DNA of 64,000 bases from Strobilurus pachycystidiatus. Lineage: Eukaryota > Basidiomycota > Agaricomycetes > Agaricales > Physalacriaceae. Each line of letters opens with the position of its first letter. The stretch's first letter is position 1. Below, piece after piece: positions 1 through 64,000 of the stretch. Where the stretch lies: NCBI GenBank assembly GCA_019915135.1, contig JAHLMK010000001.1:5270001-5334000 (forward strand). Direction: 5' to 3'. The notes below the pieces were generated by a model. The model was not told the origin of the DNA. It searched no databases and saw nothing but the letters and a program-made list of their open reading frames with translations. The translations under genes were made by a program, and so were the position numbers.

Positions 1-1575
1 CTGCGGCCGGCCTGTTGTACCTGCCGGCGGGGGCGCACCTGTGCCCCCGACCTGGAACGCCTTCAAATCGGCTATACACACCCTCTATCCGGGGTCTGTT
101 GTCACCACTCGATACGAGCCAGCAGACCTTGAATCGTACGCTTGGCGCCAGGCAAAGGACCAACCTATCTCCACCCGAGAACAGCTGGGTTCCTTCGCTC
201 GAACCTTTTCGCACATGGTCGATGCCTTGACGGAGGATGACCAGATCTCGCCTGCAGATGAGTCTCGGTGTGGTTTCATCGGACTGGGGCCCGATCTCGA
301 GTCTAAAGTTCGCCTTCGTCTTGCCACCAAATACCCGGACCATCGTCCAACAAAGCCCTACCCCATTTCTCAGATCATTGCAGCGGCTGATTGGGTCCTT
401 CCGGGGTCCGAGGGGTCCCACGACGCCGTTGCTGTTCGCAACCCCGTCTACTCAGGATATTCCTCCTCGTCGAAGGGTTTTCAAGGCCCAGTGGTGGTGA
501 AGACTGAAGTCAAGGATGCTTCGGTCTTAGCCATCGAAAAGCTGGGTTCAGTTATGAACGTCCTGGTAGAGCGGCTAGCAGCACCAGCCGCGCAGTCGAG
601 GGGCGGCTACCGAGGAAACGATTTCGGCGGCGGTTCAGGCTTCCAGAGCGGTAACCCGCCAGGAGGCGGGGGGTACCAGGGAGAGGGGGGAGGTTACCAA
701 GGGGGTTGGGGAAGCTATCGAAACCCCCTGGAGCCTTCGTGCGGCTTCTGTCGGGCTAAGAACTGTCCTAACTGGGAGAGCTGTGACGAGTTCAAGGCCC
801 TGTCCAATGACGGGCTTATTCGCAATGGCCCCGACGGTCGCGCTATGATGAGGGACGGGAGTCGATTCCCCCCGGGACGAGGTCCGCCGGCGGCTCGCAT
901 CCGCGCCTTCTATGAGAGGAACCCTCCACCTTCGGCGTCTCTTCAAGCAACTGGTGGTGGCACCTCTGGGGGCGGAAACGGTCCCTCCGCTCAGTCCTTC
1001 CTTGTCGAGATAGACCACTCCCGTGCTGACGGTCGGGGTCCGACCTCATCAGGCACTCAGGCCATTCCAGCGGAGGTATTTGCGGCTTCGACCTTCGGCT
1101 TATCTGAATCATCGAACGCGCCATGGGATGAACAAATGGCAGCCTTCAAATCAACATGCGAAAGGATTTCGGAAGGGAAGGATCGTTTCTTGTCAGTACA
1201 TAACGTCGTCACTCGGGCGGCGGGTAGAGCCAAACCACCGGTGGCAGGGAAAGCCTTCGACCCCGCTAAGTCGAGGCCGGGTTCGCCTGAGGACCACTCC
1301 ATCCAGCGGAAGGAGGCCGAGAAGACCTCGTCAGCGCCGCCGATTCCTGCTCGTCACCCCGATCGACAGCTCCAACCTCCGTCGGGGGAGCGCCGTTTCC
1401 CCGTTCCGCCACACCCGGGTCATCTCATCGAGCCCCGTCAGCGCGTTGTACCTCCCTCTGGACAGTCCCAACTACCATCGCAGCCTCGAGCGGCGACGGA
1501 ACCTTCTCCGAGGGAGAAGGGGGTTCAGGCCGGGCCTCGGGCTAGGGAGAATGTTCTTGGCCGGGAGCAGCCTAA

Positions 1576-1731
1576 GAGGGTGTTCGGATAGGATGCAGAA
1601 ATTTCTGCACCGCGCCAAACGGGACCCTGTGTAGAAACCGTGCAAAAACCCTGGAATCAATCAGACAGTCCCTGCAAAGGGACCGGTGTTCGTCCGAATT
1701 AAGCCGTGTGATGAGTTGTGTGACACGCGTC
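1576..1731 (+). repeat. left terminal inverted repeat of Harbinger element
   Basis: This 156-bp arm matches the reverse complement of 4450-4606 with one substitution and one single-base indel as read by eye. The flanking trinucleotide is TAA (1573-1575). The first ATG of the element's plus-strand gene lies just inside, so the arm probably includes its promoter. Confidence 0.93.
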
Positions 1732-1761
1732 ATCATAGATCATCGTGCCTCTGATCCATCG

Positions 1762-3070
1762 ATGTCAACGACGCCAGGCATGGCCGCGCCGCGCAACTGC
1801 AAGTGGACAAGTGCCGACCTCAAGAAACTTGTAGATGAGGTGGTCAAGCACTCCAGGGAGACAGGAAAGAAGCCAGATGGAGCCAGCTTCGGACTCCCTT
1901 TCTACAATGCCATTGCCCCGCGTCTTAACCCACCCGAGAGTGGTGCCAACAAGACGGGCAAAAGCTGCAGGAGCAAGATGGGCGAGGTATGATTCTCATC
2001 CAATGCTCAATTGCCTTTCCATGACGAGTCATCAGCTCAAGAAGATTTGGATGGCTATCTTGAGATGGCGTAAGCGGAGCGGGATGAAGCCGTGGGATGA
2101 AGAGCTAGGCGCGAACGTGGAAGAGAATATGGATGCTGATTGGGAGGCATGGCTTATCAACAATCCAGAGGTCTCGCCATTCAAGCACAAGAGCTGGGAA
2201 TTCTACAAGCAGTTTGAGGAGCTCATGCCCGCAGCCACGACACAGATACGCGACGCCCATGTATTCAACCCGGGTCACGATGATGGAGACACATCCGAGG
2301 AGGAATCCAGTGAGGAAGAAGAGGACAAAGAGGACAAGGTGCGTCGTGAATGTGTTCTGGAAAGCCACTCCATTGATCATTGCCGCCAGGCCGTTGCCCC
2401 ATCCTCTACTCGCACTCGCAAGCGTGCACCCACGGAGACTCCTCTTCCATTGTCTGCAGGCTCGAAGCGCAACAAAGCCAAGGACGACAAATCATCCCCT
2501 TCCTCTGCGCCAGACACCCCGCAGTCCAGTCGGACTGAACGTGCAAAGCTTCTCGTCGTAGCCAGTGGGTTGCGATCTGATCTTGGCGCAATGACACAGG
2601 CTCTTCAGCCACCGCCCACTACAGCCACCGACACTACTCCTGCCCGTTATCGCGAGGCAAACAGCCTCATCCGCGCCGAAGCCTGGCTTCCCGCAGAATA
2701 TCGCCTCAGTCTTCGTACCTTTTTGGAGACAAACAAAATTGCGGTTGTGGCATACATCTGTCTTGCTGAGGGGACGACACCCGATGATGTAGAGGACCGT
2801 AAGCGCTGGATTCTGGACAAACTTCAGCTCCCAATTCCTCGAGGCTTTGATTTCCAGACTGATTCTTATCCATCGCGCGAAGCCATTCTTTCGCATGATC
2901 CTTTCCATCTTCCACAATCTGCGCAGTCTTCATCGCAGCTCCCCGACTCATTCAGCCATCTTTCCTCTGTTGATTTCCAGTCTTTTGATGAGCAGGTACA
3001 ATATGACAGCAATGTTTCTCAGATGCAGTATAACTCGTATGATCCACGTTCATATGGCGAAGGATGGTGA
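1762..3070 (+). CDS. Harbinger accessory protein with Myb/SANT-like DNA-binding domain
   Basis: This is the second gene of the PIF/Harbinger element. Known elements pair the transposase with a Myb/SANT-like protein that helps it enter the nucleus and bind the ends. Conceptual splicing gives exons 1762-1986, 2036-2338 and 2390-3070 (introns 49 and 51 nt, GT-AG), 402 aa. The N-terminal ~130 residues have the pattern of the fungal/plant Myb_DNA-bind_3 type: KWTSADLKKLVDEV, then KSCRSKMGE, a Leu/Trp helix, and PFKHKSWEFYKQFEELMP. An acidic run (about residues 155-175) and a Ser/Pro-rich basic linker follow, then a C-terminal segment without a known signature. The start was chosen as the first ATG after the inverted repeat that is in frame with the Trp motif. 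It converges with the transposase gene. Confidence 0.75.
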
Positions 3071-3084
3071 TATATATATAAATA

Positions 3085-4434
3085 TTATGTTCTTTGTCTA
3101 GGGGGATTTTCTGCTATATATGCTTGATACTGTGTCCACATCTTTACCGCAATCTCATCCCGCCGCTTCTTGTGCCGATTTGTCTCCGCTGGTGAAATCT
3201 TCAAGGATGGCGCAAGGTCTCCTGTAAGAGTATGATCTGGCGCTGAGAATCCAATGGGTTCATATGGCTCTGTCTCCTCGTGATTGATATCCGAGGGATC
3301 ATATTTGCGAATGAGATTGTGAATTGCAAGAAGTGCAGCAACCACGCGCACTTGAACATCCATTGGATAGTGCAGTGGATAGCATAATGCACGCCAACGA
3401 GCTTTGATAACTCCAAAGATCCGTTCAATCACATTACGAGCTTGTGCGTGTCGAAGATTGAAAAGCTCTTCTTTGTTTTTAGGTCTGCCAATATGTCAGA
3501 TGATAGAAAGTGAAATCAGATACAAAAATCTCACGCCTGTTCTCCACGTTTCCATTCCGCAAGATGATATCGCACACCAGAATATGGAACCAGTGTACCG
3601 TCACACATGGGAAAGCCAGCGTCTGCAAGAAGATACTTCCCAGGAGGTAGGCGCAAGTCACGCAGGCGACAATGAGACCACATAGAGCTATCGGCTGTAG
3701 ATCCATCATGTCCATATGAGCCGTAGATAAAATTCATGCCAAAGTCGCATGCACAAAGACAATTCTGCGTCACTTGGCCCTTCCGATCTCGAGCAAGTTG
3801 GCGTTCGAGTGCACTGGTCCATGCGCAGATATGACTGCCATCAATGGCACCAATGACAAAGTCAAAGAAACCATTCCACCGCCAAGAGTTCTGTATCTGA
3901 TGGGGAACAGGAGCATCGGCATCGGGAAGAAAGACATATTTGCGATAGAATGCTGGCGAGGCAAATGCGTGCAATATTTGCTTGAAGTATCTGTAGAAGA
4001 TCATGAGTATAAACACCTGAAATCAGCTAAGAAATATACTTGGTCACGGTATCATTAGATCGTTGGAATCTCTCCGCCACCTCGCGGACACTGTTTGCTG
4101 TTTTGCAAGTGTACAGAAAGATTCCCAGCTTCTCCTCTAACATGACTCCTTTGCGAGAGTCCCCAATGCCCAACAGGAGTAATTCCTGTTTCAGGATCTC
4201 AAAGATTGGCTTGCGTACACTGAGAGCGTCCCGTATGCGCTCCGGGTGAGCCGTTGGCTTGAGAAGATCGTCAATCCACATCTTCCCGGTGAAAGGGCAG
4301 GTGTGGTAGGGAATAGGGTCTGCATTGACTGACAGCTCCTCGATAATCAAGAGGATGAGTATGCCTACAAGCAGGTAGATGCGCCCAACGAGAGCGCGAA
4401 CGAGTTCTCGCCTTCGATCTTGTTCGGTCGGCAT
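3085..4434 (-). CDS. PIF/Harbinger transposase (DDE_Tnp_4 type)
   Basis: This enzyme cuts and rejoins the transposon ends. Exons (minus strand) 4434-4040, 3990-3535 and 3484-3085 with introns of 49 and 50 nt give 416 aa, a normal length for the family. The N-terminal part has the helix-turn-helix-like stretch around NDTVTKYF. The catalytic triad of the DDE_4 family is present: first Asp in GAIDGSH, second Asp in LLADAGFP, and Glu in NVIERIFG near the start of the third exon. The first splice is supported because it produces the conserved DTVTKYFKQIL run. The first ATG after the inverted repeat was taken as start. No stop or frameshift was seen, so the enzyme may be active. Confidence 0.88.
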
Positions 4435-4449
4435 GGTCCGGAAAGGAAC

Positions 4450-4606
4450 GACGCGTGTCACACAATCTCATCACACGGCTTAATTCGGACGAACACCGGT
4501 CCCTTTGCAGGGACTGTCTGATTTATTCCAGGGTTTTTGCACGGTTTCTACACAGGGTCCCGTTTGGCGCGGTGCAGAAATTTCTGCATCCTATCCGAAC
4601 ACCCTC
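4450..4606 (-). repeat. right terminal inverted repeat of Harbinger element
   Basis: This is the partner of the arm at 1576-1731, ending in CCGAACACCCTC followed by the TAA duplication. The transposase start codon (4434) lies just inside it. Confidence 0.93.
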
Positions 4607-5467
4607 TAAGCAATACCGTACGGTTGCACCCATCGAGGATCCTACTGCCATCGAGAGGATCATCCGGGCCATTCTGGACCGGAAGTCAGAGTTTACCACC
4701 GCCGATGTCTTGGCGGTATCTCCCGACCTTCGAAGGCAGCTGCGTGATAAAATCACCCCCCGCCGAGCGGATCCTGATGCAGGAAGCGCACGACTAGGCG
4801 CTCTCCTTTCAGAGCTCCTGGAAATGGGAGAGGAGGCTCACCCTGACGAGACCTCCAGAGTGGAACCGGTTTTCTCGGTGGCTACGCCTGAGTTCGACGA
4901 TCGGACCGCTATCGAAAAAGTCGAGGACTACTACACCTCCCTGCTGCAGTCGCTCCCCAACTCCATCACTGTTGCGGCCGAGTCCGCCTCCCTTCGCGCT
5001 ATTACCCCCATAATTGACACTCTGTGGGAAGTTGAAGCAGTTCTCGATGGAGGATCTCAACTCGTGGCTATGTCCGAGACGGTGTGGAAGCGCATCGGAA
5101 GTGCTCTCGATACCACGGTTACGGTAAAAGTGCAGTCTGCCAACGGGCACTTCGACCGTTCGCTGGGCATGTGCCATAACGTACCCTTCGCCGTCGGGGG
5201 TATCACCATTTACCTCCAAGTTCATGTTATCCGGGGTGCGGCATATGACGTCCTCCTGGGACGGCCCTTCACCATCCTGACCGAAGGTGTCCTTAAGGAC
5301 TTCCAGGATGGAGACCAGCTTCTCACCATCACGGACCCCAACTCGGCGTCGGTGGTCACCATCCCCACCCACGATCGGGGGGTGCCACACTTCTCGGACC
5401 GCGCCGAAGCCAGCCACGTATCCTCGAACCCACACATTCATTCCACTCGACCCCCGATTAGACACTA

Positions 5468-7870
5468 ATGGATCTACAACAAGGGGAAGAATTAGGATTT
5501 GTTATTTCGGTAGAACAACTCGTCACGGAACACTCGAACAGGACACCTCACCTCGCACAACCGGTCACCGATCCGTTCTCTATTCAGGACACGGCTTCGA
5601 TACCCGGCTTCTCTATTTCTCTCTCAGCTCTCTCTCAGTCTCTCGTCTCTGAATCACTTTCTTGCGATAATCATTCATCTTCCTTTTCGGATCGCGCGTT
5701 CGTTCTTGCTGCAGCCACCTTCGGGGGCTGGGACGACGTCGGATACCCCAGCACTGGACGTTGCGGCCCCCGCATTGTCCTTCCGTTCACTGAGTTACCC
5801 CTTCAACAGGCGTACGTCTCGTTGTTTGTTCAAAATCCACTTCACACGGTGGCTCTGGAAACCCTCATCAACCCTCACGACGAAGGTGAGGGCCCTCACA
5901 CCCCGTTTGGCATCTTTGGTGCCAAATACAAAAAGGTCGCGGATCGTACGAAGCCGGTCCCAGCCACCCTTCCTGAGCACTTTCGAGTTCAGCGAAACAT
6001 CACGGGGGATCCTCTCCAGGACCTCCCGTATCTCTCTCCTTTTCCCCCCGAGTTTACCCCCACCGGCCGTTACACCACGGAAAACAAGGCGATCATCGAC
6101 GCACTCCACCCGGGTGATTTCCTCTGGCCGGAGGAGCGGAAGCTTATGCACCATCTCATGATGCTGCAGGAGGCCGCCTTCGCATGGGACGAGTCCCAGA
6201 AGGGACATTTCCGGGAGGACTTCTTCCCCCCGATCACAATGCCGGTTACGGAACACACGCCTTGGGTCCACCGAAACATACCTATTCCCCCTGGGCTATA
6301 CGAGCAGATCATCCAAATTGTTCGCGACAAAATCTCATCGGGAGCGTATGAGCCCAGTAACTCTTCCTATCGGTCTCGATGGTTCACTGTCCTCAAGAAG
6401 GACGGAACTTCCCTTCGGATCGTGCACGATCTCCAACCCCTCAACGCGGTTACCATTCGCGACGCGGGTGTCATTCCCTTTGTCGAGACTTTGGCCGAGT
6501 CCTTCGGGGCGCGTGCTTGTTACGGGGTCCTGGACCTTTATGTTGCCTTCGATCAGCGCACCCTTCATTGGCGGTCGCGGGATTACACCACCTTCCAGAC
6601 GCCGCTGGGGACGTTCCGATTGACGAAGTTGCCTATGGGGTGGACGAACTCTGTTCAAGTTTTGCACGGCGATGTCACCTACACCCTCCAGGACGAGATC
6701 CCTCACGTCACCATTCCCTTCCTGGACGATGCGGGTATTAAGGGTCCACCGACGCGTTATGAGCTCCCGGACGGGGGTTTCGAAGTTCATCCTGAGAACC
6801 CCAGTATACGACGCTTTGTATGGGAGCACTTCCTCAACCTTAATCGGGTGATCCAGCGCATCAAATACGTCGGGTGTACCTGGTCTGGGAAGAAGGCATA
6901 TCTCTGTGTCCCGGAGGCTGTTATCGTTGGCAATACGTGCACCTACGAGGGTCAAATCCCCGACGACTCGAAGGTGGCGAAGGTCCTCAGTTGGGGGCCT
7001 TGTCGGGACGTTCACGACGTACGAGCCTTCTTGGGTACCGCCGGACTCATGCGCAACTTCATCTGGAATTATGCAGCCATTTCCAGGCCGCTCGTTGATC
7101 TTACTAGGAAGGACGCGATCTTCGAGTGGTTGCCTCTTCATACGGCGTCGCAACGGACACTTCAGGAAGCCATAGAGGCCTCGCCCGCTCTTCGGCCCCT
7201 CAAGTATTCATCGGAGGCTCCGGTTATCCTAGCCGTTGATACCAGCATTATCGCCGTAGGGTTCGCACTCCTTCAAGAGGATCCGAAGGACACGAAAATA
7301 CGCTACCTCAATCGCTGCGGCTCTATAGCGTTGAATTCCCGGGAGTCTAATTACAGCCAGCCCAAGTTGGAGCTCTATGGTGTCTACAGGGCTCTGAAGG
7401 CGACCCAGCTTTGGATTATTGGGGTCCGAAACTTGGTCCTAGAGGTCGACGCTACCGCCATTAAGGGGATGCTCAACAACCCCGATATGAACCCTAGCGC
7501 AACCATCAATCGTTGGGTCGCGGGCATTCTTCTCTTTCATTTCAAACTGGTTCACGTTCCGGGTGTTACCCACGGTGTGGATGGACTCTCTCGGAGACGT
7601 CCTTTTCCAGGGGAATCTTCCAAACCCGACGATCCCGACTGGCTCGACCACCGGTATTCCTTCCTTCATATCATCAATCCTCTTCCCTTCTGTTCACGCA
7701 CTTGTACTTGTGCTGTCTCTCATTTTCCACTTTCCATTCTCAAAACGGCGGCCCGCAGGCTCCCAAAGGACCCTGCGGACGACAACCCTTCCCGGGCAAG
7801 GTCTCCGAACCTGATGACCCAGATTGCTTGTATTCTCAAAATGGCGACCACTTCATCTTTGTTGAGGTGA
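5468..7870 (+). CDS. Pol of retrotransposon 1: reverse transcriptase and RNase H, no integrase seen
   Basis: This 800-residue frame starts at an ATG overlapping the upstream stop. Residues ~1-200 are an unassigned leader. RT follows with FTVLKKDGTSLRIVHDLQ, the YGVLDLYVAFDQ motif and a catalytic box FLDDA (near 6720) instead of the common YVDD/YMDD. RNase H has ILAVDTS, SRESNYSQPKLELYG and LEVDATAIKG (about 7230-7460) and ends with HGVDGLSRR. Thereafter, where HHCC and DDE integrase motifs should follow, there is only low-information sequence ending in a stop. The copy therefore looks integrase-less and would depend on enzyme supplied in trans, unless the integrase was lost through the repeat expansion just downstream. 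Confidence 0.8.
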   Translation: MDLQQGEELGFVISVEQLVTEHSNRTPHLAQPVTDPFSIQDTASIPGFSISLSALSQSLVSESLSCDNHSSSFSDRAFVLAAATFGGWDDVGYPSTGRCGPRIVLPFTELPLQQAYVSLFVQNPLHTVALETLINPHDEGEGPHTPFGIFGAKYKKVADRTKPVPATLPEHFRVQRNITGDPLQDLPYLSPFPPEFTPTGRYTTENKAIIDALHPGDFLWPEERKLMHHLMMLQEAAFAWDESQKGHFREDFFPPITMPVTEHTPWVHRNIPIPPGLYEQIIQIVRDKISSGAYEPSNSSYRSRWFTVLKKDGTSLRIVHDLQPLNAVTIRDAGVIPFVETLAESFGARACYGVLDLYVAFDQRTLHWRSRDYTTFQTPLGTFRLTKLPMGWTNSVQVLHGDVTYTLQDEIPHVTIPFLDDAGIKGPPTRYELPDGGFEVHPENPSIRRFVWEHFLNLNRVIQRIKYVGCTWSGKKAYLCVPEAVIVGNTCTYEGQIPDDSKVAKVLSWGPCRDVHDVRAFLGTAGLMRNFIWNYAAISRPLVDLTRKDAIFEWLPLHTASQRTLQEAIEASPALRPLKYSSEAPVILAVDTSIIAVGFALLQEDPKDTKIRYLNRCGSIALNSRESNYSQPKLELYGVYRALKATQLWIIGVRNLVLEVDATAIKGMLNNPDMNPSATINRWVAGILLFHFKLVHVPGVTHGVDGLSRRRPFPGESSKPDDPDWLDHRYSFLHIINPLPFCSRTCTCAVSHFPLSILKTAARRLPKDPADDNPSRARSPNLMTQIACILKMATTSSLLR

Positions 7871-8262
7871 AGTGTCCCTTCGATGATGTTCATCAAGGTA
7901 TGGAAGCGAGGTTCGCGCACGGTAGTGGCAATTACCTTTGTCTTCGTTAGGCAAAGGTGTCACTTTGGTGAGGGTCACCAAGATATGGTTATGGCGACCA
8001 CTTCATCCTTGTTGAGGTGAAGTGTCCCTTCGATGATGTTCATCGAGGTATGGAAGCGAGGTTCGCGCATGGTTATGGCAATTGCCTTTGTCTTCGTTAG
8101 ACAAGGGTGTCACTTTGGTGAGGGTCACCGAGGTATGGGTATGGCGACCACTTCATCTTTGTTGAGGTGAGGTGTCCCTTCGATGAGGTTCATCGAGGTA
8201 TGGAAGCGAGGTTCGCAACCGGTTATGGTGTCTACCTTTGCCTCAGTTAGGCAAAGTTGTCC
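7841..8262 (+). repeat. 150-bp tandem repeat, about 2.8 copies
   Basis: Three units begin with ATGGCGACCACTTCATC at 7841, 7991 and 8141, so the period is exactly 150 bp. The third unit is incomplete and more diverged at its end. The unit length equals 50 codons, but the first copy contains the pol stop codon, so it is not coding in that frame. It occupies the place where the retrotransposon's integrase would be expected. Confidence 0.9.
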
Positions 8263-8477
8263 CCTTGGGAGTGGGTTGGGGTGAGGTGTGGACCCTTTGG
8301 CAGCGTCTGCTATGGTACAGATGGCTTTTCTGGCATACGGAGTTCACAAATTGCCTGGGGGGAGAGAAGGTGCGGCACAGCCGCTTGCTCTCAAAGGATT
8401 GGGTGTGGTGAGAAGGTGCGGCATGGCCGCTTGCTCTCAGTGCAGACCCCGACTTTCATAATTTGCCTGGGGGGAGA

Positions 8478-8820
8478 TGTACAGCTCGGTGCGCTTCTAG
8501 ACGCCCCGATCCGTAACTCGGCATCCTCCGGGATACCTCGCGCAGGACTACTGTACGCCACACCTATCTGGAGGAACTCTGAAGACCTTCGAAGGCAGTC
8601 AAAGGCACTACCGGACCGACGGCCGAGGCAACAGACGGCCGAGGCTTCGGAGACGTTTCACCAGACTTCGGAAGGAACTAAGTGCCGGCAATTTGGGTTC
8701 TGAAGGTAGATAGGAAGTATATCATTCCATAGTTCCGTATTTACAACCATTGGGGCCCTTCGGGCCCCAAGGTAGATACTAGTACCGTCGGAAGACGGAA
8801 AATAGACTTACTTTTCCCCA
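8478..8820 (+). repeat. probable 3' LTR of retrotransposon 1
   Basis: The LTR start is inferred from a G-rich/purine tract immediately before TGTACAGC. A perfect 9-bp stem, 3-nt loop hairpin (8750-8770, TTGGGGCCC arm) lies in its 3' half and could act in transcript 3'-end formation. The right boundary is a guess, since the 5' LTR is outside the window and no target duplication can be checked. Confidence 0.4.
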
Positions 8821-9613
8821 CCATACCAAAGGAATCAGTTTGAGGTTTCAGCAACGTCGAAGAAGGTCTTCGACGTACTCTCGTTGAGTAGCTGCCCTCG
8901 TCGGTTCTCATTCCACCTTCGGATCCCTTCGTGCCACCTTCGAAGCCTTGTTAGAGCCCTCGACCTTGCTGCGCGCATCGTGGTAGTCGTTTGCGAAGCC
9001 TCCCTCGAGATACCGCTGCTTGCAGCAATTCTTGTTCGAACTCGCCCAGTAGCGTACATGCTTCTCGAGTGCTTGATCTGGTTGGATGATCGGATGGACA
9101 GTCGATTCGGTGGCAGCAAGACTTCGCTCTGGATTGTGTCCTTGGATAGCACGCATCGTCAATGCTTTTCAGGTTGCTCTTCGATTCTCGTCAACGCACC
9201 TGTTCCCGGCCACGTACCTTCCTGACTGCTCTTTGGAAATTCTGGGATATGCTGGTCTCTATCTTCGCCTTGTATGGCCCTTGGCGAATGCTAGCACCTG
9301 TGCTGGACGATCTGGATGGTCTCTTCTTCTCTTTGCCTTGTCGCGTTGTGATTGTGTTGTCTGCTGGAGTGACTGGTCCAAACGAGTAGTGGGTGGTAAT
9401 CGAAGGGATGGCGCCGGTGTAATGATCGATTCGGATAACCTTCTCGGACACTGCCTCTGTCCGGGCCTGCCGCCCGCTTTCCGTCATACACAGTCGTGGT
9501 AGTTGGACACCCAGAAAAATCAGGAAAATTTGCTGGGTCTTTGCTTTCTTGTCTCAAGGCCGTCGTCTTATTTTGGTGGCTCAACAAACTTGGGATGGAT
9601 GGCAGGAGCGCAG
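8821..9613. other. unassigned flank between the two retrotransposons
   Basis: On the minus strand several open stretches (9487-9191, 9152-8835) could be exons joined by an intron with a GTACGT donor near 9230. I recognise no domain and cannot choose a frame. This DNA continues across the gypsy insertion at 15608, so the chromovirus landed in it. Confidence 0.3.
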
Positions 9614-9618
9614 GCGCA

Positions 9619-10037
9619 TGTCAGCGTCGGGCCTATTCGTCTATAGCGAGGGCGCACGAGGCAACGACTGGAGAGCGGTGTAAAGGGTGGTGTATTGAAT
9701 CCCGGGGGAAAGACAACGGTTCTCTGAAGAACTACTCTACTGACTACCGACTCTTTTATACAGTTCCCGACGCCCGACGCCCGATGGGCGCGGGTGCGCC
9801 CCTCTGACTCATTCCCGAGTCATCGCACGAGTCATCGCGCCATCCCGCCCGTGATTGGTCGGGAGCGCGCCCTATCCCACCCGATCCTGCTTTCCCGTCG
9901 GCCGAGCTCCGCCACCATGTGCTACCGTCGGACGGCCGTCGGATAGATCCCGACGATGGGCGCGATACCGTTGCTCCCGCCCGCGCAGGCGTCGCCTTCG
10001 ATCGGCTAGGCGTCGGTGGCGCAGTCAAGTCATGACA
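9619..10037 (-). repeat. 3' LTR of the chromovirus
   Basis: This 419-bp repeat matches 15184-15602 with three substitutions. It is the downstream LTR for the minus-strand element. The pol frame reads into it as far as 9756 before meeting a stop. The target duplication GCGCA abuts at 9614-9618. Confidence 0.95.
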
Positions 10038-13000
10038 ATATCCCCTCTTCAAGGCGCATGTCCCCATGGCGCGAATCTTAGCGCGACGCTGCGATCGGGA
10101 CTGACTCCCTGCTGGTAGAACGTCGGCTACGATCCCTTCGCTCTTCTTATAAGCCCGGAGAAGGGCCGGTGCTTGAATATCCGCCTCGTACGTCCAAGTG
10201 TTCTCCTCTAGGGGGTATCCTTTCCATTTGAGGAGGTATTGGGTCCGTCCACAAAACTTCTTGTGCCCCACGATTTTCTCAACTTCCCATTGTTCCTCGT
10301 CATCCACGATGACGGGATCGGGTCGCGTATAGGTCTGGTGAGGGAGTCCTTCGATGTAGGGTCGGAGGTAAACCGTGTTGAAGACATTGTGTATCTTGAA
10401 CGAGGCAGGGAGTTGAATGCGATACGATGCCTTACCGATCTTCTTCAGGACTTTGAAAGGCCCGTATCGTTTATCGGCGAGTTTCATAGAGGGACGATCG
10501 ATCTTGAGATTGGTGGTCTCGAGAAGTACTTTGTCCCCGACTTTGTAGTCCGGATCCGGTCGTCGTTTCTCGTCGTAAAACCTCTTCATAGTGGCGGCGG
10601 CGGCCGTCAGGGCGGCGCGAGCTTCCTCCCGAGCCCTGTCCAGGCGAGTGACAAACTCGTCCGCACTCTCGTTCCGGGTGGCGGTGCGGGGTTCCGTGCC
10701 TCGAAGCGGGTTGATGCCATACATCAGTTGGAAGGGGGATTTCTTCGTAGACGAGCTGGCTTTGTCGTTATAAGAGAATTCCGCTTGGGACAGCCAGGAT
10801 GCCCAGTCGTTTTGTTGGTGATTGGTGAAGACGCGGAGGTACTGTTCCAGTTCCTGATTGATACGTTCCGTCTGTCCGTCTGTCTGTGGATGGTACGCGG
10901 TGGATGCTCGCTGTTTGACGCCAAGTCCTTGGTATAGTGCCGTGGTGAACTGGCCCACGAATTGGCCTCCTCGATCACTGATGACACTTATCGGGAATCC
11001 GAAGTCCTTCCAGACGTGATCCTGGAACAGCCTCGCTGCTCCTTCTCCCGTAATGTGAGTGGTGGTGGGCATGAACCTTGCCATCTTCGTAAATCGGTCG
11101 ACCACTACCATGATGGAGTCGTATCCGAGGGACTCGGGGAGTTCGACGATTAGGTCGACGCTGATATGCTGCCAGGGCGCCGAGGGGATCTCGTTAGGTT
11201 GCAGTTGTCCGACTTTGAGTTGTCGGGACAATTTGGTCCTCTGACAGTCGAGGCATCCGTTACAATAACGCGCCACGTCTGCGTATAGTCCGGGCCACCA
11301 ATAGTTCCGTAGCACTAACTCCGTGGTTCGGAATCGTCCAGGGTGGCCCGCTATTGCGGTGTCGTGATGTTGCCGCATGATTCGTTGGCGTAGTGTGCGG
11401 TTGGCCGGGACATAGAGTAGTCCTTCTTTGGTAAGGTATCCTCCCTTATCTTCTACGGTCTTCCCGACCATCTTCTTCACTTTCTCCTCCCACTCGTCCT
11501 TCGCGGCGATTATTCGGTCCATAAAGTCGTTCCCTTCGGTGGCGATCGTGACTTCATCCATTGCCCGAATATGGTTATAATCGTCGATCGAGATCGGCGT
11601 GGCGAAGATGCGGCTGAGATATTCCTTTTTGAGTAATACGGTGTCGCGGTTGTCGTCCGCCCCCCTCTCATGTCCTTGTCGTCTCGACAAGAGATCGGCC
11701 TTTTTGTTCTGCGCCCCCGGGCGGTGAACCAGCGTGAAGTTGTATTCCGCCAGATCGAGTGACCACCGTGCCTGGCGGCGATTAAGCTTCTTGGCCTGCA
11801 TGAAAACTTCGAGGTTCTTGTGATCCGTCAGGATGAGGGTTGGTTCCGGTGCTCCGAGAACGTAATGCCTCCAGTCGGCCAGGGCTCTCATGATGGCCAA
11901 CATTTCCTTGTCGTGTATGTCGTAGTTTCGCTCCGCGGGACTCAGTGATTTGGACATGAATGCGATGGGGACCGTCTTGCCGTCTTGCTCCTGGCTTAAG
12001 ACGCCGCCCGTTGCGAATTCCGATGCGTCCACCTCGATGCGGTAGCGACCCGTTTGTGTTGGGAAGTGCAGGATGGGTTCCGAAGTGATTCGTTCCTTCA
12101 GATCCGCGAAGGCCTCCTCCTCCGCGTCTCCCCATCTCCAGGGGATATCCTTCTTCGAGAGGGAGTGGAGGGGCTTTGCTACCTGTGCAAACCCCTCGAT
12201 GAACCGCCGGTAGAAGTTGGCGAATCCGAGGAAGGATTGGACCTCTTTGACGGTTCTGGGTGTGGGTCACGCCCTAACACCCTCGACTTTGACAGGATCC
12301 ATACGGAACTGTCCGTTCCCCACAATCAGTCCCAAGTACTCCACTTCTGATTTCTCGAAATCGCATTTGGATCCTTGTACGCTGAGATTGTTGTCTTGAA
12401 GGATGCGTAGGACCTCCTTCATAACCTGTCGATGTTCATCGATGCCCTCGGTGAACACCAGGATGTCGTCCATGTATACGATCACCTTGCCGCGCAAGAT
12501 CAAATCGTGGAACAGGTCGTTCATCATGGTCTGGAATGTCGCCGGACTATTCGTTAGTCCAAAGAACATGACTAGAGGCTCAAAGAGTCCTCGGTTGGTG
12601 ATGAAGGCGGCTTTATGTTCGTCGCCTTCGACGATGCGGACATTGTTGTATCCCCACCGAACGTCCAGTTTAGAAAACAGCTTCGCGTTTCGTAGTTTGT
12701 GAAGGACGTCGGAGAGGAGGGGAAGGGGGTACGAGTTCTTCACCGTCATGGTGTTGAGCTGGCGATAGTCTTGGATGGGGCGGAGGCGCCCATCTTTCTT
12801 CTTGACGAAGAAGAATGGAGAGGCGTAGGGGGATTTGGAGACGCGGATTCTCCCTGACTGGAGGTGTTCTTCGATGAACTTGTCGAGTTCCACCTGTTTG
12901 GAGGGGGCGAGGGGGTATATCTTCCCCTTGAACTCCGTTGCGTCGGGTTTAAGTTCGATAGCGTGGTCCCACTTCCTACGCTCCGGCAACCGATCGAACT

Positions 13001-14051
13001 CGGTTTTCTCGAACACCCGTCGGAATTCCTCTAAATATTGCGGGGGAACGAGTTCTTCTAAGGGCGCCTCGCCCTTAGCTTTTGCTTGGTCCCCCGCTAA
13101 CTGGGTCGATTTAGTGGCGAAAGCGCGGATTCGTTCCGCGTCGAGCTTTCTTTGCCCGTACCGATTCTGCGGGACGTCCCACATCTTCACGACTAGAATT
13201 CGATCTCCCTCCTCGAGATCTTCTTCATCTTCTTCTTGCCATACGCGGCGAGCCTGGCGTCGTTGACACTCTGGCGGACACCTCGTGAACGCCAGGGTTC
13301 CCTTGACCCAGTCGACCTCGGGATTATGCTTTTTCAGCCATTCGTATCCCAGGATAATGTCGACGTCGCCGGTGTTAGTCACTGCGAACGTGAAAACATC
13401 TTCGTGTTCGTTGTCGGTTACGACCCGCAGATCCACGATCTGCTCTATTGGCCCGTTATTGTTGGGGGTTCCGTCGACGTTGGACACAGCGATGGGGCGT
13501 GGCAGTCGTTGGGTGTCCATTCCTTCGTTTTTGGCGAAGTCTCGATTGACATAGGCTCCGGTAGCTCCGGAGTCGATGAGGGCGACCACAGTGAGGGCCT
13601 TGCCACTATTCAGGAATTTGAGGGTGATGGGGATTTTCATACAGCGCCCCGGGCGTGTAGATCGAATCCAACGACGAGGTTGTCGGAATTCCTGGATAGC
13701 TGCTTGGGCGTGGCGGGAGTCCAGGCCCAAGATGTCCTGGACCGCCTCCTGGGTGACCTCGGGCTCCCTATCAGTCCGAGCGTATTTCCGGAGTACTTTG
13801 AGAGCTTGGCGGGGGTTAACCTGCATTTCGTGCCAGATGAAAGGGAGGGTCCCGCGGACGTGCTTGATGGGTTTGATCCGCGAACTTCCCTTTTTGGCTA
13901 TTTTGTTCTTTCTTTCACGCGAGGGTTTTGGTTCGTCGAAGTCCATGGGATCGGATTGTTCGTTACTACTGTCACTGGCTTCAACAAGTAGACTACTGAA
14001 TCGATTGGTCCATGGACCCGAGGAAGGGGGACTGGAAGACTCGCTCTTCAC
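9756..14051 (-). pseudogene. Pol of chromovirus (PR-RT-RNase H-integrase-chromodomain) with one in-frame stop
   Basis: One reading frame runs from 14051 to 9756 apart from a single TGA at 12269-12267. In order: protease with LIDSGATGAY, RT with the YMDDILVF box, RNase H with TDASEFATG, integrase with an H-H-C-C zinc site (CNGCLDCQRTK) and catalytic D, D and E (SVDLIVEL, VISDRGGQF, GQTERINQELE), then a chromodomain (VEKIVGHKKF...YLLKWKGYP). The stop falls just after RT at VRA*PTPRTVKEVQSFLGF, where gypsy elements normally have Trp, so it is a TGG to TGA change. Without readthrough this copy cannot make RNase H or integrase. The chromodomain would target insertion to modified chromatin. Confidence 0.92.
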
Positions 14052-15148
14052 TCCAGTCCCGCGCCAAAACCCTGCTCCTGCAGCGTCTGAGCGAGATCCT
14101 CTCGTTCTTCGTTGCTAAGACCTTCTACGAGTCCCTTGACGGATTCGCGTCTCTCCGTGCAATTCCTCGCGAAGTGCCCGGATTTCCCGCAGTTGTAGCA
14201 TTTTAACGAGGCCGCGCCTCGCGTTCTGTCAATGCTCATGGGTTCACCTTTTCCTCCGTAGGTGATTCCGGTGGCTGGGGGATTGTTGATTACTGTCGTA
14301 GTACTAGGACGCGGGAAGTTTTTGGAAACGAAGGGGGCAGGGTTCTTGTATCCCTGGGTGGGGGCCGTGCCTCGATTAGCGTCGAATCGAGTGGCGAACT
14401 TCTTGTACGCATCGTAGGTCTCGGGGATATTCTCCATTTCGGTGATGCGTTCAACCAGAGAGGAGTCCAGCTGGTGGCGTAGGAGGGAGATGAGGGCATC
14501 GTCGTTGAAACCTGTGTCGGCTTTGTACTCTTCGAAGTCGATGAAGAAGGACTGGGCGTCCTGTCCTTTCTTCTGTTTCAATTTCTTGATCTCCTCCTGG
14601 GCGATCGTCTTCGAGTTGGTCCCTCCGAAGGCTCTTTTCAAGGCGTCCTTGAAGTCCGTATAAGTCAGGTATGGCTCCTCTCCTTTCTCGTAGAGGGCGG
14701 TCTGCGTGCTGGCCCATTTGATAACAGCGGGCCCCTCGGTCATGTACGATAGCGCGGCGAACACTCTGTTGCGCGCGGTCTCGTAGGCTCGAGGTTCGGA
14801 GGCGAAGAGGATGTGGAGTTGGGAGAAGAACGGCTCGATGCCGTCCGACTTCCCGCTAAACTTGGCCGGGGTCCCGAAGCGCGCCTTGGATGCGCGATGT
14901 TGCGCGGCTTGCGCCTGTGCTTGGGACGCGGCCCGCTGGACGCCGCTGAGCTCGCTGATACGCTGAAGAAGTTGAGCGTGGAGGTTCGCCACCTCGTGGC
15001 TCCTGTTTATTTCGTCCTGCGCGATGGTAGTGATGCGCTGGTTCAGATTGTCGAGGGCCGTCCCTATGCCACTGAACATGCTATGCAGCTCTCTCTGCTC
15101 GTTGGTGGGTTCGGTGGCCGGGGCCATGGGGGCGTCTTCGGTGCTCAT
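14048..15148 (-). CDS. Gag of chromovirus with CCHC zinc knuckle
   Basis: The 366-aa capsid/nucleocapsid precursor begins with MSTEDAPMAP shortly after the 5' LTR. The central part (about residues 100-260) has the Trp/Phe-rich retrotransposon gag pattern (KWASTQTALYEKGEEPYLTY, then LKRAFGG). The C-terminal zinc knuckle is CYNCGKSGHFARNC, a CX2CX4HX4C box that binds packaged RNA. The stop codon overlaps the pol frame, which is -1 relative to gag, so Pol is presumably made by frameshifting or re-initiation. No damage was seen. Confidence 0.93.
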   Translation of the reverse strand: MSTEDAPMAPATEPTNEQRELHSMFSGIGTALDNLNQRITTIAQDEINRSHEVANLHAQLLQRISELSGVQRAASQAQAQAAQHRASKARFGTPAKFSGKSDGIEPFFSQLHILFASEPRAYETARNRVFAALSYMTEGPAVIKWASTQTALYEKGEEPYLTYTDFKDALKRAFGGTNSKTIAQEEIKKLKQKKGQDAQSFFIDFEEYKADTGFNDDALISLLRHQLDSSLVERITEMENIPETYDAYKKFATRFDANRGTAPTQGYKNPAPFVSKNFPRPSTTTVINNPPATGITYGGKGEPMSIDRTRGAASLKCYNCGKSGHFARNCTERRESVKGLVEGLSNEEREDLAQTLQEQGFGAGLE

Positions 15149-15183
15149 AGTCGTTGGGTCGTCGAAAGGGGAGAGAACCGTAT

Positions 15184-15602
15184 TGTCAGCGTCGGGCCTA
15201 TTCGTCTATAGCGAGGGCGCACGAGGCAACGACTGGAGAGCGGTGTAAAGGGTGGTGTATTGAATCCCGGGGGAAAGACAACGGTTCTCTGAAGAACTAC
15301 TCTACTGACTACCGACTCTTTTATACAGTTCCCAACGCCCGACGCCCGATGGGCGCGGGTGCGCCCCTCTGACTCATTCCCGAGTCATCGCACGAGTCAT
15401 CGCGCCATCCCGCCCGTGATTGGTCGGGAGCGCGCCCTATCCCGCCCGATCCCGCTTTCCCGTCGGCCGAGCTCCGCCACCATGTGCTACCGTCGGACGG
15501 CCGTCGGATAGATCCCGACGATGGGCGCGATACCGTTGCTCCCGCCCGCGCAGGCGTCGCCTTCGATCGGCTAGGCGTCGGTGGCGCAGTCAAGTCATGA
15601 CA
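15184..15602 (-). repeat. 5' LTR of the chromovirus
   Basis: This 419-bp repeat is upstream of gag in the direction of transcription. A TATA-like TTTTATA motif occurs in both LTRs. The target duplication GCGCA follows at 15603-15607. The first bases inside the element should be the primer binding site; I could not assign a tRNA to them. Confidence 0.95.
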
Positions 15603-15607
15603 GCGCA

Positions 15608-17637
15608 CTCTAAGGTCACCAAAGTCGTCCGTTCTATGGTCTTTGTCATCGCCGTCATCCCCCAACTATCTCCTCATGCCCGTGTCCCGGTGTTTTCAAG
15701 ATCCTGCCGGATACTTGGGTAACTGGCTGGAAATGTCGTTTGCAGTCGTTACTTACATCAGTCCGCGTAAAGCTGAATCCTTCCTGGCCGGTTAGCATCG
15801 TTCTATAGTAGTATTTGATAGTGTGAAAGTTCAAAATCTGAAATCACGGTTCTTCGTTTTCGAATGATTACAGTCGCAGAACAGCCTTGACATTGAACCA
15901 CGATCCAAGTCGAAGTTTGTTAAGCTCCAACTTGTTTGAAAACCTGCTTCCTACGTTACAGTGGTACAAATGCAACTTGTCTTCGCGTCAATAATGCTAG
16001 TGCATTTCTTCATTGTCAGCGCGTCAGCATCGAGGCACGTTTTTGGGAGTTCAGACTGAATCTGCAGCAATACGCTGCCCAACCGATGTGCTTATCTAGA
16101 CGTACTTATCACCAAAATGAACAGACGCCGTATTTTAGGCTCGTGACCATCCGCTTCGCCACGTGGCTCCGCTTATCACTTTGGCGAAGCGGCTGGGAGG
16201 GCTCAGCCGTGACATGGGGGATAACGCTTCTGTGACTTCGAACTTGTAATTTTCGCTCATGGTCGACTATGTGTAACACCCTGGTGTCTCTCTCTGCTGG
16301 CTACATTGCTTCTATTTGATCTATACTGCCGAGAAACATTTGCTGAACATCAATTTTCCAATTTTCGTTGCATTCTTGGGTTCATTTCCTCAAATTCTCT
16401 ATGGTAGCCTAAAACCTGTTGACTACATAATCTCTGGATCTCTGGCGGCTTCTTGACTGTCTTGCACTGCTTCTGGGAGACCTTCTTGACGATTGCGCTT
16501 GGGTTTCCCGGTCATGGGACCTTCACAACTGCCCAAGACTTGATCCGGGACTTTGCTGCTGACCGGAACACCGGCACCACATAGTCAAAATGTGCATTCC
16601 TCGGCTCCTTAGGATGACAAAAATCAAGGTATGACTTCTCCGGCAATGAGGTTCAATTCCACGGCAAAAAGCCATGTTTTTCTGAATTTCTATGACAATT
16701 TCCTTTATTTCGGGACCTTACACTGCTTTTCATTCTTATTCCCGTGTAACAATGGCTCATTATACATTGAATATCCATTGTACAAATTTTTGGGGCATGA
16801 GGTTCAGTACCCGAGACACGAGAGCCAAAGCTGAAATCACCAAAATGTGTCGATCGCGAAATTTCGTTAAGTCCCAACTCAGGATTTGGGCCACCTGCCA
16901 AATGGGAGCTGAGGCTTCCCAGTCGCTAGATGATCTCACTACCCGCCCTACACAAACAACACCAAAACAGCCAAACAAACGTTAGCCAAACATTGCTGCC
17001 GTCGGACCGAGCATGACGTGAGATCATCCGCGAATGGTAGCGAGTCTAGCCAGGACCCGTGTTTATGCCCTCAGAGGTTGAATACAAAATCCTGACATTT
17101 TTTCAAAAATTTCGGGTGAGCTAGGATCAAAATCCTGACAATTCTTGACCATTGTTGAGGTAGGTAGAATAAAAATCCTGACAATGGCGGGCTCAGCGGG
17201 CCCGACACGCCAAATTTGGAACCAGGAAGTCACGTGACCAGTCTCGGCAGCTCTGCCGGGCGAAATTTGTGACCAAAAACCCCAGGTAAACCCAATTTTG
17301 GTGATGTTAGATCAAAAATCCTGACAATGGAGGCGCGCGCAGCGCCGGCAAAAATCCTGACAAATTGGTCTCAAAGAGGGAAATTTGTATCTAACCTCTG
17401 ACAGGATAAACAGGGGTCCTGTCTAGCCGTATTTCGGACGGCAGAGCAGTGGGACCGGGTAATAAGAGGCCGTCACATGTGTGACTGCTTCCTCACTGCC
17501 TCCCAGTTGCCTCCCTCTCGCATGACATTGACAATCACCACTGTCCTACACGGATATCTACCTCGTAGTCAAATTAGGGGCTATATCTCAGATTCCACCA
17601 CTCCTTTCGCTTCACTGTCCCGCCTTACTCCGGCAGC
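15608..17637. other. gene-poor stretch upstream of the zinc-finger gene
   Basis: No convincing gene was found. It contains an 11-bp perfect inverted repeat with a 20-nt spacer (CCGCTTCGCCA, 16151-16161, and its complement at 16182-16192) and the spaced motif cluster at 17086-17362 described separately. Confidence 0.5.
17086..17362 (+). promoter_or_regulatory. five spaced copies of AAAATCCTGACA upstream of the C2H2 gene
   Basis: The 12-mer occurs exactly at 17086, 17129, 17172, 17315 and 17351, all in the same orientation. The first three are spaced exactly 43 bp apart. The cluster ends about 275 bp before the ATG of the zinc-finger gene. Exact repetition of a 12-mer within unrelated flanks is unlikely by chance. 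It may be a regulator binding array or the remains of a degraded repeat. Confidence 0.5.
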
Positions 17638-19164
17638 ATGCCACCCGATGTCGATGGCCTCGCCATGATGCCCAATGTCGATGGCGCTGTCATGCTACCC
17701 GAAAACAATAACCACGCTTTCATCGTGAATGTAGAATCACCGTGGCTTAGTGGGAGCACGTCTGATCTAGAGCTTGTCACGATGATGCGAGGTATTCATC
17801 TCGAGTATAGGGTTTTCACTGGTACTCATTCGTTTCCAGGAATTGAGCATGATGATTCGACTTTACGCACCCAAAATCTCAGCGACTTGCAGAAGAAGAA
17901 TCCGGGAGCTCGAGGACGCAATCAGCACATCCAGCGCTCGAAGGTCGCCAGGTTTATGTGTTACCATTCAGACTGCGGGCTTGATTTTACCACTAAGGGT
18001 GCACTGAAGAGTATGGGGCTATATAATTCCTGCGCCAGGCCTGACATTCCTCTGCAGTTCACATTGACAGCAAACATGGTGGCTTTACCCACTGGTGTCC
18101 CCATTGTGGCAAGGAATACGCCCACCAGAGCTCCCTTGACCGCCATCTCAAGATGAAGCCTCACGAGAAGGAGACCTCACCAGCTATGAATAATTTACGG
18201 ACAGGTCACCGTAATGTCTCCAACGGTACACACCTGACATGTCGTCTCCGATGCCACTTACGGATTCTTCGCTGCAGCTTCCGTCAGTGACATGGACGAT
18301 ATCACGGAGTCTCGCATATCGGATCCACTCAAGTCTCTAGAAATCCAACGTCTGGCGTCCTCTCTGTCCCTGGCATCCAGTCCGTCGAGTTCAGCAGGTG
18401 TACCGTCCTCTAGCGTCGTTCTTCCGGGGCACCCTCAATCCAGCGGTGGCATACATGACTCTTTAGCACGTCGGTGCTCTGACTCCGCCTCCCATTCGTC
18501 ACAGGATGCAGATGGCTCTCTGCTGGACTCCAAAGACGCTTTTGGGAGCGCACTTGGAACGTACACACTTTACACCGACATCGACATGCTGGATCTCGTC
18601 GGTCTCCCTGTCTCTCATCAGCAGTCGTTCTCGTCACCAATAGCGGAGTTCCCTTCCAATGACGGTAACCTAGAAGACCCAGTCGTGAGGGGAGCTGTGT
18701 GGGACCGTGGCTCGAATGATGTAGGGCTACTTCCTTTCCAATCGCTTGACTTGCATTCGATATTCGCCACGCCACCAACTGGGATGTCCGGACCTGTGTC
18801 GATACCACCTGCCTCTTCTGAAGGGGATCCTGTCTTTTCACTTCTTCGAGCTGACTTAACAGAGCGCTACCCTAGAGGACGAGATAATAAAGCTGTCGAG
18901 AAAATGCGTAGATCCGTGAAGAATAAAAATCTTTTCGTTTGTGAGTTTTGCGGTCCGGAAACCACATTCACAAGTAATGGCTCGAAGAGGCGTAAGCAAA
19001 TGATATGCAATGAATCTCTTCGCTGCTGACTAGGCTTTTTAGGTCACATCAAGGATAAACACGCATTTGGAGAAGCATCAAAGCTGACTTGTGATGAATG
19101 CGGAAAAGCATACGCTGATTCGAGCTCACTCCAGCGGCATCTCAGGCAGAAACATGCCAGTTGA
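17638..19164 (+). CDS. C2H2 zinc-finger protein with four fingers
   Basis: This is a probable transcription factor. Splicing introns 18011-18057, 18226-18277 and 18992-19042 (47, 52 and 51 nt) gives one frame from ATG 17638 to TGA 19162-19164. Fingers 1 and 2 (CYHSDCGLDF... and CPHCGKEYAHQSSLDRH) lie before the middle; each is completed only after splicing, e.g. the HIDSKH of finger 1. A long Ser-rich, low-complexity middle follows. Fingers 3 and 4 (CEFCGPETTF...HIKDKH and CDECGKAYADSSSLQRH) end the protein, with three residues after the last finger. The second intron is the least certain, so two separate genes remain possible. No ortholog is assigned. Confidence 0.7.
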
Positions 19165-19620
19165 ACCAGGATCCACCACATCGAGTAGAGATCGCCATCT
19201 ACCTCGATTTGACAGTGTATAGAAAATAGCAAAAGAAAAAAAGCTAAATAAAGAGAGGAAATTTATGTGTGTTGGTGATGTCAGTGTTCGTGCTCTCAGT
19301 GTTCCGTCGACGGCGCAGACAACCTACCTTCCGAGCAGGGCAATGACTCCTTGTGTTCAACAGAAGAGGTGCACAGAACACAAGACCGTTCCCTCGGCAG
19401 ACGCCTTCGCTCATTATTGGACTCGGCGAATGACTTCGTCTGACCGACATTTCAACTACTTCACGCCTTTGATTGTGAGCTCGTCATTTTGACCTCACAT
19501 TGCGAGTCCGTTGTACAGGTTGTCGATGCCTTTTCTGATGATGTCTAAGATATGTATCTCAATTCAATCCTGTCAAAGTACACGTCCGGCTACTGTATCA
19601 GTTGTCTCTAAAGTATCAAA
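19165..19620. other. intergenic region between convergent genes
   Basis: This holds the 3' flanks of the zinc-finger gene (plus) and glutathione reductase (minus). An A-rich stretch at about 19220-19265 may serve the former's polyadenylation. I see no gene. Confidence 0.5.
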
Positions 19621-22081
<2,461 letters not shown>

Positions 22082-23677
22082 CTATGCCACAGGCGCGCGA
22101 ACGTACTTCCTCCTGTATTTAGCATCCACGTTCTCAAGGTAATAGGCTCCCGGCCACACATTTTCGACCTTACCCTCGGGTGTATAAGAAACCCTGTTGT
22201 GGTTCTTTTCCCTAAGCTGTAGACAGACCATCAGCACTTGACCAACAATCAGACTCATGTTCGGGAGACTTACTGCAAGAGCGTCCACAAAGTCCTGGCA
22301 CGGCACCACCTTCATCGCTGCCAAGCGATTGAGAAGGTCCATTTTCTCCCGAATCTCAGAAGTGTCGCCTTTGATGCGGAGAGTCCAGAAGGATGACGCG
22401 CACCCACTGCCAAACGCGAACAGACTGACGCGCTTGTTGAGCAGCGTAGCAGGTTCAACAGATGACAAGAGCGACGCGAGACATCCATATAGCGAGCCGG
22501 TGTACATGTTCCCAAGACGCTTTGAGCAAGCCATAGCAGGGTCCACCTTCTCCTTGAACTCGGCCTTCGACGCAGCGACGAAGGTCTTTTCCACACTCTT
22601 GTCAGTCAGCGACGCAGCTTGGGACAGACCGAGGAATGTTTCGGGCGTGGGGATGTTCGCGTACTGGGGCGCGGTGGGGTTGGAGATGAAATCGTTGAAT
22701 GCCATCCGTGCATGGCCCTTGACCGCCTGTTTGCCGTATGGACTGTGGAAGAGGGCGTAGTCGACGCTGTCTAGGGAGAAGGAGTATTTGCCGGTCTCGG
22801 GCTTTGTGCCGAGGATGCGGTCAGTGCGCTGGCGGAAGGCAGTGTAGGCATTGTCGAGAGCGGCAATGTAGGTGACAACAGAGACGGGGCCGTCGACTTC
22901 GGGATACTCAGAGGAGAGGTTGGGTTTGTAAAAGTCGTAAGTGTTGGACATGTAGGTTCCATGGATGGCTGTGGGACGCGTCAATAATCATAGAGAGTGG
23001 ACATGGAGTATTGGGACGTACGCTCAAATACGACGGGGGCATCGGGCCCGATGAGGAGAGCTACGCATCCAGCTCCTCCTGCGGGACGTGCAGCACCCTC
23101 AGCGTACACAGCAATATCGCCAGCGACGACGATCGCGTTGCGGCCATCCCAGGAGCTAGACTCGATCCAGTTGATAGCATTGAAAAGTGCTGCAGTAGAT
23201 CCATAGCAGGCATTCTTTGAGTCGATACCTTCGATGTCCATGTTGCCAGACTCGACAAAGAGGTCCATGAGGTGAGTCTTGACAGACTTGGATTTGTCTA
23301 TGATGGTTTCTGTACCGACGTCTAGACGGCCGATAGACTTGGGGTCGATGTTATACTTTTCAAGGAGGCCAGAGACAGCTGAAGCAGTATGATGAGGTCA
23401 TGACCAGAGCTGTATAGACATGTGCGCTGTACCGTTCAACGCGAATGAGTTGATGTCTTCACGGTCGTCGGGCCATGCCATGTACTCTTGACCGAGACCA
23501 ATGGTGTACTTTCCCTTAGAGACACCGTCGAACTCTTCCAGGTCCGACTCTGCGATGCACTAAAGCAGGTTGAGTATTGCCGAACACCATCGAAAAGAAT
23601 AGACTCACTCGAAGAGGGAAATACGTTTCCATAGCAAGGACACCAACATTTTGAGGGCGGGTAGTTGGGGCAGACAT
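22082..23677 (-). CDS. ERG13: hydroxymethylglutaryl-CoA synthase
   Basis: It condenses acetyl-CoA with acetoacetyl-CoA to HMG-CoA in the mevalonate/ergosterol pathway. Exons (minus strand) 23677-23609, 23559-23433, 23378-23022, 22968-22274 and 22216-22082 give 1,383 nt, 460 aa. Introns are 49, 54, 53 and 57 nt, all GT-AG. Catalytic residues are visible: Glu in [15 protein letters not shown], Cys in [13 protein letters not shown] and His in [10 protein letters not shown]. The N-terminus [21 protein letters not shown] matches the usual start of the family. The family's GSGCASSFW motif is also present. There is no sign of damage. Confidence 0.96.
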
Positions 23678-25146
23678 TGCGAGAGTAGGGAGGGTGAAGA
23701 ATGAGACAAGGAGGTCAGACAAATGAGAGCCGTATATAAAGGAAATCTCGTCTTATTTGTGATTGTCCGACGGCTCCTGATTCGGAGATCGGAAACGCTC
23801 ATAGACTGCATGGGGAAACGCTTCACGGTAATGCGACTTTGCGAGGATATCTGAGCGGCCTGCTTGCAATCTCCCGAGTGCGAAATCGGCTTGAAAAATT
23901 ACGGCAAAATAAAACCCGCTGCATATATTGGCTATCCACACGCAAACGCGTTGAACGCCATCTACGGATTCATGGTGAGGATGGAACGATTCGAAGCGGA
24001 AAAGAATAGAAATATCGTACGACTTTGGTCAGTCGAGCTTGAGGAGCGGTGAAGACCAATCGGCGTGAACTCAGATTCAAGGGACGCTCAGGACATCAAT
24101 TGACTCCGTGATTCGCATCATGATTGACGATTCAGGAATTGCCTGAGTTTTGGCGCTCAAATCAACTCTGAATCAACTGAATGTTAGTGTTACCGCTCAG
24201 GGATGATGATGGTGAAGCGACCAAGGTTAAACTCAATGGGCCTGAGGGTCTGCGAGTAGACACTAATGAGTGAGAAGCACGCAAATGCAAAGTGCCTTGG
24301 CCGTCCTGCAGCGTAAGAAAATGCAGGGGCGCCGAAACTCACGTTTGTGAAAGAAATTCGACCGCTTAGGATACCAAATCGTTACCATGAAGCCATGTAC
24401 CTCCTCCTGCATATCAAAGATCCTTGACGGCGGTTTAGGCGAAGATGGTGACGACTCGGGCGCTCTCACACAAAATGCATATGCTACAAGTTGAATCTTC
24501 AGCTTAGATACATCAGATTAAAACGGACGCACAAAGCGGGATCGAAGGTGGGTCCTCTCGAAATTGCGTACCGAGAATTTAGTATTGTCTATCCGATATC
24601 GATGCGCTAGTATAGTTGAGAGAAAGCTGAGTTGGCGACATGATGCTGCATGAAGATACCGCGCGACGGCTTCTTGTCGCATATCGAGGCAGTGTTTGCC
24701 ATGTCCAAGTCAAAAGAGCGAGTATATATGGACAAACACAGATTGATTTTTTTTCGTGCAGCTTGATCATCATAACGGTCTGCTGTCCGTGTACGTGGTT
24801 TCTGGAGAACAGGGAGCGTGAGAGGATGGGCGGAGGGCGGATTGCCCGATTGGGATATGGACCCAGACGGCGCTTTGCTCTCGACCGCCACCCGGGCCCG
24901 GCCGCCACGTCGTTAGAGCCGTCTCCTTACGCGGCCCGTCTACACGCAGATAATATCCACTACAAGAGTCATTACTATTCATCCTCGTTCAATGTGTCGC
25001 TGCAAGCATGGCGTCCAACTTCGTGGCTCGACGTGGATGTTCATGAGGTTGCCAGGCAGAGGTGCGTGTATATCCCTTCCTCGAATTAGCAGTAATGTTC
25101 AGACTCTTCTTGAAGCACCGGAAGTAACCAGGAATCTTAATCAACC
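23678..25146. other. upstream region of HMG-CoA synthase, no gene seen
   Basis: The promoter of HMG-CoA synthase should lie near 23680-23950. The remaining short open frames show no recognisable protein or splice pattern. Confidence 0.45.
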
Positions 25147-25403
25147 CTGAACTGTCCCATCCATGCCCTACTTCGGCCCGTGGGAGGCCGGGCAGCGATA
25201 TTGGGCTTCTCTGTATCGACCTGAGCAAGTTCCCAGAGTTGCACCGACCTGGACGTCAAAGACACCGAACACGAAATCCCAAGCTAACCGGGGACATGCC
25301 TGATTGAAATCCCCATCGGGTTCACGCGACTCGTTTGGCCAGCGTGATTGCCATGCAACGGCCAGGCACCACTGCCCTCTACTAGCCTCTCTTGACTCAA
25401 GAC

Positions 25404-26640
25404 CATGTCTGCGCCACTTGCCCTCGCTTCTGGACACATTCAAGGCGGCTCGGACGGTCTAGTACGAGTGGTTCCACTCTCATCATGGATGGTCCCTCGT
25501 GCGTACTCGATCGCTTGTTGTCGCGCTCTTTTGCTCATAAAAGGCCTAGCTGCCGACGAGGAACTAGCTTCATGGGCGCACCGCACCGTTCGGTTTCGCA
25601 TGCTTAATGCTTGAGACGCGTATCGTCTCATCTCCAAGGGCCAGCACGCGCCGGGAAAGGTTCAATTATCTGCGTGCCACAAGGACGATGTCATTGATGC
25701 TGTTATCGTCGTTAAGTATCGTACTGGTCATTGTGACTATGCCGCTGGATGTAAACTCTCGTGCCAGCAACATAACAGCACCAGTAGGGAGCTGCGGATC
25801 CTCCTGAGTCCATCCATTGGACCTCCTGCAAATCATAGTTCTTAATGCGATGCACAGGTGCCTGGTCATCCTCCCAGCTGTCTCTACTACGACGTTCAAG
25901 TGTTTCTCCCTGCGTTTCTTTCTAGCGTCGAGAGATTCGAATGTACCACTGCGTCTTTCTTTTACGACGGAACTTTGGGGTACTTTTCCAGTTCATCGGC
26001 ATCAATACTGTGTTGGACATTGACGTCAAAGTATGAAATCATCTCCACCGTTGTTGGTTCTATACTGATTTTTTGTTAGAGCCTGTTTGGCTACAGTTTT
26101 AGAAACAGTTTTTGGGCGTTTTTGAGCAAAACCGGATTTGAAGCGTCTTTGGCCTCCGTGACTTGATGTGACTCTTCTTTGGTTGAGTGTTCAAGCCCGC
26201 CAGCAGCACAAAAGCACCAGATTTCATTCCTCAATATCAAAGTGATCTCAGCCCTTTGAAGGCACTACAATATACTGACAGTGTAAACCCATTCATAAAA
26301 AACACTTTATTGCTTTTTGTATGATGCCCAGGACTGTGCTTATGCTGCCCAACGCAATCCCGACAGGCCTGACTGGTGTCGGTGTATCTCAGTCCGTAGC
26401 CCGGGACTGGCTCAAACTTACCCGCAAATCACGCAGTGACCGCCCAACAATGCTTCAAACCGGTTTTACTCAAAAAACCCAAAAACTGTTTCAAAATCTG
26501 TAGCCAAACAGGCTCTTAGGCATTGCGCGCTGAAGAAGCGATGTTGATCGCCTCAATGGGTCTCATCCAAGGACCCTTCACGCATTGCCCCTTGCCTGAA
26601 ACCTCCTGTCTTGATGTGGATCTATGAACGTTTTGGGCCT
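25404..26640 (+). pseudogene. degenerate copy of an unrecognised gene, interrupted by a MITE
   Basis: The frame starting MSAPLALASGH runs through WAHRTVRFRML and ends at TGA (AATGCTTGA), where the copy at 60980 reads Leu. The region corresponding to later exons is interrupted by the MITE at 26079-26515 and thereafter diverges. I do not recognise the protein; the later part in the sister copy has short beta-strand-like repeats. The copy is probably non-functional. Confidence 0.5.
26079..26515. mobile_element. 437-bp MITE with ~60-bp inverted repeats and TTA duplication
   Basis: The ends begin GAGCCTGTTTGGCTACAG and are inverted over about 60 bp with a few mismatches. The 3-bp duplication TTA occurs at 26076-26078 and 26516-26518. 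There is no coding capacity. A 3-bp TTA/TAA target and a GAG start are as in PIF/Harbinger, so I infer a non-autonomous member of that superfamily. Copy 2 of the host duplication (61660 region) lacks the insertion, giving a natural empty site. Confidence 0.9.
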
Positions 26641-26655
26641 TGGCCGAAGTCACAA

Positions 26656-27481
26656 TGCCAACACCATCCTTGCTCTGACTCACTCACTCTCATTCACAAC
26701 TCTCCAAGAACGGACGGACCCAAGACAAAACATGAGCCAAGGCCCGGAATCTTGATTTTAATCTTTGGGCAGACTTGGAGGTGTGGACATACATGGACCC
26801 ATATCAAATCATTCGCTGGCCCCCATCCCGCCGGAAAATGTTTGTCTTCCCCACCATGCTGTGCCCGTGCTTGACAAATAGCTGTCTGCCAATAACCTAC
26901 TCTTCCACCCATCATTTCACCGCTGCCCTACTAACTGGAAATTGGAAATGGAAACGATGACGCTTCCTTCTTCCCTCCACCCACAGCGCCCCGGTTTTGA
27001 GTGTCACAGCGGAGGTTTCTAGATAGTGCAGTGCTATCACAATCCTCCGTCTTGCGTAAACCACTCTGCTTTCTCTTCTTCGTCCCTCCACAATAATCAT
27101 ATCTGTTACATTGTCGGAGTGGCTCTCATATCCGACTTTTTCTCATACAGGCTCCCGGCCAGACAATAATTCACGGCTATGGACACCACTTGTCGACCGC
27201 ACCTTTCCAGCGCTCGCACTACATTTGCACATTCATTCACAGGCATCTGAGTCGTCACCCTCATATGTTCCTCCTCAAAGCTAGTGATCTTTGTTTTTGG
27301 AGGTGGGCATCTGTATATCTGTTTCCACGCATTCTCATATCTGTTGTCAGGCAACTCAGGCGTTCCGCATGTACATCACAATCTTATCGCCCTGATTTGG
27401 TGGTAGTGGGCATACACGTAAGTCTTGATCTTGACTCATTGTCTTATATAGACGGAATGGACATTGGGAGCACAGGCTGAG
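26656..27481. other. intergenic, no gene recognised
   Basis: Short open frames on both strands have no family signature or consistent splice sites. Confidence 0.4.
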
Positions 27482-27905
27482 TGTTGTAACGACCCAGGCC
27501 TTGCCCGGGTCGTTTACGCTTTTAGCCGGGACCTCGAAGAAGGTTCTCAATGTTTGGAGAATGAGTCAGAAACACCCTTTTGGGTAGATGGCGGGACAGC
27601 GCGGTCCCGCCGCCCGATGTATAAATACAGCACTATCATACTTGTAAAGCCCTAGAGTGGACTTTACGTTTAACTATCCCGTTCTTTGTCCCTGTCCCCG
27701 TCTCCCCGTCTAACAGACCGTCCTCTTAGATATCGACTGGGTTGATCTCTAAGTAACGCCCTCTCGCGAGACAATTCAGTAGACAACTTGAGGAGTCCGT
27801 CTGATTGACGTCTCGGTTCTCATCCATGTTGATTCCTGCCAGCGAGTCACTCCCGATCTCGACAGACAGCCCGGTCTACTCAGGACCCCAGGACGGACAC
27901 TAACA
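27482..27905 (+). repeat. possible solo LTR
   Basis: The stretch starts TGTTGTAACGACCC and ends ACACTAACA (4-bp inverted TGTT/AACA ends). A palindromic GACCC/GGGTC pair lies near the start and a TATA box-like TATAAATA near 27620, then pyrimidine-rich sequence. This resembles a fungal LTR. I could not find a matching 5-bp target duplication, so the ends may be wrong or the copy old. Confidence 0.35.
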
Positions 27906-28209
27906 GTTCTCATCCAGAAGCGCAAGTGCATAAGTTGGGAACTGAGCGCTGAGCTCTCATTCAGATTGGATGGTATACGAGACAGTGTTGCGTTTACTGC
28001 AGCCTATGGAGTCCCATGTTTACCAAGTCGGGACAAGATCACATACATGCTCTCTCCATGCACACGCAACATCGTCCTACTGATATGTGCACCCAGCTGC
28101 AAGATAAAAGTTGAAGCTTTTTAAATACAATAGATGTACATACTTTATATAGATATCCTGCCGTATAAATATCTGCAAGTCAGGAAATTTATGAGTGAAG
28201 TGAATGCAT

Positions 28210-28948
28210 TTATACAATATGAGCATTGTCCTTTTGTTGACCAGTGCCACTAGTGCAGTCATTATAGTACTGTACATCCAACTCGGACTCAGAGTCAAGA
28301 ACTGCATGACTCAATTGTGTGCCAGTCACGGTCCTTTGATTTGGATTATCACCAAACCGGATAGTTGAGACAACAGTGCTAGCCATTGGCTGTGACATTT
28401 GTCCTCCATTTGACAGTTGGATTGTTGCCTCAAGGGTGTTCTTCATCCGCACAAGAATTATGGTCGAGGTTGGTAAGATTGCCTGGACAAAATTAACACA
28501 ATTCAGTATATGTCATACTCGGAATACATGGAACATACTGCAAGATATACAGAACTAGTGTTGGAGATTCCCAATGCTATCGAGAGAGAGTTGACTCCAT
28601 ATGGATTTTGTGCATATGTAAATGTTAGAATAGCAAGTAGAAGCTGAGCAATGATGTAAAGTGCAGAGTCACAAAGTCAAAACATGAGGAGTACCTGAGT
28701 TGCAGCCAGTATGGCTCCTGTTTCAACAAGAACAATCAGAATTCTGGTAACTTGGGAGTGTTGTTTTGAGAGAAGCCCATAGTGCCTCCTGTATAACAGG
28801 TTCCCATAAGATTAGCCTTTGAATTGCATGATAAAGTAGTTTACATACCATGTCTTCACTGCAATACAAGCTGTTGCAAAGATGTTTGTTCCAAGGGATA
28901 TGATGAAATTTGCTGTTACGAATGGATCAAATTTTAAGGAATTTGATT
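28210..28948 (-). pseudogene. C-terminal half of a multi-pass membrane protein, split by the 28-kb insertion
   Basis: On the minus strand the frame enters as SNSLKFDPF, then FIISLGTNIFATACIAVKTW (a membrane segment), an intron with GTATGT donor at 28848, RHYGLLSKQHSQVTRILIVL and further hydrophobic segments. It ends with VRMKNTLEATIQLSNGGQ and a polar tail to TAA at 28212-28210. The pattern is that of a large uncharacterised basidiomycete family of about seven-helix membrane proteins. It lacks its own start: the N-terminal half is at 57227-58007 on the same strand. Joining the halves at the shared TAT keeps the frame (LAND then KSNS). Function is unknown. Confidence 0.75.
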
Positions 28949-29110
28949 TATTCGTCTTTTCCCGGTGGCCTCAGCCAACTCGTAGCCTGCTACATACCCA
29001 TTAGGAAGGTAAGTGATGTCACTTTCTCTCAATCGGGGTTTGCCCCTGACTTTTTGTTCGTGTCCTTCCTTGTCTTTTAGTTCGTTTTCCTTACTCATGT
29101 TCGTTCCCAT
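28934..29110 (-). CDS. small ORF at the left end of the large insertion
   Basis: From ATG 29110 (MGTNMSKENELKDK) a basic/charged frame runs leftwards through DITYLPNGYVAGYELAEATGK and leaves the element at its left end, taking its last residues and stop from the host gene. It is divergent from the F-box-like gene at 29273. No family was recognised. The true protein may end differently in other copies, or the ORF may be chance. Confidence 0.3.
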   Translation of the reverse strand: MGTNMSKENELKDKEGHEQKVRGKPRLRESDITYLPNGYVAGYELAEATGKRRINQIP

Positions 29111-29272
29111 GTCGTCGTGATTAATAAATTTGTATGTTGTATAGCCAAATTCTGTGTCGGTTTCAAGTGTGAAGCGACCTAAGGAAACACGATCGCTGGC
29201 GCCATTTGAGATTTGTGTACCGTGTATCTCCTCGCGATCGTTGTCCAATCCTCTTCCCCTTCCTTTCTTACC

Positions 29273-30519
29273 ATGATCAACACGTACGTCGTAGCATATT
29301 CCTTTCACTCTTTCTGATCAGGCGAAAGCAGCTTAGCGCCCGAACTGGATGAACTGGTGTATTCCTATTTGGGTACACTGGAACTCGCTAGACTTGCCCG
29401 TGTCAATCGAATCGGGCGGGCGAAAATTCGACGGTTCTTCGAGGTCCACTTCCGCCTTCCTAACTTTCTGCGTCAATGGTTGAAATCATCGCATATCGAT
29501 GCATTTTTGGCGGTCTTCGACCGAGACTGTTGGGTCATCTCAGGTTCCGGTGCACTCTCTTTTTTGAGTCGCGTGCCGTTCCCGGATGCCGACCTTGACC
29601 TGTACAACGTCGTTCCTACTTGGCAGCCTATGTTTGCCTACCTGCTCTCAGTTGGTTTTAACGCCACTGTATACGAAAACGCGGATCGTCCCACTCGAAT
29701 TCTTTCTTCTGTCGATGATGCTCGGGATTGGATCACACGCGCAAGTTACTAATAATACTCGCGCGTCGACGAACATTACAGCCATGGCTTGTTTGCCGTG
29801 ATCACTATGATTCATCCCGTCTCTCGATCTAAGGTTCAGCTGAATCTGGTTACTGAGTCTATTACAAACGTGATTTTCGCTTTTCATAGCAGTGGGTTTC
29901 GTTTTTTTCTGCCTGTTTCTTATGTCTTATTCTATGTCTTATTCTATTTTTTTTTTCTTTAGCTCTGGTCATGAACATTGTTACGAGCTCCTATGCGATG
30001 TGTTTATTTCCGCATACGACCCTCTGCCTGAAAAGAGGTGTGATTGTCGGCCGTGTGAAGGATATTGAGCCCATCGTTCAAAAGTATAAGCAGCGTGGCT
30101 GGGAACTGGGATCGGGGTCCGTCGGTGTGCTTCATCGGGAACTCGTGGGTATGAGATTCGTTGGTGACGCACAGTCATTCGCTATACGGTTTAAAGGATT
30201 GGGTGAGGAGCTGTCCGGAAGCTTTGGCCGACGGTGGCCTTTCTATTCTAGGTTGTACGAGTTGTACGGCAATTCGTGGGAGCTCTTTGTCGAAGGAGAT
30301 AGATGGCTGTCGCAGTGTGCGATTCGGTCAGACATTGTTCGGAGTGTCCTCGATAATGGGAAAGTGACGATTTGGAGTCTCGCACCAAGCGTTGTACGGG
30401 CTATGGGGATGGACATTTGGGTGTGGGATCATGGTAGGAGACTCGACTCTGTTGACCATTTGCCGGTCAAAATGTGGGCGCTTGTCAGAGAGGCTACTAA
30501 AAAAGTATTACTGCAGTGA
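29273..30519 (+). CDS. F-box-like protein, family member A (possible frame break)
   Basis: ATG 29273 joined over intron 29284-29328 gives MINTSLAPELDELVYSYLG, an F-box-like start (proline, then Leu-rich helices). Next is DCWVISGSGALSFLSRV, an alternation reminiscent of nucleotidyltransferase-type folds in this family. After a break near 29745-29786 the frame continues (GLFAVITMIHPV...LNLVTESITNVIFAFHS). An intron at about 29894-29961 then leads to LVMNIVTSSYAMCLFP and a long C-terminal part to TGA 30519. At the break two TAA codons coincide with a perfect TACTAAT branch motif and a following CAG, but no donor restores the frame exactly, so a 1-nt indel or a misjudged intron is likely. It is paralogous to the gene at 30806. 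Confidence 0.5.
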
Positions 30520-30805
30520 TATTGTGTTGCTCTGCGTTGTTTTCGTTTAGTTCGATTATTTGGAAATTTCTGTCCACATTTGTACGAATCGTTTGCCATT
30601 CTTGGTCATTTTTCATTATTATTCGTCGCGCTTTGGTTCGTCGCATCGCCGAGGTTCGTAACTTTTTTTACGCCGGGTAGATGTCGATATCCTTATCCGG
30701 ACGCCATTGCGCCTTCACTAAATCCTTCCTTCTTTCACCATCTTGTTTTCATAACGTAGTGCGTTTCTTACGCGTTTTGGTTTTGTCTGACAGTCGTTCT
30801 TCAGC

Positions 30806-32378
30806 ATGGTCACGGCCAGTCCCAAGAACAAGCTTATCGGCCATCTGAATTCGTGGCTCCCGTCGTGTCTGCTTGTGATTGCTTTCGTAAAACTTCTGCA
30901 AACCACGGACGTTGTCATAGGCGGTGACCTTCCCCTCCACTTTTTCGACGCTCGTATTTCCCTTTCCACCAATCTCCGGCTTCATGGTCATACACGATTT
31001 TGTGATACTGTCACTCGGTTTTTCCACTCGGCCAGTTACACATTGGTTACGGTTGCGTTTCCTCGCCATTGCTCCTTTTTCGCTAAACACGATCCGTCCT
31101 TTTATGAGGCCTCGACGCCATCTGAACGGGACCGAGTCGTATTTAACTTTCGAGATGAACGAGGTTACTCTGTAACGTTCGATGCATCTCCGGAAGGTGC
31201 CATGGACAGTCTACTCTCATGTCCGTTCAGTGAGTGTTTTCTGGTTGTCGCTCTCAATCGCCGTTAATTTGTGTGTAGCTATGGACATGAATTTCATTTC
31301 CGCTACGCGCGTTGTGTCTTTGTACCCATCCTTGACTTTCCGCCATCGCCTGAACCTCGTCCTTACCCCCACGCTGCCGGCGTTCGCGCTGAAAAAGATG
31401 GACATTCAACACGGTTCGCGTTACACCCTGCATCGTTCTGTACACGATGATGATCGCTTTCTTGAGGCGCGTGAGCTCTTGGCTCCGACGCGTTACCTCG
31501 GCGATGGTTATTGTGAAGTACTTCCTTTGGAGTCTGGCGGACACAGTGACTCGTTTCTTGCCTCGCACTCTTGGGCATTTTTTCCTGTTCCTCTTCCTTG
31601 TGGACGGGGAACCTTGTATCATTGCCATCGTTATCAGGTCCTGGGCGAACTTTTCACCGACGGTGTGGTTAAATATCACTGCCTTGCGCATCGCACCATG
31701 TCGTTGCTCGAGAAAGATAAAATGACTATCCCTGTGATACGCTTTTTGTGAGGCCTCCCCTTCTTCTTGCGTCTTATGTTCCGCTGACGTTTCCTTAGCG
31801 GTCACGAAGCTTTCGAGCGGGCTTTGTCTAACTTGTCGCATAGACTTGCTAAGGACGACGAGACCTTCACGACAAACCTCCTGACCCGTGGTTTTTCTCC
31901 TTCGCAAGCTGCAAATGCCATGCGGTCGGGTGTACATGGTGTTTGGAAACTCATCTTATCTGAACACGATCAGCGTCGTGTACTCTTTGAAGACTTTCAA
32001 CAGCGCCTCGTTGACTTGGATGCTACTGATTCGGACGCTACCACTGACAGCGACACACAAAAGTCCAGGACTATATCTTCCTTGGAAGACACGTCCGCGG
32101 CCTCGATTGCCGACGACGCTTCGTACGTTCCATCGTCTGGCGATCTTGAAGACCTGTCGTCGGACTCTTCCTCTTCGGAAGCTGGTTCTACCGATGACAC
32201 TTCGGATACCCATTCCGATACCGCGCTCTCGTCCCGCCATGCCCGTGCCTCCAATCGATCTGTTATCGATATCGCAGACGATGACAGGGGCCCGTTAATG
32301 CCTGAGGATCTTGATGGGGTTTTGTGGGTCGTTCCAGACGAAGAAGTCATTGATATTTCTTCGGATAGTGACGCGTAA
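30806..32378 (+). CDS. member B of the same family, with acidic tail and SUMO-interaction-like motif
   Basis: Exons 30806-31229, 31279-31747 and 31799-32378 (introns 49 and 51 nt) give one frame of about 490 aa. The N-terminal part has VVIGGDLPLHFFD where paralogue A has VISGSGALSFL. The middle has FTMDMNFISATRVVSLYPS against TLVMNIVTSSYAMCLFP in A, so the two are related. The C-terminal ~150 residues are Ser/Asp-rich and end in VIDISSDSDA, very like a SUMO-interacting motif (V-I-D-x plus acidic). A second such run is SVIDIADDD. The protein is probably nuclear; its biochemical role is unknown. Confidence 0.55.
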
Positions 32379-32846
32379 ATATCTGTATGTCTGTATGTCC
32401 GTCTTGGAACACCAAAAATGAGTTATAATAAGTCACACAGTAGTCGTGCTTCGATCTTCACCTTCCGAGGTTGAGTCATCGTCTGCATCTATGGTATTTC
32501 AGATTGTAATAATAATCTGTTCATCGATAAGTACGTGTCCCACTTGCGATCGTCATCTTTGATTTGTTGTGGCTGTAGCGATCTTGCCGCGGCTATTCTC
32601 TAGATCTGTCTTGTTTGGAGACTCTTTGATTTCGCAATGGTACATTATGTCCTGACTAAGATGTTTTAGGTCTCCTCACTTGACGTCGTCTGCAACTTCA
32701 GCCGCTTGATTCGCAACGACGCGTCAGCGATAATCTCCTCTTCGTGAAATGAGCGTTTCTTCGACGCGCTGTGTCTCATCTGAATTCGTTGGCGGTGAGC
32801 GCACGCCATCTGTTAAGTCTGAATAAGTGTGTTGTTAAGACTCGAG
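32379..32846. other. intergenic, convergent gene ends
   Basis: This holds the 3' flanks of the genes ending at 32378 (plus) and 32847 (minus). No gene was recognised. Confidence 0.5.
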
Positions 32847-33814
32847 TTAACTCGCCTGTTTGACGGTTCCATCGAGTAATGTTACGTTACGAAGCACGGC
32901 AATAAGTTTTGAATCCCCTCCTTTGAGCTCGACGGCTGTGAATGTAATGATCAACTCGACGACGTGGCCTTCTTGAAGCTTTGACGGATTGATGTCTTGG
33001 AAGCTACCAAGTACGGTGTCAATTGCGACTCGTCCGGTAAGTGTCGGGTTGACTTACTTGCGTTGGTCCCCTGTGTACTTGAGTTCGGAGTAACTGACTT
33101 TGTTGTCGGTGGCGTGGAATCTGTTGACGTTTACGAACTTGCCAAGGATACCCTTCGGATCGACGTTGACGTCAAATAATGACTCTTCAAGGTTTGCCGC
33201 GCGATTACGATTCGTGAAGTAACGGTTGGAAGCGTCCAGGGTTCTGTATCCTTGATATTCCTTGAAGACGTCCAAGGGTTTGAGTCGCTCTGTCCCGATT
33301 TCCCCGGCAAACAGGGCGTATACTTCGCTGATGGCCTCCGTGGCTTCTGTGAAAGATGCTGATTGAAATCCGACCAGAGAAACCTCTTGACGAAGGAATG
33401 GGGCTTTGTCTTCCCTGCGTTGAACCTTAGTAACTGTATGCTCGATTGCCAGTGCACTACGTACTTCACGGGCTTCGTCCATGGAGGCAGCTGACACTTC
33501 GAGATGACGCCGTGGATACGAAAGAGAACTTCGTTGTCTTCCTCGTCGAATATACGCATCTCTTTGTTGTTGGAGACACTCTTCACGGTGTACAATTTCA
33601 TGAGATTCCTCTAGGTAGTGGATAAGTCGTTAATCGGGGCGAGGATACCGAAGCATACCAGATCGATGTTCTTGAGATATACACCGTCCGTGTTTTCCGC
33701 TGGTCGTTTCTTCGCGAAACGGTCGATAATTTCAGCTAGAAGGTGGTGAGATGCACTCTGATTGCCCCCTTGGTAGTTCTTACAGGCATCGTCGATGTTG
33801 TAAAATCCGTCCAT
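32847..33814 (-). CDS. unknown protein, OB-fold-like, one apparent frame slip
   Basis: Exons (minus strand) 33814-33659, 33610-33058 and 33003-32847 are joined by introns of 48 and 54 nt. The start is MDGFYNIDDACKNYQ and the C-terminal part is EGHVVELIITFTAV...SKLIAVLRNVTLL. That alternating hydrophobic pattern and length (~288 aa) suggest an OB-fold/single-strand-binding type protein, but this is a guess from pattern only. The exons sum to one base short of a multiple of three. The frame changes by -1 near 33495 (ISK to VSAASMDEA), so either a base is missing or the splice model is incomplete. It is divergently transcribed from 34081 with about 270 bp between starts, suggesting joint regulation. 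Confidence 0.5.
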
Positions 33815-34080
33815 GCTCGTGCGCAAAGAGTCGAAAGGTGACTTTTGCCTGTGGTGTTTTCTTCGGAATTGTTCCTATGTTTCGTCTAGTTTGCAATTCG
33901 TCCGTCCCAGCGCTTTGACTTTCATCCATACCAGAAAGGTTCTGTCTGGTTCGTCCATCTATCCCCTTCCGGTCTCCTGCCCGGTACTCAAATACCTAGC
34001 GTACTTCGTTTTTCCAACTGTCGTCCTTCCACCCTTCGACACCGCAACTCGTTACACGTGTATTCAGCCGGTCTGCTTCA
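33815..34080. promoter_or_regulatory. shared promoter region of a divergent gene pair
   Basis: The 266 bp between start codons at 33814 (minus) and 34081 (plus) must hold both promoters. No specific box is assigned. Confidence 0.45.
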
Positions 34081-37000
34081 ATGTCCCAGCAAAAGTAATC
34101 AAGCTATACCTGCGTCAAGTTTTACTCATTTGCCTGACAAGGTCCAACTATCTTATCTCGGACGAGGAAGAGCAGTAAGTTATGTTATTGACTTTTCCTT
34201 ACCCGTGAATTAATCATCAATCAGGCTGCCTTCCACTGAAAAGCTCGTGAACGACGCGGCTACAGAAGCGAAGCTCAAGAAAAGGTGGCCCTCTTGTGCT
34301 GTTGCCTCCCCATCGTTGTTAACCCGCTCATCAGACCCCGCGTGTCGAACTCCCCGCCCAGAGATAGTGCTCCTGCGAAGAAGAAGACCAAAGACGTCGC
34401 GCCGGCTGAGTACGCTTTCCGACTTGTCCTCGATTATTGTTACTGATCAACCGTTTTTCAAGTGGCAAAGGTCGTAACTTGCGTCCTCGCAATAAAGTCA
34501 ACCACACCGGGCTTGAGTGTGTTATTTTGTCTATAATTCCTCCGTCCCTTTTTCTCATCCGTGCAATAGGGATCTTTCCGATCTGAGTGAGCTCGAGACG
34601 ACTCCCAAGCCCTTGTCAGTTCTTTTTTTCTCGTGCTACTCGTCTGCGACGTTGACGAATCTTGCAGGCGCCGTAAAAAGTCTGACGCGAAGGTCAAAGC
34701 TGACGCCGACGCCGAGGATAGCAAATCTAAGGCAGATGTGGAAGCGGAGACCAGGGCCGACAAGGCCGCAAAAGCGAAGGCTAAGCGCGAACAGACTAAA
34801 GTCGCTAAAGCTGCCGAGGCCGCCAAAGTGGAAGCCGCGAAAGCCGAAGCTGCCAAAGTCGAAGCCGCCAAAGTCGAAGCCGCCAAAGTCAAAGCCGCGA
34901 AGGTCGCGACTGTCAAAGCCGCTCAGGCCAAGGCAGACCGAGTTGCTCGAGCCGAAACGGCTAAAATTGCTCAAGCCAAGGTGGCCGAAGCTGCTCACGC
35001 CGAGGCTGCCAAAGCTGAACGGGAACAAGCTGCGAAATGCGATTCCGTTGAAGGTACTTCGGAACCTTCGACGGAGGATACCGACGACGACGACGAAGAA
35101 GAAGTCGATGCTGAGGTCCGCGCGCTCGAGGAAAAGCTTTCCAAGGCTCGAGCTTTGGCATCTGCTCGGAAGAAGGAGCGTTCGTCGGCCAGTCCGGTAA
35201 AGCGCACTCGTAAAGTGTCGGTGGAGTAAGTCGTAGTTCCTTTTGCCCTTCCTCTTTTGATTCAATGATCGCAGAAACTTTGATGACCTTTCTGAAAACG
35301 AGCAGTAAGTCGTGTACTCATGGCATTGAGAATTCGACATTTACCGCCATTTGTGATACCAGGATGCGCATAGCAATGCATGTTCTACTTCGCGTCGCGT
35401 GTCATTGAACGATTACTTATTTATTTCTTCAGTGAACGTTCGAAAGTGACGAGTGACAAAAAATCTGCTCCTGAAGGTGTAGGTCCGTCCTCTTCGGGAC
35501 TGTTACCTGCGTGGGACGACAGGTTGGTCCGTGTGCACTTCAGAGAATTTTTCTGACCGTACTAATTTCAGTGACGCATCCTCGCGAAGTTTGAGCGGCC
35601 TTTCCGCTGCAAGTAGTCGTGGGGATCCCCCGCAGCGACAGACGGACTTGTTTGATACCAAGTAAGTTAACTTATATCGTTTCTCGTAAATGTTAAATGC
35701 ATGCTTTAGGTCGGATGCCTCTGCTGATATTTCGGACAACGAAGCGCCACGGTGAGTCCTGTGGATAGTATGGGGTGTTCCAAATTGAACGTTTTTTCAG
35801 TATTAGTACCGAGGCAAAGTGGGTGGCCTTTCGTTGCGTTACTTTCGCTAATCTTGTGTTGGCAGAGGCAAACAGCCTGTAAAGAAGCCTGTGGCGACGT
35901 CTTCGAGTGCTGCCATTGATATTTCGTGAGGTCGCTGTTTCTTGAATCTGGACCTTGACAGCTTATATCTCCCACAGTGACGACGACGATGTTGCGATTA
36001 CTCCCAAGAAGAAGCCCGGAAAAGTCGTTGTCGTGTCTACCCCCTCGGCGACTGACCGGATTGACTCCTTCGAACCCGATTCGTGGAAATTGATACTGTA
36101 GGCTCAATTTCTGCATTTTTTACATGATAATCACCTATTACGATGAAGGAAAAACTGTTGTACTCTGCACCGGCCCAAAGACATGCGTTACCACCAGATC
36201 ATCACGGATAGAAAGGAAAATCTTCCGATTTATGAGGCTTTGTACGACCTGCCGTACGTCGTTTACGTTCACTTGCTGGTCCTCCACTTGTTACTGACCG
36301 TCCCTAGGCTTGTTGAAATCAAATCCTCGACATCGGGTATCGTTTACGAAACTAAAGGCACTGTCGTTATGAATATAAGTGACTTTTACGAGTTACCCTC
36401 GACTCATTCACAAAGGTTTTTTCCTTTTGATTCGGTCTGTTGGATGGCTTCTGATTCCTGCATTCTTAGGTTGGCTGTCGAGGCTTTCGACTTTGTCGAA
36501 ACAGATACGTGCATCAACCCGGCTCGTATCGATCCTCGTCGTTACACGAAAATCCCGGCGCCGACTGGCAATGCCTACGACCCTGGTTACATCGTTCGTC
36601 GCCAAACGCAGCAGCCCGTTGTTCTTCTCTATACCGGCATCGTGCACGAGTGTCGACTGTACGACGAGGAAGTTACACAAGCTGCTCGCCAAGTCAAGTT
36701 CATCGGGCTTTACCCGGTGAACATTGAGTTCCATCGCATGGTCGGCGCGACTTACCTTCTCACGGATGTACACTTCGATTCTACCCAAGGCCCGTTTGCT
36801 CATCTTCAAATGGAGGTTGGCGCATCCCTCGAGGAAACAGACCCGTCGGTTGTCAAGTTCGTCTCTCGAAGCAGCGCTGTAAATGCGGGGACTTCTCCAA
36901 CCAAACCTTCCCCTTATCAGTTGAAGAAACAAGAAGAGGCCGGGATGAAAATCAACACCACGAAGGGTCGAACGGTCGTACCGGTCCAACCACGTCCTTA

Positions 37001-37315
37001 CAAGGAGAAAGGTAGGCGGTATCATGTCAAGAAATCATAAACCTAATGATAATTTGTCTAGTACCAATCTACGATACGCGTTATAACCAGAATTTCGCGT
37101 TTACGCCGGAGTACCTCGATAACCTGCCTCGTCATTTCGGTGATCATCTTTACAAGAAGGGTGGATTCGACGTACCTCCAGGCAGTTTGGTGACGGTTGG
37201 CTTCCTTCCATCCACGTTTGCTCCACAAGGACGTCCGATACTCCAGTTCCATCCCCTTTTTGTCCTCCTTTTGCATACTAGGCCCAAGACTTTCGATAAG
37301 ACGCGGGATGATTAG
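34081..37315 (+). CDS. intron-rich nuclear-looking protein: Lys/Ala coiled coil plus unknown C-terminal domain
   Basis: From ATG 34081 (MSQQKSNYLISDEEEQ) about 17 short introns can be removed to give one frame ending at TAG 37313-37315. Examples are 34095-34141, 34175-34224 and 37012-37061. Next come basic patches (RPRVSNSPP, KKKTKD), LEDLSDLSELE, then a long Ala-Lys-Glu repeat of KVEAAK type (34690-35040) expected to be a coiled coil. A string of tiny Ser/Asp-rich exons includes AAIDISDDDDVAI, a second SUMO-interaction-like motif in this locus. From 36183 a globular region begins (RYHQIITDRKENLPIYEAL, MNISDFYELPS, PVVLLYTGIVHECRLYD). I do not recognise the domain. Several exon junctions are my best guess. 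Confidence 0.55.
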
Positions 37316-37959
37316 GACGGGAGGCGTGGAGTTGAGGGTGGTAGTGGTCGGAGGGAGCGGTGTCGTTGATTTCCCTAGTGTTGGTAGGATGATGTCTCGT
37401 CGATGAGCGCTCCCCCGTTTAAGCACTATGGGCGGTGTGCATTTCCTGCGAGTTGGCGTTGGTCTTTTTCTCGATGACGGATCGGTTCGCGTTTGTCGTC
37501 TTGTTTTTTTTTTAAACCCAATGCCATCGTATACACGTATGACAGGGACGCGGCCATCGAGTAGAACGGACTTGGAGGTAAGAGTGAAAAGGGCGTGTGA
37601 CGTTACTCTCAGATGACCGATTTGTCACTGGGCGACTTTAACTTTACTCTTCCGACCTCTTTTGACCAACAGCCCTTTCGCGTGTATACGCGTCAGCGCT
37701 GCCTTCTGTTTTCCGTCTGTCGTTCTTTTCGCGTTGAGAGCGGTCTCGACCTTTTTCGTGATCGTATCTGCGTACTTTAAACGCTGGGCCGTCCTCGTCC
37801 TTGCAAGAGACCAAGTCAGTGAATGTCCCTGACACACCACCGTTCTTACGTGCTGAAGATTTTTAGCAAAAGCTTGGTGGCGTAATGCCGGATATTTATC
37901 ATTTCGACCGCCCTGGAAGGTGATTTAGATTTTTTTATTGTATCCGTATACTTTCGCTC
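37316..37959. other. intergenic between two plus-strand genes
   Basis: Open stretches without a recognisable product. A T-run at 37506-37515 and an AT-rich segment before 37960 are the only notable features; the latter is probably promoter. Confidence 0.4.
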
Positions 37960-40728
37960 ATGTTCTCTGTTGTTAGAATTCCGCAGGTCTTGCATCCCGT
38001 CGCCGACCACGAAGATGTCAAATGGGACACCATTCCAAATGCCGAATGTAGGGTTATCGTGACGCGCACTCGCCATATATACTACTCGCTCGGTTGCGCT
38101 ACGCTGTCTCCAATTCCTGATCATAATTCTGCGCCCTTCGATCCACTACCCAAACCTGCCCCTGATACAACTGTCTACCTGGATCGTCACTGGTCAAGCG
38201 ATCACACCCCGTGGCAGGCTTTCTTACCGCGCGACCCGGACAGCGCATGCCAATGCCAGTTGTTCGATTGTCTTTCTTTCACGCGGCAGACGCTCGCGTT
38301 GAACGTGAATCCTGCGCCTGGAAAGGAATGGCGTCTTGATCAACATCGTGTTGATCAACTTCGGGAACTTGAATGGGTCTTGTGCGCTCTGCGAGAGTGC
38401 TTTCTCAAGAAGATCACCTTTATCAATGTCGGTTACACATCTTTTCCGATCGAGCATTACAACCAATACGGACGCTCTCAACGTACACGAATTCGTGTCG
38501 TCCATCGTGCCATCCGAGCGCGTTCTGCCTTGCTTTTGTTAGGCGCCGAAGTCTCGTTCCTATTCGCGTATTTGTCCAACACCTCGAAGCCGGCTATTTT
38601 CTCTTGGCGAGACGCATTCAAATCCCATAAGGTTCCTCATCACCTTCTCGATTTCATCGACTTGTCATGGTTGTTCCATCACGGTCTTTCCTTCCAGGAA
38701 ACACTGTTACCTGCCGAATGGCTCGTTAATAGGACAGAACGTCTAGGTGCTTTCGTGCACATGAAGCACTGCAATTGGCTGCCATTGTTCTACATCTTTC
38801 ACAGCTTTCACGTTCCTTTGTGGTTGTATTTCGGTACAACTACTGACACGATAAAGAACTCTCTCACTCGCTTAGACTCTGACGCAATCAGAGCAGCCTC
38901 TCGATGGCCCTTGGAATCCGTCGCCGCCGGCAAACATGTCTCTACTCAGTGTGCTAGGCCGGTCATCCCCCGTCCTCTCTTTCCTTTGCCTCAACCGTCC
39001 TCTGTCGATTTCACCGTTGACGCTGCTTCCACTTCCAATCTTCCTCTTGCGGAAACCTACGAACCTGTCTGTCGAGGAGAACCTCCTTCATCTCAACTGG
39101 TGGGTGAAACGTGGCAATCTTTCCTGCAGCGACGCGATCGTCGTATAGAAGATATGCGTCTTCGAGAGGATTCCCCGGAACGGCAGGCTCGTGAAGAGAG
39201 AGAAGCAAGGGCCGCAGACCAGACTATGCCGAGAAACGATCCTCGCAGTTCGTCGGTGTTCGTTTGGGAAGAAGGTCCTCGAGGTTACCTTGTTCGGAAC
39301 TTCATTCAACCTGTTATGGTGAAGTATCATTGGTTCGCGTTTCAATCCTTCCAGCGGCTTTATTGTTCGTGGACGGACGAGTGGGACTTAATCGACGAGC
39401 TCGTCGAAGAACCAGTCGCACTTTCCCAGGATGTCGACGACGATACCGATGACATGTCTTCGTCCGTTGAAGTAACAGAAACCTTCGATATCGAGCAGCC
39501 TGCAGGAGGTGAAGAAAGCAACGTTGACGTCGCCGGCCAATCTTCTTCTACCCCCTACACAGCCCCTACTCCTCGCGCAGTTGCTATTCACGAGAACGTC
39601 GCGGACGTTGTGCCGTTGCGTATAACGTGCATATCACCTTCTGAGCTTCTATCGTGCCGGTTTGGCATTACCATGCCAAGTGCGGATTCCGAGGTTGCAT
39701 GTGATGTCGGACGCTGGAAAACTGCACGTTTTTGTACGGGCACCTACCGATGCGAGCAAACTCAATTGCCTCGCAACCAACTTGCTTTCGCTGAAGCCAC
39801 TGAACTACTTCGAAGCCTTGATCACCTTCCGTCCCATTTCTTGCCCCGCTTCAATCTTTGGAGTGATATGAGCATGATTAACCCCGAATTTGTCTGTCTT
39901 AAGCCGCATGCATTCACTGTGCGCAAAGGTGTCATCTCAACTGTCACCTCGGTTTATGAAATCATACCAGTGTCAGGAATTTCTACATGCCGGCTTTTCC
40001 TCTTCACCCCTACGGATGTTCTCCACTGTTTGCGAGTCAACGCCACTTGTCTCGAGGACCTTATTGTGTATCTCGTTGGACACGGTATACGGTATTCACG
40101 GTGCTTTGTCTCGAATCAAGTGGTTTCGCCCGACCCTATTCCTCGGCTTCCTCGCTACATTCCAATCCGACCGTACGGTTATGTACCAAATTCTTCCGAG
40201 TTTTTGCATTACTTCCGTCGATGCGGAGACCTATTGTGTGACCCACAAGTCGCTCGCGCTGCTCTTGCCCGGGGCGGCATCGTTTGGCGGATAGCAGTGG
40301 AACACGTTCCTTTGTCGTGGGCAAACAGTATTCCCGTGATACGAGATGTGGCGCGACGCGGATTGTCTCATCCCACGGTAGATCGCGATGTTGTCTTGGT
40401 GGAAGAGTCTTTGACAGAGGAGCACATCGATATCATTTGCGGAGTCTATCGTGTGGAAAGAACTCGGGATGCCAGGAGTGTACGATATACGGAAAACTTT
40501 TCGTGGTTCCCCTCACCAGATATATGGCAGCAAAGCGGGATAGATTTAGGGGTATGGACATCAGACTGCGAATCTTGGTTCAGAGAGAGGGTTGCTTCGC
40601 ACGCGCATGGACCTGTCGCGATCAGGAATCAGTCGGATTGGCGACAGGCTCTGCGTGGCGTCCGACAACTTGTTGAACTACGGAAGAATGTACATAACCG
40701 CGCGCTTGATTGTATAACAAATTTGTAA
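37960..40728 (+). CDS. 922-aa intronless protein of an uncharacterised agaricomycete family
   Basis: This is a single uninterrupted frame from ATG (MFSVVRIPQVLHPVADH), striking beside its intron-rich neighbours. Visible segments are an N-terminal Cys/His-containing part (SACQCQLFDCLSF), an aromatic-rich region (LSWLFHHGLSF, then RLGAFVHMKHCNWLPLFYIF and PLWLYFG), and a charged helix WQSFLQRRDRRIEDMRLRE with RQAREEREARAAD. An acidic linker follows, then a C-terminal half with GIVWRIAVEHV. The combination recalls large hypothetical proteins seen repeatedly in mushroom genomes. I know no assigned function and see no DDE, tyrosine-recombinase or polymerase motif. Its size and lack of introns suggest a core protein of the element. 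Confidence 0.7.
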   Translation: MFSVVRIPQVLHPVADHEDVKWDTIPNAECRVIVTRTRHIYYSLGCATLSPIPDHNSAPFDPLPKPAPDTTVYLDRHWSSDHTPWQAFLPRDPDSACQCQLFDCLSFTRQTLALNVNPAPGKEWRLDQHRVDQLRELEWVLCALRECFLKKITFINVGYTSFPIEHYNQYGRSQRTRIRVVHRAIRARSALLLLGAEVSFLFAYLSNTSKPAIFSWRDAFKSHKVPHHLLDFIDLSWLFHHGLSFQETLLPAEWLVNRTERLGAFVHMKHCNWLPLFYIFHSFHVPLWLYFGTTTDTIKNSLTRLDSDAIRAASRWPLESVAAGKHVSTQCARPVIPRPLFPLPQPSSVDFTVDAASTSNLPLAETYEPVCRGEPPSSQLVGETWQSFLQRRDRRIEDMRLREDSPERQAREEREARAADQTMPRNDPRSSSVFVWEEGPRGYLVRNFIQPVMVKYHWFAFQSFQRLYCSWTDEWDLIDELVEEPVALSQDVDDDTDDMSSSVEVTETFDIEQPAGGEESNVDVAGQSSSTPYTAPTPRAVAIHENVADVVPLRITCISPSELLSCRFGITMPSADSEVACDVGRWKTARFCTGTYRCEQTQLPRNQLAFAEATELLRSLDHLPSHFLPRFNLWSDMSMINPEFVCLKPHAFTVRKGVISTVTSVYEIIPVSGISTCRLFLFTPTDVLHCLRVNATCLEDLIVYLVGHGIRYSRCFVSNQVVSPDPIPRLPRYIPIRPYGYVPNSSEFLHYFRRCGDLLCDPQVARAALARGGIVWRIAVEHVPLSWANSIPVIRDVARRGLSHPTVDRDVVLVEESLTEEHIDIICGVYRVERTRDARSVRYTENFSWFPSPDIWQQSGIDLGVWTSDCESWFRERVASHAHGPVAIRNQSDWRQALRGVRQLVELRKNVHNRALDCITNL

Positions 40729-40758
40729 TTCATCTGCACCTCGATCTTAACCTTCATC

Positions 40759-41154
40759 ATGCCCTCTAAAGGGAAAATCGTGAAAGACCCGCGACAAACA
40801 ACACTGCCTTTTCGCTCGGGAAAGTTTGCCGGAAGGGCTGCCGTTCTATCGCGTTTAAAGGCGAACGTCCGTCCCAAATCGGTCTCCATCTTGCCTACAG
40901 TTCAAGTTGCACGAGTCGATCAGTCCTACCGTGACGCTCAAGGAGCCTGTAAAATCAAGGGCGGAGACCTCAATCTGAAAGATGGACGCTGGCGGGCGTT
41001 GCTGTGTAAATTACTGGAGGACGGTTGGATTTCAAATCCCGCAGGTTCGTTCTCTTCGCTGGCATGTTGTAACGAAAGTTAACCTTTTGGTTTGTACCCA
41101 GTGTTGGATAGTGATGATTACGCCTGGGAACTATTGCGATGGTTTGACTTGTAA
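40759..41154 (+). CDS. small basic protein (about 112 aa) with a PIP-box-like motif
   Basis: Exons 40759-41044 and 41102-41154 (57-nt intron) give MPSKGKIVKDPRQTTLPFRSG... to ...DYAWELLRWFDL. The N-terminal QTTLPF preceded by basic residues looks like a degenerate PCNA-interaction box, and the C-terminus is acidic/aromatic. It starts only 30 bp after the 922-aa ORF on the same strand. Family unknown; the PCNA link is speculation. Confidence 0.5.
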
Positions 41155-41678
41155 CTTGATCTGAAACATCTCGTTTCCCAGTCTGATTTCCAAGTAGGTG
41201 GCCAGACTACGGTCCTTGTGTCGGTGCGCCGCGATTGATGCGATGGGAAAGAGCATTGAAGCTGAAACTGTCTGTTCCTGTGGAGGTATATGCGTATTCA
41301 ACCTGCGACGGATGTCAGATTCGATTGAACTTTGCCTAGATTCATGATATCCTTGCCACGAAGACCGCCCAACAACATGCTCGTTACAGGGAAACTATTT
41401 ATTGGGGAACAATATGAAGAATGGGATGTATCTACCTACAGTGTCCAGTTCGGCTCAATCGTGTAGTGACTCGTATACGCGTACGCAAGGTCATTTCAAT
41501 AGGCTTATCGATGCGGCGCAGGCACGATGCGGCAAATGTTACATGTCGGTAATTTGAATATGTGTCACGTTGAACTTCTTTCTGACCTCCACTACGATAA
41601 TGGTTTGTCTTCCTTTCCGTGGTCATTCAGTGTCGCTTGTAATGTGGCTCTTCCTGGCATTCTGGTACGTACGCGTAT
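41155..41678. other. intergenic
   Basis: No gene recognised; the inverted-repeat element follows directly. Confidence 0.4.
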
Positions 41679-41951
41679 CACTGCATGAAACATATCATAT
41701 TTACGCCTGAAATATGATGAAAAAATGTAAAATTTCTTTAGCATATTTTCACTTCAAAAATGATGAAAATATTGTAAAAATATATGAAAATATGGTAAAT
41801 ATATGCTATACCTTGCTATAATCAGATGTATTCATCATATTTTCACTCAATTTCATGATAATTTTATCATTTTCAAGATGTAAATATGCTAAAGAAATTT
41901 TACAATTTTTCACCATATTTCCGGCATAAATATGGTATGTTTCATGCAGTG
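41679..41951. mobile_element. 273-bp AT-rich inverted-repeat element (MITE, CACTG ends)
   Basis: The ends CACTGCATGAAACATA and its complement enclose AT-rich sequence with many ATGATGAAAA-type motifs. The arms are inverted over roughly 80 bp with imperfections, so transcripts would fold into a long hairpin. TAT flanks both sides (41676-41678 and 41952-41954). CACTR ends with a 3-bp duplication are as in the CACTA/CMC superfamily, which I infer. There is no coding capacity. Confidence 0.8.
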
Positions 41952-41954
41952 TAT

Positions 41955-42959
41955 GATTCGCAAGGATATCCTTGTTGACCCTTACATAGGATGTTCGGAT
42001 GGCCTGTCGCCTTTGGTGTCAGTGTCCTCGAGAAAAGCCTTCACGAAGCACGTCTTGAAGACCGTTGCCTTTATATGGCACATCCTGATGCTCTCATGCG
42101 CGTGGAATACTATTGCCCTTACACATCGTATGGGTCGAGCACGTCCTTGAACGGATCGCTTCTTCAGCATCGTACGATGCAGCCTGATATCAGGTCTATA
42201 CTTCGCACAGAGCAATATTGCTCATATATTTCAACAAATACTACTCCGTGTATTCTTCCGAACTTCTCGTCCTTGTCCCCACTCGGAAAGGCAGGAATTG
42301 TCACGGACTCGTTCCGCCAGATAAATAGGACTCGGTCTGTATACCAAAAATCGTTCTGCGCGCAAGTGTCCGTACCCTTGTTTGCAAGATCGTCGCGAAG
42401 GCCGGTGCTGGCTCGCAGAGATGTCACAGCGCGCTTCGCACTGACACTGAGTAACCGTATAGGTTCCCTCGCCTCTCATGCACGCGCACTGTTGTATCGA
42501 TTTGGATTACATATCGAACAACAGCTCAAAAGACGGAGATCTGAGGATCTCAGTGAACCGTCCCTCTATACTGTGTTCGTGAATATCGCTCGAAATGTGA
42601 GGTGCTTGCAGCACCGTATGTGCAGATACACTATGCTCAAGCATGATTGGGTCGTCGGTATGAAGATCTCTCCTTCTTCGCTACATCTGGTATTCCGCGC
42701 AGACTGTATTGATCAGTGCTTTGTGTCAGGAAGAACTGCTGTTCGTTGCTTGTACCGCCCACTTGTAAAGCGTATCACGGGGGCGATTGCTACACGATTG
42801 AAGTGCGTGCTAGCAGAAGCTGTGTATCGGAAAAAGTCCTTCTTTACTTCCGTTCAGTCCGTTGCTCGGTGGCGCTCTTGCAGCCTTTCACGCACTGAGC
42901 GATCAAAGTTTACATGTACAAACTCTGCCCAATGCGACATATCTAATCGTTGTAGGCCA
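41955..42959 (+). other. open upstream frame of the Rep-helicase gene, coding status unclear
   Basis: The reading frame that feeds the Rep-helicase N-terminus is open from 41991, but the residues here look unlike a folded protein and no start is obvious. It may contain untranslated sequence and small introns. Confidence 0.35.
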
Positions 42960-45900
42960 GTTGGCGGCGCTCCTGCACGTCCGAAACGGAAAGTACCCTA
43001 CGGTGAACTTGCGGGTTACGAAGTGGAAGGACGGCCTATTGCAGACAAAGCAGATACCGTTTACACGTACACGGCACATTCGCATCCAACATCGACAGAG
43101 CGTCTTCATACCCAAGGTCTTCTCTGTGTTAGACTCACTCCGAACGAACTTTCCAGATATACCACGGTCAGAGAGCTCATAGAAGTTGCGCGAATGCATG
43201 ATATCGAGATTTCCAGGACGGCAAAACTTGCCGAGGTGCAGGCATTAGTGAAAGATCATCACTGTGCTCGTTGCGATACTTATATTAGTGCGTTTATGGC
43301 GCAGGCGAAACCGAAGAAAAAGACACAAAAGGGCATTTCCAACTTTGATATCGTGGCCCCTCCAGATCCTTTGTCGGATTCTTCGGATAAATTCCCGCCT
43401 GAAGGACTGACGTCTGTTCGTCAGAGAGAAATTGTTCGACGTTATTGTAAGCGAATGTCGGCTGCAGAAATTGAAGAAGGAGGTTGCGCCGTATGTGGAC
43501 AGACTGTGTTAAAAAAAACCTTACGTTGTTGCGCCACGTGAAGAATTTTCTTCATATTCTGGAAGCGGACGGTGTAACCTGCGTCGAACGTCAGTCTGAA
43601 AAAGATAAACGACGCGAACTAACGGGTCCTGTGATTGACAAGAGTGTCAATACCATATGTAGAGAATGTCGCGGACATGTTGTACGTGGCCGTGTGCCAC
43701 CCCTGGCTCTGTGTAAAGGTTTGTGGCTAGGGGAAGTTCCGCCGGAATTGAAGGATCTCCGATTCATGGAACGTTTGCTGGTGAGTCGTATCAGACATAC
43801 TTGTGCATACGTAAAAGTACAGAGTGGATTTACCAAAATGAAAGCCAATGTGGTATGTTTCGAAAGTCCAACGCCAAAAGTGTACGACTTCCTCCCACCT
43901 CCGAAAGCTGATATGCAGGAAGTTCTCGCTATTGTATTCACAGGTCCGCTGCATCCGACTAAGGCTGATATGGCCAGAACGCCGTTACTAGTACGCCACG
44001 ACAAGGTTCGCCTGGCGATTGAATGGCTCGCGTTGAACCATGTTGAGTATCGTGACATAAAGTTCTCGAAGAAGAACCTGGAAGAATACTCAGAGGATGC
44101 ACCTCCTGTATCAGTTCAATACCATGCCATGGACTCGAACAAGACTGAAGAAGGTATGAGTAAGTTTGATTTGGACGAAGAAGACGGTGTAGAGACGGGA
44201 CCTTGTCCTTTTGTCGTTCACGGGCTTACATCGGAAGCGTTGAATTCCGAAACGGTAAGCCGTCTGAAAGCTCTTGCCTTGAAGCATTTCAAGACGGACA
44301 ATGGCGCTGTCCTTGCCGTTGGTCATGGTGCTAAGCCAGAAAGTCTTTTCAACAACGAATCTCTTTATCCAAGAATGTTCCCTTGGCTGTTTCCGTATGG
44401 TAAAGGGGGAATGGGCTCCGTTGAAAAGGTGGGCGATACTCGCTACAAGAAGTGGTTAATGAACTATCATGATCGACGCTTCCAGGAAGATCCGACTTTT
44501 CCTTTTGTAGCTTTCTGCCACGAGCAACTCCGAGATTCGAGTCGTGCAGCTTACTTGATGACCGAGAAGAAAAATTTTGACGCTATCACTGAACGTCTGA
44601 TGAATGTGGATCACGCTGTTCTGAATTCAATCATCGAGCGCATGGAAAACGGAGAAAACGTCAAGGCCGAAACAGATGCCGAACACAACTGTTACCAGGT
44701 CATACGGGATCTCGATGCTGTTGCTAGAAATGTGAAGGGGACCCCTACAGCCAAACGCGTCATGAACAACGAGGTATGGTCCCTTATTTCTCATCGGGGG
44801 GCACCCTCGTGGTACATTACTTTTTCTCCGTGTGATTTCAAGAGCCCCATTGCTCTTCATTACGCTGGGGAGGATATAAAACTCGACGCTATGCCTGCGT
44901 TGAATGACGGAGATCGTTTGAGACTCGTGGCAGCGAACCCGGCGGCAGCCGCGAAATTCTTCCATTTCATGGTGACTGTCTTTGTGGAGGAAATCCTTGG
45001 GTGTTGCGCAGACGGTAAACCTCGGGAAACAGGCCTCTACGGAGACACCGTGGGCTACTATGGTACGGTAGAACAACAAGGTCGTTTGACCTTACATTTG
45101 CACCTCATGTTGTGGATACGAGCGGCTATCAGTCCCCAAGAAATCCGCGACCGTCTCAATAGTAAAGATGGGCGTTTTCAACAAGAGCTCGTCAAGTGGC
45201 TCGAAACTTCGCATACCGGAGACTTTTTTCACGGCTCTCAGCAAGAGGTTTGGGATCGAGTGCACACGAACGAAGAAAAACACAAAGAAAAAGCGAAGGA
45301 AAACGGAATAAAACCCGATACAATCGCAGACAGTTACGATCCCACGTATACGATGCCGCTGGCACCGCCAGATGAGTGCAAATCTCAGTGCGGATCGTGT
45401 CGGCAGTGCGAATTGCTCAAAGAGTGGGACGAATACTTCCAGCATACAGTTGATGAAATTATCGTTCGGTCCAATGTGCATGATTGCGGGCAAAACTTAA
45501 ACAAGGACGGTAGCGTCAATCGCAAAAAGGACCACGCTGGTTGTCGCAACAACAAATACAAGACATGCTCGGCGCGTTTTCCCAGAAAGACTAGACCCGA
45601 GACGGAAGTGGATGAGACTGGAGGGATCTTCATGAAGAAAAGCGAACCGAATATCAACACGGTTACGCCTGCGCTGTCTTATTTCACTCGGGGAAATACC
45701 GATGTGACCAGTATGTTATCTGGTACTGCCATCAAAGCCGTTGTCCTTTATATCACTAACTACATTACGAAGCCTTCTCTCACGACCCACGTCATTTTCG
45801 ACGTGATCCGAGAAATGTTCTCCGCCAACAGCGAGCTGCTGGGAAGCGACGAGTCCGCTGGACAAAAGACTCGTCGCTTGATGGCAAAAATTGTCAATCG

Positions 45901-48900
45901 ACTCGCTGTAAAACTCGAACTCGGCTCTCCGATGATATGCCTATATTTACTTGGCAATCCGGACCACTATACGGATCACAAGTTTATACCGTTCTATTGG
46001 AAGACATTTGTGACAGAGGCACTGTCTGTATGGCAGCCTACTGACGAGGAAGCGCCGTCCACTAGGGTTATGATTCGAAAAGATAGGCATGGCCATGTCA
46101 AGGCTGTCAGTAACGTCAAAGATTATACTTTCCGCCACGATCATTTTGCCCCTCTCTGTTTGTACGACTGGGTCTTACTCACCGAAAAACATATAAGAAA
46201 AAAAGCTAAGAAAAATGCAGAAGATTCAGACGAAAGCGATGACGAGGGTGAAGACGAAAGCGATTTTGGTATCAGGCCCCTACCGAAAAACGGTTTCCCT
46301 TTCACAGAAGGGCACGGGTTAGAAGACAGTCATTACTTGAAAGCAGTCGAATACTCAGAATACAACGTTGTCAACTTCATAAATCCGAACATTTTGCCGC
46401 GGAAAGATGGTGGTGACAGAGAATATTACTGTGCAGCTATGTTGACTTTGTTCAAACCTTGGAGATCAGGTCACGACCTGAAGGACGTGAATGAAACTTG
46501 GCACGATACCTTCGAAAATTTCGACTTCACCGAACGTCAACGACGTATAATGGACAACTTCAATCTTCGATACGAATGTCTAGACCAACGAGACGACTTC
46601 CACGCCGAAATGAAAAAGGCCCAGAGTGAGGCGAACATTTCTAGCTGGGACCCCAAAGTGTCCTTGTCCGAGCCCGTAGAATTTTCCGAGGATTACATGC
46701 CCGGATCCGACGGTAACGAAGATATTTTGTCACCGGAGGACTTGGTAGATGAACAGTTTTTTACCACCGGTCATTGCGATCATCGTACACTTGCTAAGAT
46801 GATGGAAATGAGACAAATGCTGCAAACGGCGCATTGGACGACGGAAGTACCAGCGGCAATGCCTCCTCGCAACGAAGAACCCTCGGTAAAAAGGTCTGGA
46901 TCAGAATGGTTGGCAGAACTTCAACGTATGAAAACGCTCATTGTACAACGGCGGCTTCGGAATTTGCCTTCTGAAAAGAAGAAAAATCGAAACGAGGACT
47001 TCGATCCTAACAAAGTCGAGATTCTCACAAAGGCCCACTTGGAAAAAAGGTATCATTCAAAGGAATTCAAAGAGGTCATCGATAAGGTTGCTCGCGACTT
47101 CTTGTTGAACGAAGAACAGGATCGCGCGTTCCGGATTGTTACCAACCATGCTGTTAATCCGTGGAGTGAACAATTGAAAATGTACATCGGAGGTATGGGT
47201 GGCACGGGTAAAAGTCAGGTATTGAAAGCGTTGATTGCTTTCTTCGAGGCAAGGAATGAACGTCATCGCATACTGATTGTCGCGCCTACGGGTTCCGCCG
47301 CCGCCTTGTTAGGAGGAACAACCTATCATGCAGCTTTCGGATTCAACCAGCATAAGGCACTTACCAGTGCCGTGGCATCCAGCGTAAAGTCGAGACTGAC
47401 TGGCGTAGATTATATCTTCTTCGACGAAGTCTCTATGCTCGCTGCGGGCGATATGTATAAGATCAGTTCGCAGCTTTCAAGAGTTTTAGAACTCGACGAA
47501 ATGGCCTTTGGCGGACTCAATATGATCATGGCCGGTGACTTCGCGCAGTTACCTCCTCCTCAGAGAGGAGAACAAGGCTCCCTTTATAGTGATGACGCTG
47601 GCAAGAAAGTGAAGACCCGATATGATCAGGAAAAAGCTCACGGCAAGGCGCTTTGGCACACCTTTACAACTGTTGTCATTCTCCGAAAAAACATGCGCCA
47701 AAACAGTCAAACCCCGGCAGATGCGAGTATGAGAACTGCACTCGAGAATTTGAGATACGCGTCCTGTACAGAAGACGACATGCGATTCTGGAACACGCTA
47801 GTGTCTTCCTTCGCTCCTGATAGGAAAAACATCGCGGAGGAGCGTTTCCGTAACATTTCGATTATCACATCACAAAACTTACAGAAAGACGAAATCAATA
47901 GAGTAGGTGCCCAGCGCTTCGCACACGAGACCGGGCAGGAACTGATAACTTTCTACTCCGCTGATTCTTTGAAAAAGGTACGAAAATCAGACGACGAGCG
48001 CGAGAGCGCCAAAGGTAAAAGAACGGTGGTTCACCTCGCGACCCTGCCCGAACGGTTACAGAGAGGCTTATGGGAACAACCGCCCTCAGCTACAGAGCCG
48101 AAAGTTGCCGGTAAACTCAGCCTTTGTCGGGGAATGCCCGTTATATTGAGACAGAACATCGCGACTGAGTTGTGTATGACTAACGGACAAGAAGGGTTTG
48201 TTTACGGATGGGACGTGAAACCCGGACCGCAAAACCAGAACGCCTTGGAAACTCTGTACGTGACTCTTAAGAATCCGCCTTACACTGTGAAGTTGGAAGG
48301 TCTGCCGGAGAACGTAGTTCCTGTGCCGAGCGTATCGAATCGTGTATGCGTCAATTTACCAAGATATCAAAGAGCCTGGATCACGCGAAAACAGGTGGAA
48401 GTTTTGATTAATTTTTCGATTACAGATTACGCATTGCAAGGAAAAACCAGACCCGAAAATACTGTGGCGTTGCACAATTGCGCGTCCCATCAAGCCATTT
48501 ATACATCTCTGTCACGAAGTGCAACTGCCGAAGGCACCATCATCTTACAAGGCATAAAGCCCTCCCTGAGAAAAATGATGACCGGCGGTGCAACTGGCAG
48601 GCTTCGACAGGAATTTCGGGAAGTAGAACTTCTCGATGAAATCACAAGACTTAGATTCAACAGTAAATTGCACAAGTCAGTCCACGGCGAAACACGTACG
48701 CAAATCATAACGGCCTTTCGACTGATTAAAGGAAATCAATGGAATCCTGGTACGCTGCATAAGTTTCTCCGGTGGAATGCTAAAGCACCGTGGATCTCGG
48801 TACTTTCAGTAGACCAATTCACTTGGCGTCAACTCACGTCCGAAACCGAAAACAAGAAGAAGCTCAACGCGTCTGGGAAAAGGAAGGCGGTGCAATTGGA

Positions 48901-49765
48901 CGGTCCTGTGGCCAAAAAAGCAAAAGTAAGCGCAACTGCTCGGCCGATTTCGAGGACGGAGGTCCCATCACCCTTAGGAATACAATGGTCCAATAATAGC
49001 TGTGCCTACGACTCGTTTTACATCGTGCTCGTCCATCTTTGGAAGAACAACAAACCTTTTTGGGATCGTGTGTGGAGTACTGGCAACGACTACACTGTGG
49101 AATTTATCACTCTCCTTAGGCGGCATGACCAAGACAGACTGGCATTGGAGAATGTTCGCGATGTCTTGAGATCTCGATATGCCACTGAATTCAGTGCCCA
49201 CATGGCTTTCGGGCGTGTAACCTCGACGGAAAGAGTGTGGAGGCCGTTCATGACGTGCAACTCTACTCTCTATCGGGTCATGAAAACCTGCGCGACGTGT
49301 AATGAAACTGTATTGATGCACGATGTACGACACTCATTGATAGCAATGGACAGAAGGGGTGTGTACGACATACAACAATGGATCCGTACCGATGTTCCAT
49401 CGAGACAAACCTGTCGACGTTGCAGCAGTCCGCTCCGCCTCCACACACAATTCTTGAATGCCGAACCTTTACTTGCATTTGACTGGGATGACAGGGTGAC
49501 CCCCCTGCAAAGGATTAATCGTGGACTCGAGGTGCCTTTGTTGGATGGAAGGTTAGTGAGTTACGACTTGGTCGGTGTCGTGTATTTCGCACATGCCCAC
49601 TTCGTTACCCGGTTGTATGTGGGGGGCAATTGGTGGTTCCATGACGGAGTAGGGACAGGAAGAACCATGGTTTACGAGGATGATGGATCGTTCGATTGTA
49701 GCATGCTCCAGTGCAGAGAATATGTGGCCGTTGGTGCAATATACGCGATAGCTGGCAATGGATAG
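42960..49765 (+). CDS. Helitron-type Rep/PIF1 helicase with C-terminal ubiquitin-protease-like domain
   Basis: Rolling-circle transposase-helicase. The main frame (43484-49765, 2,093 codons) is preceded in the -1 frame by a matching N-terminus (SAP-like ELSRYTTVRELIEVA, then EEGGCAVCGQ); the two meet at a run of eight A (43511-43518). Within the main frame: a Cys-rich region (CRECRGHV), and Rep with the two-His motif LTLHLHLMLWI (near codon 537) and two tyrosines in YITNYITK (near codon 756). A PIF1 helicase follows with Walker A GGMGGTGKSQ (near 1235), Walker B FFDEVSML (near 1313) and GDFAQLPPPQ. From about codon 1835 a cysteine-peptidase-like domain has NNSCAYDSF and a His box HFVTRLYVGG. 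No stop interrupts the main frame, and the Rep and helicase motifs are intact. The 5' end is not determined. Confidence 0.9.
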
Positions 49766-50381
49766 TCGGTCACCCGTATACACAGGTAGCGGACAAGTTG
49801 GGACGAAGGTTTGAGAGAAGATGTGACCACGGGGTCGCCGGTGGGAACGGTTTCAAAAAAACAAAAAAAAAAAAAAAAAATTAATATATATATCCCGCAA
49901 ACTTGAGTTGGACGATCCGAACTGCGAAATCTGAATCCTAAATGGCTGAACAGGTAAGTGAGCTGAACAAATAAAATCCTTGCCACGTGCGTTCGATCCC
50001 TGCTCTAGTTTCTACTTTTTGGAGCGCTTGGGTCGTGACTGATGACTCATGCCTTCAAAGCCCGTACCCGAACCGTGGTCCGGAGCTTTTCTTTTCCTAC
50101 CTTCCCTCATCTCTGATACTCGGAAACACAGCGGGCGAACCGTGACGATCTTTCGTGTATACGAATCGTACACTGGTGATATATACTTGCATGCTCGACC
50201 GTGTTCGAACCGCCCTTGCTCGGTGCGTTGTCATAACTCGTTACGTCTGGAAAATACTGATCAATACAAACATACGGCAAAGTTTGTCCGTCTCTGCGTG
50301 TATTACAGCTACAGAGTTTAGTTCGAACTAATGAATAGTTTTATGGCGCCAAGTCAGAATAATTTATACAATTTTTTTCTT
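49766..50381. other. intergenic after the Rep-helicase gene
   Basis: It contains a run of about 18 A (49863-49880) then alternating TA, and a tRNA-like A box and B box pair (49943-49954, 49991-49999) without a foldable acceptor stem. No gene recognised. Confidence 0.45.
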
Positions 50382-51748
50382 TTACGCCGGATGTGCAATC
50401 GCTGCGTGGTTACAGTAAGCATTCAGTATCACCCAAGGCATATCTTGGTATCGCGAAAATATAGTCTGCGGAAAAGAACATTCTGGTAAGGGTACATCAT
50501 CGAAGGGAGAATCGCTGAGGACACGAACGCTCTGCAGATGCAGAAAAGAACGTCTACGGTCCTGTAAGGAAGCAATCAGATTGTACGCTCCCGCGGTAAA
50601 GGAGTCGGCGAGACGAGGGAGACATAGCTCCAGGTGCTCCAGCTGGCTGTCGTGTCTTTGCTGGTCAATGGACTGCAAAAGTATGGGGAATATGCTGGGC
50701 GGGACACGGATCCGGACACGTTGCACGGTGGAAAGGATGTCGGAGAAAAGTCGCGAAAATAGTGAGTGGTCGTCCTCCCATACCGCTTCTGATGTTTATT
50801 GTTAGCCTGTTTTAGAGGGAAACCAAAACATGTTAAGATACCATGTATGAACAACGCAATTTCGCGTCGCGCCCCTGTAATGCTTTTAACACGCTCTCTT
50901 CCCTCCGTGCCGCTCAGGTAACGAAGTTCCGTGACAAGACAAGCTGCTTTACAAACAGCCTCAGATTGCCTCCAGATCGCGCACTCTGTGCCATGCTCGT
51001 CTTCCGTAGAACCAAAGTAATGAAGGTGTTCAGGCTCGCTTGGTATCAAGCCCGAATCCTCGATTGACGTATTGCCGAAGTGGGTATTGTCCTTGAATTC
51101 CAAAGACCGGATTATAGGAATATTCCGCAAGACCCGGTCCATCGCTGTGACCGTGTAGGTACACTCCGTGAAGGTTATACTACTGACGGACAACCTAGGA
51201 TTGAAGAGCACATGCACGCGTTCCCTTTCGAGCGCAATCTTCGAGAACATGATGCTCGTAGCGTTTGTACATCGACGCAAATGAATGGCGAGGCGGTCTA
51301 AGTCAGACAATGTCATCAAGACCTCCTTGGGGGGTGACCGCGCCGCCTCCCTGATGTAGGATAAGTATGCGACGAAGTCAGGGTGCCCGTTCGAGAGCGT
51401 AACGGCCATAGGTCTGTTCGAACCTATAATCTCGATCTGACGGACGTGATCTATCCATTGCGGTGTCTGTGACAAAAGGACACCCAGCCCTGTAGATAGG
51501 TTCAGAAAGCACTTGTAGCATGGTACGAAGAATGACCAACCCTTTATGTCGCTCGATTGTAGATATATGAGCAACTTTCTGAAGAGAAGCCGCTGGGCCC
51601 GATCGCGATTGGCTCGAGAAACGAGTGAGAATGTCATGAGCACTTTTTGTCGCGTATCATTGTCGACGATAGCCCAACGCAGAATTTCGTCCATAAGCTC
51701 TGAAGGGATTTCGCAAACATTGGAACAATCAGGTATGGCGTCTGACAT
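50382..51748 (-). CDS. F-box-type protein 1
   Basis: Minus-strand exons 51748-50842 and 50788-50382, with a 53-nt intron, encode about 437 aa. The N-terminus MSDAIPDCSNVCEIPSELMD followed by EILRWAI and FSLVSRANRDRAQRLLFRKL is a typical basidiomycete F-box plus linker. The rest alternates Leu-rich strands (ITFTECTYTV, IRSLEFKDNT, LEHLELCLPR) as in F-box proteins with irregular leucine-rich repeats. Such proteins normally recruit targets to an SCF ubiquitin ligase. An upstream in-frame ATG at 51847 would overlap the start codon of the divergent gene; I chose the internal Met because the F-box follows closely. Confidence 0.65.
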
Positions 51749-51845
51749 GGGATCTGACAAGGAGTTACGGACGATCGGATGGAAGAACTGATTTACTGTA
51801 CCGTTTTTGAAATATTTCGATTTCCGGACTTGCGGCTCGACCGTC
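51749..51845. promoter_or_regulatory. 97-bp bidirectional gap between two F-box genes
   Basis: The divergent starts at 51748 (minus) and 51846 (plus) leave under 100 bp for both promoters and leaders. If the minus-strand gene uses ATG 51847 instead, the two start codons overlap in CATG. Confidence 0.5.
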
Positions 51846-53277
51846 ATGGCCAACCATGGCGTCAGCGAAGCGCTACCTTGCCATCTTGTGGATGAGATTA
51901 TCGACTGGGTCTTGTTGATTGTAGGTTCGCTCGTAAACCGTCGGGCTTTCCTCCTCAGACTTGCCCGTGTGTCGAAACGATGTAAAGTTTGGGCTCAAAA
52001 AATACTTTTTCGATGCGTTAGGTTGGAACTGGACGAAAATTTCCTACACAGTGAGTACCGTGTACATTGTCTACAATCCCTTACGTGACCACGCAACCAG
52101 AACTATATCGGGTGCTCGTCAAAAGACTCGACCTTGCACATTGTGTTCGAATGGTCGAATTTACATGTGAAGATCGTACCATCCACTTCAATGGATCCAC
52201 CTGGGTTCATAACGTTCCAAGTGAGCTGTCCCGTATCCGTCCAACTCCAATAAGTCTGACGAGCTACACAGTTGCACCAATGAATTCGGCGGAAATCCGT
52301 CTGTTCCGATTGTCACTCATGAATTGCTTGCGCGACGTCCTTGCCCTCTGTCCAAACGTCACCAGCCTGGTATTCCTAAAAATCAACCTACATCTTCGAC
52401 CAGTTCACTGCGTTGTGGCCGCACGTCACTTTGCCTTGCAGAATATATCCTTCCGTGGATGTACAATATCGGGTCGCTCTCTGGCCGCTATGTTCAACCA
52501 CTTGACGTCCTTGGAGCGTCTGGAATTCATCGGTTGCCGTTTCGATCCTAGGTTGTCTCAATTCGACAAATGGGTACCTCTCCGGCCATTTGCGGTCCGA
52601 CACTTTATTGATTTGGGGTGGGAAACCAGCAAATATGCTTACAATGGCATCGAGCGGGAATGGTCCGCCTTTAGGCAGAAACATCTCCAACCTTCGTGCG
52701 AATGTCTCGCCGTTACGCCCACGAACAGTGCATATCCAAATACCCGTTTCGGCGGTCGCCATTGCCTGGCTCTTTGGTTAGACAGAGGTAGATCTCCGCG
52801 AAAACGCTGCTGGCCTTGATTACTGACAAGTTTACAGATAGCAGTGTTATGCTGGTACTCAGTTACCTGTCAAGACTACAAGACATTTTTACCACGGTCA
52901 TCAACGTGCGACTAGGTCTACCAGCGTGCTTCGCGGTGTCTTGTATGCGGCAAGCGGTCGAGAGCGTCGGCACTTCAAGTTTTTTACAGGAACTTGACGT
53001 GACGCTCTATCCTCCAACGAACTCCAAGTTGAAAGGATTGTCCGACAGTACGGTCGTCGCTGAATTAGACTCGCTGGTTACATCCCTTGCTACTAAGCGT
53101 GATCATTTCGCGGATCTCAGGAAAGTTTCGTTCCAGTACCGTTTGGTTGGGGATACAGACATACGTCTGTCTGCTTTGGAATGTGACAATCCTTTCGATG
53201 TTTCGTGGTCGCAGGGTGATGTTACTGTTGCTTGGAGGATGTACAGTGTACACAAAGGAATACGCGGTGTTATATAA
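51846..53277 (+). CDS. F-box-type protein 2 (gene model uncertain)
   Basis: It starts MANHGVSEALPCHLVDEIIDWVLL and LARVSKRCKVWAQKILFRCVRL, an F-box pattern like its divergent neighbour. A 50-nt intron (52051-52100) leads to LYRVLVKRLDLAHCVRM and Leu-rich strand repeats (NISFRGCTISGRSL, LERLEFIGCRF). Near 52600-52650 the plausible frame shifts by +1 without a clear intron. A further intron 52777-52837 then links to SSVMLVLSYLSRLQDI and a stop at 53277. The middle therefore contains either a missed intron or a frameshift. The F-box assignment is from the N-terminus only. Confidence 0.5.
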
Positions 53278-53373
53278 TCTATGGCGTCAAGAATTTATTT
53301 ACTCGTTTTGCGACTGTGCGCCTGTATATATGCCGGTCCGTAGCTTAAAACTTCAACCTACGTCGACACCCGG

Positions 53374-53955
53374 TTGTCCCATTATGGATGGCATCGATCT
53401 CTCCTGTATCATTACACCGATGACCTGTTCCGGCCTTGGGTTCGTCTACCGGGAAACGTGTCTTCAACTACTGATTCTTTCTGGCTCTCAAGCGATACGA
53501 AGCGTAACAAGATTCCACCTCGTGAACGAAGCTTCAATCGATGCCCATACGCGGATGGCCTGGGCCACCCTAATCTTTCAATGGGCATGCCTGTACCATC
53601 CAGCGGCGTCGTCTTCCGCCGTAAATGCCTCAACCACGCGCACGAAGAGGACGACTACTGTGGGATCATCCTCTGTCATGTGTGCAGTTCGCAATGGTTT
53701 ACTCTAGGTTACGGAGACGAATTTGTTGTCGGCGAGGTACGTCACTGCCTCCAACGTCAGTACTTCGTGTCCAATCGACATACCCAGGCCGTTGATACGA
53801 GCTTCGATCTTACCAACAGCCAATATGTCTCTGTTGAAAATGTCCGCTGGTTGTGGGAGCGTATAAAAGAAACAGGAATGCGCAACGTATCACCCGATGA
53901 CATGACTGTGGGGGATGAGAGCAGTGACAAGGAAAATTTCTCCCCGACGCGTTAG
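53374..53955 (+). CDS. unknown protein, C-terminal exon, ends with a KEN-like motif
   Basis: A frame of about 190 codons without its own ATG, so it is probably the last exon of a gene starting near 53281 or a continuation of the preceding one. It has a Cys/His-containing stretch (FRRKCLNHAHEEDDYCGI then CHVCSSQWF) and ends DESSDKENFSPTR. KEN is a known degradation signal for the anaphase-promoting complex, but here it may be chance. No family recognised. Confidence 0.4.
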   Translation: MSHYGWHRSLLYHYTDDLFRPWVRLPGNVSSTTDSFWLSSDTKRNKIPPRERSFNRCPYADGLGHPNLSMGMPVPSSGVVFRRKCLNHAHEEDDYCGIILCHVCSSQWFTLGYGDEFVVGEVRHCLQRQYFVSNRHTQAVDTSFDLTNSQYVSVENVRWLWERIKETGMRNVSPDDMTVGDESSDKENFSPTR

Positions 53956-54105
53956 TTTGTCTCCTTTGTAGCGTAATTGTTGGGACTGTAACGCGACGTC
54001 TTAATCGTGGAGGAACAATAATATGAAGGACGGACGTCCGGTGATGCGGGCTCTATATTTTGGCCAGCTAGATTATATTGCAAATTTATCCTCTTCCTCA
54101 CCACC

Positions 54106-55521
54106 ATGTCAATGTGGGTACAACGATAACACTTGCACGCAGAACTGACTTCAATAACGACTTACGTAGTCTCAATTTAGCGCCCGAACTCCTGGACAAA
54201 ATTTTCGGATTGTCCTCTCTGGAAGGCAGAAACGACCCCCTCCTGCCCGAGGTGTGGATTGCCCTAGCAATGGCAAACGCCCATCCAAAATTTCGGGACA
54301 TCGGATTGAGTGTCGTTTGGCGGAAGATTTGTGTCGGGGATTACGCGCTAAGATTCGACTGGGCGACAGAATGCTTACCTGGCAAAACTAGATCAGACGC
54401 CGACACAATCGCCTTCTTCAAGTCCAAACCGCTGATTTGTGAACGTGTAGTCACGATTCGAGCGAACGAACGATGCGGCAACGACGCCTCGGATTGGAAG
54501 GAACTCGTAGACCTGTTTCCCAACGCCACGCAGCTCGACATCGGAGGCGCCACCCGATGTCAAGCGCTACTAGAGGCGTATCAGCAATCCGGACCATCAA
54601 CCATGAATATTCAGGCAATCCGCGTTCGAAATATCGTTGAGTGGGACCGCTCGTTCAATCAACTGTTGGAATGTTTTCCTGGTTTACAGCGCCTCGAAGT
54701 GTGTTGTACCTACATGGTAGAGGACTGGGTCCTCAACTTCGACTTTCCTCAGCAAATACGAACGCTTATCGTACAGACGGGTCAACAATCGTTATGGTGG
54801 CACGCGGCATCTGCAGGGGAGGGATGGGGCAGTACCGCGTTTCCCGTCCCCGCAAAAAATGCGCCAATTGTCAACCCACTTTTCGTCAAACGTTTGGAGA
54901 TACATCTCGATGAAGGAGGATTCAAAATACCCTGGGCTGAAGATTTAATCGCAAGATGCAAGGACTCAGTCGAGTGCTTGGCATTGAATTTCCACATCTG
55001 TAGTAAGCCGTCGTTCTCTGGCTTGTAACAATATCTCACGCAGCATAGTTCGAGCTTGGAAGGCGTTCGGAGACGCAGAGGCGCAACCCATGCGCATTGG
55101 ACTTCTCGAACGGACCCGCTACCTTAAGCTGGGTTGGACTTGGGGTTCGACAGCCAGCGTGATGTTGCTAGAGACAGTACGTCAACTTGAAGCACCCAAT
55201 CTGCGGCGCGTCGACATGCACGTGTATTACTATGGACCGGCCCACCCGTCGCTTAGGGCCAGAGACATAGCCCTGGAGTTTGTGAACCTACTCGGAGTGG
55301 GAGTGGTATATTCCATCCGCTGCGTGGCTGTCACTTTCGATCGGGACACATGGGAACCAACGCACGTTTCCGTTACTGCCAGACAAGTGTATGAAGGCGC
55401 GTCAGCTGTAGTCGCGAATCTGAGGGAAAATGCGCCACGCGACGTAAACATTGCTTTGGAACATATGGGACTTTCGGGTTTCGACAGTGATAACCGGAAC
55501 ATACATATTACACGGTGGTGA
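54106..55521 (+). CDS. F-box-type protein 3
   Basis: The protein reads DLRSLNLAPELLDKIFGL...WIALAMANAHPKFRDIGLSVVWRKI, a basidiomycete F-box start, then repeats such as KELVDLFPNATQLDIGG, FNQLLECFPGLQRLEV and FVKRLEIHLDE. Intron 55003-55048 (46 nt) joins NFHIC to IRAWKAFGDAEAQPM. The second exon runs to TGA 55521. The first codons are unclear: ATG 54106 would need a very short (29-nt) intron to reach the F-box frame. It is the third F-box-type gene in 5 kb. Confidence 0.6.
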
Positions 55522-55588
55522 TGTAATACATACAGTTGTAAATGTGGGGGCACAATAATCATTGGCGAGCTAATCCCTACTGGTCATG

Positions 55589-56056
55589 TCAGAACCCCTT
55601 CCACAACTCTGTGTAATACTGGTAGCCACCGAAACGACAACTCTCGCACGCCTCTCTGTCTTCTTCGAAATATTCGTATTTGTCGTAATCCGGTTCCATC
55701 GACATCATGAAGAAGTCGTGGAAAAACGGGAAAAGGTTACGGCGCGTGATAGAGACCCACGTCTCGTCGAGTGGCAATCGTCCAACGCGCTGCCAACGAA
55801 AATGAGTTCGAGTACGGTATCTAGCTGGCCAACGACCTACTTCTCCCACTGTCATGGTATAATGGTCGGCGTGCGTCCAGTTATATTCCACAAAGAACCA
55901 CGTCCCGACGATTCGATTGCCGCGTGAGCGGACCATGACGTTCCCATTGTTTGACAACGTTGGCTGGGGGCCGTCGTATTCCAATGCTGCTCTGAACTCG
56001 ACTTGGTGTCGAGGGACTAATTCGCCAGTGTGGCAGCGAGGCACACGAGGAGGCAT
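55589..56056 (-). CDS. unknown 155-aa protein
   Basis: From ATG 56056 (MPPRVPRCHTGELVPRHQVE) the minus-strand frame is intronless and ends FGGYQYYTELWKGF. It is rich in aromatic residues and Arg, with a Cys pair CESC near the end. It converges with F-box gene 3, with stop codons about 70 bp apart. No family recognised. Confidence 0.45.
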   Translation of the reverse strand: MPPRVPRCHTGELVPRHQVEFRAALEYDGPQPTLSNNGNVMVRSRGNRIVGTWFFVEYNWTHADHYTMTVGEVGRWPARYRTRTHFRWQRVGRLPLDETWVSITRRNLFPFFHDFFMMSMEPDYDKYEYFEEDREACESCRFGGYQYYTELWKGF

Positions 56057-56176
56057 AGTGGTGATATCGATGGACTGTGTCAAAGAGTGAGTTGCTTGGC
56101 GACACCAAAAACTCAATTTAACCGCGTTTAAACATTCCATCTGTCGGCCGAAATGGTTAACTATGAGTTTAACCAT

Positions 56177-56639
56177 GCCGCGTTATCATGCGGAACAAGT
56201 ATACTCCTGTATACTATAGGACCTGATTTAACGGTTCATCCGTAGTAACGGAATGGAAATATCTTGTGTAGCAGGGAGTTTCACTTAACCACCTCATACC
56301 CAATGTTGTAGATCTTCAAAATTACTACAGGATTGCTCTGTACACTTCACCTTCACGATGTAGAACCGCAGGGAATTCAGCAAAATTCTATGACGTATAA
56401 AACCCCCGGAATGATCGACATCCAATACGCGTGCCTTACCATCATTCCTTATATGGACTCACCGCCAAACGTACTTGGAATATATCAAAACGCATATAGC
56501 GTGCTGAAATGTGTGGAACGGGCATGACATCGTCGTCTTGTACTGATGAGGTCGTTGGCATCGATTTGTGAAGCTTAAAATTTCCTTGACATCAAACCAC
56601 CACCATCACCTCACACAGACCTTTTCACACCTCCAGAAC
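56177..56639. other. intergenic
   Basis: No convincing gene; an open stretch at 56333-56527 has no recognisable product. Confidence 0.4.
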
Positions 56640-57123
56640 ATGCTCCTGACCTTCAAGTAAGTGTTCCACATGTTATAGCACACATGAATTGACTTTGTGA
56701 GCAGAAAATTGGTCCTCTGGGCCTTCACATCAATTGCAGTGGCCTTTGTAGCCTGGCAGGCCAAGTACGCGATTATTTCGCGTAATTTTTGCCCATCTGA
56801 CTTGGTCCTAGTGTCTACCGTTCGCCCATTATCCGCGGCGCCGCTCGGACGCTCGAGACCGCGGCCAAATTCAACGGTGAGCGAATATTTTATTGATTTA
56901 ACGGAAATTACCCCGGGTTGATCGGTCCGATCGCCGGCGGGGACGCTGACGCTGGCGCAGGACGCCCCGTACATTTCAGTCGCGACTTCGAGGGCTTCTC
57001 CGTGAACGCAGAGATCGAGCAGAACGACGAACGGTAGGTTCAAATGATATTTTCTTTTCGCGTTGCTAATGAATTTACAGTGTGGCGTTGAAAATGACGC
57101 TGAGCTGGCCCGCGAACTTGTAG
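56640..57123 (+). CDS. small single-pass membrane protein (85 aa) at the right end of the insertion
   Basis: Five exons (56640-56656, 56705-56764, 56812-56876, 56961-57033, 57081-57123) sum to 258 nt, exactly 86 codons. Every junction is GT-AG and in phase, which strongly supports a real gene. The protein has an N-terminal hydrophobic helix (LVLWAFTSIAVAFVAWQA), a short basic region, then FSRDFEGFSVNAEIEQND and a TLSWPANL end. It may be membrane-anchored with the C-terminal part on one side. No family recognised. The element ends about 100 bp downstream. Confidence 0.6.
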
Positions 57124-57226
57124 TTGTAGTTACGTAGATACAGTGAAAAAAATGTGATTCCCGTGGCCGTATACTTTCCATTCGTACCTTGGCGCCCCGA
57201 CGCCCCACTTTCTCACGTAGAGATAT

Positions 57227-58007
57227 CATTTGCAAGCACAAATGTAATGCTGGGAGCAATTGCAAATGCGGTTGATATTATCCAGAACACTGATAGCCAA
57301 TCAGCCAGACATATACACAAAAAATATTGAATATTATCAGACCTGTATTCATCATTGTCAGACCTCCAAGAATAATGCGGAGGAGGAGGCTGTTAGGATA
57401 CAGGATCCATGCTCGCCATATGACAATGCTATCAGAGATTATCCACTAGAAATGATGCTCAGAATGTGACTTCAAGCAGAGATATTTTGCAACATACATT
57501 GATTGCAATGGGAAAATACAGCACATCTTCAATGATACCAAAACGGTCCACAAAGTGCACAAGACGCTCTTCAAGATCCAGAGTTGCATTGTCAACAAAA
57601 TATGTCCTGATCTGTGCGAGCACTAAAACAACATCAAGGATAAATTGTGCTGAGGTGGTGATGGAAAGGAGGAGGATGGCTGCAAGGAGAATTTTTGACG
57701 CGAGTGAATTGAGGGGACGTGTTCTGAGTTACATAGAGAGATCAGCTGCAAGTCACAGAAGACGCAAACTCAGAAGACACACAAAGTCATGCGAAGGCAG
57801 ATGACAAACAGCACAAGATATACACCTACAAATCAATGTGAAACAGTTGTTAGCTGCAAGAGCCTGTGCCAACTCACCATACAAAACAAAGCCAGCACCG
57901 GAGCTGGCCACATCTTCGTAATTAGCCAAAGCTCTCTCTGAGATGAATTCGGCCTGTGCCGGCGTGAGAGGGCCAACGAGATTTGAGTCCGATGAGTTAG
58001 AGGACAT
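57227..58007 (-). pseudogene. N-terminal half of the split multi-pass membrane protein
   Basis: From ATG 58007 (MSSNSSDSNLVGPLTPAQAE) short introns join ANYEDVASSGAGFVLYG to VYLVLFVICLRMTL. Next come ILLAAILLLSITTSAQF, an amphipathic loop, then WIISDSIVIWRAWILY (a motif typical of the family) and FWIISTAFAIAPSITFVLAND. There the insertion begins. The remaining helices and tail are at 28210-28948. The exons show no damage apart from the split, which supports a recent disruption. Confidence 0.75.
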
Positions 58008-60720
58008 TTTCGAGTAGCTATCGACTGTGAAGTGCGCTCTCAACTTATAAGTGCTCTCGACCTGCGTTCCTATCATCTCCGGTAGACTCACGCAGGCGGC
58101 AGTTGCGACAATCATTTCACCATCAGATTTTGTAGCGTACTTAGTACTACGCCATCTGCCCACCCGGCTGATTCATATTCCTTCGGCTTTCGTGATGCTG
58201 CCTGCACCATATCACCCGCTGTATATCTGCGCACGCTTATAATGCATGTCCTCTCGTCGGTATGGCTCGTTACTGACCTGTCCGCCAAAACCTGAGCTTG
58301 AGCCAAAACCGGATTCACAGTTGCCCGTCCTATGAGCGTGAAATCACGTCGTACATTGACTGGTTCGCGACGACAAGATGGTTCCGAGTCCTGCAATGTT
58401 GCGAGGGCCGAACGGGCTTTCGCACCCTCAACGGCATTCACCATCGCTACTGGTCTGTCCTTGGTCGACTATTGGTCACAGCAAGCTCGTCAGGACACAA
58501 CTGATGCGCGTTGCGTGTCAATCAGAGGGTTGTTGAATGATACTCGGATGCACATCCGCTTATTGCTTGTTCGTCTCCACCGGGCGCGATAGATGGATCG
58601 CGTCGTTGAGCGTACCTCGTTAGAATTGAGATGAGGAGAAAAAGATATCGGCTATGGCTCCAGAAGCTCTCCCCGAACTAACATTATGGAGATTCGTATG
58701 CGCTGATCATCGGAATGAGACTTGCACGTCTCTGAATGCACGTCTCCGGAAGTTTCGTTCGCAGCTCTGCTACCTCCTTCGAGAATCATCTGCTTCGAGC
58801 ACGCACTACTGCAGTGCGTGCCATGTCATGTCCAGGCGGAGGACGGTGTCGGTGAGGTAATGGGCATGAGATCACGAATTTGAGGGGGCCCCGAGAATGG
58901 CAGACCCGAAACGAAGTCAAAACGCCTGCCAATCTTGATGATATTAAGAGCATCCGTCCTATCGTTAGATACACGAATCACAAACTTTTTCGATCATCGC
59001 CATCCAGAAACGCGTACAGCAGTTCGTATCGAAGCTACTGTGTCTGTCTCCAAGAAGTGCGATAGATGATGCGCGTCGTTGAGCTGAATCTCGGGTGTTG
59101 GAATCAAAGGAACTGATCATCAGAGCAGTCTCCAAAGACTGGTGATACACAGATCACCGCCACATCGTTCGTCACGCGCATCGTTCATTCATCATCTGCT
59201 AATACTAATAGCGCCATGGCCAATCATCAGCGGAAGAAAAGAATGACGACACACCGCCACCCATCATTCGACTAGTGAGGACGAGATAGAGCAGGTAACA
59301 ACAATCGGAAGAAGAATGTCAACAAGTAATACAACCATTTGATATATACGAACTCGTTCCAGAATAGATTGAGATGTTGTAAAGACGTACAGGGAGCTGA
59401 CTCGCACCTCCGAAGCTGCTTGAGTCTTCACTCGTAGGCGGAGGCCTATGTAGACAAGCCGAGTCTGTCTCATAGCCCGATTAAAGTTCACTACGGGAGG
59501 TCCATATGTGATTTAGCGCCAGGGATTCAGATGGTAGAGACATCAAGCAAAAATAAATGGGTAGGGCCAATCAGGGTATCGTCAAATAGAGGCCATCAAA
59601 TTTGAAGCAAACACTCGCCGGAGCAAGATCTGATATCGTGTTATTGTCCTTGGCGAAGGCGCTGACCAATCTCTTCTCCCAGGCGGCGACCGAGCTTGTA
59701 TTGAAGGCCACGGCGGCAGCCAGTGTTATGGAAGGGGTTCCTTCTCCCTGTCTCCTTGCTATCTGATCATCGTTGACGTCCCCACCCCACCCCCGCATCC
59801 CCAAGATGATCAGGCGGCTCCGGACTCGACCTGGGCCTGAACGCCGCGCTCAGCTTCACCACGTCCGCACGAGCTCTTGTAGTGCAGAGGTAGATGGTGT
59901 TTAGACGTCGATGCCGATGCAGGTGACTTGGACGTCGACGGGTATCATCGGCGACGCCTTGCACCCAATTACCAGCATCATGATTGACACGCGTAGAGGC
60001 GGCGGCGGCGGCTCTGGCGGAGGTGAAGGCGGCGGTGCACTAATTGTCGGTGGCGGTGGAGGCGGCGGCGCGCTACTCACTGCCCGTGGTGGATGCTAGG
60101 CCAGTTGCTCTCCAGCGATTGGGCGAATACGCAGTCCTACGGAAAGTAACCGGGTAAGCGCGTCGTTTTGTGAGCTTGTGCCAAACATCAAGCACGTTGC
60201 GGAAGAAGCAGAAGATAGAGTAGAGATTATCGTCAGATGGGGAGCGGAGAGGTTCCGCGCGAAAGGCACCTTTCGATGTCGATAGCCTGAGGGCTTGTCG
60301 TCGATGCTGCCAGTGGTAGTGTGCGATGTTCGTAAGCAGGTCCCATGTCTTCAGGAGTCATTATGATTGTTGTAAAGGACGTCCACAGTAAGATGGAGGG
60401 AGAAACGCGGGCCATCGTCGCCGAGCCAGAAGGTCTCTCGAAATCAGGGTGACCGTAGCCGGGTACTCCGGGGTAAGTTAGGAGGAGAGATGGATCGGCA
60501 AATGCCGGACCACCTTGTGCACGCCTTCATCACTACTGTATGATATTTGCTCTCCATATTATCTTCATGTGCGCGTCAGTCTCGAAATCGACCTCAGGTC
60601 TTCGTTGGACTCAAGCATTCACAAGGTGCGTGTATAGCTCCGAGTCCGTACTCGGCAAAATTATTGCTCACTAGCCAGCAGTTAATACCACGAAATAGTC
60701 ACCGACCTACGACCTTCAAG
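58008..60720. other. gene-poor host DNA
   Basis: No convincing coding gene. A GGC-repeat segment (59998-60075) would encode a Gly-rich run in a 62-codon ORF at 59911-60099, probably low-complexity sequence. 58008 leftwards is the promoter of the split membrane-protein gene. Confidence 0.45.
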
Positions 60721-61790
60721 CTTGAATCGTCCCATACATGCCATACTTTGGCCCTTGGGACGCCGGGCTGCAATTAGTCTGCTCTTGTATCGGCCTGAGT
60801 AAGTTCCCATAATTGCACCGACTTGGACGTAAAAGGCACCGAACACGATATTTCAGGCTAACCGGGGACATGCCTGATTGAGTTCATTCTCGCGACTCGT
60901 TTGGATTGTGTGGCCAGCGTGATTGCCATGCAACGGCCTGGCACCACTGCCCTCTACCAGCCTCTCTTGACTCAAGACCATGTCTGCGCCACTTGCCCTC
61001 GCTTCTGGACACCTTCAAGGCGGCTCGGACGGTCCATTACGAGTTGTTCCACTCTCATCATGGATATTCCCTCGTGCGTACTCGACCGCTTGTTGTCGCG
61101 CTCTTTGCTCATAAAAGACCCAGCTGCCGACGAGGAACTAGCTTCATGGGCGCACCGTACCGTTCGCTTTCGCATGCCTAATGCTTTAGACGCGTATCGT
61201 CTCATCTCCAAAGGCCAGCACGCGCCGGGAAAGATTCAATTATCTGTGCGCCACACCAAGGATGATGCCATTGAGGCTGTTATTATTGTCAAGTATCGTA
61301 CTGGTCATCGTGAATATGCCGCTCGATGTAAACTTTCATGCCAGCAGAGCACCAGTGGGGAACTGCGGATCCTCGTGAGTCCGTTCATTGGACCTCCTGC
61401 AAATCATAGTTCTTAATGCGATGCACAGGTGCCTGATCATCCTCCCAGCTGTCTTTACTTCGACGTTCAAGTCTTCTTCCCCGCGTGTATTCCAAGCATC
61501 GAGAGATTCGAATGTACCACTGCGTCTTTTTCTTACTTCCTCGACGAAACCTTGGGGCACGTACTTTTCCGGTGCATCGGCATCAACACTGCGTTGGGCA
61601 TCGAAGTCAAGGTACCTAATCCATCTTCACCGTCGTTCTTGGTACTATACTGATTATTCGTAAGGCATTGCGCGCTGAGGGAGCGGTGATGATCACCTCG
61701 ATGGGTCTCATACAAGGAACATTTACCATCGCCCGTTGCCTGGAACTCCTTTCTCGATGTGGATCTATCAACGTAACGGCCGAAGTCAAC
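60721..61790 (+). repeat. dispersed ~1 kb duplication, copy 2 (empty site)
   Basis: This aligns with 25147-26655 minus the MITE. At the insertion point it reads TTCGTAAGGCATT where copy 1 has TTA, MITE, TTAGGCATT. The flanks beyond both ends differ. Confidence 0.85.
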
Positions 61791-62268
61791 AACAATAAGG
61801 CTTCCGCATCGGTCACAATGACCACGGAAATAGGGTAAGTTAGACCGAGCTTTACTCATCTTGCTTCACATCTTTGACGACCGGTTTTGAAGGAACATTT
61901 GCGGCGCTTTGATTGTCTCGAGTCCGGCCCATCATCATGTCAACCTCGCCGCTGGAGTGAAATTGGGCAACATTCAGCTGAAACTCGTAAAGTCGAGTAC
62001 TACAGACGTGGCGCTGCTTGCCCAGACACAATGCGGCGACATGGCAGTCGCCTGGCCCACCACCTGCACCGGCATATACAGCGTACAAACCGTCAATGGG
62101 AACCCGGAAGTGGTGTTGCCTCCGGAGGCAGTCACGACTGTGAACCCACTCTACATGAATAGGGCAGATCGTCGGGATGGATACGTCGGGAACGGAAGGG
62201 CTAATATCAAGCTGAAGGGGAAGAGAGGAAGCGCTCTTTTGACGTTCAATGGCGAACATGGACTGTAA
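60980..62268 (+). pseudogene. sister copy of the unrecognised duplicated gene, longer
   Basis: MSAPLALASGHLQGG begins the frame, which shifts after ACCRAL because of one T fewer than in copy 1. The following frame is open as KDPAADEELASWAHRTVRF to IQLSVRHTKDDAIEAVII. Later exon-like pieces include LELLSRCGSINVTAEV, SVTMTTEIG and (61909-62268) VNLAAGVKLGNIQLKLV to LKGKRGSALLTFNGEHGL. These short repeats resemble beta-strand-repeat proteins of basidiomycetes (NGSI-like), but I cannot name the family. It is either a pseudogene or a gene with introns I have not resolved. Confidence 0.4.
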
Positions 62269-63374
62269 GGCCTCCAAGTATTTCTCTTTCATCTTGTCAA
62301 TTTACGGAGTGTTGGTTCTCATGTCTGTACTTACTGTGATCTTGTCAGCTCTCATTAATGTTCATTACAGTGGCACATTTATCTTATCAGCGCACTTGTT
62401 TAGTCCCCCTTCCTCTTCTAAGCGCCCGTCAAGGATCTAGTCATGCCAGCAGACGCCATGATGCATGGTGCAGGATGAACGGGACTTACGAAGGTTGAAC
62501 CACACTCTCACACGTTGATCGCGGAACGATGATTGTTGATCCAGTGAAAGTTCAAAATCTAGTCTTCCAGGCAAGGAATAGCGTCGTGTCGACTCAGATT
62601 ACAAGATGTCCCGTGAGGATTGTCGCTCTGCTTCTCTTGTCGCGAACTCCAAATTCACAAGCTCCAGCTTCGCTACGGAGGAAATTTTGAGCTTCTTCTA
62701 CATAGTCGTCAGGCAAGTGGTCTCAGACAACTTAGGACACGGCGTGCAAAGCGCGTCCATATTCTGTCACAATCCTGTCAAGAGATTGCTATGGGCTCTG
62801 TTTAATTGATTTCTGTGTATGCGTCGACAACGGAACGGACCGACCCATGCACGAGGAGGTATATTGATGTATCAAATATGTATGTTGACCATTAACGGTC
62901 GCGTCTGGTCGCGTTCTAAGTAGAGTTGGAAATGCGTTCGTAGCGTGTGCGCAGTAAAGTTTAGGCGATCGACGATCACCTACTTCTTTTCTTTTCACCA
63001 ACCATGACCATCCAAGATACTTATACTGCTATCTGGCCGCGCGCTCCGAGCGCGCCATTCCCGTCGTCGACAGGAAGGTCGCCTCCAGGAAATAACGGCG
63101 CTGCATTGCCGGATCCGAGCCCGGAGCCCGTATTAGTCCAGGAGAGACGATTCACCAATTCCTTTGCGTAACTTCAGGCGTTGGCAGCACCGCTTTCAGC
63201 CGGCATGCATGATTCGCGTTTCACTTCCAATGCCATGCCGCCTTGCGTGACGACACTTCCAGACCGCTACGAGAATAATCCCGGACTGTATTGAGGGCGT
63301 TTTAGACCGAAATGCACATGTCCGCCGAAACGTGACAGGCATCACTGCCCCGTCCTTTCTTTCCCTCGACGACG
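62269..63374. other. upstream region of the chitin synthase gene
   Basis: Mostly non-coding. A 55-codon ORF (63004-63171, MTIQDTYTAIWPRAPSAPFP...) lies 200 bp before the chitin synthase start and could be an upstream ORF, a missed exon or chance. Confidence 0.4.
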
Positions 63375-64000
63375 ATGGACCGTCACTCGAGCGTCGCCAC
63401 GCGCTTCGAAACGGTCACCGACATCTCCAAACTATCCTCCATTGCCGACGATGTCATCCTAGCCTGCCTGCGCCAACGATTCCTTACGGACAACATCTAC
63501 ACATTGGTTGGCTCTTCGGGACTCGTCGCCTTCAACCCACACAAGTACATCACTTCCAACTCTGACGCCGTACTACAGCAGTATGCTGCCGATTACCGCG
63601 ACACAGACCGAAACAAGGAAAAGCTACCCCCACATATATTCCAGCACGCCAATAATGCCTACTATCACATGAGGAGGACGACACAAGACGAATGTATAGT
63701 GTTCAGGTACGAGCGAAATATCCTTGGCTCCAACCTGCTTGCTAATTGAGCACATTGCAGTGGTGAAACCTCCAGCGGGAAATCCGAAAATCGACGCTTA
63801 GCGATCAAAAGCATCCTCGAGCTCAGTGTGCCCAACCCAGGCAAAAAGGGTGCCAAGCTCAGTTCCCAAATTCCTGCCGCCGAATTCGTTCTAGAATCTT
63901 TCGGCAACTCTCGTACTCTCTTCAACGCTAACGCCTCGCGTTTCGGGAAATACACCGAGCTACAGTTCAGCGAGCGTGGGCGGGTATGCGGAGTGAAAAC
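63375..64000 (+). CDS. class V chitin synthase with myosin motor-like head, 5' part
   Basis: The protein begins MDRHSSVATRFETVTDISKL and continues LACLRQRFLTDNIYTLVGSSGLVAFNPHKY, the N-terminal myosin-head pattern of fungal chitin synthases with a motor domain. Intron 63707-63760 (54 nt) precedes SGETSSGKSENRR, the P-loop, where the usual variant is GETGSGKSE. It is followed by the switch I-like NANASRFGKYTEL. The catalytic chitin synthase part lies beyond the window. The enzyme polymerises cell-wall chitin at growing tips. It is truncated only by the window edge. Confidence 0.92.

Follow-up and report, generated by a model that had tools for sequence, protein, structure and literature searches.

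The segment 28916-57218 of the window (the whole 64,000-nucleotide stretch analysed) is, with a probability that we place at about 0.88, a Helitron2-like rolling-circle transposon, unusually large and with a multi-gene core. This assignment follows from the 5' hairpin, the asymmetric inverted repeat, the lack of a clear target duplication and a Rep-helicase (RepHel) with HUH and two-tyrosine motifs; the label Helitron2-like, predicted from sequence, refers to these ends and motifs rather than to a placement of the RepHel in the Helitron2 clade. What is new is the gene set of the element. A single unit-length mobile element with rolling-circle machinery had been proposed in a preliminary description of this DNA, and the proposal is supported by ends shared with other copies and by the RepHel.

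Element ends and the interrupted host gene

Comparison with five other sequence-inspected copies fixes the element at a length of 28,302 bp, one T being common to element and target at the two junctions, which results in a one-letter ambiguity of the ends. These limits replace the ones initially proposed, 28952 and 57223. The 5' hairpin has a DNA fold z of −5.8, equalled by none of 200 shuffles, and the 5' end of a sister element at C19, in which the stem letters differ, has a z of −3.6, equalled by one of 200. Nine base pairs of the hairpin reappear inverted 32 bp before the 3' end, and this 3' arm is identical in the C19, C5 and C1:3.1M copies. Helitron2 elements have been described with hairpins at both ends; in the 3' terminal segment no significant hairpin is found (fold z −1.0, equalled by 33 of 200 shuffles). 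The ends 5'-TC and 3'-CTRR and the AT target of Helitron1 are likewise not found in this element. At the reconstructed empty sites of six copies no clear target-site duplication is seen and only one T is in common, a 1-bp T duplication being there indistinguishable from no duplication. Once the element is taken out, the empty site in the window would read ...TTTGCTG-T-AGAGATATC....

Features of the element and of the flanking host gene (window positions)
Feature	Position	Strand	Description	Basis or comparison with C19
Whole element	28916..57218	+	starts TTACGAATGG..., ends ...CTTTCTCACGT	copy comparison and nine end pairs by pattern
5' terminal hairpin	28918..28955	+	17-bp stem, 4-nt loop	
5' arm, asymmetric terminal inverted repeat	28917..28925	+	TACGAATGG	
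3' arm, asymmetric terminal inverted repeat	57178..57186	+	CCATTCGTA, 32 bp from 3' end	
3' terminal segment	57187..57218	+	ends CTTTCTCACGT	
Host gene, upstream half	57219..58010	-		limits by eye
Host gene, downstream half	28210..28915	-		limits by eye
Gene A	29318..30519	+	several exons, joins by eye	44-74% aa blocks
Gene B	30791..32378	+	several exons	41-50% aa blocks; C4 matches
Gene C	32850..33629	-	several exons	47-55% aa blocks
Gene D	34327..35229	+	Ala/Lys-rich repeats	weakest case for a sister counterpart
Gene E	36147..37315	+		60-67% aa in two longer blocks, 30-39% in two short
Gene F	37924..40728	+	934-aa ORF	
Gene G	40729..41432	+	short exons	three 30-31-codon blocks, 42-77% aa
RepHel	42555..49765	+	long ORF 43475-49765 (2096 aa) plus upstream coding sequence	
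Gene I	50406..51994	-	F-box-like N-terminus by eye	27-56% aa blocks
Candidate cargo, two or three ORFs	52055..55521	+		no convincing sister counterpart
Gene J	55589..56182	-	197-aa ORF, inverted in sister	62-66% aa blocks

The interrupted gene lies on the minus strand, is multi-copy in the genome and by eye encodes a putative membrane protein, its first exon having no Pfam match. Its halves are 28.3 kb apart, and removal of the element rejoins one exon in frame (...TFVLAND-ISTANF...), which confirms the original claim of one gene split in two and restored by excision. An uninterrupted gene, the suggested check, was sought among paralogues of the same genome, and these keep it whole: single stop-free matches run across residue 108, where the junction lies (at C15:344519, C15:352868 and C1:4330697, for instance, over query residues 89-133), and the window's own matches stop at residue 93 on one side and start at 108 on the other side; there were 61 matches, with 60 candidates scored. 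Such junction-crossing paralogues make a chance effect unlikely. The join first proposed, LAND-KSNS, had to be abandoned, since position 28952 lies 36 bp inside the 5' hairpin and this reading thus retains around 12 codons of element, in frame by chance; the real join is LAND-ISTANF.

Rep-helicase and accessory genes

The 2096-aa ORF of the RepHel matches the Pfam families DUF6570, Helitron_like_N and PIF1, and contains HLH at residue 541, YITNY at 759 and a Walker A motif at 1239, which we take to correspond to the HUH nuclease, the two catalytic tyrosines and the SF1/PIF1 helicase. This predicted combination places the element in the Helitron superfamily, and the helicase part resembles the PIF1 and Helraiser structures. 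The homologues number 190, and the species named among the 120 relatives listed, Panaeolus cyanescens, Tetrapyrgos nigripes and Gymnopilus dilepis, make a basidiomycete host likely. No AP endonuclease, a Helentron feature, is present among the Pfam matches of this ORF at E up to 0.1, and the family B DNA polymerase and integrase of Polinton/Maverick elements are absent among the ORFs scanned, which are part of all ORFs. Peptidase_C98 was discarded as a domain, as it matches the homologue P0024 (E 1.5e-5, just under the cut-off) and not the C-terminus of the window RepHel.

Around ten regions have a counterpart in the C19 sister, which together with the two or three at 52.0-55.5 kb that have none fits the 'about a dozen genes' counted previously. 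Only the latter stretch looks like cargo specific to the window element, its sole match to C19 (37 codons, 32%) being treated as chance. Gene A carries the motif GSG...DADLDLY, which resembles a nucleotidyltransferase motif, and has homologues at C19 and C4 plus two weak matches elsewhere in the genome; its C19 copy has an F-box-like match (E 0.061) that is below the cut-off. Gene I has no Pfam F-box match, and F-box and chromodomain matches in general fell under the Pfam cut-offs. Elsewhere in the genome gene I is found only at C19, and gene E only at C19 and C4; a proposed relative of gene E in contig C45 is unsupported (hhalign probability 0.6%). In gene D, the likeness to C19 consists of a 28-codon block (68%) and an 81-codon block (30%).

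Seven further homologues of gene C (27-33%) were found, all 15-41 kb upstream of another RepHel, with which gene C may form one unit at these loci; the RepHels at C8, C3 and C32, and more distant ones, have no gene C match. In a protein search, gene C produced a single weak match. For gene F no database family was found, viral_contigs gave no match, and one protein, on a 3.2-kb contig, is related at 51%. The genome holds eight more near-full-length copies of gene F, six of them without internal stop, and four of these six are a single unit that recurs on C45, C53 and C55. The AlphaFold model of gene F has no usable fold (pLDDT 27), and sequence searches of the PDB yielded no convincing match to gene A, C or F.

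Related copies and competing origins

A pattern search pairs the two end motifs nine times in the genome, eight besides the window element: two pairs are gene-rich (28.3 and 30.6 kb), one is of about 11.7 kb and six are shorter. The 30.6-kb sister at C19 has the same two ends, as the preliminary description would have a copy of the block show, and its genes are collinear with those of the window element, although its RepHel is disrupted by an insertion. Protein identities between the two are 38-79% in blocks of at least 100 codons, with saturated synonymous sites; in one long block (861 codons, 72% aa) pS is 0.87 and pN 0.18, a contrast biased by the choice of tblastx blocks for protein likeness, short blocks being weak proof. 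A third locus, C4, retains an A-B-C-E block. The left end at C4, TTACGAATGAAAGAAAT with two mismatches, is no more than suggestive.

The same gene order in a diverged sister, the block at C4 and the position of gene C near seven RepHels indicate that most of the supposed cargo is a long-conserved set and not a recent capture. The description as an element carrying cargo, comparable in scale to Starships, is not supported on these grounds: most of the genes have collinear counterparts in an old sister, and a subset of them in a third locus. Given that the two giants have end sequences only 81% alike over 43 bp (5') and 86% over 44 bp (3'), and genes that are far diverged, they do not demonstrate a recent jump of the 28-kb unit. 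The family itself may have moved recently, as the near-identity of two 5.2-kb copies (99.7% over the 1.6 kb compared) and of two 2.5-kb copies (98-99%) points to. The 5.2-kb copies carry an apparent J-domain ORF, recognized by eye. A 33.5-kb end pair at C1:3085109-3118663 was rejected as a third giant, since the element there is of 2.5 kb and has received an insertion of 31 kb that bears poly-T and a short duplication.

It has to be considered whether end bypass recently let a small ordinary Helitron take in around 20 kb of host genes from its neighbourhood, as passengers. Helitron capture is known in fungi, as stated in excerpts of published work (PMC4289320, PMC6431247), and the J-domain ORF and the unmatched stretch at 52.0-55.5 kb are in line with it. 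We nevertheless find it improbable, as the C19 sister has the same order with synonymous sites saturated, and no close host paralogue of genes A, C, E and I turned up in this genome, their closest relatives being at C19 and C4 or, for gene C, beside other RepHels. Even less credit is due to a composite of smaller elements nested side by side, bounded by chance by the ends of one Helitron and inherited as a nest by the sister: nesting does occur, as in the C1:3.085-3.119M copy, but no internal family ends are found in the window element when up to two mismatches are allowed, conserved proteins cover most of both giants, and A-B-C-E also stand together at C4. That a Starship-like or other tyrosine-recombinase element merely contains a Helitron would account for the similar size and gene number, and yet it is extremely improbable, since the outer ends are of Helitron type and common to copies of 2.3-5.2 kb, and neither a clear target duplication nor the expected tyrosine recombinase is seen, no model of the latter having matched among the ORFs scanned (part of all ORFs).

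For a Helitron2-like element with its own gene core, the RepHel would nick at one element end, the helicase would peel one strand off, and a circular intermediate joined end to end would then be inserted beside a target T. Shorter copies with the same ends would presumably be mobilized by such a RepHel. Genes A-G, I and J probably form a long-maintained set serving the element and not the host, candidate roles of the set as a whole, not gene by gene, being replication, host targeting or counter-silencing.

Relation to known elements and significance

In the usual picture, Helitrons consist of one Rep-helicase gene and captured fragments. If around ten genes were kept in order until synonymous saturation, rolling-circle elements can be gene-rich genomes themselves, like Polintons. 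The following comparisons draw on excerpts of the cited sources. Helitron2 of Fusarium oxysporum (FoHeli1-5) has in common a 5' hairpin, an asymmetric inverted repeat with set-back 3' arm and a RepHel, and FoHeli3-5 have no 3' hairpin and end in CTCCTGT, against CTCACGT here; FoHeli elements are of about 5-11 kb, compared with 28-31 kb and around ten accessory genes here, and the end letters differ (PMC5148889). HELPO1 and HELPO2 of Pleurotus ostreatus are also basidiomycete RepHel elements, HELPO1 with between one and four additional genes of unknown origin, but have T[C/G]/CTRR type ends, an AT target and the extra genes downstream of the RepHel, the largest among the entries listed being of about 13.7 kb (PMC4289320). 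Overall, the published accounts, as excerpted, give 14 kb for fungal Helitrons. Helentrons are alike in their subterminal inverted repeats and in a target that is TT or T-rich, and differ in the AP endonuclease fused to their RepHel, with no such match in this one (PMC4067079). Maize Helitrons reach a similar size, up to 39 kb, but hold captured gene fragments, whereas the ORFs here are whole and have counterparts in a distant sister (PMC6431247). Starships are also giant fungal elements with many genes, but in the excerpted account they are classified by the tyrosine recombinase and described from Pezizomycotina, unlike this RepHel element in a likely basidiomycete (PMC12134995).

Basidiomycetes would thereby gain a giant mobile element of a chemistry unlike that of Starships, and the pair of giants, together with shorter relatives bearing the same ends and with whole host paralogues, makes a clean test set for the parts needed in movement. 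A tentative and rather doubtful extension is that giant RepHel elements form their own class in the lineage, as self-contained rolling-circle replicons, perhaps 28-60 kb in size, that carry a conserved set of genes (gene C in most of them, joined in some lineages by A, B, E or F), some persisting as circles. Were this so, contig C45, of 84,341 bp, which carries a RepHel and gene F and in which a 41,218-bp unit is repeated twice with overlapping ends, would be a circular or tandem form.

Limits of the element and the interrupted gene

The analysed genome comprises 51.8 Mb in 61 contigs, with the window located at C1:5270001-5334000, and the alignment of block copies found elsewhere in it fixes the ends of the element at 28916 and 57218. 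Five other genomic places match the block over its first 94-174 bp, with starts agreeing to within one base, and four of these also match it over its last 42-46 bp. The unit thus delimited runs TTACGAATGG...CTTTCTCACGT, one T being assignable either to the element or to its target; the left end of the preliminary description, at 28952, lies 36 bp too far inside. The proposal that removal of the block reconnects the split gene is borne out, as the flanks, with one T kept, read ...TFVLANDISTANFIISLGTNIFATACIAVKTW... in a single frame. A genome search with the host-gene peptide, spliced by eye, returned 61 matches (60 candidates scored), and at each of C15:344519, C15:352868 and C1:4330697 one match free of stops (query 89-133, 58-67% identity) bridges junction residue 108. 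Within the window, host-peptide matches end at 93 on one side and start at 108 on the other.

The surroundings contain direct repeats of about 1 kb flanking the element (25212-26631 and 60786-61774; 35.6 kb apart, 79-95% alike by block), the left one bearing, at 26078-26516, an insertion of 0.44 kb whose inverted ends are 45 bp long. Long minus-strand ORFs at 9759-15205 appear LTR-retrotransposon-like by eye.

Terminal structures and copies sharing the ends

The 5' end forms a 17-bp hairpin (DNA fold z -5.8; none of 200 shuffles as good), and that of the 30.6-kb sister element on contig C19 a shorter one with altered stem letters (z -3.6; 1/200). At the 3' end the fold gave no significant hairpin (z -1.0; 33/200 as good). 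Also, TACGAATGG of the 5' end is found again in the form CCATTCGTA, set back by 32 bp from the 3' end. This end structure agrees with the description of Helitron2 of Fusarium (PMC5148889) and not with the TC/CTRR Helitron type.

Allowing at most one mismatch, the genome holds 12 occurrences of the 5' end pattern and 11 of the 3' pattern, which make up nine pairs in correct order and strand (see table), leaving three 5' and two 3' ends unpaired. With up to two mismatches the 3' pattern has 19 hits and the 5' pattern 43, against 3 and 8, respectively, for reversed-pattern controls. Sequence was inspected for six of the nine pairs, those of C31 and two of C5 being placed by coordinates. Over the 1,596 bp compared, the copies on C12 and C2 agree to 99.7%; a J-domain-like ORF, recognised by eye at element position 1288-1632 in C12, is possibly a captured host gene. 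A second end family, TTACGAATGGAAGAAAT, occurs at 12 places on C3, C4, C9, C14 and C20.

End pairs in the genome and tblastx blocks between the window element and its C19 sister
Feature	Location or gene	Size	Remarks
End pair	window	28.3 kb	
End pair	C19	30.6 kb	
End pair	C31	about 11.7 kb	coordinates only
End pairs	C5	about 3.7, 2.5 and 2.3 kb	two of three by coordinates only
End pairs	C12 and C2	5.2 kb each	
End pair	C1:3.1M	2.5 kb plus 31-kb insertion	
Window-C19 block	RepHel	861 codons	72% aa; pS 0.87, pN 0.18
Window-C19 blocks	gene F	233 and 255 codons	57-60% aa
Window-C19 block	gene E	166 codons	60% aa
Window-C19 block	gene A	136 codons	74% aa

Rep-helicase and conservation of the gene set

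The rolling-circle machinery earlier claimed for the block is indeed present, as the long ORF at 43475-49765 (RepHel) matches DUF6570, Helitron_like_N and PIF1 domains, and its helicase part is similar to solved PIF1 structures and to Helraiser. Motifs with presumed roles in this ORF are HLH (residue 541), YITNY (residue 759) and Walker A (residue 1239). Among the best 120 of its 190 homologues many span 97-99% of the query, and the species named there are mushroom fungi. Directly upstream of RepHel, in a stretch rich in AT, lies a 126-bp inverted repeat (41679-41951; 83%, 21-nt gap).

The window element and C19 are collinear from gene A through RepHel and gene I, gene J being inverted in C19. 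The tblastx comparison yielded 48 blocks of at least 25 codons (overlap of up to 30% allowed), with pS above pN in 48/48; we put weight on the long blocks, because tblastx preselects blocks with similar proteins, and because at least four blocks look like chance (three off-strand, plus a match at 53.1-53.2 kb). The lowest identity among blocks of at least 100 codons is 38%, and synonymous sites are saturated (pS of at least 0.62 in all blocks). The C19 RepHel is broken by about 1.1 kb, the last 0.4 kb of which recurs, 87% alike, left of the element at window 27503-27905 and resembles a solo LTR. The C19 sister has an additional gene, not seen in the window copy, at about 0.5-1.1 kb from the 5' end of the sister; the peptide of this gene, joined by eye, matches a chromodomain weakly (E 0.008, below cut-off).

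Accessory genes and their distribution

In the genome search, genes A and E have clear homologues in C19 and C4 only, with two further weak ones for A. On C4, matches to A, B, C and E stand in order, A being inverted, and include some in-frame stops, which may represent introns or decay. Adjoining this C4 block are a one-letter variant of the second end family (C4:2511263) and, at about 3.3-5.8 kb of the extracted locus, minus-strand ORFs that are KDZ-type transposase-like by eye.

Gene C has 11 hits: the window, C19 (two), C4 and seven others, which have 27-33% identity and E from 1e-10 to 9e-7. Each of these seven is located 15-41 kb upstream of a RepHel, on the strand opposite to it in six cases, like in the window. 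With 21 hand-merged RepHel loci, 3.4% of the genome falls within 42 kb of one, so that uniform placement would give 7/7 with a probability of about 5e-11, a figure that is only rough because mobile DNA clusters. Against this association counts the absence, in the genome search, of a gene C hit at the RepHels of C8, C3 and C32; it is likewise absent at the more distant RepHels of C13, C14, C20, C45, C53 and the second loci on C5 and C16.

Searches of the scanned accessory ORFs against domain and structure databases gave no confirmed family. By eye, gene A carries a nucleotidyltransferase-like motif (GSG...DADLDLY) and gene I has an F-box-protein-like beginning. One may reasonably guess, but no more than guess, that the element interferes with ubiquitin or SUMO of its host, given a Peptidase_C98 match, just below cut-off, in one close RepHel relative and the deubiquitinase domains reported for Helentrons (PMC9741609). 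Titles and abstract openings of the open-licence literature on fungal and basidiomycete Helitrons, Helentrons and Starships gave no comparable multi-gene Helitron; one review (PMC6431247) puts fungal Helitrons at 14 kb and those of maize at 39 kb, and describes capture of whole genes as exceptionally rare.

Gene F has eight further near-full-length copies, six without internal stop, four of these belonging to one repeated unit (C45, C53, C55). It lies near RepHel on C19, C45 and C53, with none listed nearby elsewhere (22 of 69 RepHel candidates scored). Contig C45 (84,341 bp) contains, twice over, a 41,218-bp unit carrying RepHel and gene F, with overlapping ends; the 5,745-bp stretches compared between copies are identical, and the initial 2 kb of the contig is repeated both at 41 kb and at the contig end with zero mismatches and small gaps only. 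Assemblers produce such a pattern from circles and tandem arrays alike. In the parts of C45 seen, the only window genes are F and RepHel, at 34%. Stretches of 4.3-5.7 kb, 99.8-99.98% alike, are found on C53, C55 and C56.
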